A stretch of DNA of 64,000 bases from Carettochelys insculpta. Lineage: Eukaryota; Chordata; Testudines; Carettochelyidae. Where the stretch lies: the NCBI RefSeq assembly GCF_033958435.1, contig NC_134137.1, forward strand, positions 318,183,501-318,247,500, read 5' to 3'. Below, one piece after another: positions 1 to 64,000 of this stretch. The notes beneath the pieces are model-generated. The model did no database searches. It was not told where the DNA came from and saw only the letters and a program-made list of their open reading frames with translations. Position numbers and translations under genes: made by a program. Position 1 is the stretch's first letter, and the number at the start of each line of letters is the position of its first letter.

Positions 1-1319
1 TAGAGTCCTCCACCACTTCAGACCCTGGCCAGCCACAGCCCAGCTGGGACAGTGTCACTGCTGTTAGTGGCCTTCAGCATCCGCTCTCATGGATAGCACC
101 AAGGCCCACTCCCAGGGGAAGAGGGTGGATGGGACTGGACCTTGCAAGGAGGTCACTCCGCCGGAAGCCGGGGACACCTTCTGATTCTTTGATCCTCCAG
201 GGCTGCCTGCTGTTGGATGGGGGATGAGGACCTGCTGCCCCCAGGGAAATGGGGACCGTGGCCCACAGGGCAGGGGTTGGAGACTCATGGCTCCTCCCTC
301 ACTTATTTTCCATTCTTCCAGCTGGACCATCAGAGGGCCTGGAGAGCCTTGAACCCTCCATGGTCCTGGACAGCCCCACAAAGGTGAGAGACAATGACCG
401 GGAAGCCCCACCGCTGGCACCAGAGTGTCCCCACTCCAGGAGGGGCCAAAGGCAGAGCACCGAGGAAGTGCACCTCACTGCCTCTGTCCAGCACCAGGTG
501 AAGGTTGTGGAGCAGTGCCTCCACCTGGAGAAGGTCCAGGCAACCTGGTGGCAGGTGGCCTAGAGGGAGCTGATGGGGACCCTCAGGAACAGGGCGGGTA
601 CCTTCTGGGAGCTCCTTGCCTCGCTGCCCCCTCCTGCTGCCCCTCCTGCTGTGGCCTCCCCTACCAGCCCCCCTGAAGAGGCCCCCATTGCAGCAAATCC
701 CCCTGCTGATGCAAACCGCCAGATCTACCTCCCCATCCTTCCCGCCCCTTCCCAGTCATGCCAGGGATCCCAAAACATGGGAGGTGGCGGATCCCAGGGA
801 AGGCATGGCTCAAGGCCTTCCACCTCTTCCTTGCAATTAGTCCCCCCTGTGAGGTGTGACCATGTCACCTGCCCCAATGTAAATAGTTTTCCCCCTTCCC
901 CCATGTACATAGTTATATGGTTCTGTTTTATGTTAATATTAATAACTGCACAGTTTTGTTAAAAGAATATACTTTAATTTTCCCACATTCCCTGTGTGCT
1001 TGGCGGAGGGGTGGGTGGTGGGGCATGGGGGTTGTGACGGAGTGTGAGGTGGGGAAGAGAAGTGCTCGGGGGACCTGCTGCAAGTGGCCAGGGCAGTGAT
1101 CACTGAAGACCCTGAGCAAAGACCGGGTCGCCCTTTCAAAAGGGGGGATCAGAAGCACCAGCCTCTGCTTGTGTGTGGACACTATTTCAAGAGGGCATCT
1201 TTTGAGTTGTTTTCGAAAGAAAGCCTTTCGAAATTGCGCTGTAGTGTACGTGCAGCTTCAGTGTGTAGCTGTGCTATTCAAAATAGCTGTTTTGAAGTAA
1301 CTCTAATGTGGATGTAGCC
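1..1319 (+). mobile_element. Harbinger-type DNA transposon, right part (left end outside the window)
   Basis: The GC-rich stretch from 1 to about 970 carries a degenerate accessory ORF, a proline-rich tail and a short AT-rich 3' segment, and shares its order of parts with the second element at 7370-8925 (intron-like pyrimidine tract and CAG, acidic/glutamine-rich segment, proline-rich tail, then a G-rich stretch). The right end, at 1319, reads ATGTGGATGTAGCC, a variant of the terminus shared by the small TIR elements of this window. The last 180 bp contain TTCGAAAG-type palindromic words like the MITEs. No transposase is recognisable in the visible part. The assignment to Harbinger is by analogy with the second element, where a HARBI1-like fragment can be read. 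Confidence 0.5.
321..563 (+). pseudogene. Degenerate Myb/SANT-like accessory ORF, C-terminal exon fragment
   Basis: A pyrimidine tract followed by CAG at about 320 looks like a splice acceptor, and the frame then stays open to a TAG at 561-563. The translation has an acidic and glutamine-rich stretch (STEEVHLTASVQHQVKVVEQ, then LEKVQATWWQVA) resembling the helical C-terminal part of the DNA-binding protein that Harbinger transposons carry beside their transposase. The homologous stretch at 7821-8030 aligns in position and character. The DNA-binding domain itself is not in the window. A frame continuing past the stop (RELMGTLRNRAGTFWELL) suggests that the stop is a disabling mutation. The family call is inference from context. 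Confidence 0.4.
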
Positions 1320-1322
1320 TTG

Positions 1323-4300
1323 GAAAATGGGAATTGCACCTTTCCACTGACATAAAGCTTCCATTTTTATCCCTTTAATGTTCATAGATATAAAAAGATC
1401 ATTTCCCTAATATAGGGATTAGTAAAAACTGTCACTGGCCTACAACTAGATCTGTGCCGTACTGGTTCTTGAATAAGTGTCATCTGGAAAGAAGGGAATG
1501 TTATCAGCCAGAAGATGGTGAGAAAGTTAAGAGGTAGATGATGGGCCAGAAGAGCCATGTGATAAACTGTGAAATCATGTGATAAATCCATAGTCATGCA
1601 GCAAGTATTTATCACACATTTCTCTGTCCTTATTAATTGATGGCAGTTGTCACATATGGTATAATTACTATTGCCAGCCCTAAACATTCCAAGTTCCAAT
1701 ATCATGAGATTTAAAAAAAAAATCATGATTTCTCAGCCTAAAATATATACTTTTTGAATTTTTGACTTTATTTTTGACTCTACAGGACACTCAGAGCAGT
1801 TTTAAGCTTTATTCTGAAACTATAACATATAACAACTTACTTTTTAATGTGAGAATTTCAGCTTTGAATTTCTGTCACTTGACTTTGGGAGATGGGCCAA
1901 TAAGAAGTACACCAACCATCACAAGAGTTGGTAATACTGTAGAGTATATATGATCCTACAAAGCCTACTTGCAGACACAAAATTTCATGGGAAATTCTAA
2001 TAAATTGGAAGATAGGGCAATGAAAGCCGACTGATGTACAATAATTTAATTTCAGTACTGAAGACACAGAAAGGATGTGTACTGACACATGACACAGAAA
2101 TGGCATTCATTTCCTTTCTAATGTAATATATACTGATTAAATGCTCAATCCTGTTCCAGTGTAGCTCAGTGATAAAGTTCCCAGTGAGAATAGGCTCATG
2201 ATTAATAGACTGACACTAACAGAGTTAAAATCAACACCACCTGATTTTAAGCAATTACATTTGTTTAAAATATGAGTATCTGCTAATGTTTTCTTCTATT
2301 AATATAAATGTTCAAAATAAATTATAGGATTGATCTCAGACAACCTATCACTCATATTCCACTTCAAAAGCAATCCTTTGAAAAGAAGGTGAGGAAAAGA
2401 ATAGTCTTAACTGGATTCCAGTAATGGTCATAATAATGTTGGTAAGTGGGTTGTAGCTACCATAGTGACATGGCACATTGGTCTCTGGAAGGAGACCATC
2501 GTAACACTTAGCAGAGAAATTGGGAATGAAGACTCAAGTGAAAAATATTCTGGTAATAATTGACATTAAATTATGATGACCTGATTTCAGAGGTGCCAAG
2601 GTCCCACCACTTCCATTAGCAATTTGTCACCCACAGTAGCTCATAAAGTTTTGGTTTAATATTTCTTGCAGTGGTATCAGTTCTATATATTTGTTTTCCT
2701 ATTCTGGGTTTGACATCCCGTAGATGCACTAAGTGGAAAGGTTTGGGGATTTTAAGCTGAAAATCCTTTTACTTTTCATTTCTTGCAGAATATGAGCCAG
2801 TTACTTAGAACTACGACTGTGCAAAACAATTGGATACTGGCATCCCTCTGCAGCCCAAAGCTATATGAATTTATAGGTGCATAACAATGACCATGGACCC
2901 AATCCCTCAGCCACTGAACTATTGTGAATTTTACCCAGGATCAAGTATTGCTAACAAACCAGTGCTTCCCTGTTCAGTGATGATAAGAGTATACTTACAC
3001 AGTATCTGTTATATGCTGATATGAGAAAGTTCTCAGTTTAAAGGAAGAGGGTTTGCCATATATTCTGTAAGTGTTCCATGAGAGAACATTTAGGGATACG
3101 TCTTACTGTTATTTTCTATGCTACTTTTATGGCTTCTGGTTCAAGAAGTTTCCAGACCCAATGTCTTATTAAAAATTGTGTTTAGGGACAAATTCTGCCC
3201 CGCCTTCTCTGTGATCCTTGACCTGCAGAAGTCCCCTAACCACAAAGGAAATGCAGTGATGCTGTAGTGAGCAGGGAAGAGGAGCATCCCTGATATCCTG
3301 CACATCTGTGACATTTCACTGCACCTTAATGCCTGGATAGAGCTTTGGAAGCAAACCAATGTAGGCAGTGGACAGATAGGCAAGTGACTGCGTACTTCAA
3401 TGGTGTTCTCTCCTCTGGAGCAGCAAAGTTGTTTCAGGGGCTTTTGCAACTGTGAACATTCAGTAACTGCTCCTCAGTTTATGACCACTTGCTCTGAAGT
3501 CTGTAAGAGCAGGAATTCCTCATTCAGCCAACTCACAGGCTAATATTTTCCATGCAGCACTTGTTCTTAGGCTACGCACTATGCATTATTTGTCTACTAA
3601 ACATATGTCCACACTGCGACTGAGACCAAGCCAGCATCCTGTGTAGCCAGATTGAATTCGCAGGGCTAGGGCTAGCTGCTGGAGCTGGGAGGACTCAAGC
3701 TAGCATGTCCTAAATAACAAAGTGGGGGGCTTTAATTTGTCTGAAGCATGATCTCTGAATCTAGGTGTCATGTGGAGTTGTGAGCCCAAACAGCTCAGTG
3801 GTTCTGAAAACTTCACCCCTTTACACAACACGAAGATGCCATTATATATATTAAGACATATTTTTATATTTACCACTATTATAAATGCTGGAGGCAAAGC
3901 AGGATTTGGTAGTGGAGGCTGACATCTCACGACCCCAACCTAATAACCTAGTGACCACTAATTTGAAAACCCCAAAGATTCTTCCTAAACCAGAATGAGG
4001 TAATTTTTACCATGCGTAAGCACAGTTAACACAAGTGTGTCTACCCAGGCTGGAAGACTCACCTCTAGAACCAGTATAGACATACTCAAAAGGTTTTTTA
4101 AATGGTATTATGAATAGGAAAAAAATCAACAGAAGCATCTTCTAACAGAATACACAGATCCATTGGAATGTGTTGCCAAACCATGTTGATTTTGGACAAA
4201 ATTTTGTTTTGGATAAAATCCAGGGAGGAGGGGAAGTTCTGACATTGTCATAATGAAATATTTCTGTTTTACCTTTTGAAATGACTTCTCATGTTGAAAC

Positions 4301-4536
4301 TTATTTTTTTTTGAAAATTTGTATTATTTCTCTAACTTTTTAAAGAGACAAAATTAGAATAAAATGTTTTGACTGAACTAGATATTTCCTTTTTTTTTCT
4401 CAGCAAAGAATTTTGAAACTTTGCTCATGTGTTCTAACCCAAAACTGAAACAAATCTGGAAATCTCAAAATCCTCCATGAAACACTTCTGTTCACCTTCT
4501 CCTCTAGAAGAAGTTCTAGTTATCAGCTCCAGTTAC
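1323..4536. other. Intergenic, no recognised gene or repeat
   Basis: AT-rich sequence without a long ORF, exon-like segment, TIR pair or tandem array that I can support. The short frames on the minus strand at 1382-1726 and 3141-3449 have no recognisable motif. Confidence 0.5.
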
Positions 4537-4539
4537 TCA

Positions 4540-5551
4540 GACTATGTCTACACTAGCGCATAAAGTTGATTTTAAGGCACTTAGCTGTATTTTATAATGG
4601 GATTGTCTTCATTGCAAATACCATTAGGTCACCATGTGGTGCCTGTGGAGGGCAGACCATGCTTCCAGAAAGCGCCATGTCCTCCCCTGTGCACGGTGAA
4701 GGCTTCTTCACTGAAAGAAACTTGTTTTCTCCGCTTCACATCTTGTAGGACTCATGCTTAGAAGCTTCAGTCTCTGGAATCTACACCATGTGCTGTGGGG
4801 GCTTGCCCCCGACACAGAAATTTTACAGGGCTGCCCTCCTTCCCAGGTGTACAACTGATTGAGCCATATCAACATACTGCTCAACAGTCTTTGGGGCTGC
4901 CCCCTCTCCCGCCACCCCTGCAAGGTAACATGCGCCGGGAGGCTGGCCCTGGGCCACAGAAATTTTAGGGGGCAGAGTTGAGGAACCTGTTGACATGGTA
5001 CAGTCAGCTGGGTGCTACCGGAGCACATTTGATAAAGTTATTTGTTAAAGTCACTGTGCCAGTTCGTTCCACTTGGGTATCACCCATTTGGTGTTTTTTT
5101 CCACAGGGGGCAAAGTAGCCGAGCAACCTGATGACATGGTTTGGTCAGTTGGGTGCTCTCAGAACACATTTGGTAACAAGGTTTCAATGCAGGCAACTCA
5201 AAGAATTTCTCTTATCAGGGAAAGTGACGTCTGAAAAATGGCCATTTATTTTCAATGGGAGTGGAACGAGGGCAATGCAGGCTGGGAGGATGACATCACA
5301 CACTCACAACCACTTGCACAGTATTTTTTTTCCATAATGCATGAGCAAAAAAACCAAGAATGCCACAGGGCTGAAAGAACTATGAGATAGGTTCCCACAA
5401 TGCACTGCTGCAAACATCAAATTATGGCTATTTAGTGGAGATGTACTAGGTTGATTTTGTGGGCAGGTGTAGATACTCAACTTTGATTTTATAAAATCCA
5501 GTGTTACAAAGTCAGCTTCAACACATTCAACTTCATCGTGTAGATGTAGCC
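4540..5551. mobile_element. TIR DNA transposon, family C (about 1 kb), non-autonomous
   Basis: The left end GACTATGTCTACACTAGC and right end GTGTAGATGTAGCC are inverted copies of the tribe terminus. Flanking triplets are TCA (left) and TTA (right), a possible decayed 3-bp target duplication. The subterminal right part is AT-rich (TTGATTTTATAAAATC-like). Two internal units match each other, starting near 4980 (GAGGAACCTGTTGACATGG) and 5121 (GAGCAACCTGATGACATGG), about 141 bp apart. The right 400 bp recurs at 9120-9474 and 42420-42743. No transposase motif is visible, and the minus-strand frame 4708-5028 is not recognised. Confidence 0.6.
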
Positions 5552-5554
5552 TTA

Positions 5555-7365
5555 GAACTTGATTCTGAAACTCACACCACTGCTTGGTCTGAAGTATTCC
5601 ATTTGCAGTTATTCAGCATAGGGTTTCTGAGAAAGACTAAGGGAATCATGCTTGGGAATATGGGATGCACGGGAGTGAATTGGGGTTTTATTTTGCTGTG
5701 ATATTTGACTAATATGTCCAACAATCATGTTATTCTGTGAAGCAATAACCCTTATGTATCTAGAACTCCTGAATAAGCTTCTGTGGTGTAAGGTTATATG
5801 GAAAGAAATGAAATAATAAAAGCATTCCTGAATATACAGATTTCAAGTTTTTTGCCCCATTTAGTATAAATAAAGTCCATATGTAATTCAATTTACATTT
5901 TGTGAGAAATGCCTTTTGACTGACAAGAATAACACTATAATTATCCTCATCATCATCCTATAGCACATTGCTACTATCCTGCATAACTTTGTAAATGGTT
6001 CTAAATGGGTTCAGTTGGGAAAATGTTATATTCATCAACGTAACAGTGCCCTCTATGTTCCAGAGAATGCACTGAGGCACATTAATGAAAGTTAATGAAA
6101 CTTACTTTTAAAAAAAAATTAAATTCATGATATCTCTCAGGTGAAATTACCTTCTTAACATGTTTATCAGTCAATTTTATCTTCAAGTCCCATAAAACCA
6201 AAGAAGATTTGACATTTTATAAACATGAAATGAAATGGAATTTTAATTTTAAGGCTGTTAACCTCATTGCAAATATCCAGTCAAGCATCATATTTTGATA
6301 TAAAATCCAGAAATGTTATTTCTGTGAAAATCAATGCACAAACAGATTTTTAAATCCAACATTTAACATTTAAAGGCTTCACAAGTAATAGCATATTTGC
6401 TTACAACACAAGAGCATATACAGTGAAAGGGGATTATCTCAAAAGAAAAGGTATGAGAGGCTGGATGGTCAAAGAGAAACACATGGGAGATATGAGGCTT
6501 TGGTATGTGGGCCTATGAAAGTCTTGGTCACACAACTGCGGTCAAACCTTGCCAAGAAATTACATTGGGTAAAACAAGAAAGAATTTTTTGCTCAAATTA
6601 GAGGGAGAAAGCTACTTGGGGTAGTCCAAAAGGCACACTGCCCTAGCCTTTACCACCCTTAACAAAGTGAAAAAAGAGAGAGAATGAGAGAACAAAAATG
6701 TGAATTCTTACAGTTTTAATTGGTGACTGAGAAACTTCTACCAGGTGGTGAGGTGGGTGCAGTGTGGAGAGGGCAGAGGAAGGAGAAAGTCTTCCATTAC
6801 TATTACTTTCACAGGCTATTCAGTAGGAGACCTTTAAATAATGGTAAAAATAATGAACCAATTTAAACCTTCACTTTGCTCTTAAAACCCAAGCCACTTT
6901 TCAACTTCCTTCCTTCCTCATTTACTTACGTCTACTCAACTTACTTATAACTCCTTTCCTCTAAGCAGCCTTTCAGTATGCCCTTAGCTATCACCTTATT
7001 GGCTTTCCTCCTCCCTTTGATGTAGCAAAATGGGAAGAGGAACAAGCCACCGTTATAATTAAGTACAAATACTAAGTCAAATACTAAGTCAAAAGAACTG
7101 CCTGGCCAACCAGTCCCGTGAATGGACACCACAGAGGATCCATCAATCTGGTATTTTGTATCTGTGAAGTACTTGACCTTGCAACCTAAAAAGCCCTTCT
7201 CAAATATTTTTGTATAATTTCCAAGGGATTATTTAAACACATATATGTAAAAACTAATACCCTACCCATTACTCATCACCATGACTTGGACTGAAGCCTT
7301 GACTTTCCCTACTCAAGCTAAGGGAGTGACTACATTAAATGATAAAAAAAGAAAGATGTTATCAT
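5555..7365. other. Intergenic AT-rich sequence
   Basis: No gene, array or mobile element recognised. There is a small local direct repeat (ACTAAGTCAAATACTAAGTC) near 7070-7090. Confidence 0.5.
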
Positions 7366-7820
7366 GGGCTGCAGCCACCCTACCCCCCCACTTAGAAGGG
7401 TATGTAAATTACAGCCATTTAAAATGCAAATGAGGCACTACCATGCATATGCAGTGCCTCATTAGCATAATGGCATCTGCGTGAATTTCCAAGCTACAAA
7501 CTTTGAAGTGCGGACCAGCAGTCTAGCCGCGGGCACGTTGAAATATGTGCCCAACTTTGAAATTCCCTTACTTCCTGCCCTTGACAGCACCACAACCCAC
7601 AAGCCTGAGGACGGGGATTGGGGGGACAGACCTCACCCTGCACCTAGCCTATGTGTGGGGAACCCTGAGTGCTCAGGATCCCCCAGGGCCCACAGACTGT
7701 CAGAGGGGGGGACTGGCCACAGGGGATGGGGGGCGCTATCCCCTCTCCCCTTCTGTCTCTGCAGTACCACCATCCAAGGGCCAGGCAAGCCCTGTCTAGG
7801 GCCAGGGGAGCCCCCCATGA

Positions 7821-8030
7821 GTGATGAGGGGGCCAAGCCATTGCAACCCCCAACCACCCAGGTCGGCCTGTGACTGGAGGCCACACCACCACCACCACCA
7901 CAGAGAGGAGGAGGTGGAAAAGGAGGCCAACCAGGAGCAGACTGCCATGCTCCAGTGGTGGCTGGAACTGGAGGAGACAGACATGGGGTGGCAGCAGGAG
8001 GTCTGGGGCGAGGTCACCGGGGTCCTCTGA
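7821..8030 (+). pseudogene. Degenerate Myb/SANT-like accessory ORF, C-terminal fragment
   Basis: The open frame carries a CAC repeat (six histidines), then a charged, probably helical stretch (REEEVEKEANQEQTAML and LELEETDMGWQQEVWGEV) ending at a TGA at 8028. It lies just downstream of an intron-like TTCTGTCTCTGCAG acceptor near 7762. It corresponds in place and composition to 321-563 in the first element. In Harbinger transposons the second gene encodes a Myb/SANT DNA-binding partner that helps the transposase enter the nucleus and bind the ends; only its tail would be present here. The identification rests on context and composition, not on a visible Myb motif. Confidence 0.4.
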
Positions 8031-8719
8031 TCCCTCACCCAAGCTGTCGTCCAGCCCCTGCCCCTGCCACCTTCTGCTGGCCCCACCACCTTCCCTGCCA
8101 CCATCCTTGCCATCCTCCAACCTTGCGGCCCTGCTTCCTTCTGATGTCCCTCCAGTTACCTTGCTGGAACTGGCACAGTGGCTCATGACCAGGGCAGGCC
8201 ACAGTGGGCCAGATCCCCCCACCCCCTGGTCCCTGTCACTGAGCCTGTGACTGCAGCACCCCCACCATGCCCCTACCTCCCCATGGTCCTGACCCCATCC
8301 CAGCATCAGTGGGGATCCCAGACCCAGGGCGGTAGAGGCTCCCGCAGCCATTGTGGGTCATGGCCCTCCACCCCTGAGAAAGACTGAGGTGCTCACCCCC
8401 ACCAGGTTCATGTGCCCACATTCCCTACCACTGACCTGTACATAGTTCCTCCCATTCACCCCTGTATAGCGCTCCCCATGTTGATGTTGGTGTTCAAAGA
8501 TGGTCCATTTTGAGAGTTAGCATGATTATTTACAAACACCCTTGTGTCCCATGTGATAATGGGAGAGGGGGGAGGGGTGTGGGGGGCAGTGGTGAGGGGC
8601 GTGCATGTGTGGGCAGTGGTGGGGCATATGGGGGGTTCTGGTGGAGTGTCTCTGGGTGAGGGTCATTGGGGCACCCTGGTGGCCTCCCTGACCCTCACCC
8701 TCTTCTGGTTCACCTGACC

Positions 8720-8884
8720 TCACAGGGCATGGGCCGGCTGCTCATATGTGACCACAGTCTCGGCAGCCCAACCCTGCATGAATCGCTTGTGCTTATTTTC
8801 CACAATATTGTGGAGAGTGCAGCACACACCCACCACCGTGGGCACATTCCAAAGGCTTTCCTGAGCCATAACTACTTCAATGAC
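8720..8884 (-). pseudogene. HARBI1-like (DDE_Tnp_4) transposase, C-terminal fragment
   Basis: The minus strand reads through 54 codons to a TGA at 8720-8722. Residues 13-33 match the conserved C-terminal block of HARBI1-like transposases: NVPTVVGVCCTLHN followed by IVENK. Next come RFMQGWAAE and a VTYEQPAHAL end, also typical of reptile Harbinger proteins. An in-frame stop lies immediately upstream, and the catalytic DDE positions, which precede this block in the family, are absent. It is therefore a non-functional relic. Its orientation opposite to the Myb-like remnant at 7821-8030 supports a Harbinger element. Confidence 0.72.
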
Positions 8885-9119
8885 TCATTGCAGTTTCAGT
8901 GTTGAACCTGTGTATATTTAAACAATTTCTTGTCCTGAGGGTCTTCTTTGCCAGGTCTAAATCCAGATGGAAGCCTGCAAAGATCCAGTGCTTTTGCACC
9001 CTGTTTCCTAAAACCTGTCAGTTGGGAAACCCACAATCTGTTTTCTAACCATTCCTAAGCAATTTACTCCTCCTCCCTTCAACTTCCCTCAATTATAAAA
9101 AGCACATCTCTTATAAAAC

Positions 9120-9474
9120 CAAACTAGACCCCATCTGGAAAAAGGGATGCTTGTTTTACACAGCAGGTGAAAGAGGGGAATGAAATGTGGGAAGACATCA
9201 TCAGATATCCACATCTACTTGTGGGGCATTTTTCCCCATGGTGCACCACTGAAAATAGCCAGAATGCTATGGGGCTCAGGGATCTGTGAGACAGGTTCCC
9301 ACAATATACTACTGCAGCACTCAATTTATGCTATTTATGTGTGGCAGCAATACGTTGATTTTGTGGAGACCATGTGGGAATGTGAGGATGCTCAAAATCA
9401 AATTGATAAAACCTAGCATTAATAAATTGATTTTTCTTAAAAAATTGATTTTTGCTCGTAGTATAGATCCAGCC
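9120..9474. mobile_element. Family C TIR transposon, right part
   Basis: This segment aligns with 5265-5551 and 42440-42743: a GATGACATCA-type word, TTTTTCCCCATGGTGCACCACTG, the block CAGGTTCCCACAATATACT, an ACGTTGATTTTGTGG block, AT-rich subterminal repeats and a final TATAGATCCAGCC. The left boundary is not visible; the copy may be truncated or fused to the preceding Harbinger relic. Confidence 0.5.
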
Positions 9475-9479
9475 TTTTA

Positions 9480-9945
9480 CCAATAAACTGGCACTGGTTA
9501 TCAAATCAAAGGATGAATTAGTTGTGGCACTCAATGCCCTGGCAAAGACAGCAGCAAAAAATCAGCCTGAAAATTAATTTAAGTAAAATCAAAATTCTCT
9601 AATTGAGGATTTTGAACCTCCTGCTGACACCCAGCTCAAACCTCTTGGTGATTTCATCTATCCCAGCTCTCTGATCAATAAGATGTCCAGCATCAAGAAA
9701 GAACTTGGCTCATCCACTGCCCCCGACTGAGTCTTTTGACTCATCAGCAATGGACCACATCATCAAGAACATCTTTCAAAAACTGAACCCTCTGACAAAA
9801 CACTGAAATGAAACTAGGACACATAATGCTTTGGTGGTCAGTATTCTGAACTATAAGACTGAAACGTGGCCCCTCCCTGTCATGACCAGTTGCCATGACA
9901 GTTGGGCACCTTTCAGATGAAGCATCCCTGAATGAGACTGAAAAT
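9480..9945 (+). pseudogene. Degenerate non-LTR retrotransposon reverse transcriptase, C-terminal part
   Basis: Broken frames read KSKDELVVALNALAKTAA, then a lysine/threonine-rich SKTKIL-like piece, then a stretch around GDFIYP..SLINKMSSIKKEL, and finally LNYKTETWPLPVM. This order (post-catalytic helix, K-T-K-hydrophobic, LG..YLG.. and YG.ETWPL) is that of the thumb and C-terminal part of RT in RTE/Jockey-like LINEs. Several stops and frameshifts interrupt it. The clade is not assigned with confidence. It continues into the repeat at 9960-10330. Confidence 0.5.
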
Positions 9946-9959
9946 ATCAAATGCTATGT

Positions 9960-10330
9960 ATTTAAATGGAATGAAGAGATCCATTTTTAAAATTATTCAG
10001 GTCCACTTCTCTCAAAGGGCAACCCAAACCTAATGTTCTTTATTCTGAATGCCCACCTTTGTCTGTATGAATCACTTTTGACCTTGAACCAATAGAAGCA
10101 GGATGGAAAAGACATCCCAGAAAACTTAAAACATTGATGGCTAGTTTGACTACCTTACAGTCACCCTACTCTTACAGGTCAAGACAGGACTGAAAATCAT
10201 GATGGTCTCTAACGTATTAAGTGGACTCCACACTGTCCAATCTTTGTGCTATTCTGGTGATGGAATAAGTTTCCATTCCAAACACATGGATAATCCATCT
10301 CTAGAACCTCCTGGAAATGATGGTGTTCGG
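9960..10330 (+). repeat. Interspersed repeat, probable LINE 3' part (copy 1)
   Basis: This segment is about 75-80 percent identical by eye to 13350-13715. Both start with AATGAAGAGATCCATTTTTAAAA and share TTCTGAATGCC, GTCAAGACAGGAC versus GTTAAGACAGGAC, TTAAGTGG and TCTGGTGATGGAAT. It follows RT-like sequence directly, so it is probably the 3' part of that LINE. Confidence 0.6.
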
Positions 10331-10925
10331 ATCTTCTTGGCTGCACTGCATCAATAGCGGAAGAACATGAAGATGGGCAACTTTCTCCCTGCTCCCTTCC
10401 CTGCTCCCCTGGTCCCAGAGTGGTCAAATGAGACACCAGGGCCACATGTTTGGTTGGGATGAAGAAGACGGTTTGTCTGGATGACAAAATCCAGCCTTTC
10501 TCCCATCCTCTTCTCTAGGCAGCTCCTAGAAATCCCCATGCAACTTGGAGATAATGTGAACTGGACTCTTTAGAAAACTCAGTGATGACAAGATGACAAA
10601 AGATTCCTAATTTCATGAATTAAAGACAAGGCTTCTAAGTTTCTGGAGGTGCTTCTCCATACTGAATATCTAAGACTTGTTGCAAACAAGTGTAGGTTTT
10701 TACCCTTCTCTAAGAAAAGATTTGTACAAAAATGTTTAAGGGAACTGAAATCCAGGTGTTACAAACAATTCTCCCTATAATAAAACCCCAGTTTCTTTTT
10801 GCATGCAAGGGCATCTCAAAGGGCGCTCCACCATGAGTGTTTATCAGGTCCAATGACCCAGTGCACCATCTCCTTGGGGTAGTTTGGCCTAGAAGTAAAA
10901 GTACATATAAATATCCACTTCTCTC
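10331..10925. other. Intergenic, nothing recognised
   Basis: No ORF with a recognised motif and no repeat with a partner in the window. It may include the tail of the LINE-derived repeat to its left. Confidence 0.4.
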
Positions 10926-10927
10926 AG

Positions 10928-11182
10928 ATTAGTGGTGCCTATGGGCCAGAGTCAGTAATAACCCTCATTTCCTTTGTGACAGTGTGGTCTAGTGTCCAGA
11001 GTCAGTTACACCACTACCTCCTATAAGGACAGTGGTGCCTAGTGGCCAGAGTCTGCTACAACACTCCCTGCCTTCAAGGCAGTGGATCCTAGCAGTCATG
11101 GTGTCAATATCAACACTCCTTCACACAAGATAGCATGGCCTGACAGCTAGTATTAGTGGTAACAGCGGCACCCCCTTGGGGC
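10928..11182. repeat. Minisatellite, about 5 units of 50 bp
   Basis: Diverged direct repeats start near 10930, 10979, 11029, 11080 and 11130, a spacing of 50-51 bp. Each has a GTG(G)TGCCTAGTGGCCAGAGTC-like first half and an ACACTCC(C/T)T..CAAGG-like second half. The outer units are the most diverged. No coding potential is seen. Confidence 0.75.
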
Positions 11183-13340
11183 TAATGGGGAAGGTGAAGG
11201 GGATGCAGATCTTCCCTCTCCACTGGGTCCCAGCCCAGGACCCTGTCAGTGGTGGAAAGGGACATATCTAGCTCAGTGGGAAATTTGCCAGAAACACACT
11301 GAGTTCTCAGGAAGAGTCACTCCCCATCTTACTTCTTCCAGCTTCACTGTTGCAGTTGCAGTCATCTTCCCCTTTTTCCTCTGGACTGGGGGTTTCTCTG
11401 GTTGTTCCTCTCTGACTCTCTCCCATGGCCTGGTCTGGCTGCAGCTCTTCCTCAGGAGCTCCAACCGTGCTTCCTTCCCTGGCAGCAGTCAGCCCTGACC
11501 GAGTTGCTCCACAGGTTTTTATAGCTGGCCTTCAGCTGGAGCATGCCCTGCAGACCTGTGGGACCCAGGCCATTTCAGCCAGGAAACCAAGGTTAACTCT
11601 TGCAGGACCTGTGTGGGGTTATCAAACCCCATCACAGTTTCCACCATCTTCTGGAAACATCCAGCTCTGAATCCCTCCAAAACAGCACAGTGTCAATACC
11701 AAACTGCACCTGGGGTAATATGACAGATTTCTGCCAATAAGATTTCGCTATCCATTTCTTCTCTGTCAGTCAAACAGAACTTGAAAACAAAACAAAACAA
11801 ACAAAAACTAAATTGAACCAAAAAGCTGGAAAAAACAAGAATTTTCCAGGCTGACGTAGGTAAATAATCGCATTCCAGCCAAAACTATCACTTCATCGGA
11901 ATCTCCAGCTATAGAGAAGGATTTAGAGTCTGATTATGCCTGAGGGGAAAAAGTGGCTCTGCTATCAGCACTGACTGAGCCCAGTTTACAGGAGGGTTAC
12001 AATTTGCATAAGTTGACTCAGACAACACTTTTCATCTAGTCTGTAGAGATGCTCTACGTAGCATTCTGAAAAAAAAAGTGTTAAGTTTTGAACTTAGCAT
12101 CTCTGGTAAAAGTATGCATAGCTGTCAATCCCAGTGCAGACCCTATGGCTGGTAATTTGATTTACATGTATAATCACAATATGTTTGTTCTCCTTTTTGC
12201 CTGTCCTTCCTTGGAGGGTGATAGCTGTCTGTCCCCTGGCCCCTCTTGTCTGCATGCTCACTGCAGGCGTCTCCTGGTCTTGATCCCATCTACCTTGCTC
12301 TTTTCAGTGCTTCTTTCTTGTGCCCCTTTTATATACACACAAACAAGGAAATTTGTAGCAGATAGCACAGTGTGAAAGGCATTCCAAAACTATCTTTCAA
12401 AATTATTATTTACATGAGGTCAACATCAGGCAGTAAGCATTAAAATGTGAAGGTGAGGATTGAAAAGAAGAGCTGAGATATTGCAGTACTTTTTAAGGCT
12501 GCATAGCTGTAACCAGATCAGAAAACTAATAGCCAGACACTCAAAAATGATGGAACACTGGAAAGGTCAGAGTAGGCAGATGTAACACAATAATTCAAGG
12601 AATATGCAAGACTCTGAAATTCAGATTCATCATCTTCTTGACAAAGGTCGTAACAAGTGCAAGAGACGCTGAACAAATCCTTCCATGTGACAATGACTGC
12701 AATGACTATGAGAAATGATATGAAGCTAACCCCCTCCCAGAACAGCTTACTCCTTATCTCCTAATCTCTCACCTACACAGTATGCAGTGTTTTCCATGGA
12801 AGTAGATTTTGTGATACTGAAGACAGGGTTAAAATATTTCCTCTTTTCTAGAGCCACTGCTGATCAACTTGAAAAGTAGGATTTCTTTTTCCTCTAACTG
12901 GTTAGTATCACCATGACCAACTATTATCATTTTTGTACAAACCATCTAAAACACGAGATACATTTACAGGGAATGGCAGTTGCCCTATTAATTGTGCAGA
13001 CATTTTCATTATACAATCGTGCGCAAGACAAAGAGTTGCATTTGAACTCTGACTGGCGTTTCAGAGATCCCACAATGTTCACTACCGCAGGAACTTTGCT
13101 TCTGCTGTTGACCTTACAGACAAGGTACTCAGAAGCTATATCGATGTGTGGCAAAATAACATCCTAAAGCAGATCAACTCCATTCCTGCTCAAGAGACTA
13201 AGATAGGGTTAGTAACACCATTAGCTGGGCATTGGCTGCAGGTGCAGTAAGTACGTAAGCCCTACCTAAAGCAGGTGGACAGGGAGTGAGAAAGTGCCAT
13301 GGCTCCACCATCCTTAACAGCTGAGTCAGCATGTGAAATA
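11183..13340. other. Intergenic; possible degenerate coding-like patch near 13080-13240
   Basis: From 11183 to 11700 the sequence is pyrimidine-rich and has no recognised family. At 13080-13240 the plus strand can be read for about 50 codons as RNFASAVDLTDKVLRSYI then DVWQNNILKQI, ending at TAA. It precedes the second copy of the LINE-derived repeat, so it may be older LINE or transposase sequence, but I cannot name it. Confidence 0.35.
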
Positions 13341-13349
13341 CTGTGAATT

Positions 13350-13715
13350 CAAGTGGAATGAAGAGATCCATTTTTAAAACTAATCAGGTGCCTGTTTCTC
13401 CCAGGGTCATTCAAACATAAGATTCTCTGTTCTGAATGCCTACCCACTCCCTTACGAGAATTACTTTCAACTCTGGTCCAAGAAAAGCCAGTTGGAACAG
13501 ATATCCCAGGAGTCCTAAACATGATGGCTGGATGGAGTCCCTCACAACCATTCTGACCTATAACCAGTTAAGACAGGACAGAATTTCATGGAGTTATACA
13601 ATGCCTTAAGTGGCCTCTACACTGTACAGTCTTTATGCTAGTCTGGTGATGGAATCAGTTTCCATCAGAAACACACAGGCAATCCCTTCTTCTGGATGTG
13701 TAGAAGGGTCTTCCA
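13350..13715 (+). repeat. Interspersed repeat, probable LINE 3' part (copy 2)
   Basis: Partner of 9960-10330 in the same orientation, 3.4 kb away. The shared core begins GGAATGAAGAGATCC and extends to the block CAGTTTCCATCAGAAACACA. The flanks differ between the two copies, so they are separate insertions or a duplication with diverged edges. Confidence 0.6.
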
Positions 13716-13798
13716 GAAACCAAAGAGGGAACAGGAGAGGAACTTGGACTTAGCAAGGCAGTTCCCCTATCGCCTCTAAAAAATACTCCTTGCTGGAC

Positions 13799-14645
13799 CA
13801 GAGATTGGCAACCTGTGGCTCTGAAGCCGCATGCAGCTCTTTAAGGAGCCACATGTGGTTCCGAGAGCCACTGTCACTGACTCCTGTTGCAGCTCCAGAT
13901 GCTGCTGCCACTTAAACAAAAACCTAAATTCAGCTGCCCATAGTTGAGCCAATTGAATTTCATTTTTTCATTTAAGCAGCAGCAGTTGGAGCCGCTCAGC
14001 AGCCAGCTGTGGCAGGGAGCCCAGAAGTGAAAGCTGGCTGGGCAGGGAGCTGCCCCAAGTGAGCAGAAATCTAAGCCAGAAGGAGAGATGGGGGAGGGCA
14101 GCTAAGCCTTTCCCCGCCGGAGCCACACAATCACAATGAGAAGCATGAGGAGATGGTGGGAAGCAGTGGGTGGATGCAATGGCAGCAACAGCTGCTGCAG
14201 AACAGTGCTCAGTGAGGCAAGTTAAGCCTGCAGGTGTCAGTGGGGGGGAAGTTGAGGCTCAGAGGGGTTAAGCCTGGGGGCAGGGGGCTAGGTTAGGGCT
14301 CAGAGAGTTTAAGCCTTGGGGTGGGGAAGAGAAGTTGAGTTCAAAGGGGTTTATCCTGGGGGTGGGGAGGTTGAGGGACGGGGGGGTAAAGCCTGGGGAT
14401 AGGGGGAAAATTTGGGGGCTGAGGTTGGTAAGGCCTGGAGATGGTTGTAACTTAACTTTCTAAATGGCACAAATTATTGTGTGCACACTGTTCTTAAAAT
14501 AGGCATGATAAAAAGCACGGTTGGATGTTATTTATGAAGGACTGTCTCATATTCACATGCAGTGTGGCTCTTGGAGTGTTGATTTTGTAGCTGAATTTGA
14601 AAAAAATGGCTCTTCTTGATGTTCTGGTTGTAGACCCCTACTCTG
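13799..14645. mobile_element. hAT-type non-autonomous transposon
   Basis: The left end CAGAGATTGGCAACCTGTGG and the right end (GGTTGTAGACCCCTACTCTG) form imperfect terminal inverted repeats of the GGTTGGCAACC type known from vertebrate hAT elements. The subterminal words GGCTCTTTAAGGAGCCACATG and TGTGGCTCTTGG are also typical. A convincing 8-bp target duplication is not preserved. The interior holds a G-rich minisatellite (14218-14440) and no transposase. Confidence 0.6.
14218..14440. repeat. G-rich minisatellite, about 6 units of 40-45 bp
   Basis: Units are marked by the word TTAAGCCTGGGG and its variants near 14224, 14269, 14310, 14352, 14387 and 14430, followed by GGGGAAGTTGAGG-like sequence. 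Runs of four to eight G on the plus strand would allow G-quadruplexes. It lies inside the hAT element. Confidence 0.7.
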
Positions 14646-15118
14646 GGCAGACTGTAAAAAGTTGATCTAAAGACAGCAACACTCAGTATACATTTGCTTT
14701 TCTTTAAATTGGATTGAAGTACTGCAATATTTTCTGCTAGCTTTGATGCCCGACATACTTTTCAAAGTACCTTGGAAACACCAATATCTGCGTTATCCAT
14801 GCTCTGAGTGCTGCCAGAACTCTAACAAAGAGCTTTTATTATTATCATTATTGCTTCCACTTTGGGAAGTGGAGAGAGAATTTGAGGAGGCAAAGGGAGC
14901 TGTGAACATTCAAGGCAAGTCTTTATTATAGCTCTCTATATTGGCACAGTTTCACCAGTGCAGCTACACCAGTGTAGCCTACCAGATGAAGATGCACTAT
15001 GCCGACAGGAGACTGCTCACTCATTGACATAATTACTCTGTGAGAGGTGGAAGCTATGTCAGTGGGAAAACATCTCATGCCAACATAGAACCAATGTGGA
15101 CAGTGGTTAGGTCTCTGC

Positions 15119-15541
15119 AGCTAGGGTTACACCACAGTGCTCTGTCAACAGAAGTCACTGTCGGGAGAGTTTTCCTGACAAAAATTCGTTTGACAGAGTG
15201 CAGCCACACACAAAAGCCAATCAGAGGAGCGCTCCGTTTTGTCAGCAGAGTGGCCGGACTACCCAGCTGCTCTCTCGACAAAACAAGGCACCTGGAAGCA
15301 CAAGAGCAGATGCCCTGTTTGTCGAGAGAAGGCCCCCAGAGCAGCCACACAGCTTTTTTGTTGACAGAATCTGTCAATATCAGCATTATGCCTCAAAGGT
15401 CTGAGGCAGATGGCTGCTGGTGAAAGCGCTGTGTTTTGTCCAGATACTGTCAACAAAATGCATTTTGTATGTGAAGGCTCCACAAGTTTTGTTAACAAAA
15501 CTGAGGTTTTGCCAGCAAAATTTGCTAGTGTAACCGTAGCC
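15119..15541. mobile_element. TIR element, family B (TGTCGACAGA-rich), complete
   Basis: The left end AGCTAGGGTTACACCACAG and the right end CTAGTGTAACCGTAGCC are inverted repeats. The body is full of GTCGACAGA/TTGACAAAA words in both orientations (for example 15145, 15180, 15285, 15315). Flanking triplets are TGC and TGT, a near 3-bp duplication. Relatives sit at 23053-23435 and 54262-55044. Reading frames of about 100-127 codons open on both strands are by-products of composition. Confidence 0.6.
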
Positions 15542-15544
15542 TGT

Positions 15545-16490
15545 AACTTGTGTTGCTCTTGGGGGTGTCTTCTAACAATAGAAGTTATGTCAACTTAAGA
15601 GGCTGTGTAGACTAGCCCTCCAATGTTATACTGGTCTGAGAAATGATCAGGCGTAGGTAGGAGGACATCTGCCAGGTTTCACTGCATGCTGAGCAATGAT
15701 ATGTATATGCCTTTCTTCCCTGCCCTATGACAGGCCATTTGAGTATGCATATGCAATTTACTAGTTTAGGGCAATAAAATCCACCTTCTCATTACTGCTT
15801 AGCAAACAAGTTTATACAAAGTACCCTGAAAATTTGTTGTGCAGGACACTAGCCCATGGTAAATTGCCTCTGCCAGTGATGTAAATGACACCAAGAGAGA
15901 TAGTGCACTCCATCACAAAGTGGAATCACATCAATTGTCTCTTCAGTTTGATGGTGGAATTTTAACATGTTACTGCTCTTCAGTTCATCACTGCCGCAAG
16001 ATCTGCAATTTCGCCCACTCACAGATTAGTGGTTTATGGGCTCCTCTAAACTCCAAGATCCTTTTTCCTTGCCTCTTTCACTGGCGTCTTTTGAATGCAT
16101 TTTTCATTTCAGATTTCTTTTTTTTTTTTGGATGTGTGACTGCAATTTACTCTCTCACAATGGGCAGCTTCTGATCTGTGCAGGTCTCTCTGATTTAAAT
16201 GCAGTTGTTCTTTTCTTCTTTATTTTAGAAATAAGAGAGAAAATTTCAATCTTTTAAAGTAAATATTGACTTTCGAGTATCTACATAGAGCATTCTATCT
16301 GACTGGCTTTCCTTAATCCTCCATAATGAAAACATATTCCAGATTCCTGCAATGATCCACATAACAAGCTTCCTGCGTGTTTCAGAGTAATAGACATGTT
16401 TTCAAAAGCAAAAAAAAAGATCCTGTGCTAATAATGTTTCCAATTGCATCTAGCTGTCCATCATTAGATCTCCAGACACTTCTGGAAAGG
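15545..16490. other. Intergenic, nothing recognised
   Basis: AT-rich DNA. The frames at 15920-16257 end in poly-T derived phenylalanine runs and show no domain. Confidence 0.45.
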
Positions 16491-16494
16491 AGAT

Positions 16495-17105
16495 AAGTAA
16501 CTATCCTTGTTTTAGAGAAAGGGAAACTGAGGTATAGAAAGACAAAGGCCGTTCCTACACATGCCACTTTCCCCAAAAGCGGCATGCTAACAAATGGCCC
16601 CAAATATGCTAATGAGGTGCAGATGCAAATTCTCCACACCTTATTAGCATAAGGTCGTATGATTTGGAGTCCGGAAGACACACTTCCGGACTCCACAACA
16701 GCATGTAGAAGCAGAGTCCCCGGGGGGGTGGGGGGTACTTCCGGAAGGAAGTCCTCCTTCCAGGGGCCACTTCTTCCTGAAAATTTTTGGGAAGACAGGG
16801 CCTCCAGAAGGAGGACTTCCTTCTGGAAGACCCCCCAGGGGCCGCACTTCTACAAGTTGTTTTGGAGTCTGGAAGAGCATCTTCCAGACTCCAAATCATG
16901 TGACCTTATGCTAATGAGGCATGGGGAATTTGCATCTGCACCTCATTAGCATATTTCGGGCCATGTATTAGCATGCCAGTTTCTGAGATGGGCAAGATGA
17001 CATACCAAAATTCACCCAGCAGATCATTTGCAGACCTAGGAATAGAACTTCAGTCTCCTGAGGGTTACACCAGCAGTTCATTCATTAGGCCACCATACTT
17101 CCAAA
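16495..17105 (-). repeat. MIR SINE, split by a foldback insertion
   Basis: Left of the insertion the plus strand reads TTTTAGAGAAAGGGAAACTG AGGTATAGAAAGAC. Right of it come AAAATTCACCCAGCAG, GGAATAGAACTTCAGTCTCC and ATTAGGCCACCATACTTCC. In order these are the reverse complement of the MIR core and tRNA-like head (GGGAAACTGAGGC..., GATTAGAACCCAGGTCTCC, ...CACTAGACCA...). MIR is an ancient amniote/mammal-age SINE, so its interruption gives a maximum age for the insertion. Confidence 0.65.
16547..16993. mobile_element. Foldback MITE, family D, inserted in MIR
   Basis: A long imperfect palindrome: GGCCGTTCCTACACATGCCAC at the left, then TATGCTAATGAGGTGCAGATGC, TTTGGAGTCCGGAAGA and AGGACTTCC-rich centre, then the same blocks inverted. 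The last roughly 20 bp of the right arm is altered (TTCTGAGATGGGC instead of a GTGTAGAAACAGC-like end). The target duplication is AAA/AAG at best. Relatives: 31251-31704, 53490-53832 and 63053-63614. Frames of 78-104 codons on both strands mirror each other and are not genes. Confidence 0.7.
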
Positions 17106-17109
17106 GATA

Positions 17110-18270
17110 TACCTCATTTCCTTACTAGGTGATAGCTACCCTACTTGAATTTCCCCTCCCCACCACACATACAAATACTGCTAGTTTTAGAATAGCCATA
17201 CAGATTTCTGATGGAATAAAACACAAACTGTGGCAGACGTTTCAACCTGGCCAATTAGCCTGTCATTTTTTTTCTGACTGGGGACTTCTATAGGTCATAC
17301 TGGAGGATTGGAAAAGCAATCACTCAACTCTTCCAAAAAGCAAGTTGCAGAGGTTGAAATTGTTACACAGTCTTAAACAGATTTCATCTAGCAGAAAACA
17401 CCTTTGTGAAATGCTTTGGCATACATCTGAACAGCTCATAAGTAAATGAAATGTATCCATTATTCTATGTGAAAATTATAGCAGGTTTTAATGTGGATAG
17501 ACATATTTTATATCAACTGAATGGGCTTGACACTGTATTCATTGAAGTTGATGGAAGTTCTGCCATGGTAAGCAGAATTGTACCCTTTATTACACTCTCT
17601 CTCCATTGTTCTGTTTCTACATAAGTGTTGCAAAGAAGGAAGAGTTAGGGGGTTGAAAAATTTGCTTCAAATGCTAGAAAGTGCTGTCCACCATTGTTAT
17701 CTTTCAACATCTTATCTTGCAGCAGTCCAGCAACCACCTAGTCTAAATAAATAGGATAATATACAGAATCAGCATAACATGCACAAGACAGTAGCAATAT
17801 TTCATGTTTTGAAATATCAACAAATTACAGTGAGTGATTCATCCCAGTGTAGAAGGCTGAATAACTGTAAGCAGGGTTTAAGAAAGAATTCCATTTTATA
17901 TGAAGAGAAAAATCATTGTTTCATACCTTCCCACCTGAATTTGAAATTTTAAATATTCTTTTTTTTTTTTTGGTCTGGCTTTGAAATGTGAGTGACAGCT
18001 GGAATATAGAGCAATGTAGTGTTCAAATTCACTATATATTGAACACGAACTACATTTAAAAAACAAGTTTTAATTTACAGATATTGCAGTACTGGATATT
18101 CTAAGCTAACATTGTGCTGTCTCCTTTGTGATTCTTTAAGGGGACGGATGTGGGGAAGAAATTTTGCTGAAATGTAATTATCTGTAGCCTGCAGTTCACA
18201 GTAGCACCTTCAGGTGCTGATTTCAATTGGAGTCTCTGAAAAAACAAACACTGTCCCTGCTTCTTTCTCT
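17110..18270. other. Intergenic AT-rich sequence
   Basis: No gene, array or paired repeat found. It contains short poly-T tracts near 17960. Confidence 0.45.
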
Positions 18271-18274
18271 GTTT

Positions 18275-18613
18275 CTCTGCTCTTGATGTTCACACCTCCA
18301 CATTAGAATCTGCCAATGGACCACCCACCCCTGACTGATCTGACTTGTTTTCTCCTCTCTTGATGTATACTACTGATAATGGGCCACTTCCACCCTGACT
18401 GAATGGACCTTCTCAGCTCTGGCCCTCCCTTTTAATGGGATCCCCTTCTTTAAATACTCCTCTGAAACCACCTCCCCACTCATGCATCTGATGAAGTGGG
18501 TCTTTGCCCATGAAAGCTTATGCTCCAAAATATCTGTTAGTCTATAAGATGCCACAGGACTTCTTGTTGTTTTTAAAGATACAGACTAACGTGACTACCT
18601 CTCTGATACTTGT
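18275..18613 (-). mobile_element. tRNA-derived SINE of cryptodiran turtles (Cry type), extended form
   Basis: Read on the minus strand from 18613: GAGGTAGTCACGTTAGTCTG (head), then a linker with AACAACAAGAAGTCCTGTGG, the conserved TAACAGATATTTTGGAGCATAAGCTTTCATGGGC block (seen here in pieces), CCCACTTCATCAGATGCATG and a longer tail with AGGTCCATTCAGTC. This is the classical tortoise Pol III SINE body. The head is diverged, so Pol III promoter boxes are probably lost. The outer limit of the tail is approximate. Confidence 0.75.
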
Positions 18614-18689
18614 CCCTTCTTTGAAGACTGTGAAGACTGATAGACAGATAGAGATACAGACAAAGTCTGGAAAGGGGGGCAAATGAGTA

Positions 18690-18730
18690 GAGTAGGGAAG
18701 TGGTTTGCCCCAGGTCACACAATGGGTTAC
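18690..18730 (-). repeat. Possible short MIR core fragment
   Basis: GGTTTGCCCCAGGTCACACA resembles the reverse complement of the MIR core (TTGCCCAAGGTCACACAG). Only about 40 bp remain, cut off by the hAT end at 18731. Confidence 0.4.
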
Positions 18731-19075
18731 CAGTGTTCCCTCTATTTTTTTATGTCCATTGGTGCACATAACAAAATGCATTCCTCACTTGGATGATCTG
18801 TGTTGTGAGTGGGGCAAAGGTTTTGGAGGCTGGGAGGGGGCTCAGGGCATGAAGCCTTTGGCTAGTGATGCAGACCCTGGGGTGGGACAGGGTGAAGGGT
18901 TTGGGTGCAGGAGGGGGTTCAGGACTAGGGCACAAGGTTGGGGGTATAGGGGTGAAGGCTGTGGTTGAAGGTGCAGGATCTGGGATAGGGCTGACAGTGA
19001 AGGTTTTGGGTACACAGTTTCCCCCTTTCCCCAGTCCTGTGTTATGGACCAGATGAGAGGCACCTGCCAGCTGCG
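18731..19075. mobile_element. hAT-type element, left end and body
   Basis: The sequence begins with CAGTGTTCCCTCTATTTTTT followed by a CATTGGTGCACATAACAAAATGC block, a terminus and subterminal region I know as a widespread reptile and bird hAT non-autonomous family. The body is G-rich with repeated GGTGAAGG, GGGTTTGGG and GGGGTTCAGG words. The matching right terminus (AGAGGGAACACTG) is not found, so the right boundary is an estimate. Confidence 0.5.
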
Positions 19076-19077
19076 GC

Positions 19078-19815
19078 AGCTCCAGTACAGTTGGGTTGGG
19101 TTGGAGGAGGGGTGCCGCTTTCCCAGCCCAGGAACGTCCATGGTTCTAGGGATGGTGGAGTGTTGAGGCTGACTGCAAGTAACCTCTGTCCATTATCACA
19201 GGACTGTCTGGCTGGAGTAACGATGAGTTGTATCCAGCCAGCAGCAAGTTGCCCTAAAGCCACCCTAGCTGTGTAAACAACTTATAAGATAATTGGGTCC
19301 GAGGGTCCTATGCATGTGAAACAGAGAACAACAGTGTTTCCTGCCACAACCTGCTTGTGGATGTGTACAGCTCTGGGAAGTGAGGTTTGGGAAGACGGTT
19401 ATAGGATGCTGGAAAGTGTTGCCTAAGTGAACAGTCTCACCTGTGGACCTTGGCCTTGTGGGTGCCCAGATGCTAAATGCTAAAGCAAAGCCTGCTACAA
19501 GCCCTTGAGGACAAGGATGGAGGGTCCAGCACTGTTCAAACCAGAAGCAACTTAAGCATCAATTCTCAACAACCTCATTGCTAGCTTGCTTGTTTGCTTC
19601 CCCCTGGTAGGAGGCACATATTTAGTATTGCCAAAAGTCTGGGAAGCTTAAAACTTTCCAGCAATGAAACCTATTATATCCATATACATGGCGTGGTTTC
19701 ATTAAGTGTACCCAGGCCCCAATTTGACCAACACAGAAGAGGGTGGAGAACTCTGAGAAGGCACTTCTTCTCCAGATAAGCCAGGGATTGCTAGAGAAGG
19801 AGTACACTTTTCCCC
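19078..19815. other. Intergenic, nothing recognised
   Basis: Mixed-composition sequence without a recognisable gene; short frames on both strands lack motifs. Confidence 0.4.
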
Positions 19816-19819
19816 CAGC

Positions 19820-20010
19820 TGCTGCAGCTCCCTGCTGGGGCCAGAGGAGCATGCCAGCAGGGAGACACCATGACCAGGGGACGGGCACACTCCTCTATCT
19901 CCTGTGGGGAACTGCCATGGCTGGGGAGAAACACCCCTTTCCTGGCCCTAGTATTCAGTTGCCATGGGCAGGAGAGAGGCACAATCCTCCAACCCCCGCA
20001 GGGCTGCCCA
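19820..20010. repeat. Short tandem array, 47-bp unit, 3 clear copies
   Basis: The related words CCATGACCAGGGGACGGGCAC, CCATGGCTGGGGAGAAACAC and CCATGGGCAGGAGAGAGGCAC start at 19868, 19915 and 19962, exactly 47 bp apart. A weaker unit may precede them near 19821. Confidence 0.6.
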
Positions 20011-20289
20011 GCTGCCCACCTGTGGCAGGTCCTGCACTGCAGCCCTGACCCCTCTGCTAGGCTTATTAGGCAGCTTCAAGGCTGACCAACTTGTAGGGGC
20101 TCCTTATTAGAGCTAAGACTGGTACCAGAAACCAGTTCTCTTGACAACTGCTCTAGTGCTCTTATCCATGAGATGATTATTTCTCCACTATGACTTGATA
20201 ATATTACTAGTGCTGCATGCTGTGTGACTGAGCACCTCTGCATAGACAGATCCAAACACTGTTAGCATCCCCCATGGCCAAAACATTTA

Positions 20290-20405
20290 AGTAAAAGCTC
20301 TCTAGAGAACGGACTGGCTTTTTCTTCTGTGTCTGTACAATGCCTATAATGATGGGATCCTGGTGCATGACTGGGGGCCTAAGGGCCAAAACAATATAAA
20401 TAAAC
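20290..20405 (+). repeat. Ancient amniote interspersed repeat (copy 1)
   Basis: The words TGTCTGTACAATGCCTATAATG, GGGATCCTGGTGCATGACTGG and CAATATAAATAAAC follow the order of a widespread old amniote repeat whose 3' part reads GTACAGCGCCTAGCACAATG ... GGGGCTCCTAGG ... AATACAAATAATA. A second, equally old copy is at 56283-56395. I do not assign a Repbase name. Confidence 0.45.
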
Positions 20406-20981
20406 AGGTAAACATTCATGGTGTCCTTGTTCCCAGTGCTTTCTGCATCTGTGCTATCCTGGCCCATGCCACTCCCTGCGCCTCTTCATTGACTATGTCT
20501 TGGGTGTCCTTGTGGGCCAGATTGCAATGCCCTTATGCACACTTAGTAGTACTATATTTCTGAGGCAGTCTCCATTGCAAAAAATCAGTAATAGGATTCT
20601 TCATAATATAAGCTGCTTCATGACGAGTGAGTTTATTATTATCTGGACCTATCTGTATTAGCTTGCATTATTTTCAGTATAAACTTAATTTACTGTTTAC
20701 TGCCATGTTTATATTCTCACATCATTTTTGTTTTATGTATTTCTCAACTGTGTTCACTGTTCCACACAATTAAGTAGCAAGCTGCTCATCAATGATTTTC
20801 ATGATCATGTTTTTATTCTCCTTTTTAGCTCATTAAAGATTATAAAGATTGCCTAATAAAATACAAATCCCCCCCACTCCAAAATACATCTTCCCACTAC
20901 TCAATATTTTTGCATTGATCATTAGCTTTTGTCTATAGTCCCTTTGCAATTTTCAGTCTGTGGGACAGTACTGTTATCTGA

Positions 20982-21609
20982 AGCTGCGTCTACACGTGCA
21001 CGCTACTTCGAAGGAGCGGCACCAACTTCGACGTTAGGCGGCGAGACATCAAAGTTGCTAACCTCATGAGGAGATAGGAATAGCGCCCTACTTCGACGTT
21101 CAACGTCGAAGTAGGGAAAGTGTAGACGATCTGCGTCCCGCAACGTCGAAATTGCTGGGTCCTCCATGGTGGCCATCAGCTGGGGGGTTGAGAGATGCTC
21201 TCTCTCCAGCCCCTGCGGGGCTCTATGGTCACCGTGGGCAGCAGCCCTTAGCCCAGGGCTTCTGGCTGCTTCTGCGGCAGCTGGGGATCTATGCTGCAGG
21301 CACAGGGTCTGCAACCAGTTGTCAGCTCTGTGGATCTTGTGTTGTTTAGTGCAACTGTGTCTGGGAGGGGCCCTTTAAGGGAGCGGCTGGCTGTTGACTC
21401 CGCCCTGTGACCCTGTCTGCAGCTGTGCCTGGCATCCCTATTTCGATGTGTGCTACTTTGACGTGTAGACGTTCCCTCGCTGCGCCTATTTCGATGTTGG
21501 GCTGAGCAACATCGAAATTGAACATCGACGTTGCCGGCCCTGGAGGACGTGTAGACGTTATTCATCGAAATAGCCTATTTCGATGTTGGCTGCACGTGTA
21601 GACGTAGCC
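20982..21609. mobile_element. MITE family A (copy 1)
   Basis: The ends are AGCTGCGTCTACACGTGCACG and GCACGTGTAGACGTAGCC. They are flanked by TGA on both sides (20979-20981 and 21610-21612), a perfect 3-bp target duplication. The element is rich in TTCGA/TCGAA and CACGTG words. A minus-strand frame (21003-21314, starting MQTLCLQH) recurs in all four family A copies; see the finding on its meaning. It is shorter than the other copies (628 versus 694-711 bp) through a deletion near the left end. No transposase motif. Confidence 0.8.
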
Positions 21610-21760
21610 TGAATGTATGATAGATTGTATTTTTGTAACATATTTCCTTGACAGTCTCATCTGGTACTTAGTACTCTTTGAAAGAAAATTAACCGTAATA
21701 AATTAATTTGGAAGAAAACTAAGGTTGTTATTTCATAGCAATTCCATAATATAAGAATTA

Positions 21761-22592
21761 ATCATACAATCATAGAATACTAAGACTGGAAGGGACCTCG
21801 AGAGGCCATCAAGTCCAGCCCCCCTGTCCTCATGGCAGGACCAAGCACTGTCTAAACCATCTCTGATAGACATCTATCTAACCTGTTCTTAAATATCTCC
21901 AGCGATGGAGATTCCACAACCTCCCTTGGCAATTTATTCCACTGTTTGACCACCCTGATAGTTAGGAACTCTTTCCTAATGTCCAACCTAAACCTCCATT
22001 GCTGCAGTTTAAGTCCATTGCCTCTTGTTCTATCCTCAGAGGCCAAGAAGAACAAGTTTTCTCCCTCCTCCTTGTGACACCCTTTTAGATACCCGAAAAC
22101 CGCTATCATGTCACCTCTCAATCTTCTCTTTTCCAAACTAAACAAGCCCAATTCTTTCAGCCTTTCTTCATCAGTCACATTCTCTAGACCTTTAATCATT
22201 CTTGTTGCTCTTCTCTGGACCCTCTCTAATTTCTCCACATCCTTCTTGAACTGCAGTGTCCAGAACCGGACACAGTACTCCAGCTGAGGCCGAACCAGCA
22301 CAGAGTAGAGCAGAAGAATGACTTCTTGTGTCTTGCTCACACCACACCTGTTAATGCATCCCAGAATCATGTTTGCTTTTTTTGCAACAGCATCACACTG
22401 TTGACTCATATTTAGCTTGTGGTCCACTATAACCCCTAGATCCCTTTCTGCTGTTGTCATTCCTAGACAGTCTCTTCCCATTCGGTATGTGTGAAACTGA
22501 TTGTTCTTTTCCAAGTGGAGCACTTTGCATTTGTCCTTATTAAACTTCATCCTGTTTACCTCAGGCCATTTCTCCAATCTATCCGGAAATGA
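21761..22592 (-). mobile_element. CR1 LINE, 5'-truncated 3' fragment
   Basis: The plus-strand left edge carries the tail microsatellite (ATCATACAATCATAGAAT) followed by GACTGGAAGGGACCTCGAGA, the reverse complement of the conserved CR1 3' end. The rest encodes the end of ORF2 on the minus strand. Truncation at about 22592 is the usual outcome of target-primed reverse transcription. The lack of extensive decay makes it moderately young. Confidence 0.9.
21852..22592 (-). pseudogene. CR1 ORF2, RT C-terminal portion
   Basis: About 247 codons remain open on the minus strand. Landmarks in order: EVNRMKFNKDKCKVLHL, AERDLGVIVDHKLNMSQQCD, RPQLEYCVRFW, KDVEKLERVQRRATRMIKGL, LFSLEKRRLRGDMI, then NGLKLQQWRFRLDIRKEF and WNKLPREVVESPSLEIFKNR. 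These belong to the thumb and C-terminal region of the CR1 reverse transcriptase. The polymerase motifs (FADD) and the endonuclease are absent because of 5' truncation, so the copy cannot mobilise itself. The annotated end in the sequence before EVNR is non-CR1 flank. Confidence 0.88.
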
Positions 22593-22599
22593 TAATGAA

Positions 22600-23050
22600 A
22601 TATATTTCCATTTTCCATATTTTCCATCCAAGACTTAAGAACAACAAAATGTGAACATAGAACATGCATATACTAATTTAACAGATCTCTGTGTAAATTC
22701 ACCCAACTACACGATATAATACAATACAGTTATGGTATATTTATTTCCACCTATTTTAAAGCTATTATTGCCACAAAAAGAAACATTTTCAGCTTGGTTT
22801 CTTTTTTAACCAGCTAATGCATCTGCCTAATTTGTGTGTCCAATTCACCATGCTATTACACTGTAGGTAATTTAACATATCTAAAATCTACATACTTTTT
22901 TATAAAAACAAAACAAAACAAAACAAAAACTACTGATAATTTGTCCCACTGTAGGATGTATGTCCAGAACACATACGTAGGTTGATATTTTTTGGAAATA
23001 GCTCAGTAGTTTAGGAGAACGAGTCCCATGGCACTTTTGAAAACTGCACC
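22600..23050. other. Intergenic with a CAAAA simple repeat
   Basis: AT-rich flank. At 22905-22930 there is a short (AAAAC)n run. Nothing else is recognised. Confidence 0.5.
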
Positions 23051-23052
23051 TT

Positions 23053-23435
23053 GGCTATGTCTAGATTATAGCGACTTGTCAGCAGAAGTTTTTGTCAGAA
23101 GATATCTGTCGACAGAGTGAGGCCAAACTGTCAAGTGGATTGCAAGACTGATCACAGACTGCCCATCCTCTCTATTGGCAAAATGGACAATTGGAAGCAT
23201 AGCAGACTGGGTTGCCTGATATCCCGGAAGCCCTGTCTGTCGACAGAGGGCCCTCCAGAACTTCTACACTGGCTTTCTGTAGATAGGTCTCTGTTGACAG
23301 TGGTGTTATGCCTCTTGAGGAGCGGGATAAGACTGTTGAAAAAATTGCTGCATTCTGTCGATTTACTGTCGATAGAATACCTTGGGAATTCGGATGCTCC
23401 CTGGGTTTTGTTGACAAAACCCTCTAGTGTAGGTA
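23053..23435. mobile_element. TIR element, family B (copy 2)
   Basis: The left end GGCTATGTCTAGATTATAGCG is a clear tribe terminus. The body shares CTGTCGACAGAG words and the block CCCTGTCTGTCGACAGAGGGC with 15119-15541 and 54262-55044. The right end, near CTCTAGTGTAGG, is eroded and lacks the AGCC finish, so no target duplication can be read. Confidence 0.6.
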
Positions 23436-23636
23436 CAATTGTATTGTCAGAACAGCACATGGTAATGAATTTGGGATATGATTTCATTCCATTTCAATAT
23501 ACCTTTATGAATTTACTGTAATAAAACCAACCAAGATGTTACCCTTAAATTACTTTTAAGACGAAATTTAATAATCTAAGACCAAGTTTCTATTATGAGC
23601 TTTATCTTTATGGAAGAATAACTAGAAAGGTATATT

Positions 23637-23637
23637 T

Positions 23638-23677
<40 letters not shown>

Positions 23678-23698
23678 GCTCGCTCTCTCTCTCTCTCC
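23637..23698. repeat. Compound microsatellite (TC)n(AC)n(TC)n
   Basis: About 18 bp of TC, then about 22 bp of AC, a GCTCGC interruption and again TC repeats. Likely polymorphic in length. Confidence 0.95.
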
Positions 23699-23699
23699 T

Positions 23700-26665
23700 T
23701 ATGGCATTACAGCAATGGACTGTGAGAAGGATGAAAATGTACCAATCCCATTCTTGGTTGCACTTGCAAATAAAATAAAAAGATACATGCTAAAATGGAG
23801 CTAATTTAATACTTCTGTGGATTTTTGCTTGTGTGTAGATTCTGTATGCAGACATAATGTTGTGAACCCAATCTGACAATTTTCTGAAGGTGTTTTCTGA
23901 GAAGACACTTACAGCTCCCATTTTCTTATATTGTACAGAGAAATCATGCTTTCTAATATTTAGAAGAATAAGTATGAAGATATTTCTAAGGGCTAATGTT
24001 CATTCAGTAGAATATATGTGCCTATTAATATTTTCTTATGGTTTGTTAAATAGGGATGCAAAGGCATCTGATAACAATAAAATCAGTTTACTGGATATAT
24101 ACTCCAAAGCAATAGACATGATTTCTATTATAAGAGAAGGTTTACAAAGCTGTATTCTCTTGTTTTTGTTGCAACCTTATAGAGGCGGAGTGCTGAAATT
24201 TGACTTTTTTACCTCCATTTGCATTCCAAGTGCCGGTGATACTTTTTAAAGTCACTAATAGTCCTACTTAGAACAGGTTCATTAATAAATAAATAAAGAT
24301 GCCAAGCTTTACCGTTTAGATGATGGTTGGTGGTATTAGCTGGTCTTTTGTTAATACACAGGAGGAATGGCTTTGGTCAAGCTCCCATCTTCATGGGGAA
24401 GGAGGAGCGGGGCTGAGCTCCCAACTTGCATGCCGATGCAAATTGACTCATGTGCCACTCTTGGCATGCATTCTGGGGATTGCTGACCCATGCTCTAGAG
24501 CAGTAGGGATAGCCATGGGTGGAAATGGAGCACTGAAGGCAAGAGCCAGGGTTCTGAGGTGGCATTGAACATTCTCTTTCTCTCTCCGGTGTTTATCTGG
24601 CTGGTTCTTACTCCTAATTTCAGGTTCTAAATGGTCACCATGTGTGGGGCTGGAAAGGAATTTTCCCACAGGTGTGGGCTTTAATATTTTGGCTTAATTT
24701 AACTTGTTGAGTTTAATGTGCGTCTGGTATTGGTGGCCAATGATATACAAAAGATTTACTAAATGATCTAGTGGTCCCTCCTGCCCTTAAACTCTTTGAC
24801 TATTATTAAGTCAAAATAAACCACAACACCTCCCAACACCATTAAAAAGCGAGGGGTAGGGAAATTCATTAGGGTTTGAATGTGCCTCTTTTTCAGTGTT
24901 ACATTGGATACATTGATCAGTTCAGCAAGATACAGAGCACTAATCACAGAGCAGAAAAGCACTGAAGCCATCTTTAATTTTAAGGAGCTAAGTTTCGCCT
25001 GGCAGAATCAAAGCTTTGTTGGGAATGGGATTTAGGTGCTTAATTATTCGAATGTCATGAGGGGTTGCTAAACCATGCATGGAGAAAGCAGGAGAAAGCA
25101 GAAGATGAAAGCACTTCATTAAACTAGCCTGGTAAATAGCTAGAAGCAAACATAATGAGAAGGGAGAATGATGTATGGTAAGAGCCATATTACTAGCATG
25201 AGCTCTTCCAACTTCAGGTTCTACCATGTTAATAAACACAGTTTTAATTTTATTTGAAAACAGTTTTAAAAATATTTATAGGAAGAAATTGGCAACTCCA
25301 TTAATTCACATAATAATATTTAAATATGACCAGAGCATCTGTTAGATAATATACTACAGCAAGAACATTCTAAATTGTTGTATAATAATGATACTTTCTA
25401 ATTTAGGCAGTTAAAATGTCACAGTATTAATATTTTAAGTTGAGAGCTTTTGCATTTTTATTTTTCAGTTTCACATAAAAATAATTTTTAAATGGGGATT
25501 TTATGTAACCTGAAGTAGAAACACTTAGAAGTGTACCTTTTTCACAGGTGATTCAGTCTGGATTAGTAGCTCCCAATCTTTAAAGACTATGCAACCTCTT
25601 CTAGGAGTCTTGTGTACCCTCAAATTTCACCTCACTTAAAAACCACTTGTTTATAAAGTTAAACTGAAAAAATACAAAAGTGGCAGAGCACACTATTCCT
25701 GAAAAATGCTTACTCTCTGATGTTTGGCATACAGTTATAAAACAAACCAGCTGGAATATAAATATCATACTTACATTTCAGCATACAGTATTTGGAGCAA
25801 TATAAGCAGGCAATCTGATCTGACTTTGCTAGTGCTTTTATGTAGCCTGTTGGAAAACAAAACAAATATCTAGAAAAGTTGATGTACCTCCTACCACTAA
25901 TACCTCTGGTTGAGAACATTGATATAGGTAAATAACATACTTACACAATCAGGAAGGTGGGAAAGGGAGAATTAATGTCCAGCACAAAGCACATTTATCG
26001 GGTAGTTCTCCTAAACCAATATTCAGAACAAGGATTTGGGTGAAAGGGTGGATATTAAATTGGTCAAGAGCTCACAATAAAGTGCCACTGGAAAGGTAAA
26101 TGGCAGCTGTAGATGAACATAATAATTTGAAATTTCTACAAGTCTGTAGGTTAGCATTGAACTATAAAGATGAAGTAGTACAGATGTCACAGAGATTTTA
26201 CAATTTAATATCACAAGCCTAGATATGTGCTAAGAAGCCCCCATGAGATCACTTTCCTTTCATACTAATGGAAAAGATGGACACTCAGTGCTAATAAGCC
26301 AGTGGTAGGTTAGGATGCACCTCTTGCTGGATCTCTTTTTGGTTTTAATGGTTTGTTTGTGCTCTTTTGCTATTACTAATACATTGTATAATGTGCTAAA
26401 AGGCTGTTGTGGAGAGAAATACTAGATGGCTGAAGCAACTTTTGAAGGAGGATAAAGTTACCTGCTCCATATAATAGAGGCCATTCCAAATATGGCACGA
26501 TAGGTGTGAAAGAGGAGACAGAATCACTTCTGGGATTCATATAGGATGTATAGATTATTGGTTTATAATCAATTATAGATTATTATAGGCTTAATGATTG
26601 TAGGATAGGACAGTTTTCAATACACAGAATTATCACTTGAAAGACAAAGGTGCTCAAACTGTTCA
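23700..26665. other. Intergenic AT-rich sequence, possible hAT fragment near 24320-24505
   Basis: Nothing is supported as a gene. Near 24470-24500 the words GGGGATTGCTGACCCATGCTCTAGAG resemble the terminus of a hAT family (reverse-oriented CTCTAGAGCA..GGTCAGCAACCC), but no partner end is seen. From 25250 to 26660 the sequence is strongly AT-rich and free of recognised repeats. Confidence 0.4.
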
Positions 26666-26671
26666 CACTTA

Positions 26672-26961
26672 GGCTGTGTCTATACTAGCACCCTTCTTTG
26701 AAGGGGGCATGGTAACCACCCTCATCAGAGTATACTAATGAAGTGCTGTGACGAATATGTAGCACTTTATTAGGCTAATTCTCCCCATGGCAACTTCGAA
26801 GTGCCAGACTTCACAGTACATATGCAGTTTTGATATGCCCTTACTTCCCAAAACTTGAAAGTTGCCATAGGGAGAATTAGCCTAATGCAGCAGTTCATTA
26901 GTACTCTCCAATCAGGCTGATTACCATTCCCACTTCAAAGGGGGCTAGTGTAGACACAGCC
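26672..26961. mobile_element. Foldback MITE, family G (290 bp)
   Basis: The ends are GGCTGTGTCTATACTAGCACC and GGGGGCTAGTGTAGACACAGCC, flanked by TTA at 26669-26671 and 26962-26964. The arms repeat CAACTTCGAAGT/TTGCCATAGGGAGAATTAGCC blocks in inverted orientation, so the whole element can fold on itself. Confidence 0.8.
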
Positions 26962-27507
26962 TTAGGGTATTAAATCCAGTTAGTCCCCTACAAAAGAGGG
27001 CAAACTAATTAATTAGAGGGAATGTAGGGGAAAAACGAGAAAGTGAGCATGGGATTTTGGAGTAAGAACTAATCTGCAATTATTCATTATTTACATATCA
27101 TTGCTTTGAGATAAGAAAGAAAAAGTGCTATGTAAATGCAAAGTGGTTTATAAATATTAAGTGTATACATTTGATAAAGTACGTACCTTTCCTGTACAAT
27201 GTATGCTTTTACAAAAGACCCAGGATCTGTTCATTCATATGTTAAATAATTTACCAGTAGTGATTTACTAATTCATTCGAGATCCAAACCAAGTACCTTT
27301 AAGAGAAAGACAAGACTCTAACTCTCTTTAGTAGAAGTTTCTGTTGAGCATTATAGGTGCTTTAATTGATAACTATTTGCAGCTCCTCCATGCAGAAAGC
27401 CTCAAGGGCTACTCTATGTGGAGTGATACCTACACTTATAAACAGAGCAGCTTTGCTGTTACCCCATCATCTAGGTGGGAAAATGAGTAAAGATTCCTTA
27501 CTTCCTG

Positions 27508-27632
27508 TATCAGAGGGGTGGCCTTGTTAGTCTGTATCCACAAAAACAATGAGAAGTCCTTGTAGACTAACAGTTATATTGGAGCATAAGTTTTAATGAG
27601 CAAAGACCAACTTCATCAGATGCATGTATGCT
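27508..27632 (+). mobile_element. tRNA-derived Cry-type SINE, short form
   Basis: The sequence reads CAGAGGGGTGGCCTTGTTAG TCTGTATCCACAAAAACAAT, then GTCCTTGTAGACTAACAG, GGAGCATAAGTTTTAATGAG and CTTCATCAGATGCATGTATGC. This is the cryptodiran Pol III SINE with a roughly 15-bp deletion before AGACTAACAG. It is the best single marker in the window for a cryptodiran turtle. Confidence 0.85.
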
Positions 27633-27762
27633 TACTTCTTGGAAATCTTGAGGTTTTATTTGGAAAGAGGTCTTTGATCCACGTGAAAGGCATTGCTCAG
27701 GTCTTCAACAAATTGGCAAAATTCATCTAGCCATTTTTTAAAAAGTTATTAAGGGAAAACAC

Positions 27763-27860
27763 ATTATTGAGTGGGGAGTCATTGGCCTGTAAACCTAGGG
27801 TTGTGAGTTCAGTCCTTGAAGGGGCCTTTCAAGGGTCTAGGGCAGGTCACATCTAAAAAA
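27763..27860 (+). mobile_element. tRNA-derived SINE fragment
   Basis: The stretch GTCATTGGCCTGTAAACCTA followed by GGGTTGTGAGTTCAGTCCTTG has an A-box-like and a B-box-like block with tRNA spacing. The downstream GGGGCCTTTCAAGGGTCTAGGGC completes an old reptile SINE that I know by pattern but not by name. It is not an intact tRNA gene. Confidence 0.5.
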
Positions 27861-27930
27861 AACTCTGTCTTTATTTTACCATGCTTAAAATGCTTGTCAC
27901 TAATGCACTTCTTCTACAGATGTAGACTAG

Positions 27931-28221
27931 GGCTACACTACAGCAGTCCTTCCAAAGAGGTTCTTCCAGAAGATCCCTTGTGAAAAGACTTCTTTCAAAA
28001 GATCAAGACCACACACAAAAAGTGGATTGAAAAATCAATCCAGTCTTTCAACAGAGCGTGGCCACACCCCAGCTGCTGTTTTGAAAGAACGGGCCAGAAA
28101 ACGCTGCAGATCAAAAAATCTGGTACCATGGAGGACTGCTTTTTTTGTATTTGGATGCTCCATGGGATTTTTCAGAAGAACTCCAGCTTTTTCGAAAAAA
28201 CTCGCTAGCGCAGACATAGCC
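27931..28221. mobile_element. TIR MITE of the tribe, 291 bp
   Basis: The ends are GGGCTACACTACAGCAGTCC and CTCGCTAGCGCAGACATAGCC. The body contains TTGAAAGA/TCTTTCAA words in both orientations. Flanks TAG (left) and ATAG (right) do not give a clean 3-bp duplication. Confidence 0.55.
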
Positions 28222-28430
28222 ATAGTGTATAATTATGTTGTCAAATGCTAGCTTCCATACAGTAACTCTGCCTCATTTAGTGAGCAAGGATACTTAAATC
28301 TGTCATTCCCTAACTTGTAAATGCTTGAGCTTCTTACTCTTTTAATGTAGTTTTCTTTTTGCGCATCAATAACATTAAAGCTGAATGTGACAGCCTGTAT
28401 AGCGGTCAGGGACTTGGAAAAGGCTTTAAG

Positions 28431-28455
28431 GTTTTGTTTTGTTTTGTTTTGTTTT
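28431..28455. repeat. Simple repeat (GTTTT)n
   Basis: Five units of GTTTT, possibly the poly-T-like remains of a retroelement tail. Confidence 0.9.
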
Positions 28456-28459
28456 CAAG

Positions 28460-29645
28460 GCAATGCCAGATGACATTTGTTGATTTTTTAATTGTGTTCC
28501 ACAGACATCCCCTGTAACTTCTACTCTGTCCAAGTATAGAATAAAATATTGCAAGGCACAAACTTATAGGAAGGTGCAATAAGGGTAGTGAAGATAGTCC
28601 ATGGGTACAACTACCCTCCATTCCAAATGGTGCACTGTTTGCATGGTACAGACAAACTGAATCAGGTGAAGACCATTCACAACAATTGCAGGTTTGCCTG
28701 CAAGTTCTATTTCCACTTGAAGAAAATGTTGCAAGCAACAGTTCCACAAAAATACCTTTAGCACTCCTCCTTCTCTCTGATCCACAGAGACTGGTTATAT
28801 TTGATATCTTGTTTGGAAATTTGGTAGCATGCATCCCTTTTGCCACTGGGCTGCGTAGACTTTTTCAGCCCTTCTCTGAACATCAAGAACCAAATGATGA
28901 GTGAATGGCCATCCCCAATCAGGTTTCTTGAAAGATTTCCAGATTTCACTTCCTTGACACTTACACTGTTCTTTACAGAGACACTCCCACCTCTGCAAAA
29001 TAGCGAGGAAGTTTATTACAAAATTGGTGCTAGGAATTGTGGGGATTTCAGTTCCAAGCACATGGATGCTAGGGAAACTCCTTCCCCTTTCTTCTGGAGA
29101 TTCTTTACTTGCTGCACAGAGATTATCAAGCACTCCTAGTTTAAAGCTGACAGACCCTGGTCATTGATACACGGGACTATACTTGACACCTTAGGGGGGC
29201 TAAAGCTATGAGCTTCTACCACATGAGCTATGGACACCTGGCTCTTGGCTAAAGGTGTAGAGCGGTTGTCATTTCCCCTTTCTCAGTGGTCTGGGCACCT
29301 CTGGGTTACCCTATATGAGAGCTCACAATCAACCATTGTGAAGCAAATGTTCTCCTGTGCCTACAACCCCTTCAAATGGGAAAGGAGTCTTCATGTTCTT
29401 CTAAAGACCCTTCTAAAACCCTGGCCAATAGCTCGCAATTCATTCTACATCCCAAAGCCTTGAGTAGGACCAAAATGAAAGCAGCAAGGTGGGGAGGGTA
29501 GAAGGGGCCATCTGATTCCTAAGCGGAGCAGAACTGGGCCACCTGAAACCAGCAAAACACAAGGCTGGTGCCATGCAAACAGCACCAACTCAGCTTTACA
29601 AACTGTTCGTGAACCTGGCTCAATTCTTGTCAATATAAGAAAGTA
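28460..29645. other. Intergenic, nothing recognised
   Basis: Short frames on both strands (28406-28846 minus and 28686-29139 plus) have no domain. The stretch 29210-29330 vaguely resembles an old SINE and is not called. Confidence 0.4.
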
Positions 29646-29651
29646 TCCACA

Positions 29652-29868
29652 CATAGAATGGTTTAATCATAGAATCCTAGGGCTGGAAGGGTTACCTCAG
29701 AAGGTCATTGAGTCCAGCCTCCTGCCCAAAGCAGGACCAACCCTAACTAAATCAACTGAGCTAGGGCTTTGTTGAGCCAGGACTTAAAAAAAACATCTAG
29801 AGATGGAGATTACACCACCTCTGTTGGTGATGCAGTCTAGTGATTCACCGCCCTCCTGGTGAAATAGT
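29652..29868 (-). mobile_element. CR1 3' end, old subfamily
   Basis: The plus strand shows CATAGAAT-type tail repeats (ACATAGAATGGTTTAATCAT), then GGGCTGGAAGGGTTACCTCAG, AGTCCAGCCTCCTGCCCAAA and GAGCCAGGACTTAAAAAAAAC. This is the reverse complement of the CR1 3' UTR and the end of ORF2. It is more diverged than the copies at 21761 and 34911. Confidence 0.8.
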
Positions 29869-29879
29869 TCAAGATAGGT

Positions 29880-31245
29880 TCTGAGTTCTAACTTCTTCAC
29901 TTGGCCCAGTTATACCTGAGCAAGAATTAGGAAAATTAAGGTATGTCAGGATGACAGAAAAACAGCTTAGACAGATAGGAATGGAATGTTTTTTTACTGT
30001 GTACTGGAGGCTACAATAAGTCCCAGGAATATTTTCAAAGTAATTCTCTAACAGAGCAGGATAAATTATATACCATGGTCTAAGTGGCATAATTGGGCTA
30101 GAAACCACAGCAGGGGAAAAATAAATTTGACATTAGAAAATTTTCTTAATAGCAAGGACAATTAGACAATGAAATGATGCCTGGGTGGGAGTTGAGGTAC
30201 CATCACTGCAGTTGTTTAAGAGAAGATAATAAACATGCAGGAAACTAGCAGTGACAAAAATCCTGCTGTGCACAGAAAGACAGAAATGAATGACCCAAAA
30301 GGTCTATTCCTGCCCTACCAGTTATGATTGAGCAATTCTGTGATTGTGTTTAAAAATTTACAAATAATGTGCATACAGTATGAGCTGTTGATGCAAAATC
30401 CATGTTCAGAATTGGTTAGCACATTCACTGTGCCTATTTGAACAGGCAAATCTAAATTGCATTTTTAACAATAGTTCACAGATTCCAAAGGAAATTGACA
30501 CAGAAAATAATAAAAGTTGTCAACCTCCAGTAAGAGAATCCTCTCCAAAAACAATAACAAAAAAGAAAAACAAAAACAAATATAATTATGAGGGGTGGGA
30601 AAAGGCTCTTTTCACTTATGATTTGTTGAACTATGCAAGAAAAAAACTGTACATAGAGATGGTAGTAATAAGGAAGATTTCTCACCGGTAATTACCATGA
30701 ATCTAACTATGTGGGGGTTAGCAAAAGATCATAGAAACTAATAAACATCTGTTTTGATTTAGCAATAAATGCCCCAGAGAAAGACTGAGTTACCATACGT
30801 CTATCCTGAATAATGTAGGAGTTAATCCAAAAGTTGTTATGCACAGAAATTTTGATGACCATATACATTACTACCAGTGAGGTAAATGATATATATTTAA
30901 AACCTGGAATATTATTGTTGAAGTTAATGCATAAAAATAATGTGTCCGCAGCCTTAGCCATCCCTGCACACAGAAGAAATACTTTGTGACAGGGTGTATT
31001 GGCCCCACATGAATAAGAAAGGGGTCAGAGATACCTTGTGGCAAGTATGGCCCGATCCCAAGGCCCTGTCTATTGTGTGTATTAGGGAAGAGGCCTTCAA
31101 AAGGGAGGAAACTGCAGTCAGCAGAGGGAAGAAGGGTAGGAATTATTCTTGAAGCACGAAACGTTCACCCTGACCCCGAGAAGAGTTTACGATAAGACAG
31201 AAAGTTGGAGTCCATCTTAAACTTTCCAGAGCAATTTCTCCAAAC
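29880..31245. other. Intergenic, nothing recognised
   Basis: AT-rich DNA. A stretch at 30985-31150 starting TGTGACAGGGTGTATTGGCC could be a retroelement LTR edge, but there is no matching end. Confidence 0.35.
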
Positions 31246-31250
31246 TCATC

Positions 31251-31704
31251 AGCTGTCTATCCTTGCCACTTTTTCCAGAAGTGGCATGGTAATGAGCCAT
31301 TGGGAAGATGCTAATAAGGCGCGGATGTAAATTTTCTGCAGCTCATTTGCATATGGGCACTTGATTTGGAGTCCAGAAGAAGCTCTTCCGGACTCCAAAA
31401 CACAGGTGCAGACACACGGCCCACGGGGATCTTCCAGAAGGGAACCCTCCTTCCTGAAGCCCCTTCTTCCTCAAAATTTTGGGGAAAAAGGGGCTTCCAG
31501 AAAGAGGGTTTCCTTCTGGAAGATCCCCATGGGCTGAACGTCTGCACCTGTATTTTGGAGTTCAGAAGAGCTTCTTCTGGACTCCAAATCACACACCCAT
31601 ATGCTAAAGAGGCACCGAAAATTTACGTCCGTGCCTGATTAGCATCTTCCAGATGGCTCATTACCAAGCCGTTTCCGGAAGAAGTGCCACATGTAGACAC
31701 AGCC
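31251..31704. mobile_element. Foldback MITE, family D, complete
   Basis: The ends are AGCTGTCTATCCTTGCCAC and GTGCCACATGTAGACACAGCC, flanked by a perfect ATC duplication (31248-31250 and 31705-31707). Inverted arms carry TTTGGAGTCCAGAAGAAGC and GATCTTCCAGAAGGGAA blocks, with an AAATTTTGGGG-type centre. The mirrored frames on both strands are artefacts of the palindrome. Confidence 0.8.
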
Positions 31705-31709
31705 ATCAT

Positions 31710-33950
31710 GCTGAGACAGGATTGTTAGCAGTGTGATAGACTCAACCACAACGCCCCTCCCTGCCCAGTTTGCTGGAACCACAGTGAGTGAGTATCCAGG
31801 AATGCAGGGCTTGTGACTTCCATTTTGATCCTTCAGGCAGAAAGACTTCAAAGTGTCCAAAAAAGGCAGAACCCCCTCAACCACTGCAAATAGTAGGGAA
31901 ATAGAGCCTGTTTCATGTCCACCTAATGAAGATAACTGGGCAGGATAAATTTACCCACTCACCTAAGAGAGCCACTACCAAGGACTGTCTTGTATACTTC
32001 TATAATGCTACATTGGGGTACTATGAATGCATCATCCCTGCATGTGAACACAGCTCCCCTCCATGCTACGTCAATCTAGGCCAATGGATTTTGGGTTTTG
32101 GTGATGAGTCCAGGGAGCAGAAATGACTTTGTGAACTTAGCTGTCACAAATTCCTAATGAGAAAGTGCTACAGGAGCAGTTGCGGTGGAGCTGCATGACC
32201 CTTCAATATCCTTCACGCAAGCTTACTGGTTTGGAGTCCAGATCTCACAGCTCCTCCGTATTTGTCATGCACACAACCTGCTTCCATGAGCCTTGTGAGA
32301 CCTTAGGAAAAAAAGACAGGATAATGATAAAATAAACCTTTTTAATTTTCTCCAGGAAAATCAAAGCACCTGTTACTTTTCCTGCTTATATAGTTCAGTA
32401 CAAGTAAGATCATCCAGAACTGCTTTACTAAAATGCTCACTTGAAATTGTAACTTATATGTGTGGTTATAAGGCTAGATATTCAAACAGTTTCCTTGCCT
32501 TAGATGTCAAGCTGCTTTTGCTAACCATGAATGCATTTTATCAAGCCTTGTTAAATGTCTTTTAATCAGCTGCAGTTTTAACCCAACATAAAATGAAAAA
32601 TCATTACCGTCTGAAAAATGCTTCATTGTTTGAAAATATAAGTAATTTATGTGATACAAAACTTCTTGAATCAATCAGCCAAAGGTGACTCTGCTATTAA
32701 GGAGTGATTCAAAGGCATATGAATATCTGTGAGAATACAGAGTCCTGCAAATCACAATGGGGAAAAATGTGTGCAGTTGATCTAAAGTAAAAACTCATGG
32801 AAGAAAATCATGGTCTTGATCAAGCTTCACAATTCACTACATCATTACCTTACAAGTTTTGGGGCTGGGCCTGGGTAGTACTGAAATGGTACTGCTGTGG
32901 ATCAGGCCCTCTCAAAGTCAGTTCCTTGTGTGCTTGATGGCTTGAATGTTAAAGGAGATCCTGAGTGTTCCAGTAATGAAGCTGTACAGTTGGAGATCCC
33001 TTTTTCCACCCGACTTCTAAATGTTTGTCAAATGGCAGTGCCTCCATCTGGTGGCCCCTACACACACTTAACAGTGTGCCTTGGAATCCTCCAGGAATAC
33101 TTATTCAAATTATAATCATTGTTTAACTTCCAAACAGCAATTATAAACAGTATATATCTAATAGTCCACCTTAGAATTAACACACACCTTTACTTAACAA
33201 CCTAAGGAGACGGGTACAAACTGAACATGAATAAACTCAATTAACCATATACACAGAAATAAATGAAACACATAACTAGCATGGTAACTCCCATCAGGTA
33301 CTTGCTTGCATTGGCGTGCACCTGTTTTTCTTCTGGATTGCAGACAGCTTGGTGAGGCTTCTCTGTGTCAGTGCAGGCAAGGCAACAAGCTGATCAGCCT
33401 CTCTGACACTGGAGATGGCCCCTGCAGCACTTTAACAGACACAGGTAAAGATTTTTACCCCCCGCAGGGTCTATCATTAGCAAGCTGTAGCTCCCCAAAG
33501 CAGTTAGTGGCTAGGAGAGAACGCCACACCTGCCCTGAAGTAATCTGTTTGATCAGCCTTAACTCTCCAAAACCAGGGAGACCACTATCTTCTTCCCCGA
33601 GCCTAGCCATAAAACCCCACCTTCCGTCCCAAAGCATCATGGGAGTTGTAGGCTCTAGAGCCAGATTTCAGCACAAAGAATCCTCCCAGTAACAGTCAGA
33701 GACTCCTATAGACAGAGTGGGCTGTTTTAGGATGTATATCAGACATTCTTCCTCTTCAAATGTAGCTGTTTTCTAAGATACATAAGGAAAGTAAATAGCA
33801 AGTCTAACCTGAAGATTGCAACTGTCGTTACCTTATCGTATACACTGTTTACCCCCTAGCACAAATAGAAATTATATCCCAACTTACAAAAGAGGCCTCC
33901 ATTTTCGGTTGATCAATTTTAAAATACTGGAGTTAGATTTGTGCTGGGCC
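31710..33950. other. Intergenic; possible old repeat at 33340-33700
   Basis: No gene was recognised. At 33340-33700 a GC-richer stretch with CAAAGCATCATGGGAGTTG differs in composition from its flanks and may be an unrecognised repeat. The frame 33306-33692 (128 codons) shows no motif. Confidence 0.35.
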
Positions 33951-33956
33951 TTTAAT

Positions 33957-34592
33957 GGCATGTCTTCACTACACACTAAGCCTAGGGTCTGGCTCAGATT
34001 TGGGCCCAGGCCCCTCTACACACAAATCAATCTGACTCAGCTGAGCAAGCACTCAAGATCTGGCTACTAGGACCCTGCTGGGGGTCAGAAACTGAGTCTT
34101 GCTATGAATCCACTCCAAGCTTTATAGTTTTTTTTTTTCCAATGAGGACACAGCTGAAGCCATAGACCTGAGTCAGAAGGTCTGTATAACGGATGCCTTA
34201 GCACAGCTGAGAGAGATAAGGCCAGAAATTGTAAACCCAGGTTTACAATGCAGTTGATGGATCTCCATTCCAAACGGCTGAATGTAGTGCCTTGCATGTT
34301 GAATAGTGACAGAGTGAGAGCCGTGTTAGTGTGTATTCTATCAAAACAAAAAAAGCAGTCATGTAGCACTTTAAAGACTAACAAAATAATTTATTAGGCG
34401 ATGAGCTTTTGTGGGAAGAAGTGGGTCTGTCCCATGAAAGTTCATCACCTAATAAATTATTTTGTTAGTCTTTAAAGTGTTACATGACTGCTTTTCAGGT
34501 TTAATACGGACACTTAAGCGTGGATCTGAGAATCAGAGCCCATAAATTTGGGATCCACTGAGCTGGCTTTACAATGCAATATAGACATACCC
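33957..34592. mobile_element. TIR MITE interrupted by a SINE
   Basis: The left end GGCATGTCTTCACTACACAC and the right end (CAATGCAATATAGACATACC) are inverted variants of the tribe terminus. Subterminal blocks such as GGTCTGGCTCAGATTTGGGC on the left and AATTTGGGATCCACTGAGC on the right are partly inverted copies. The centre carries an inserted SINE at about 34309-34495. No exact target duplication is seen. Confidence 0.5.
34309..34495. mobile_element. Cry-type SINE with snap-back inverted duplication
   Basis: A SINE head (AGAGCCGTGTTAGTGTGTATTC) is followed by a left arm 34351-34416 and a right arm 34430-34495 that are inverted copies of each other, 61 of 66 positions matching, with a 13-nt spacer AGAAGTGGGTCTG. 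The spacer belongs to the minus-oriented copy, whose normal order (TGGGACAGACCCACTTCT) is seen intact at 63720. Confidence 0.75.
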
Positions 34593-34997
34593 AGAGAGGC
34601 CTTTGCATACTCCCATTTTTGGGTTGGAGAAGCCCCTGAATTAACTTAGCTTTTGAGGAATGCCTAAGTACGACAGCCTCTTGTTGTCCAAAAATTTCAC
34701 TTCATACAAATTCTTGCTTCTCTACTATTCCCCAAACTGTAACTTATGAAGGAGATCGTTTTCACTACTACACACAGCCTTTATGCTGGTCCAGCTACCT
34801 TAGACAGGTAAAAGGCCTAAAGTGAAGTGAGATCCACTTGAGAACTGGGATCTAGAATTTTAGAACTGCCTAGCTCCTACAGCCTCAGTTGACACCAATA
34901 AGTACCGGGAATCAATCATAGAAGAGTAGGACTGGAAGGTACCTCGAGAGGCCATCGAGTCCAGCCCCCCCGCCCTCATGGCAGGACCAAGCACTTT

Positions 34998-36013
34998 CTA
35001 GACCATCCCTGAAAGCCATCTATCTAACCTCTTCTTAAATAGCTCCAGTGATGGCGATTCTACCACCTCCCTTGGCAATTCATTCCAGTGTTTGATCACC
35101 CTGACAGTTAGGAACTTTTTCCTAATGTCCAACCTGAACCTCCCCTGCTGCAATTTCAGTCCATTGCCTCTTGTTCTATCCTCAGAGGCAAGGAAGAACA
35201 AGTTCCCTCCCTCTGCCTTATGACACCCTTTTAGATACCTGAAAACTGCTATCATGTCCCCCCTCAATCTTCTCTTTTCCAAACTAAACAAGCCCAATTC
35301 TTTCAGCCTTTCTTCATAGGTCATGTTCTCTAGACCCTTGATCATTCTCGTTGCTCTCCTCTGGACCCTCTCCAATTTCTCCACATCCTTCCCGAACTGT
35401 GGTGCCCAGAACTGGACACAATACTCCAGCTGAGGCCTAAGCAGCGCAGAGTAGAGTGGGAGAATGACTTCTCGTGTCTTGTTCACAACACACCTGTTAA
35501 TGCATCTGAGAATCATTTTTGCCTTTTTCGCAACAGCATCACACTGTTGACTCATATTTAGCTTGTGGTCCACTATAACCCCTAGATCCCTTTCTGCTGT
35601 ACTCATTCCTAGGCAGTCCTTTCGCATTCTGTATGTGTGACACTGATTGTTCCTTCCTAAGTGGAGCACTTTGCATTTGTCCTTATTAAACTTCATCCTG
35701 TTTACCTCAGCCCATTTCTCCAGTTTATCCAGATCCTTTTGAATTATGACCCTATCCTCCAAAGAAGTTGCAACCCCTCCCAGCTTGGTATCATCTGCAA
35801 ACTTAATAAGTGTACTTTCTATGTCAATATCTACATCGTTAATGAAGATATTGAACAGAACCGGTCCTAAAACAGACCCCTGCGGAACCCCACTAGTTAT
35901 ACTTTTCCAGCAGGATTGAAAACCATTAATAACTACTCTCTGGGTACGGTTATCCAGCCAGTTGTTCACCCACCTTATAGTAGCCCCATCTAAGTTGTAT
36001 TTGCGTAGTTTAT
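34998..36013 (-). pseudogene. CR1 ORF2, RT palm/thumb to C-terminus (3' part of a frameshifted ORF)
   Basis: This frame begins after the shift with RWVNNWLDNRTQRVVINGF, then SGVPQGSVLGPVLFNIFIND (RT motif B region), STLIKFADDTKLGG with the catalytic FADD dyad intact, EKWAEVNRMKFNKDKCK, and continues to the C-terminus (ELPREVVESPSLELFKKR). The protein reads through without a stop for 323 codons. It belongs to the same product as 36014-37330. Because the catalytic motifs are unbroken, only the frameshift and 5' truncation disable it. Confidence 0.9.
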
Positions 36014-37330
36014 TGATAAGTATATTATATGTGAGACCGTGTCAAATGCTTTACTGAAGTCTAGGTATACCACATCTACCACTTCTCCCTTATCCACAAG
36101 ACTTGTTATTCTATCAAAGAAAGCTATTAGATTGGTTTGACATGATCTGTTTTTAACAAAACCATGCTGGCTGTTCCCTAGCACCTTACCACATTCCAAT
36201 TGCTTGCAGATGATTTCTTTAATTACCTGCTCCATTATCTTTCCTGGCACAGAAGTTAAGCTGACTGGCCTGTAGTTTCCCGGGTTATTCTTGTTCCCCT
36301 TTTTATAAATGGGTACTATATTTGCCCTTTTCCAGTCTTCTGGAATCTCTTCCGTCTCCCACGATTTACCAAAAATGATTGCTAAAGGCTCAGATACCTC
36401 TACTATCAGCTCCTTGAGGATTCTAGGATGCATTTCATCAGGCCCTGGTGATTTGCAGACATCTAATTTCTCTAAGTAAATTTTAATTTGTTCTTTTCCT
36501 ATTTCAACTTCTAAACCTACCCCTTTTTCACTAACATTCTCTATGTCAAGCATTCCTTCAGATTTCTCAGTGAAGACCGAAACAAAGATATCATTAAACA
36601 CCTCTGCCACTTCCAAATTCCCTGTTACTCTTCCTCCCTCCTCACTGACCAATGGCCCTACCCTCTCCTTAGTCTTCCTCTTGTTACCAATGTATTTGTA
36701 AAAAGCCTTCTTGTTTCCCTTTATGCTTGTAGCTAGTTTGAGTTCATTTTGTGCCTTAGCCTTTCTAATCTTCCTCCTGCATGCTCGTGTTGTTTGCCTA
36801 TATTCATCCTTTGTAATTTGTCCTAGTTTCCATTTCTTATATGATTCCTTTTTTATTTTGAGATCATGCAAGATCTCCTGGTTAAGCCAAGGCAGTCTTT
36901 TGCCATGTTTTCTATCTTTCCTACACAGCGGGATAGCTTGCTTTTGGGCCCTTAATAATGTCCCTTTGAAAAACTGCCAACTCTCCTCAGCCGTTTTTCC
37001 CATCAGTTTAGCTTCCCATGGGACCTTACCTACCAGCTGTCTGAGTTTACCAAAATCTGCCTTCCTGAAATCCATTATCTCTATTGTACTGTTTTCCCTT
37101 CTACCCTTCCTTAAAATTGTGAACTCTATGATTTCATGATCACTTTCACCCAAGCATCCTTCCACTTTCAAATTCTCAATAAGTTCCTCCCTATTTGTTA
37201 AAATTAAATCTATAACAGCTTCCCCTCTGGTAGCTTTTTCAACCTTTTGGAATAAAAAGTTGTCTGCAATGCAATCCAAGAATTTATTGGACAGTCTGTC
37301 CCCTGCTGTATTAGTTTCCCAATGATCAAA
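36014..37330 (-). pseudogene. CR1 ORF2, endonuclease C-terminus and RT fingers/palm (5' part)
   Basis: The frame is open for over 430 codons of CR1 sequence. In order: the end of the APE-like endonuclease with [20 protein letters not shown] and ESDHEIIEF (SDH motif), a basic linker ([20 protein letters not shown]), [59 protein letters not shown] and [15 protein letters not shown], the motif A with its catalytic aspartate. A one-nucleotide shift between about 36007 and 36030 moves the rest into the frame of 34998-36013. The N-terminal endonuclease is missing. Confidence 0.9.
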
Positions 37331-37861
37331 GTTGCTTGACTGCTGATATTTTTGAGAGAACAAAGTGTTTATAATTTTTACCTCAACTACAAAACTCGCT
37401 GGAATTTTCTCTCCCCATCTTTTTTTGCTTGTTTGTTTATATTTTATACCAGCTATACTGCTCAACACTTCTGAAAACCAGGTCATCAGTGCAAAACTTG
37501 AGGCACACAAAAATGTTGCAAAATGTTGCAACATGGTCTTATGTTTTTAATTCTAAATAAATATTTATCTGACCTCCTTCTTAGGGAGAACAGTGACACA
37601 CAGTTAAAATCCCATGGCCAGGGGAAAAAAATCATATCTAGTTGTTTCCATCTACTCGTAAAGGTGAGACTAAACACAACTGTAGAACTCTTTTCTATTT
37701 ACACTCTGATATAAGAATATTCAAAATGATCCATAAAGACTGACTTCATAACTGACCTAATAAAATGCCATATGATGTTATGCATTTCCTGGAATCGGTG
37801 TGTCCAGAAGGTAGTACTTGTGTAACTGACTGTTATCCTAGTGAGGGGCATGCTTTTGTTT

Positions 37862-38877
37862 GGTTACATCTACACTAGAATTCCTCTTTTGAAAGGGGTA
37901 TGCAAATGAAGGAAATCAAAATGCAAACGAGGCACTGGTTTACATATCTGACACCTCATTTGCATACTATTCTTTCAAAAGAGCTTCTTTTGAAAGAAGA
38001 AAACCAGTGTAGACACTGCTCTTTTGAAAGTAAACCCCATCTTCGAAAGAATCCTTATTCCCTTTTTTTATAGGAAGGATTCTTTTGAAGATGGGGTTTA
38101 CTTTTGAAAAAGCAGTGTGTACACTGGGGCTGGGTCTACACGTGCCCCTTCCTTTTGAAAGGGGCATGTTAATGAGCCTGTTCGAAAGATGATAATGAGG
38201 TGCTGCATATTCACCAGAATAGGATCATCAGATAGGAAGAAGGGCTTTCGAAAACTGAGGGGGGTCTTTTCAGAAGGTCCCGTCTCCATGGGCGGCACGC
38301 GATTTGAAAAGCCGCACTTTTGAATTGCCGTGGCCACCATTATGCTAATGAGATGCTGCATATTCATTGCAGCGCTTCATAAGCATATTTCAAACAGGCT
38401 CATTAACATGCCCCTTTCGAAAGGAAGTGGCACGTGTAGACACAGGGTGGTTTTCTTCTTGCAAAAGGAGTTCTTTCAAAATAAGAATATGCAAATGAGG
38501 TGTCAGATATGCAAATCTACACCTCATTTGCATTTTCAATTTCCCTCATTTGCATGCCTCTTTTGAAAGAGGAATGCAAGTATAGATGCAACCAAGAAGA
38601 AAAGCATTGTAAACACAACTCTTTCGAAGGTAAACCTCATCTTCAAAAGAACCCTTCTTCCTAAAAAAAAAAAATAGGAAGAAGTGTTCATTTGAAGATG
38701 GGGATTACTTTCAAAAGAGCCATGTCCACACTGCTTTTCTTCTTTCGAAAGATGCTCTTTTGAAAGAAAAATATGCAAATGAGGTGCCAGATTGTAAATC
38801 TGTGCCTCGTTGGCATTTTTTGATTTCCTTCATTTGCATGCCTCTTTCAAAAGAGGAATGCTAGCGTAGACATAGCC
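37862..38877. mobile_element. Foldback MITE, family F, dimeric copy with nested insertion
   Basis: The left end GGTTACATCTACACTAGAATTCC and the final right end (GCTAGCGTAGACATAGCC) are flanked by TTT on both sides (37859-37861 and 38878-38880). Inside, the order is left arm, centre (TTATTCCCTTTTTTTA), right arm ending at 38593 (GTATAGATGCAACC), then a partial left-arm inner piece, a second centre near 38660-38690 and a second right arm. The single copy at 54297-54692 shows the monomer (396 bp). Another element sits at 38128-38447. Confidence 0.75.
38128..38447. mobile_element. Foldback MITE, family G-like, nested in family F
   Basis: The ends are GGCTGGGTCTACACGTGCCCC and GGCACGTGTAGACACAGGG, flanked by TGG at 38125-38127 and 38448-38450. 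Arms contain AATGAGCCTGTTCGAAAG and its inverted counterpart, with inverted TGCATATTCA blocks. Host sequence resumes exactly after the second TGG (TTTTCTTCTT), as in the intact relative at 54297. Confidence 0.85.
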
Positions 38878-38881
38878 TTTG

Positions 38882-39475
38882 TGTATAGCCAACAAGTAGT
38901 CAAAAATGTAGACAGTAACAAACATTATGAAATGAAGATATACAACTGTATAAAATATGCACAAACAGCTGAATAATTAATTAAAATAACAGCACTGTTG
39001 TTGCAGCTGACTGAAAAATGTTGTGAGATCAAATGTGTATAACCAACTGTAAATCACACAGTATTAAACCAAAATGCTGCAGGTCAATTTTTTTCTCAAA
39101 CAGAAGCCTGGAGCCAGATATCTAAATCCAGCTTTAGCCACCTAAATATCTGCCCTCTTTGCAAAAATTCTAAACTTCCAACAACTTCTGTTATGGGAAA
39201 TGAGAGACATTGATGCACCATAGCTCTGAATGCAAATCACTTTCTTTAAATGTCTAAATATAGCTTTAGGAGCTTAATTATAGTCCCTTGTTTTGGAAAA
39301 ATCTTTGCCGTAAATGCTTTTGTTCATTTCTGCTAATATTAATACAAAGTATTTTCAAAGAAAAATGACAAACTAGACACAATCCAACTGCTAAAAATGG
39401 CTGGATGACAGCTCTGGAATTGGAAATTCTCTATCCTAGAACAGCTAAAGTATATGCAGAAGTTGAAATGTGTTC
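38882..39475. other. Intergenic, nothing recognised
   Basis: AT-rich unique-looking sequence between two mobile elements. Confidence 0.5.
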
Positions 39476-39479
39476 ATGA

Positions 39480-41000
39480 AACCCTTTTTGTAGCTCTTCA
39501 CAGTCTGCTTCAGACTTAACTGTTTGGTCATCGGCTAATTTTGCTTCCTCACTGTTTATCCCTTTTTCCAGATCATTTTTAAATATGTTGAATAGGACTG
39601 GTCCCAGTAAGGACCCCTGGGGGACACCACTATTTACCTCTCTCCATTCTGAAAACTGACCATTTATTCCTACCCTTTGTTTCCTATCTTTTAACCAGTT
39701 ACCAATCCAAGAGAGGACCTTGCCTCTTATCCCATGACATTAACTTTGCTGAAGAGCCTTTGGTGAGGGACCTTGCCAAAGGCTTTCTGAAAACCTAAGT
39801 ACACTATATCCACAGGATCCTCTTTGTCCACATTCCTGTTGACCCTTTCAAAAAATTCTAATAGATTGGTGAGGCATGACTTCCCTTTAAAAAAGCCATG
39901 TTGACTCTTCCCCAACAAATTATGTTCATCAATGTGTCTGACAATTCCGTTGTTTAGTAGAGTTTCAACCAGTTTGCCCAGTACTGAAGTCAGACTGACT
40001 GGCCTGTAGTTGCCAGGATCACCTCTGGAGCCCTTTTTAACGATTGGCGTCACATTAGCTATCCTCCAGTCATATGGAACAGAAGCTGATTTAAATGACA
40101 GATTGCAAACTAAAGTTAGTAGTTCTGCAATTTCACTTTTGAGTTCCGTCAGAACTCTTGGGTGAATACCATCTGGTCCTGGTGACTTATTACTGTTTCG
40201 TTTATCCATTAGTTCCAAAACCTCTTCAAATGACACCTCAATTTGAGACAGTTCATCAGATTTGTTACCTGAAAAGAATTGCTCAGGTTTGGGAATGTCC
40301 CTCACATCCTCAGCTGTAAGGACTGATGCAAAGAAATCATTTAGTTTCTTCGCAATGGCCTTATCATCCTTGAGAGCTCCATTAGCATCTCAATCATCCA
40401 GTGGCTCTACTGGTTGTTTAGCAGGCTTCCTGTTTCTGATGTACTTAAAAATTATTTTGCTATTACTTTTTGACTCTGGCTAGCTGTTCTTCAAATTATT
40501 TTTTGGCTTTCCTAAATATATTTTTACACTTCACTTGGTAAAGTTTACGTTCCTTTCTATTTTCCTCGCTAGGATTTAACTTCCATTTTTAAAGGATGCC
40601 TTTTTGTCCCTCACTGCCTCTTTTAATGTATTGTTGAAACATGGTGGTACTTTTTTGGTTCTCTTACTATGTTTCCTAAATTGGGGTACACATTTAAGTT
40701 GAGCCTCTAATATGATGTCTTTAAAAAGTTTCCATGTAGCTTGTAGAGATTTCACTTTAGGTACTGTACCTTTTAATTTCTGTTTAACTAACTTCCTCAT
40801 TTTTTGTGTAATCCCCCTTTTTTGAAATTAAATACTACAGTCTTGGGCCACTGTAGTATTTTCCCAGACACAGGAATGTTAAATTTAATTATATTATGGT
40901 CACTATTACCAAGAGGTCCAGAAATATTTACCTCTTGGACCAGATCCTGTGCCCCATTTAGACTAAATCAAGAATTGCCTCTCCTCTTTTGGGTTCCAGG
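39480..41000 (-). mobile_element. Older CR1-clade LINE, truncated at both ends
   Basis: On the minus strand the endonuclease end (LGNSDHNIIKFNIPVSGK, about 40860-40930), a linker, the RT domain (40305-39727) and the SGVPQGSLLGPVLFNIF block with a KLADDQTV motif (about 39650-39530) appear in order, separated by frameshifts and stops. The copy ends at LQKG near 39480 without a 3' UTR or tail. It is clearly a different subfamily from the CR1 at 34911, older, possibly L3-like. Confidence 0.8.
39727..40305 (-). pseudogene. CR1-clade LINE reverse transcriptase, fingers/palm fragment with motif A mutated
   Basis: The frame holds [80 protein letters not shown] and VDIVYLGFQKAFGKVPHQ. In the family the last block is YLDF.KAFDKVPH, so both aspartates of motif A, including the catalytic one, read as glycine here. 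This is consistent with neutral decay of a dead copy. The homologous catalytic dyad ADD downstream is retained. Confidence 0.85.
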
Positions 41001-41277
41001 CCTAGCTGCTCCAAGAAGCAGTCATTTAAGCTGTCAAAAAGCTTTACCTCAGCTTCCCGTCTCCTGTTTGCTGCCTTTTTTTCTGGAAGGAAACAGCTCC
41101 CTGACCTGCTCCCAGACCCTGTGAAAGGTGTTCTTTCTCAGGTCAAAACTAAGGTAACTGAACTTCACACAGTCAGCTGGAGCGTAGACATCCTATGTGT
41201 GGGTGGGACTGACAATATGCTTAGGGGTTCAGCTTTCCTCAACTTTTCTATCATCTACTACTTCCTTAACTTTGCCA

Positions 41278-41988
41278 AGCTGTGTCTACACATGCACGCT
41301 ACTTCGAAGTAGCGGCACCAACTTCGAAATAGCGCCCGTCACGGCTACACGCGTCGGGCGCTATTTCGAAGTTAACTTTGACGTTAGGCGGCAAGAGGTC
41401 GAAGTCGCTAACCTCATGAGGGGATTGGAACAGCGCCCTACTTCGACATTCGACGTCGAAGTAGGGACCGTGTAGACGATCCGCGTCCTGCAACGTCGGA
41501 ATTGTGGGGTCCTCCATGGCAGCCATCAGCTGGGGAGTTGAGAGACGCTGTCTCTCCAGCCCCTGCAGGGCTCTATGGTCACCGTGTGCAGCAGCCCTTA
41601 GCCCAGGGCTTCTGGCTGCTGCTGCTGCAGCGGGGGATTCATGCTGCATGCACAGGGTCTGCAACTCGTTGTCGGCTCTGTGTATCTTGTGCTGTTTAGT
41701 GCAAGTGTGTCTGGGAGGGGCCCTTTAAGGGAGCGGCTTGCTGTTGAGTCCGTCCTGTGACCCTGTCTGCAGCTGTGCCTGGCACCCTTATTTCGATGTG
41801 TGCTACTGTGGCGTGTAGACGTTCCCTCGCAGCGCCTATTTCGATGTGGTGCTGCACAACGTCAATGTTGAACATCGACGTTGCCAGCCCTGGAGGATGT
41901 GTAGACGTTATTCATCGAAATAGCCTATTTCGATGTCGCCACATCGAAATAGGCTACTTCGATGTAGGCTTCACGTGTAGACGTAGCC
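41278..41988. mobile_element. MITE family A (copy 2), 711 bp
   Basis: The ends are AGCTGTGTCTACACATGCACG and CACGTGTAGACGTAGCC, flanked by CCA on both sides (41275-41277 and 41989-41991). Same orientation as 20982-21609. Contains the family A minus-strand frame 41299-41664 (121 codons, MQTLCMQH to ATSK). Rich in TTCGAAATAG words near both ends. Confidence 0.85.
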
Positions 41989-42168
41989 CCAGACATCTAC
42001 TTCTGACAGGCTCCACTGAAAGTGAGTACATTTACAGGTTTCCTGAAATGTTCATGTATTATTGTAGCCTGAGCACCTTTACTCATCCTTTTGGCTACTG
42101 TACAGATTTCTCATCATTTTTTTCACCGGGGAAAACTGAGGTAACTGTTAACATGGCACAGTGACTTG

Positions 42169-42238
42169 GGCTACGTCTACACGTGAAGCCTACATCGAAG
42201 TAGCCTATTTCGAAGTAGCGTGCACGTGTAGACACAGC
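42169..42238. mobile_element. 70-bp miniature derivative of family A (ends only)
   Basis: The unit starts with GGCTACGTCTACACGTGAAG, passes through CTACATCGAAGTAGCC and ATTTCGAAGTAGCGTGC, and finishes at ACGTGTAGACACAGC. It is the left end and the right end of family A joined directly, without the roughly 640-bp interior. Confidence 0.75.
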
Positions 42239-42938
42239 TTTGGAGTGCAGGCACCATAATATGTGAGATTGGCAACACTCTCAAGGGTTTCACTTTCCTC
42301 AGTTTTACTGTCCTCTACTACTTCCTCAACTTGGGCAGTCTACAATGCTCCAGGCACATTGACCATTTCTGACAGTGGCAATCATCAAAGCATCCTGATT
42401 TAGGGACAGGCTTAGGAAAACTGGATGTTTGTTTTCAACAGCAGCAGGGATTGAGGGCAACGCACTCAGGGATGATGACATCACACATTCACAACCACTT
42501 TTGCAGGGACTTTTTTTCCCATAAGACACTGACAAAAGCCCCCAAAATGCAATGGGACTACAGGAAGTGGGGGATAGGTGCCCTACAATGCAGTGCTGCA
42601 ACAGTCAAACTTAGGCAATGTAGTGGGGACACAATACGTCAACTTTGTGAGCAGGTGTGGACACTCTACTTTGACTTTATAAAATCTAGTGGTATAAAGT
42701 TGACTTTAATAAATTTGACTTTATTTCCTAATGTAGGCATACCCAAAGAAATGTCATTGTGGTCCCAGTAATTATGTTTTCATCTGCTTCTATAAACTTG
42801 TGGCCTCCTGACAATGGATTTGGCTGTCTTGAAAGCATGAGAAAATAATGAAAAACCTTTTGGCTCTGTTTTAAATTAGATGTTGATTTTTGAAGTGTTG
42901 CCAATCTTCCAACCAAAGTTTATACCTTGTGACATCAA

Positions 42939-43374
42939 GGCTACGTCTACACGTGCCCCAAACTTCGAAATGGCCATGCAAATGGCCATTTCGAAGTTTA
43001 CTAATGAAGCGCTGACATGCATATTCAGCGCTTCATTAGCATGCGGGCGGCAGCGGCGCTTCGAAATTGACGAGCCTTGCCGCCGCGCGGCGCATCCAGA
43101 CGGGGCTCCTTTTCGAAAGGACGCCACCTTCTTCGAAGTCCCCTTATTCCCATGAGCTCACGGGAATAAGGGGACTTCGAAGTAGGTGGCGTGCTTTCGA
43201 AAAGGAGCCCCGTCTGGATGCGCCGCGCGGCGGCAAGGCTCGTCAATTTCGAAGCGCCACTGCCGCCCGCATGCTAATGAAGCGCTGAATATGCATGTCA
43301 GCGCTTCATTAGTAAACTTCGAAATGGCCATTTGCATGGCCATTTCGAAGTTTGGGGCACGTGTAGACGTAGCC
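42939..43374. mobile_element. Foldback MITE, family E, 436-bp near-perfect palindrome
   Basis: The left end GGCTACGTCTACACGTGCCCC and right end GGGGCACGTGTAGACGTAGCC are exact inverted repeats, and the arms stay almost identical up to the centre near 43156 (ATGAGCTCACGGG). Arms contain CTTCGAAATGGCCATGC, TGCATATTCAGCGCTTC and a CGCCGCGCGGCG-type GC block. Flanks CAA and TAT do not match as a target duplication. High arm identity and retained CpGs suggest recent activity or hairpin-mediated homogenisation. Confidence 0.85.
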
Positions 43375-43379
43375 TATGT

Positions 43380-44690
43380 GTTTCACTTAAAGTCCGAGCT
43401 CTGAAAGACAAGGGATTCTCTGAGAATCTTAGCTTTCACTGAAATAAATTATCTTGTACATCTCAATGGTTGCATAGAAAGGCTTGAAAGTGTGAGCCTA
43501 CCACACACTAACAGTTCCAAACTCAAGAGATTGAGTGCCCTTAGGATTGGCATTCCTGTTTCTGTGTTCTTATATTAGGTCAATATACATATAATCCTTC
43601 TGTCAGGGTGTCATCCATACTGAGGTTTAAGTTTCTAGAGGCACCATCTGCAAATTTAAACAGACACCAAGTTGAGCCCCCACCCACACACACTATATAT
43701 GTAATCCTGAGGCATTAGTTCCCCCCTTGTGAGTTCTGAGTCCAGAGGTTTAAAACAATGATAATGTTACTGGAAGGACAGCTGGGAGGAAAGGGGTAAA
43801 AATAATTAACTTGGGAAAGCTTAACAATTAATAAACAATATTGAGTAGGTAAACCTGTCTAGGATGTGTTAGCTCTAGTCATGATCTACATCCTTCTCCT
43901 GATACAGTGAATGCCTAATACATTCTAGCAGCTATTTCCCCTCTTCCCAACTCTCCACTCACTGATTGTTGTCCAGGGATTGAGGAATCCAAGGCAGATC
44001 AGTTTCCACCCTCTGAGGAAAATCCTGCTTGGGTTGCTCTAGGGGCTCTAATACCCAAGTCACTTGAAGGGATTTCAGGCTTGATTGCACTGAGGCCAGA
44101 GTCGCTGAGGGAAGTTGCTTTTCTCTGTAGTTTCAGTGCAACCCACCTCAGTAATCTCAGGTGCCTCAGCTCAACTCTGCCCATCACCTCAGTTTATCTC
44201 TACCCATCATCTCCAAGCTGCCTTGGTGCAGGTCTGTCCACCATTTCAAACCCATTCTTTGTCTTAAAGCTGCCTGTGTGCTGAGTCATCAGAAGGAAAT
44301 GATTGGTTTACGTAAGACCCCTGAGTCCTGGCCACCAGAGAAGCAAACTCAGCTGAAAGAAACCTTTGGTCTGCTACCAGCTTTCTTGTGTATGTAACTG
44401 CATGTGACTGCAGTACCTGGGCAGGGTGACACCTCATGGCAAGTGTGTTTAGTACAGTCTTTACATTTCCCAGCAAGAATAATAGCACTTTATTGCTCCC
44501 CAATTCAAAACTTAACTGCATTTTAGCCATATTTCCCGCAACTGTCACATAATTGAAATGCATTTGAGCCCTGGCCCCTTCAGTCATTTCTCAACAGGTG
44601 CCGGTCAAGGGTTCCCTTCCCTGTGGAGCCCTGTCAGTCTAGAATTCCCAGGGAACTGTAAGGCACTCTTCTCTCTCTTTACCAACTGCT
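43380..44690. other. Intergenic; possible old LTR-like unit 43600-44440
   Basis: TGTCAGGGTGTCATCC near 43602 and GGGCAGGGTGACACCTC near 44427 are partly inverted copies that could bound an old element of about 830 bp. No coding motif was recognised. Confidence 0.3.
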
Positions 44691-44694
44691 GGCT

Positions 44695-44930
44695 CGCCAA
44701 CAGGGGGAGAGCAAAGGGAGCAATTGCCCTGGGGCCTGGTGATGCAAAGGGACCTGGAGCTCCTGGCCACCATTTCTGCTACCGCAGCAGTGGAGCAGCC
44801 GGAGCTCCAGGCCTCTTTGAATTGCCACATGGCTCTGAGGGCAGCAGGAGTGGGAGGGGCAGCATGCCATGGTCTGGGCAGCACTAAAAGGTTGATTGCC
44901 TGAGGTCCCACCCCTTCTGGGGCACAGAGA
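44695..44930 (+). repeat. Diverged copy of the unnamed repeat at 49503 and 63236
   Basis: The words GAGAGCAAAGGGAGCAATTG CCCTGGGGCC, TGAATTGCCA and GGTTGATTGCCTGAGGTCCC follow the same order as in 49620-49800 (GGGCAAAGGGGGCAG..., GAAGTGCCA, GCTCACTGCCCTAGGCCCC). Confidence 0.45.
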
Positions 44931-44934
44931 TGCC

Positions 44935-46205
44935 ACCCCACACCCTTTACCCTGTAGTCCACTGACCAACGGTTAATAATGACCTATTTTCTCTCTGGGG
45001 CTTCAGGGCCCATATAAAGCCAACTGATGATTCCAAATGGGTAAACACCTTGTTAACAGGAGAAAGATCTGAAGAAAATGTTTCTGTTCCCAGCTGTTTG
45101 CAAGGAGGAGCAATATCCAAGCATTAACACGTGACTAGAGCTAATACAACAAATAGGTACTAGAATTGCCCATGTGGCTAGTACTACAATTTTCAAATTC
45201 AATAGAAGATGATGATTCTGAACTGACACTTTACTTTGAGTTGCTTTTGTAATTATTTTGTCTTAACATTATTTACCTGAGCGTTCATTTTCTAATTTAT
45301 TGTTCAATGCAAAAAGGAGCATTTTGTTGACATGGTGAGGCCTAAAAGGAGACTTTCAGCTCAATAGCACATCAATGAATACATTCATATTTACGGAGTT
45401 CTACAGATTATTTTGTTCTCAATATGCCCACTGTTAAAAGTACCTTCAAATTAATTAAATTTTAATATGCTTTAAACAATACACATTTGCATATAATGAA
45501 GAATATAGTGAATGTTTTATAAAAAGTAGGTATTTCAGATGCTAATTAGATGTTTTATAGATTTTTCCCCAGTTCATTGACATCAAAACATACTCTAAGA
45601 ATGAACTAATTAAATATAAAATATCTGCTGTTCATACTCGCCAGTTACTAATTTGCTTTTCTTTTATTCTGCACTATTCTAGGACTGAGCTAGCTGCTAG
45701 AGTTGGACACTGAGGAAAGAGCAAGTTGAAACATGCTTTCTGTTTTCTGAGAACTTCAAACCAAGCAAATTTTGTTTCATTCAAAAGTGCACTGAATTTT
45801 GTTGGTTTCACAACAGTGATTTTCTTCTCCCTGTCTGTCCCTTTTTTCCCACTTTGGAAAAGGCCAAGAAGAGAAGTCTAAAATGGAAAGGGAAATATTT
45901 CAGGGCTGGTAACTGGTAACAGGGAATGGATTACTTGATGCTTACCTGTACTGTTCATTCCCTCTGGGGCAGCTGGCACTGGTCACTGTTGTCAGACAGG
46001 ATTCTTGGCTGGGTGGTCCTTTGGTTTGACCTAGTGTGACCATTCATATGGTCTTAATGTCAGAATCTAAACAAATCTATGAAAAAAATCATTATGATTA
46101 AAAGCCCATGTTTTTACCTTCCCCACAAAATATTGACAGAAACCCCTCTAAAGGATGTAATTTAGGGCCAGATCCTCAGCTGGTGTAAATGATTGAAGTC
46201 AGTGG
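44935..46205. other. Intergenic AT-rich sequence
   Basis: Nothing recognised; no tandem array and no TIR pair. Confidence 0.5.
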
Positions 46206-46218
46206 AGTTATGCTCTAG

Positions 46219-46581
46219 CCCTGGGGGGGTCCAAACGTTTGCCACATAGGACACCTCTTGGCTCTTGGAACCTTTAAACGCAGTTCCTCCTGAGTGCTGC
46301 ACATGGGGAGTGCCGTCTGCCTGCATTGCGTGTGTGTCTCACCGCTTGGTAGGAAATGCATGTGGTGGCCCTGGCAGCAGCCCTGATTGCTGTGGTGAAT
46401 CACCAGCACTGACTTAGAATGGAGGGGCCGGGGGTGCCTGCTCTGGTGGAGCAGAAGATCATTTATTTAGGGGGCCTGACTGGGAGGGAAGGCATTTATT
46501 TAGAGTAAGGGGGAAATGTGGTGAATATGGAAAGATGACAACCACTTGTTTGGTGATCTTTGAATTTCTATTGGATACCAT
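46219..46581. mobile_element. hAT-type MITE, 363 bp
   Basis: The element is flanked by a perfect 8-bp direct repeat TGCTCTAG (46211-46218 and 46582-46589), the length typical of hAT elements. The ends CCCTGGGGGGGTCCAAACG and TATTGGATACCATT are weak inverted repeats of a CAGTGGTTCCAA-like hAT terminus. No transposase. Confidence 0.65.
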
Positions 46582-46591
46582 TGCTCTAGGC

Positions 46592-47985
46592 CTTAGTGCC
46601 CAATGTTTACATGGAGCAGGATAGACTCATAGATAAAACAAACACCCGGATGACAAGGCTCAAGAGCTTGTCAAAACTGACACAATATTCAGGATAGGTA
46701 GTAACAGCAACCATTCTGTTCTGGGAGATTGGCTAAATGCTCCCTTTGGATCAGTCCAGAATGTTCTGAGCAGGGTCTGAGAGCTGAACTCTCAGAGATC
46801 ACTGAAATTGCTGCTCTAATAAAGGAAAATGGCACAGCTATAATCTACAAATGCAGTTTTGCTTCAGTTTTGACTTGCTCCACTTCCAGTGCTTCTTTAG
46901 GATGTATAAAAGTGACAGTTTCTTGCAGAGCAGCAGCAACAGAGGGAAAACAATGTGGCATTATGAAACTGAGGTGGAGATAAGATCTTGGCAATAGATT
47001 GTTGGTGACAAATTGTCCTGCCTCATTAGTACAGGTTGGAAAACCACTCTGTGCAAAACATATGCTTACTGTATGTTCCAAACCATGAAATGGCAGATGA
47101 AGCCCTTGTGCAGCATAGAAGATGAAGATATTTTTTGATGAATCCAACCCTTGGTTGCCAATTCTGTTCCAAGACAGCTTACGGGAGCTTGTTTGAATCT
47201 AAGTGAACAGCTTGCAGCATTTCCCAAAAGTACAAAAGACAAAGTACAGTATTAGGCTTCTTGGCTAAATGAAAGAGGTTAGCTACATTAAGGCAGAGTG
47301 GACATGAGAGACCTCTAAATCTGGCAGATTTCAGCACTAATCTGACAGTATAGATAGAGGTACAATACCTGAACAAATCACTGAGTGGTTTATGCTTTCT
47401 TCATCAAAGGAGATGCTGCCTCTGAGACCAGCATATAACAAATAAAGGGTTAAGACTCTTGATGGAGATTAAGCATTTACTTGCAAGCAACAAACCTACT
47501 AACATTAATTAGTTTGGGCTTTTCTTTAATAATGCTGCTCTACTATTTAATTTATCCTTGTTCTACTGCAGCTTAAAGAACACCGAAAGGCCTAGATATT
47601 ACTATCCACATGCTGAAGCGAAGCAGGGGACCAAGCAACATTTGTAACAGTGAACCAAGATGAGAAATTTATAGTAGCAGTAACAATATCACGTTTGCCC
47701 TTAAAATGGCCTGTCACAAAACTTGCACCTCATCCTGTCACCATCTTCCGCAGTTTCCACAGTTGGTTGTACCTTAGTGTCCTTCTCTGCTAGTGCAGAA
47801 GCTTAACTGAGCAGGTGGCTATATTAGGAAATCTCCGCTATTCCTAAGGTAAATAAAAAGTCCAAACGAACAATAGCTCCCACCAGCTTTTGTTTACTCT
47901 CTAATGCATTCCTACAACCTTCCCTCAGAAGACGCAGCCCTGAGTTACAGCTCAGTGCATATACAGAGCACTTTGAAGGCCCCTC
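46592..47985. other. Intergenic, nothing recognised
   Basis: No supported gene. The frames 46729-46983 and 46845-47147 overlap on opposite strands and have no motif. Confidence 0.45.
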
Positions 47986-47990
47986 TCTAA

Positions 47991-48330
47991 GGCTACATCT
48001 ACAGTACAGAGATCTTTTGAAAGAAGCCCTTCTGGAAGATCTCTTGTGCAAGATCTTCTTTTGAAAGTGCACATCCACACACACAGAAAAGCAGATCAAA
48101 AGAGTGATCTGCTCTTTTGAAAGAGAACATCCACATAGCCCCACCTCTTTCAGCAAAACAGGCCAGAGACTGAAAAATCAGAAGCCATGAGGATTGCTCT
48201 TTTGGGAAAAAAAAAAGGACCCATACAGCATCTACACATTTTCTTTCAAAAGAAGCTTTCGAAAGAAGGCTGTCTTCCTGAAATAGGAGCAGAAGAATGA
48301 TTTCAAAAGGAGCACCATATTCATTTGATT
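47991..48330. mobile_element. TIR/foldback element of the tribe, right end unclear
   Basis: The left end GGCTACATCTACAGTACAGAG is clear and is preceded by TAA. Arms carry CTTTTGAAAGAAG and CTCTTTTGAAAGAG words in both orientations, most similar to 27931-28221. A second terminus-like word GGCTATGTACAGAC at 48398 is in the same, not the inverted, orientation, so the right boundary is uncertain. Confidence 0.5.
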
Positions 48331-48334
48331 TAGT

Positions 48335-49500
48335 TTTGAAAGAACACACAGAGATGGGGAACTAATAGGCACTTTTTTCTGGCTGAAAGAATGTGTGGCT
48401 ATGTACAGACAACCTCCATTCAGGCCTATTCTGGTGGTGTTGAATTTGCATATGAATTCCAGCAGTTTTGCATTGCACCTAGTTTTGATTTTTTTTTTTT
48501 TTTGGCCTAAGAATGGCAACTTTGAAGTCAGTAATTGTGTGTCCTTGGAGGTTCAGGGGCTCCCCTGCCCCACTGATTTTTGTATGTTACTATTCTTGGT
48601 ATCTTCTTTATGTCCCTTTATTCTTTTGCATGCAGATGGTCTGCTATGTCCAAAGTACATGGTAGAGGGGCGTTGCTGGCACATGTCACATTAGCATATG
48701 TGGAAGGGAACTGAGTTACTGAAATCCTCAAACCACGTTTTAAGGCTTCAGTTCACACAGTACCAATAATTTACATTAGTTTAAACCTGTAAATGACCCA
48801 AGCTAAGGAGGAAGGTTAAAACAAAAAAACAAAACAAAACCTCTTTCAATCTGATCTTGGGGGAATTACTTCCCAATGCTAAGTATGAAAGTCAGTTGGA
48901 CCCTGGTCATTTTGGCTAGATCCAATAGCCAGACACATGGGAAAATTCTCTGTACTAACTTGGAGCCTCCCCCCTCCACCACACATCTACTGGCCCCTCA
49001 GTGACCATCAAGGACGTTTACTACAAGCAGAGAAATTGGCTACATGCCATACTAGGCAATCTCATCCTATCATCTCTTCCACAAATCTACCAAAGTCAGC
49101 TTTGAAGACAGTTTTTTTGCCACCACTGCTCCCTTTAAACTGCATTTTGGAGGCACAGCAGGGAGACCATAAGTAATTGATTCTGGAGCAAGCCATGCAG
49201 GTGGAGGGAGGGGATAAAGAGGATATGGAAACACTCATCATGAGTGCCATCCTAAGAAGTAAATGGTAGGGGGCAGAATTTCCATGAATCACTTGTCTTT
49301 CTTCAGTTGCTACCTACAGTCCTCTGGGTAGTCATTCTCCTCCAGGTTCACTACAGTAGTTTTGTGATCACTTCCTAACTCTTGCATGTTTTTCTCTGCA
49401 AGGAAAGCATTTGGCTCAAGATAATAAAACCCTCCTATTATTATTATTAGTATTATGCATTCATTATAAGAGTATCTGATGTATGATTTCATGTTCATAT
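48335..49500. other. Intergenic, nothing recognised
   Basis: Contains poly-T near 48490 and an (A/C)-rich AAAACAAAACAAAAC tract near 48825. No gene. Confidence 0.45.
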
Positions 49501-49502
49501 AA

Positions 49503-49835
49503 AGCTCAAGTGTTAAACATTACACACCCTTTTCAAAAAGTAGATTCTCCCATTTAATAGAGGCTAGTTCCCATAACACAATGATATTTTAGCTGGAAAG
49601 GCAGTATGTTCTGTGGGAGACAGCAGGCCCACCAGTTGTGGAGGGCAAAGGGGGCAGTTTCCTGGGCCCCCTTTGAAGTGCCATGGCAGTGCTGCTCTGG
49701 CTGTGCACAGCTATGAAGGAGTGTGGGGTGGTGGGGTCAGTCCTGTGGTCCAGGCAGTGCTGAGGGCTCACTGCCCTAGGCCCCACAGCTTCTGCTCCTG
49801 GCCCCAGCCCTTCCAGGACGCAAATTCCAGCCCCC
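49503..49835 (+). repeat. Unnamed interspersed repeat, copy 1 (about 330 bp)
   Basis: Read from AGCTCAAGTGTTAAACATTA through TATTTTAGCTGGAAAGGCAG and CCACCAGTTGTGGAGGGCAA to GCCCCAGCCCTTCCAGGAC, it matches the reverse complement of 63236-63584 along its whole length. It is probably a non-autonomous DNA element, but I cannot see clear TIRs. A diverged relative is at 44695-44930. Confidence 0.7.
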
Positions 49836-49839
49836 TTCC

Positions 49840-52708
49840 TACCTTGCCCAAGGGCCTGTGGCACCTGTCAGCCCCACTGGGTGACAGCATTGACTAATGA
49901 AGGATATCTGGGTTCTAAATCCTGGTCTGTTGCATACAACATGAAGGATCAGATTCTACTGCTCTTCTTCACACTGAATAGTACCTTAGTTTTGTCCATA
50001 AGTGGTCCCACTGCTTTCATGTACAGAATAAGGTACTAGTCAATGTGAAGTTATAGGAAAGGGGGCTTTAATCTCTCTCTCATTTGGCTTCACTTTCTCA
50101 TTCGTAAATGAAAGACAATATTCTTAGCCCTCCCTTTCCAAGTATCTTTGAGATCCTTAGATTCTGAATTTCATTGTGGTTTGAAACAATATTACTGAAA
50201 AACAAAATATACAAAATATAAACTTGCAAATCCATTATAATGAATGCATGACCCACTATAAATTACTAGGTTTTATGAATTTGAGATTAAATGAATAAAA
50301 ATGAAGATGAACAAGGTATATTTTTGCTCTTGTTTAATTCAGTTCTGATTTATCTTATCTCAACCTATTTATGTGAATTCTAAACTGGGACCAGATTTTA
50401 ATAGCTGCACATTGAAAGGTACTTTAAATTAACAACCTTTGACCTCTGTGGAATGAATTGTGTAGTAAGAAATTATTTGGTATAATTAAGAGAATCAGAA
50501 TCAGACCAGTAGTATTTACTATCATGCATTATATATTTTGCAGAGGTAATGAAGTCTTTGTGGTATGAAACCTCATTAAATACTAATATTAAATCTTTTT
50601 TTAGAAGTGGAAATCACCAATTTGGAGCAAAGTACTGTGTGCATAAATGTAAGAAGTACAGATTAGCGATAGCCTCAGTTTAGCTCATACTAAATTAATG
50701 ACTTCAGAGAACACTGACGATATAAAATGCTAGGTAGGTGCTAAATAATGTTTTCTTTCCTATAATATTTGTTATCAAGATGATGTACTTAGCCTTAGTT
50801 CTGGTTTTGTTTTTCTTTTTCTTCTATTAAGAACTGAATTTAGAAAGAAATGCAACCTTCTTTCCAAGCTTTCCATATCTTCATGGATAAATTTCTGTCT
50901 ACCAAGGCAATGGAAAATGAATTTGTGTAATGACTCACAAAATATGAGGCTAAATATTTTTCTGAATTAAAAAAATAGTCATATTCATCCTCACATTCCT
51001 GTTCATTCCCAAACTTTTGTTTTTCTTTTTATTTTTTCATCCTAAGAATATTTCAAATGCTTCTTCACTCAGCTCCATGGATTGGTTATGCAACATGTTT
51101 AAGCCATATCAAACAAGCATCTCCTTGGGCAGATAATGACAATAGAATTCACAATTACCTTGGAGACTTTTTAAATTCTTTGAAGCTCACATAATTTAGC
51201 TACAGATTAGCTACTAGTCATGAACCTGTGACCTTCAAGTTGAGTGAATTAAATTAGCTTAATAAAAATATTAGCATCCCAAATGGATAGATCAGACACT
51301 CCATTTTTAACTCCTGTATTTCTATGGGAAACTTTTCTACTCAGCCTGGTGTCTTAAAGATCTGGTTTCCTCAGTGCCTGGGTTAACTAGATGATTTAGT
51401 ATCAACTCCCAACACACATCTTCTTTGTAAATCTTCAACAAAAAGTGTCATCTGGTGTATAACATTCCTACTAGAAACCACATTACACACCTGTGAAATA
51501 TTTATCGCTAAGATGTGTAAATAAAAATCATCAGAGTTAGTGGAACTTACAATTTAGTAACATGTAGCCCCTAAGACGTAGGAAATAATTCTTCCTCCAA
51601 ACATGTCAGGGTTATTGCATATTCTGTAACCCAGGCTTCTTCAAGTAAGAGGATCCGTTAAGCTCAGTTTCTTCATTTTCCACCCATGCAATCAGTACCA
51701 GGAAAGGTACATAAGAGTTTTGAGGTAAGGGATCTGTATTACTAAACAGGCATTTTTAGATACTTACGATGTCAGGCTGACATTTAGCTGATGGCAAAGA
51801 AATAAAAATAGTAAGTGCACTGCTTAAATAAATGTCATTTCAGAAGTAAACCAAGAAGTGAGAAAAGGTGCATTTGTGCTTAGCAGTGTCAACACTCTGA
51901 TCACAGTGAAGAATTTCATAAAGAACTTTTCTTACTGCAAAAGAAAGTCTTGCGAGGCACAGCAATTTTTTAAAAGGGCTAAAGGATTTTTGTTTCTTAA
52001 AGTATTCAAAAAAGTTTATTCTCATGTGAAATTTGCCTAAAGTTTATTCCTGAAAAGCATACAAAAATTGTTTCAACTTAGACTAAATAAAAACAAAATA
52101 AACCTAGTTTTTAAAACTTAGTTTTTCATCTTTAGCTCTCAAAGTGCTCTACAAAACTTCACCATCATTATCCATTATTATAGAAAACAACACTTTAAAA
52201 ATTAATTGAAATTAATGGGTGGCCCCTCTTTAGTGTTTACTTGAATTTTTAAGATATAAAAAGAAACTTGAAGGCCCCAACACCAAGTCATCTCTGTCTC
52301 ACCACATCAGAGGAACACCTAAATATATCAAACTAAGGTGTTATTGGGGGGAGGAGGAGGAATATACAAACTTTCTTTATCCAGAGTTAAATAAATCAAC
52401 AAAATCAAAACATTGACGTTTTCCAATACTGAAAATAAAGACTGCTTTTGTTTTGTTCAGACTGGTTATTTTGTTTAAGGTAATTAGCAATACAAATGTT
52501 TATAATGGGTGTTCGACTGTCCGTTTAAATATTGACGAGTTAGGGTTTTTATGACTTGCATTTATAATAATGTGTTTCATATAAGTACGCAATACTTTCA
52601 GGCACAGATAAAATGAGAGAATGGTCATCCGCAGCCAGCAGGAGCTACAAGCATCAGTACTGTGGCTACACAAGTAAATAAAGTGTCAGCGGCCTACCAA
52701 AGGCTAAC
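49840..52708. other. Intergenic AT-rich sequence, the longest repeat-poor stretch
   Basis: Nearly 2.9 kb without recognised mobile elements or reading frames. It could be unique DNA, but no conserved element can be claimed without comparison. Confidence 0.5.
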
Positions 52709-52711
52709 CTG

Positions 52712-53021
52712 AGCTATGTCTACACAGTGGGCTCTATTCTGGGGATACCAAAGTATCCTGAAATAGCTGTTCAAGTCTATACAAAGTGCTGGTTGACTTG
52801 GCACGGTTTTTGTGATGATATTGGAGCATCCCTGTAAACCTCAATAGAGGAGGAGTACAGCGATGCCTCAAAATAGGGCTTTATTTATACAAGTGGCATC
52901 ATTTAGACAGCACCACATGCCAAAATAACCTATTTTGAAATCACTTGAAATAAGCTACACACTTTGCATAGTGTAAATTGCATAGCTTATTTTGCGATTA
53001 GTGCACCATGTAAGCATAGCC
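52712..53021. mobile_element. TIR MITE of the tribe, 310 bp
   Basis: The ends are AGCTATGTCTACACAGTGGG and GCACCATGTAAGCATAGCC, flanked by CTG on both sides (52709-52711 and 53022-53024). Inverted words include ATCCTGAAATAGCT on the left and AAATAAGCTAC / AGCTTATTTTGC on the right. More diverged than families A and E. Confidence 0.7.
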
Positions 53022-53024
53022 CTG

Positions 53025-53486
53025 GTGAACTGCATTTGGTCTGTGAGCTGCTTATTGTCCACCCTTATGCTAAACACGGCTCCACTTTGTATTTAGTTGT
53101 GAATAAATTTCTCAGACATGAAGAAGAGCATGATGAAGATTTGTCTCTCTCATTAACAAAAGTTATTTAAAAGTTTCTTATTAAAAATTAACAAAGGTCA
53201 TCAAACAAAAAGTATTATCTCACTTATCCAATCTCTCTACTATCCTGAGACAGTAAACATTGCATATATGTTAAACACACATTTCAAATGTATTTTATAC
53301 ATAACAATGCAAGTATTTACCTTAGCACTTCACTAAATTTGCCTGGATTACAAGATTAAAATGCCTGTAGCATTTACCCTGAACTACCTTTGTATGAAAC
53401 GAAATAGAATTTTTCACATGATGAGAAGTTTGCGATTAATTTTTGATGTAATTGCTGAATCTGCCATGGGGCCAAGGCAGTATCTC
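53025..53486. other. Intergenic, nothing recognised
   Basis: AT-rich spacer between two MITEs. Confidence 0.5.
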
Positions 53487-53489
53487 TTT

Positions 53490-53832
53490 GGCCGTTTCTA
53501 CACAGGCCACTTTCCTCAAAAGTGGCGTGGTAATACATGGCCTGAAATATGCCAGTGAGGCACGGATGCAAATTCCCCACACCTCATTAGCATACAGTCA
53601 CATGATTTGGAGTCTGGAAGAACGTTCTTCCGGACTCCAAAACGCCGTGTAGAAGCGCAGCCCCGGAGGAGCTTCCGGAAGGAAGTCCTTCTTCTGGAAG
53701 CCCCTTCTTCCCAATAATTTTGGGACCATATGCTAATGAGGCACGGGGAATTTGCATCTGCACCTCATTAGGATATTTCAGGCCATGTATTACCATGCCA
53801 TTTTCGAAGACAGTGGCCTGTGTAGAAACAGC
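53490..53832. mobile_element. Foldback MITE, family D (copy with shorter centre)
   Basis: The ends are GGCCGTTTCTACACAGGCCAC and GTGGCCTGTGTAGAAACAGC, flanked by TTT on both sides (53487-53489 and 53833-53835). It shares TTTGGAGTCTGGAAGAACG, TTCCGGAAGGAAGTCC and TGCAAATTCCCC blocks with 16547-16993; part of the right arm is deleted (343 versus about 450 bp). Confidence 0.8.
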
Positions 53833-53837
53833 TTTTG

Positions 53838-54258
53838 AGTTTCAGTCAGTGATGTTCCTGAGACCTGGATAAACTATTTGTTTTCTGAACATTGCAATTT
53901 CAGGACAACCAAAATTATTTCAGAAAAGTCTAAAGATTTTGTTTTCACAATGTTTATAACAAAATGTTTCAACGGATCATTTTAACATTTAGCTAAAATA
54001 CACAAAGATACGCAAAAGGGCAAAAATACCCTCCCAAAACAAAACAATATGTAAAAAAAGAAAACTAGTTTGAGCTCAACAAAAGAAAAGGTTTTGTTTT
54101 GTTTTCTGAACCAAAACCAAAAATGGAATGATTTCTGTTTTGGATCAACTCAAAACAATTTGTTTTACCAGCTAAGTTATTAAACTAAAATGCTCAACTC
54201 AATGATCAGTGAAGTTCTGGAAACACAAGCCATAACTTTTATGATGAGTTCATGTTAC
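53838..54258. other. Intergenic, A-rich
   Basis: AT-rich sequence with several AAAACAAAA and GTTTTGTTTTG words; nothing else recognised. Confidence 0.5.
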
Positions 54259-54261
54259 ACT

Positions 54262-55044
54262 GGTTAGGGTTACACTAGAATGTCCACACACAAAATGGCT
54301 GCATCTACACTTGCATTCCTCTTTCGAAAGAGGCATGCAAATTAGTGAAATCAAAAATGCAAATGAAGTGCAGATTTACATATCTAGCACCTCATTTGCT
54401 ATTCTTCTTTCAAAAGATCTCTTCTCAAAAGAAGAAAAGCAGTGGAGACACTGCTTTTTCGAAGGTAAACCCCATCTTCAAAAAAGCCCTTCTTCCCTTT
54501 TTTTATGGGTAGAAAGATTCTTTCAAAGATGGGGTTTACTTTCGAAAAAGTAGCGTCTATGCTACTTTTCTTCTTACAAAAGAAGAATATGCAAATGAGA
54601 TGCCAGACATGCAAATCTGTACCTCATTTGCATTTTCCATTTCCCTCATTTGATGCCTCTTTCAAAAGAGGAATGAGAGTGTAGATGGAGCCAATGTGTT
54701 TCGTTGACAGTTTGTCAACAAAACTCAGCACTTTTGACGACAGCGTTCTGCCTCTCAGCCATGAAGCATAACACTGCTGTAGACAGCAAAAAGCTGTATG
54801 GATGCTCTGGGGGACCTTCTTTCAATAGACAGAGCATCCAGAACCATGAGCAGCCCTGTCTGCTGTGCTTCCAGGTACTTGTTTTGTTGAGACAGCGTCT
54901 GGGCAGTCCAGCTGCTCTGTTGACATAGCAAAGTGCTCTTACAATTATCTTTGGTGTGTGGCCAAACTGCGGACAGAAGTTTTGTCAGCAAATCTCTTGC
55001 AACAGTGACTTCTGTCAACAGATTTCTGTAGTGTAACCCCAGCC
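54262..55044. mobile_element. TIR element, family B (copy 3), with nested foldback
   Basis: The left end GGTTAGGGTTACACTAGAATG and right end CTGTAGTGTAACCCCAGCC are inverted repeats flanked by ACT on both sides (54259-54261 and 55045-55047). Removing the family F element at 54297-54692 leaves a body of about 385 bp that matches 15119-15541 in inverted order, with CGTTGACAGTTTGTCAAC and TTCTGTCAACAG words. Confidence 0.8.
54297..54692. mobile_element. Foldback MITE, family F, complete monomer nested in family B
   Basis: The ends are GGCTGCATCTACACTTGCATTC and GAGTGTAGATGGAGCC, flanked by AAT on both sides (54294-54296 and 54693-54695). Arms mirror each other (CTCTTTCGAAAGAGG outside, AAAGTAAACCCCATCTTC inside) around a TTCCCTTTTTTTATGGG centre. 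This copy defines the monomer length for 37862-38877. Confidence 0.85.
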
Positions 55045-55049
55045 ACTTA

Positions 55050-56280
55050 GCTGGAGAAAGCTGGTGGTGAGTTAGTTAATTTTCAGCAGAGATAACCCTC
55101 CACATTTTCTAAGCGTAGGACACCACGTGTTGTCCAAGCAGCATTAGTGAAGACCCTACTTAAGACACTGTCACTTAATGTTGATGATGACCTTGCCAAT
55201 GACAATCCAGTATGATATATTCTGTTCTGGGAGAAATTTATTGAGATGATACTGGTGCAGCAGCAAGGAAAGTATCTGCTGAGTCAGAAGTCCTTAATAA
55301 TAATCAGTATTACTTTAGAACTGTGTTTTAAGTATCATATTGATCTTTCTCCTCTTCATTACTTTACAAGAAATCAGTCCATGCTGTATTGTGAGATTTG
55401 TCAGTTGCCTTTCAGATACAGAACTGAGTGGTGTTCCTGACATGACTGGAGTTCCCCAGCAGGAGTGAACTGATCTCCTTTGAAGACTAGTTGCTTTCTC
55501 TTCAAGTCAGAAGACCCAGAGGGTGAACATTTGTCCACTTCCAGAGCAATCTTTGGAGGGTTTTGCTCTGTGTTCCCACCCAAAAAAGGCCGATACCACA
55601 TGGTCAGTAGAACACTGGGGCATTTGTTAGAGATTCACGCTTGGAGATAGTTCTATATGGGGCTTCATTTTGAGAAACAACCAATGAGACAGCCATTGTT
55701 AGACATGCTGGCATATTGTGGACTTCAAGCAGCACTTTCACTTGGAGCAAGTTTGAGATCCATTGGTTGCCTGTGTTTGTTTTCACACTAAAGGGCCTAA
55801 ATGATTTTGGTCTGTACTTCCTCAGGCACTTCTCTCTACCCACCCCCACCCTCACCTGCCGTCCCTCCGTATTTCCATAGTTAATCAGCAAAGTTGCTCA
55901 GAGCCTGAGTTTACCCAACACAGGTGAGCCACACCTATGGGCAAATGTTTCTTTGTGAGTGCCTTTTGAACCTGAGCAAGACACATGCCAGATCTCACTC
56001 AAAAGCCTGCCCTGGCCTGCCAGTGCTGAGATTGATTTGTCTTCCATGCAAACTGCAAGGTCCTCCCTTTCACACAAGAGGTAGAGAAGATGGGGTATTT
56101 GAAAGCTGTGCTATCATGGATTTATGATTAGAGCAAAAATGAATTTTACCATTTTAGAGTAACATCAAGTTTTGTAAGCAAAGCTCAGAGAAAGAGATGA
56201 TGCTTCTAACATTCAAGTTCTTAAAGTGAAAATAGGAGCACATTTCCCTTCCCCCACTATTTCCCTGTATTGCTGGCTAG
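55050..56280. other. Intergenic, nothing recognised
   Basis: No supported gene or repeat. Confidence 0.45.
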
Positions 56281-56282
56281 AT

Positions 56283-56395
56283 TATAATCTCTTTCAGGCG
56301 GGAAATGTGTCTCACTATCCATTTGCACAGAGCCTAGCATAATGGCTCTCCAATTTCAGTTGGGGTCTCTAGGTGTTCTTGTAATATAAATTAAT
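56283..56395 (+). repeat. Ancient amniote interspersed repeat (copy 2)
   Basis: TTATAATCTCTTTCAGGCGGG, TTTGCACAGAGCCTAGCATA ATGG, TTGGGGTCTCTAGGTG and TAATATAAATTAATAA follow the consensus order of the repeat described at 20290-20405. Confidence 0.5.
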
Positions 56396-56399
56396 AACA

Positions 56400-57938
56400 G
56401 CATTGACAAAACTTGTTCACAGTTATCTCGAGGACAAATAATGCTGGATACTATTTCCAGGGCCTAGGCTGTGTACTTATTGCTACTTTCCTTAAAATGA
56501 TACTGAATTTGATCTTTCACAATAACTATGCATAATTCATGTCACCACTGACTACTGCATGCACTTTATATAACTGCAAATGTTGATGCAGTAAATAATA
56601 TTCTTCTGCCTTATATGCAGCTTTGCTTAAGGGACTGCCAGAGTTTCTATTGAAAATCCCTATTCAGAGAGGTTTATAACTAAGATATACATATGTCCCT
56701 GGGCTTCCACTGAGGTCACATTATTATCAGTTTTCTTTTGAACTTTACTGATGTGTATCAATCATACAATCATAAACAGGATATGAAGGCTGAACAATCT
56801 TCAGTGAAACAGCTATATTTCAATTCATTCCACCAATAAAATTCAATAAGAAATAGTACAAAAGTGAACCATGCAAGATCTCAGTAGGCCAATGCCAAAC
56901 AGTTGCTTAGCAGCTGGTCATTTGTAGGAGGCACAGGAAAGTAAAAACAATTTTGTGCAACCCTGCTGAAATATGAGTTTAACTGACAGCATCATCCTTT
57001 GACAATGTGGCTACATAGGTAGCCCTGCAAATATAAATTAGCTCCGAATTCCACTGATAATGCACAAGCCAGGGGACAACCCGTTTCAATTTTTCAAAGC
57101 ATTTATGGCTTTGCAGAGCTGACAGGAGTAAAAGGGAATAAAGTCTTAGAGCCACTTTTGTGAACCAGCGATTCTCCCTAGAGCTGAGCTGAAATGCTTG
57201 GTATAGGAGTGCAGTAGTGAGACATAGCAAATGAGGGTCCACAACATTCTTTTTTCTGTTAGCAGACTACCTGAAACCTTAACTTATTCTGGGGCAAGCC
57301 GCTGAAAGTCAGGGAGAAAGATTCCACCTCCCATTAGCTCCCCTTCCCCATCACGCCTCAGCTCCATAGGAACTCAATGGAAACTCAAGCACTTACTTCC
57401 CTCTGTGTTTACTGAAGAAAGAAGCTATAACTCTGAATACACATTAAGAGCGCATTTATTGATTCAGAGCATTTCATTTGCACAGTCATTTTACAGTATT
57501 AGTGTAGGCGCATAGTTAAATAAAATCTCATTCTCTGGCACATTAGTTGTAGAAAGATAAGGGTGGCCTTTTAAATCACCGCTGGAGCTCTAGCTGCCAC
57601 CAGCCAGACAGTATTGAAGGGCCAGCTGAGGGAGGCTGTCCCCATCCCTGCCTCTTCTACTTGAGGCCATCCTTCCAGGGGCCCGATTCAGGTCCCTGTA
57701 CCGGTAATACATTCATGCTATTTTCATCCCGAAACAGATTTTGGAGGGAATTTTGAAACCAACAGCCAATTGTAATGATAGATGGTGCATATGCTGAACA
57801 GTTCGTGTATATGCTGACGCCTGCCATTCATTCAGACACTATTAGATGAGGCTTTGCAATAAATTAACTGCGCTGTGCTCCACTTGCTTTCTGTCATATT
57901 TTCTGGTAGTGAGGTCACTACAAGCCCTGATGCCTCAC
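56400..57938. other. Intergenic, nothing recognised
   Basis: Mixed AT-rich DNA. The minus-strand frame 56979-57242 has no recognised motif. Confidence 0.45.
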
Positions 57939-57941
57939 ATA

Positions 57942-58635
57942 GGCTACGTCTACACGTGAAGCCTACATCGAAATAGCTTATTTCGAAGTAGCAACAAATG
58001 AGTAACGTCTACATGTCCTCCAGGGCTGGCAACGTCGATGTTCAACTTCGACGTTGCGCGGCACCACATCGAAATAGGCGCTGTGAGGGAATGTCTACAT
58101 GCCAAAGTAGCACACATCGAAATAAGGGTGCCAGGCACAGCTGCAGACAGGGTCACAGGTAGGACTCAACAGCAAGCCGCTCCCTTAAAGGGCCCCTCCC
58201 AGACACAGTTGCACTAAACAACACAAAATACACAGAGCTGACAACTGGTTGCAGACCCTGTGCCTGCAGCATGGATCCCCAGCTGCCGCAGCAGCAGCCA
58301 GAAGCCCTGGGCTAAGGGCTGCTGCACACGGTGACCATAGAGCCCCGCAGGGGCTCGAGAGAGAGCGTCTCTCAACCCCTCAGCTGATGGTCGCCCTGGC
58401 AGACCCCGCTATTTCGAAGTTGCGGGACGCGCAACGACTACACAGTCCCTACTTCGACGTTGAACGTCGAAGTAGGGCGCTATTCCGATCCCCTCATGGG
58501 GTTAGCGACTTCGACGTCTCACTGCCTAATGTCGAAGTTAACTTCGAAATAGCGCCCGACGCGTGTAGCCGTGACGGGCGCTATTTCGAAGTTAGTGCCG
58601 CTACTTCGAAGTAGCGTGCACGTGTAGACACGGCT
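57942..58635. mobile_element. MITE family A (copy 3), inverted orientation
   Basis: The ends are GGCTACGTCTACACGTGAAGCC and GCGTGCACGTGTAGACACGGCT, flanked by ATA on both sides (57939-57941 and 58636-58638). Carries the family frame on the plus strand, 58249-58614 (121 codons). TTCGAAATAGCGCC words near the right end form local hairpins. Confidence 0.85.
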
Positions 58636-58639
58636 ATAG

Positions 58640-59190
58640 AGAGTACAGATCACATAGTTTTATTTTTTCACATTTGGCATCACCTAAGGTTTCCTGAAAC
58701 TTTCTTGTACAGCAGGATAAAAGGTTTTTCTGTAAAAATTTAGTAGCTGCAAGCAGACTTTTCATATTAATATTAATTTCCTCTGCTTTTAATAGTGCCA
58801 CATCTTTTGAATCTTTTAAAGACACACACTGTGATTCATAAGCTTGTTCCAACTACAGGAGGATCAAAAGGCTCAGCTTCTCTAGTAACGACCATGCCAG
58901 GGTAATGGAGAAGAGGTTACTCCCATTAGTTGAGCCTCAGGAGAAAGAATGTGTATTTTGTCTTGGCTTTAGAATAATGGACCAGCTCTTTCCTCTATCA
59001 CAGCTGTTTGAAAGGTCTTGGGAGTCTGCTAATCTGATCTACCCTTGTTTTGTAGACCTCAGGAGGATATATGGCCACTTTCTTAGAAATATCTTTAGGA
59101 AGTATTATAGTAGTATGAGGTGCTTTTGCATAGCCAGTCTCTCTATTTTTGAAGTAACAGTTGTGCCTATATTCTTGGCATTAAGTTAAG
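58640..59190. other. Intergenic, nothing recognised
   Basis: No motif in the short frames 58634-58852 and 58905-59189. Confidence 0.45.
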
Positions 59191-59194
59191 TGTG

Positions 59195-60110
59195 TTCAAA
59201 ATGGGTATTGTAGTCCACCAAGGGTGCATTTTGTCCCCAGTTCCTGATTTTCAGGCACAGGATGTGAAGGCACAGCTGAATTGTAAAGTGCATCTGATAC
59301 AGGGACTCAAAAATGGTATCTCTGCTGTTTGCTAATAATATTGTTCTTGCTTCTGCTGACTCTGATGTCCAATGCACACTCGAACTTTTCTCTGCTGAGT
59401 GTAAATCAGCTGGGATGAGAATCAGCACCTCCAAATCAGATGTTGTGGTCCTCTCCTGGCAGACAGTGGACTACTCTCTCTCTAAGAAGAGGTTCCATTT
59501 CTTCACCTGGAAACAGTTCAAGTATCTCAAGGGTCATGTTCATGAGTGGTGATAAGTGTGACTGTGAGATTGACCAGTAGATTGGTGCAGCAGTGGCAAT
59601 GATGTGGACACTGTACCAGTCCAAGGTGGCAAAGGAGGAACTGAGTTCTTGGGTGAAGCTCTCTCTCTTTAAAAGTTGCTCTGCTCCACCATCCTCACCT
59701 ATGACCATGAAATTTAGATAATGATGCAAAAGACAAGAGTGCAGGAACAAGTGGGGGAAATGAGATTTCTGTGCAGGGTGGGTGGGCTCACTTGCCAAGA
59801 TAAGATGAGGGGTGTGGCTATATGAGAGAGTCTCAGAGTGAAGCCACTAGTCCTCTAGATCAAAAAGAGCCAACTGAGGTAACCTGGGCACCTGACAAAG
59901 TGCCTCCTGGGAGGTTTCCTTTGGAATTCTATGTGGCATGTCCCACAGGGAGGAGGCTCCCAGGACACACTGTAGGGGTGACATTTCCAACACTTGTGAA
60001 TCCCCCAGGAGGTTCTGGAACCTGTTGTGGGGAAAAGGAGATCTGGTTCTCCCTACTCTCCATTCTGCTCCCATGACCCCCCATCAAGGAAACTGGCATA
60101 AAGGAAAAAG
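59195..60110 (+). pseudogene. Rex1-like (CR1 clade) LINE, RT and C-terminal part, degenerate
   Basis: The plus strand reads, across several frames, HQGCILSPV (RT motif B end), SLLFANNIVLASADSDVQC, GMRISTSKSDVVVLSWQTVD and FKYLKGHV. Further on come MRFLCRVGGLTCQDKMRG, GGFPLEFYVACPTGRRLPGH and finally GEKEIWFSLLSILLP. This order and the GRLPLEVF.A.PTGRR..G and GE.E.W.SLL..LLP blocks are characteristic of the Rex1/Babar LINE family. The catalytic dyad FADD reads FANN, and there are stops and frameshifts, so the copy is inactive. The 3' boundary near 60110 is approximate. Confidence 0.75.
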
Positions 60111-60171
60111 AAGGCAATGGCTCTGATTCATTTGTAGGAATAGGACTGCAAAGAAATTACATCCATACCTG

Positions 60172-60560
60172 TAACAGGATGTGCATTGGGTCTTGGACCT
60201 TCTGCCACTTCTGCCACACAAATCAGCCAGAGACCTCTGCTTTGGTGTAATCACTTAAGCTATTTATTGACAGGCTCAGCCTCCACCACCTTATATTCAC
60301 ACAGAGCTTCAGGCTTGCAGCCTTAGGGAGTAATAGCTTCTGCAGCTAGCAGGGGAGCATGGCCCTTGACTCCTCCCTTTCCCTCCCACCACAATCCTTA
60401 CTGTCAGCCTTATGTAGTCCTCTGGCTAATGAGCCCAGCAGCTGCTGCCCATTTGCCACATTGGCATGGGCTTACTCCACCAGCTCCAATTAGCCTTTAT
60501 TACTTGGAGCTGGTATAACAAAGGTCTGGCTCAAGGCTTCCTAGACAGCACCCTATCATA
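60172..60560. repeat. LTR-like repeat (tentative)
   Basis: The stretch starts TGTAACAGGATGTGCATTGG and ends near GCACCCTATCATAATATC, with a GCTATTTATTGACAGGCTCAG block that looks like a retroelement LTR with an AATAAA-poor polyadenylation region. No partner LTR or internal region is present in the window. Confidence 0.3.
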
Positions 60561-60561
60561 A

Positions 60562-61279
60562 TATCTCATAGCTCATCTTCAATGAGTGCATTAGGAGATT
60601 TTCTACTATAAATTTGTTCCTCCTCAACCCCATTCAAAACACATATTTCTCTGTATTTGTGTCTCCATTGACCATTGCCACCACTTTTCCATCCATTGGC
60701 ACCTGTGAGGCAATTTATGAATGCCAACTGAGTCACAGTTTTCAAGAGTAAAATCAGTTTGTTGTCATTGTTTTCCCCTTTTGATGGAACACATTACATA
60801 ATTCTTGGTGTAGCACTCAATGTGTAAGCTGTGTGATATTTGTGGTCATCTTTTTGGTCACTGCATCCTCTTTATCTTCTCTGAAATATTTTTGTTAAAG
60901 GTTACAGTTTCAGAAAGATTCTCACCTGCCTCATATATTGAAATGGTGCTTAATGGCTGCTACCAGGCTAATGCATGCCATGGGACTTAGGATAAAACAG
61001 AACTCACCCCCAGCTAGCATGTGGCGCAGCATCTTCAACTTTCCCCTGTTGTTTGATGTTCTTCCTCCCCACACTTGTTATGTTCAATTTACGAGTGAAC
61101 GTCTTATAGAGAAGAAAGTGCCAGAAAGCATTGCATTTAACTAGGCCCTCCACCATAGTATTCTCCAAAGATTGAGCAATTTATCTAACACTATTCATTT
61201 CCCAATTTTTACCTGAAATGACTGACCAAAGTAAGAACCAAGGATTGTTTCAAAAATTACTTTGGAATAGTAATGACAT
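60562..61279. other. Intergenic, nothing recognised
   Basis: No gene or paired repeat identified. Confidence 0.45.
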
Positions 61280-61282
61280 AAT

Positions 61283-61688
61283 GGCCGTGTCTACACTAGC
61301 CCCAAACTTCGAAATGGCCATGTAAATGGCCATTTCGAAGTTTACTAATGAAGCACTGAAATACATATTCAGCACCTCATTAACATGCGGGCCGCTGCGG
61401 CACTTCGAAATTGACATGGCTCGCCGCTGCGTGGCTCGTCCCGACGGGGCTCCTTTTCGAAAGGACCCCGGCTACTTTGAAGTCCCCTTATTCCTGTGAG
61501 CAGATGGGAATAAGGAGACTTCGAAGTAAGTGGGGTCCTTTTGAAAAGGAGCCCCGTCAATTTTGAAGTTCCGTGGCTGCCCGCATGCTAATGAGGCGCT
61601 GAATATGTATTTCAGCACTTCATTAGTAAACTTCGAAATGGTCATTTACATGGCCATTTTGAAATTTGGGGCTAATGTAGACATAGCC
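61283..61688. mobile_element. Foldback MITE, family E (older copy)
   Basis: The ends are GGCCGTGTCTACACTAGCCCC and GGGGCTAATGTAGACATAGCC, flanked by AAT on both sides (61280-61282 and 61689-61691). It shares CTTCGAAATGGCCATG, TACATATTCAGC, GACGGGGCTCCTTTTCGAAA and CCCCTTATTCC blocks with 42939-43374, but the arms differ from each other more and the right arm has a deletion. Confidence 0.8.
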
Positions 61689-62091
61689 AATATAATGTGT
61701 GTTATGTAACTATGTGCATATGCTTTGTGGATGAATCCACTAATTTCTGACTGGATACAAATTGGATCACAGAAGTCCCCTTATGACTGTCGCCCAGTAT
61801 GTTGATCATAACCCTGATCCTGCCTATGTGCTCTCTGCAGAGCCCCATTACCTTGTCCTGCTGGGCCATAAGATCTGGTCTCCCCTAACAAAGGCATAGA
61901 GTCGGGGTAACAGCCCCCAGAAGAACAACACAAATAATGAACTAGCTTACTCTGGGAGGGTTCAATTAAAGGGATTGACAGCACCCAAAAGCACAGCCCT
62001 CTAAAGGGACCAAAACTCTGGATAAATCCATCTTACTTCTCTATATTTTCGTTAACAGAAAGCTTATGATCTTGCCCCCTTATCAATGAAA

Positions 62092-62801
62092 GGCTACGTC
62101 TACATGTGCACCCAACTTCGAAATAGCTTATTTCGATGTTGCGACATCGAAATAGGCTATTTCGATGAATAACGTCTACACGTCCTCCAGGGCTGGCAAC
62201 GTCGATGTTCAACTTCGACGTTGCTCAGCCCAACATCGAAATAGGCACAGCGAGGGAACGTCTACACGCCAAAGTAGCACACATCGAAATAAGGGAGCCA
62301 GGCACAGCTGCAGACAGGGTCACGGGGCGGACTCAACAGCAAGTCGCTCCCTTAAAGGGCCCCTCCCAGACACACTTTCATTAAACAGTGCAAGATACAC
62401 AGAGCCAACAACTAGTTGCAGACCCTGTATATGCAGCACGGACCCCCAGCTGCAGCAGCAGCAGCCAGAAGCCCTGGGCTAAGGGCTGCTGCCCACGGTG
62501 ACCACAGAGCCCCGCAAGGGCTGGAGAGAGAGTATCTCTCAACCCCCCAGCTGATGGCCGCCATGGAGGACCCCGCTATTTCGATGTTGCGGGACGCGGA
62601 TCGTCTACACGTCCCTACTTCGATGTTGAACGTCGAAGTAGGGCGCTATTCCCATCCCCTCATGGGGTTAGCGACTTCGACGTCTCGCCACCTAACGTCG
62701 ATTTCAACTTCGAAATAGCGCCCAACACGTGTAGACGTGACGGGCGCTATTTCGAAGTTACTGCCGCTACTTCGAAGTAGCGTGCACGTGTAGACGCAGC
62801 T
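62092..62801. mobile_element. MITE family A (copy 4), inverted orientation
   Basis: The ends are GGCTACGTCTACATGTGCACCC and GTGCACGTGTAGACGCAGCT, flanked by AAA on both sides (62089-62091 and 62802-62804). The family frame is present on the plus strand (62416-62718, 100 codons), with its C-terminal part shifted relative to copies 2 and 3. Confidence 0.85.
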
Positions 62802-62977
62802 AAAGAGAGCTATGCACAGCTGTTGCCCCCCCCCACTACTCACTCCCCAGAAAACTATTATTTATAGTGGGTTTGATAATTTGATAAGAAATAAATATAT
62901 TTTATTAAGTATAAAAAGTAGGATATAAGTGTTTGCAAGTGAAAATAAATGGATCAAAGGAAGTTAGTAAGCCAAAG

Positions 62978-63025
62978 GGGGAAAAGAAAAGAAAAGAAAA
63001 GAAAAGAAAAGAAAAGAAAAGAAAC
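62978..63025. repeat. Simple repeat (GAAAA)n
   Basis: About nine perfect units of GAAAA, likely length-variable. Confidence 0.95.
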
Positions 63026-63052
63026 CCACACGAATTAAGTCTAATACACTAA

Positions 63053-63614
63053 AGCTGTGTCTACATGTGGCACTTCTTCCAGAAGTGGCATGGTAATAAG
63101 TCATCCAGAAGATGCTAATGAGGTGCATATGAAAGTTCCTACACACCATTAGCATCTGGGCATATGGTGTGGAGTCCAGAATACACATGCAGATGTGTGG
63201 CCCGCAGGGATCTTCCAGAAGCAAACCCTCCTTCCAGGGGCAACATGGGAGGGGAGTTGGACTTTGTGTCCTAGAAGGGCTGGGGCCAAGACCAGAAGGT
63301 TTGGGGCCTAGGGCAGTCAGCCCTCAGCACTGCCTGGACCATAGCATTGCCCCCAGCCCCACTCCTTCACAGATGTGCACAGCCAGAACAGCACTACCAT
63401 GACACTTCAAAGAGGCCCGAGACAATTGCCCCCCTTTGCCCTCCACAATTGGTGGGCTTGCTGTGTACCCAAGAATATACTGCCTTTCCAGCTAAAATAC
63501 CATTGTCTCGTGGGAACCAGCCTTTGTTAAATGGAGAATCTACCATTTAAAAAGTGTGTGTAATGTTTAACAGTTGAGCTGTCTATGAAAGAAGTGGCAC
63601 GTGTAGACACAGCC
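63053..63614. mobile_element. Foldback MITE, family D, with nested repeat replacing part of the right arm
   Basis: The left end AGCTGTGTCTACATGTGGCAC and right end GTGGCACGTGTAGACACAGCC are flanked by TAA on both sides (63050-63052 and 63615-63617). The left arm (to about 63235) follows 31251-31440 closely. The right arm is reduced to its last 30 bp, and an unrelated repeat fills 63236-63584. Confidence 0.8.
63236..63584 (-). repeat. Unnamed interspersed repeat, copy 2 (inside family D element)
   Basis: The reverse complement matches 49503-49835 over its length, for example CAGGCAGTGCTGAGGGC, AGCTGGAAAGGCAGTAT and GGGCAAAGGGGGGCAATTG. Its insertion into a family D element with an intact TAA duplication shows that it arrived later. 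Confidence 0.75.
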
Positions 63615-63634
63615 TAAAAGAAACTGTTATAAAG

Positions 63635-64000
63635 CAAAACAAAAAGCAGTCAAGTAGCACTTTAAAGACTAGCAAAATAGTTTATTAGGTGAGCTTTCAT
63701 GGGACAGACCCACTTCTTCAGACCATAGCCAGACCAGAACAGACTCAATATTTAAGACACAGAGAATCAAAAACAGTAAGCAAGGAGGACAAATCAGAAA
63801 AAGATAATCAATGTGAGCAAATCAGAGAGTGGAGGGGTGGGGGGAAGGTCAAGAATTAGATTGAGCCAAGTATGCAGATGAGCCCCTATTTTTTACAGTC
63901 AAGCTCTTAGGTACAATCACATTTGCTCTGATCCAACTGACAGAGACCAAAAACTACAAGAACTTTACCAAACATTCATAAACCTGAATTACCCACCAGG
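63635..64000 (+). mobile_element. Cry-type SINE, extended form, running off the window
   Basis: The SINE body AAAAGCAGTCAAGTAGCACT, TTTAAAGACTAGCAAAATAG, TTTATTAGGTGAGCTTTCATGGGACAGACC (seen in pieces) and CACTTCTTCAGACCATAGCC is followed by a longer tail (CAGACTCAATATTTAAGACAC, GCAAATCAGAGAGTGG). The tRNA-like head (GTTAGTCTGTATCC) is missing. The tail probably continues beyond 64000. Confidence 0.7.

Follow-up and report, generated by a model that had tools for sequence, protein, structure and literature searches.

A palindromic target around a degenerate 3-bp duplication in a tribe of Harbinger-like MITEs from the turtle Carettochelys insculpta

A tribe of insertions in the genome of Carettochelys insculpta uses as its target the palindrome WCWC-[NNN]-GWGW, i.e. 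two constrained flanks around a degenerate 3-bp core that forms the target-site duplication (TSD). The insertions are very probably non-autonomous MITEs of PIF/Harbinger-type transposons (PHIS), with family 1 derived by internal deletion and the other families presumably depending on cross-mobilisation or on sister lineages for their movement. The tribe was analysed in a stretch of 64,000 nucleotides (the window) and is very abundant: more than 110,000 exact terminal 14-mers (116,627) occur in this one turtle genome. It comprises several MITE families that have only their ends in common.

Elements of the window and their duplications

Family 1 comprises four long elements at 20982..21609 (minus strand, 628 bp, TSD TGA), 41278..41988 (minus strand, 711 bp, CCA), 57942..58635 (plus strand, 694 bp, ATA) and 62092..62801 (plus strand, 710 bp, AAA), together with a minimal element consisting of two joined ends at 42169..42239 (plus strand, 71 bp, TTG). 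Family 2 is represented by a MITE at 61283..61688 (406 bp, AAT) and by 42939..43374 (436 bp), a near-perfect palindrome with 219-nt arms (98%) that is flanked by CAA and TAT and lacks a TSD. To family 3 belong a foldback MITE at 31251..31704 (454 bp, ATC), which has a small deletion in its left terminus, and MITEs at 53490..53833 (344 bp, TTT) and 63053..63614 (562 bp, TAA). The family 4 element at 37862..38877 (1016 bp, TTT) hosts a nested MITE at 38128..38447 (320 bp, TGG), and the family 4 MITE at 54297..54692 (396 bp, AAT) is itself nested in a related element with GGTTAGGGTTACAC-type ends at 54262..55044 (ACT). Two further MITEs of the tribe lie at 26672..26961 (290 bp, TTA) and 52712..53021 (310 bp, CTG), the latter with an interior of its own. 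The termini begin with A or G, the exception being the end at 38447, which begins with CCC.

Perfect 3-bp flanking repeats had been claimed for 14 of these insertions, and all 14 are exact. With 42169..42239 and 42939..43374 added, 15 of 16 elements carry an exact repeat, far from the chance level (1 in 64) against which the claim was to be judged; 1.7% of pairs would be expected to match. When left and right flanks were deliberately mismatched, identity over 3 bp occurred in 4 of 210 combinations. For the first 15 pairs at a fixed boundary, exact repeats number 4, 3, 14 and 0 at lengths of 1, 2, 3 and 4, and moving the boundary abolishes the 3-bp signal. The 2-bp AT TSD of ISL2EU is not seen in the window elements.

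The window elements were not paired blindly, in that the listing of ends also showed their flanks; the left end at 31251 and the pair 54262–55044 were taken from the earlier list, and this pair was also present in a list filtered for TSD matches. Automatic pairing that ignored the flanks was applied to 200 kb of the same genome, sampled as 20 pieces of 10 kb at even spacing, and gave exact 3-bp repeats in 9 of 16 elements, as against 6, 3 and 1 at lengths of 1, 2 and 4; the remaining 7 are old copies or wrong pairs. Among 11 pairs from the genome matches listed that face inward with 2 kb or less between them, 10 have identical cores. Paralogous empty sites with a single core copy, all inside the window, back the insertions at 38128 (TGG; in other family 4 arms) and 54297 (AAT; at 15371–15473, minus strand), while such support for 42169 (TTG) is less clean.

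Constrained flanks and a degenerate core

The original prediction called the target arbitrary. This holds for the duplicated core, which is degenerate, and fails for the WCWC/GWGW flanks and the core edges, both of which are constrained: G is rare as the first core base and C as the last. Counted over both sides of the window sites (n = 32 half-sites), G occupies position +1 in 20, W position +2 in 31, G position +3 in 22 and W position +4 in 30. All 16 sites score at least 5/8 for the motif, compared with 14.8% of positions. The +2 base varies with the type of end, being A in 7 of 9 A-ends and T in 16 of the 23 others.

Genome-wide, NNN-GWGW follows 33,713 of the 116,627 exact terminal 14-mers (28.9%) against a background of 1.6%. 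Held-out ends from the 200 kb of genome behave alike, with GWG located 3 bp outward in 12 of 34 (against 3.3%); on the other side, GWG also reached 4 and 8 of these 34 at spacings of 1 and 5. Held-out ends of the window are enriched for GWG when up to two mismatches are allowed (6/24); at up to one mismatch the enrichment is not significant (1/5), and among unpaired window ends with up to three or four mismatches the signal is diluted (9/105 and 27/565).

None of the group-specific cores compared is the rule here. As had been noted before, only two of the 15 window cores fit TWA (TTA/TAA), and TWA is not fixed in the genome flanks either (8 of 100 cores among the genome matches listed). CWG, the TSD of NuwaI, accounts for 1/15 cores in the window and 8/100 among the genome matches listed, and TNA (NuwaII) and ANT (Pangu) for 3/15 window cores each.

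Full-length relatives and superfamily

The same ends delimit two complete elements of about 5 kb, A (5,248 bp, G000:C1:25297045-25302292) and B (5,032 bp, G000:C2:46330862-46335893), which are 88–92% identical. Both start with GGCTACGTCTACAC, have an AGCTG-type terminus at the other end, and are flanked by TGG/TGG and CCT/CCT; their half-sites (GTGA, GTGT, GAGT and GTGA) all fit GWGW. Each encodes a DDE_Tnp_4 domain (6.5e-42 and 2.2e-42) and, on the opposite strand, Myb_DNA-bind_4 (1.7e-12 and 1.3e-13). For the transposase, the closest relatives that bear a name, among the best 120 of 272, are DDE_Tnp_4 proteins from turtles, and some of these are called HARBI1. The four long family 1 elements of the window match the two ends of A and B at 80–91%—in 62092–62801 the first 285 bp and the last 319 bp do so at 88–90%—and, judged by this similarity, are internal-deletion derivatives of the 5-kb element. 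The window has 340 stop-to-stop frames of at least 60 aa, and the 30 longest yielded no transposase domain.

Because same-ended elements carry DDE_Tnp_4 and Myb/SANT genes, the superfamily of family 1 is settled as PIF/Harbinger (PHIS), without the TWA duplication of the group so named by Han et al. (2015). Of the two options previously offered, that of a Harbinger lineage with a relaxed core is thus right for family 1, and that of CACTA, Chapaev3 or Academ is unsupported. Of the broad PHIS features, DDE_Tnp_4 and a Myb/SANT second gene are present in the two full-length copies of the family 1 lineage, and A/G termini and a 3-bp TSD in a palindromic target in the tribe; the non-TWA TSDs and the missing TSD of 42939–43374 count against the assignment. 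The tie by sequence to a transposase runs through family 1 and two full-length copies, while families 2 to 4 and the elements at 26672, 52712 and 54262 are assigned by common ends and target.

It is very unlikely that the insertions belong to another superfamily with 3-bp TSDs (CACTA/CMC, Chapaev3, Academ or Zator) whose end-like sequences are alike by convergence. CACTA elements usually have 3-bp TSDs whose core is degenerate, as found here, which speaks for such an origin; CMC termini, however, start with CAC, whereas the ends of the tribe begin with AG or GG, at odds with CACTA/CMC including Chapaev3. DDE_Tnp_4 and Myb_DNA-bind_4 between the same ends contradict it for family 1. The 2–4 bp given for CMC TSDs (PMC4482050) also speak for such an origin, and against it an extended palindromic target is a described trait of PIF/Harbinger (PMC2836001, PMC4890758). 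Scarcely credible is a classical TWA-targeting Harbinger whose flanking 3-mers were matched by chance or by boundaries fitted by eye: beyond the two TTA/TAA cores, the first and last core bases lean weakly to T/A (13/30, p = 0.06), but this has to be set against the excess of exact repeats in the window (15/16), their recovery by flank-ignoring pairing (9/16), the 8/100 TWA cores among the genome matches listed and the TGG and CCT around the full-length copies.

An unlikely alternative is that one set of ends covers a mixture of at least two Harbinger lineages, each with its own core rule, making degeneracy an effect of pooling. Several MITE families have the ends alone in common, a second Carettochelys transposase lineage exists (P0010, 61% identity), and the +2 base depends on end type, all of which would fit such a mixture. 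Yet within family 1 alone the window shows TGA, CCA, TTG, ATA and AAA, and its two closely similar full-length copies are flanked by TGG and CCT.

Direct evidence covers the termini with their 3-bp TSDs, the motif in the flanks, the presence of transposase and Myb genes between tribe ends and the deletion relationship. In the mechanism we propose, the Myb-like protein would bind the terminal 14 bp, perhaps also subterminal TTCGAA-type motifs, and recruit the transposase, a dimer of which would read a GWGW half-site at either side of the target. The 3 bp of the TSD would hardly be read because the staggered cut would fall between the two half-sites. Family 1 proteins may also be the movers of families 2 to 4. 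Chances are about even that the tribe represents a distinct PHIS group whose palindrome, WCWC|HND|GWGW, is read outside the 3-bp cut and at the core edges, with recognition largely separate from the core, and which supports a very large MITE amplification in a turtle lineage and may keep working autonomous copies.

Relation to known targets

The maize PIF target is CWC-TTA-GWG and would match the flanks described here exactly. The core is TTA in mPing and usually TTA/TAA in Tourist elements, whereas it is degenerate in the turtle tribe. For maize PIF and rice mPing, a 9-bp extended target is described that consists of the TSD plus 3 bp on each side (PMC2836001), so that in both, as here, preference reaches past the 3-bp TSD. 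The zebrafish Harbinger3_DR target AAACACCWGGTCTTT (PMC3016246) similarly places a 3-bp TSD within a longer palindrome, as does NuwaI, whose TSD is CWG (PMC4482050); ACAC-CWG-GTCT fits the WCWC-NNN-GWGW flanks at 7/8 if the central CWG is taken as the TSD. Unlike the core of the tribe, CWG is fixed in these two systems. NuwaII (C|TNA|G, PMC4482050) likewise has C and G adjoining the TSD and a Myb/SANT partner, but its core differs. The PIF/Harbinger group in the sense of Han et al. (2015, PMC4482050) resembles the tribe in its two genes (DDE and Myb/SANT), the A/G start of its TIRs, its 3-bp TSD and an autonomous size of several kb (about 4.1 kb on average, compared with 5.0–5.2 kb here), and differs in the TWA given for 214 families. 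In papers on Harbinger MITEs of turtles and crocodilians, on superfamilies with 3-bp TSDs and on the targets of PIF, the WCWC-NNN-GWGW target was not found in titles and abstract openings; most subscription papers lay outside this search, and prior publication is possible. A search for the terminal sequences themselves returned a single paper, on an unrelated subject.

PHIS groups have so far been defined by TSD sequence (PMC4482050). Because the TSD of the tribe is nearly free while its flanks keep a Harbinger-like target, our data suggest that the flanks are the common PHIS element and the core an added, lineage-specific constraint. A MITE classification that relies on a TWA duplication would overlook such families or assign them wrongly. 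Copy number and full-length copies make the rule accessible to statistics and to existing Harbinger assays in yeast and human cells.

Several minor leads were set aside. General covariation of a subterminal palindrome was dropped, scoring high in some ends only. Terminal 17-mer matches in public bacterial and viral contigs (48 and 26 stretches) were taken as chance since a single match of 26 bp came out when 15 elements were compared with the 74 loci by BLAST. Open frames of family 1 MITEs, considered as coding remnants, are without a Pfam match and look neutral; differences between two copies fall 12/12/17 on the codon positions. A right end for a weaker candidate at 16547 was looked for and not found. 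Further uncounted candidates lie at 27925–28221 (flanks GTA/ATA) and 15119–15541 (TGC/TGT), and 38111 is an alternative left end, likewise uncounted.

Three-base duplications at the element ends

The window harbours 16 paired elements with RGCTRYGTCTACAC-like ends, two of which contain a nested copy; the GGTTAGGGTTACAC-type ends of 54262–55044 are more divergent than the rest. The perfect 3-bp flanking repeats that had been predicted were found immediately beyond the ends of 15 of these 16 pairs, far above the chance level of 1 in 64 named as a possible refutation: any one pair would be identical by chance in 1.7% of cases, and 4/210 control combinations of a left flank with the wrong right flank agree. 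For the first 15 pairs, exact repeats of 1, 2, 3 and 4 bp number 4, 3, 14 and 0, and shifting the boundary abolishes the 3-bp signal. These pairs were made with the flanks visible. When elements in contig C1 of the same genome (20 stretches of 10 kb, evenly spaced) were paired blind, using only the similarity of their ends, 9 of 16 pairs had exact 3-bp repeats, whereas repeats of 1, 2 and 4 bp numbered 6, 3 and 1.

Paralogous empty sites are also present in the window. The joined flanks of 38128–38447 align without gaps at the junction, and with a single copy of the duplicated core, to four other repeat arms of family 4 (75–81%), as do those of 54297–54692 to 15371–15473 (73%). The match of 42169–42239 to 41131–41272 (71%) is less clean, with gaps close by. 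The insertion flanks themselves are mostly unrelated, except for the neighbouring sites at 41278 and 42169, which are part of a duplication (82% over 56 bp), and a few further matches of 19 to 29 bp (E-values 0.002 to 0.02).

The sole pair lacking an exact repeat, 42939–43374 (CAA/TAT), is a 436-bp palindrome without a target-site duplication (TSD), its 219-nt arms being 98% identical. Its right flank, TAT|GTGTTT, agrees with the target motif described below, and one junction may have been rearranged.

An extended palindromic target

TWA accounts for only two of the 15 window cores (TGA, TTA, ATC, TTT, TGG, CCA, TTG, CTG, TTT, ACT, AAT, ATA, AAT, AAA and TAA). Beyond them, on both element sides, the 32 half-sites read outward have G at +1 (20) and +3 (22) and A or T at +2 (31) and +4 (30), i.e. 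a full target of WCWC-[NNN]-GWGW. All 16 sites score at least 5/8 against this target, compared with 14.8% of window positions, and the observed score sum was reached by none of 200,000 resamples. Since the motif was first spotted in these same 16 sites, tests outside them were needed. Among unpaired window ends, GWG follows 6 of 24 with up to two mismatches (p 7e-5) and 1 of 5 with up to one (p 0.14). In the 200-kb sample of C1 used for the blind pairing, 12 of 34 ends carry GWG at spacing 3 (vs 3.3%); it is absent at spacings 0, 2, 4 and 6 and occurs four times at spacing 1 and eight times at spacing 5, the latter excess perhaps stemming from longer GWGWG runs. The +2 base is A in 7/9 half-sites opposite A-starting ends and T in 16/23 opposite others, possibly reflecting an end-specific orientation on the target.

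Genome-wide, the exact 14-mer GTGTAGACRYAGCC has 58,362 + 58,265 copies in the 2.18-Gb assembly (13 for its reversed control). NNN-GWGW directly follows 17,005 + 16,708 of them (28.9%, sample background 1.6%), which if anything underestimates the share among true ends, since some 14-mers may not be termini. Cores were tallied at the first 100 places listed; these were selected for GWGW, all fall within 6.1 Mb of the start of C1, and a few neighbourhoods recur among them. A fixed TWA target, the other proposed refutation, is not what they show: TWA and CWG occur eight times each. The duplications had been called arbitrary, which holds insofar as 28 different triplets occur; however, G comes first only twice and C never last, which makes the core HND and not arbitrary. 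Among 11 inward-facing pairs up to 2 kb apart taken from the listed places, 10 have identical cores.

Full-length elements and their transposase

The suggested search for an autonomous copy with the same ends yielded candidates for family 1. A Pfam DDE_Tnp_4 profile search of the same genome returned 34,400 first-look candidates; each of the 150 that were scored spans the whole domain, and most are stop-free. Two full-length elements were read: element A (C1:25297045–25302292; TSD TGG/TGG, target TCAC-TGG-GTGT) and element B (contig C2:46330862–46335893; TSD CCT/CCT, target ACTC-CCT-GTGA). Both run from the tribe's GGCTACGTCTACAC end to its AGCTG-type end and hold a DDE_Tnp_4 frame (E 6.5e-42 in A, 2.2e-42 in B) and, on the opposite strand, a Myb_DNA-bind_4 frame (1.7e-12 and 1.3e-13). 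The left 298 bp and right 320 bp of 62092–62801 match element A at 88% and 90%, and the elements at 20982, 41278 and 57942 are 80–91% identical to the ends of A and B. Since they match both ends, family 1 elements derive from such full-length copies by internal deletion; only ends and target link A and B with families 2 to 4. The 71-bp 42169–42239 (TSD TTG, fitting target) is scarcely more than both family 1 ends and is either a tiny mobile unit or a copy that lost its interior once inserted.

Among the 120 homologues listed of 272 matches, the six best are Carettochelys insculpta proteins (80–92% identity), followed by other turtles (~50–61%, with HARBI1 among the entry names), an alligator protein (48%) and lower matches from snake, fish, frog, lancelet and many unnamed metagenome-source proteins. 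A comparison with solved structures gave no match at E up to 1. Three predicted Carettochelys proteins with the transposase domain (P0003, P0004, P0045) are labelled glucocorticoid-induced transcript 1, ANKRD13C and AIRE, and represent either exonised copies or gene-model artefacts. In two genome stretches carrying the gene, a GC-rich minisatellite (L103:2429–3004 and L104:2701–3143; reported periods include 29 and 58 bp) within the open frame is probably an intron, and a CAG run near the start encodes a glutamine stretch.

The motif [AT]TCGA[AT] occurs 63 times in 7,415 bp of elements vs 6 times in 56,585 bp outside, many ends having a TTCGAA-type motif centred ~28 bp from the terminus. CpG observed/expected is 0.81–1.25 in 42939–43374, 20982–21609, 41278–41988, 57942–58635, 61283–61688 and 62092–62801, compared with 0.24 for the window and 0.11–0.57 for families 3 and 4, suggesting a more recent origin for families 1 and 2. 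Minus-strand RVT_1 (reverse transcriptase) frames at 35001–37546 and 39730–40389 are retrotransposon remains.

Placement among PIF/Harbinger transposons

The original prediction left a choice between a Harbinger lineage with relaxed target choice and another superfamily with 3-bp TSDs. DDE_Tnp_4 together with Myb_DNA-bind_4 in A and B decides for PIF/Harbinger in the case of family 1, yet target choice is not free: the tribe's specificity is in the flanks and the core edges. Proteins, ends, TSD length and the extended palindromic target thus make the tribe PIF/Harbinger, even though most of its cores are not TWA. The maize PIF target is CWC-TTA-GWG.

PMC4482050 groups PHIS transposons by TSD as TWA, AT, none, ANT, CWG and C|TNA|G, and the tribe fits none of these classes. 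PMC2836001 describes a target preference beyond the 3-bp TSD in all characterised PIF/Harbinger elements (9 bp in plants, 15 bp in vertebrates), and PMC4890758 places 3-bp targets inside longer palindromes. The zebrafish Harbinger3_DR target, as given in PMC3016246, is AAACACCWGGTCTTT; with CWG taken as its centre, the flanks match the tribe's WCWC/GWGW at 7 of 8 positions.
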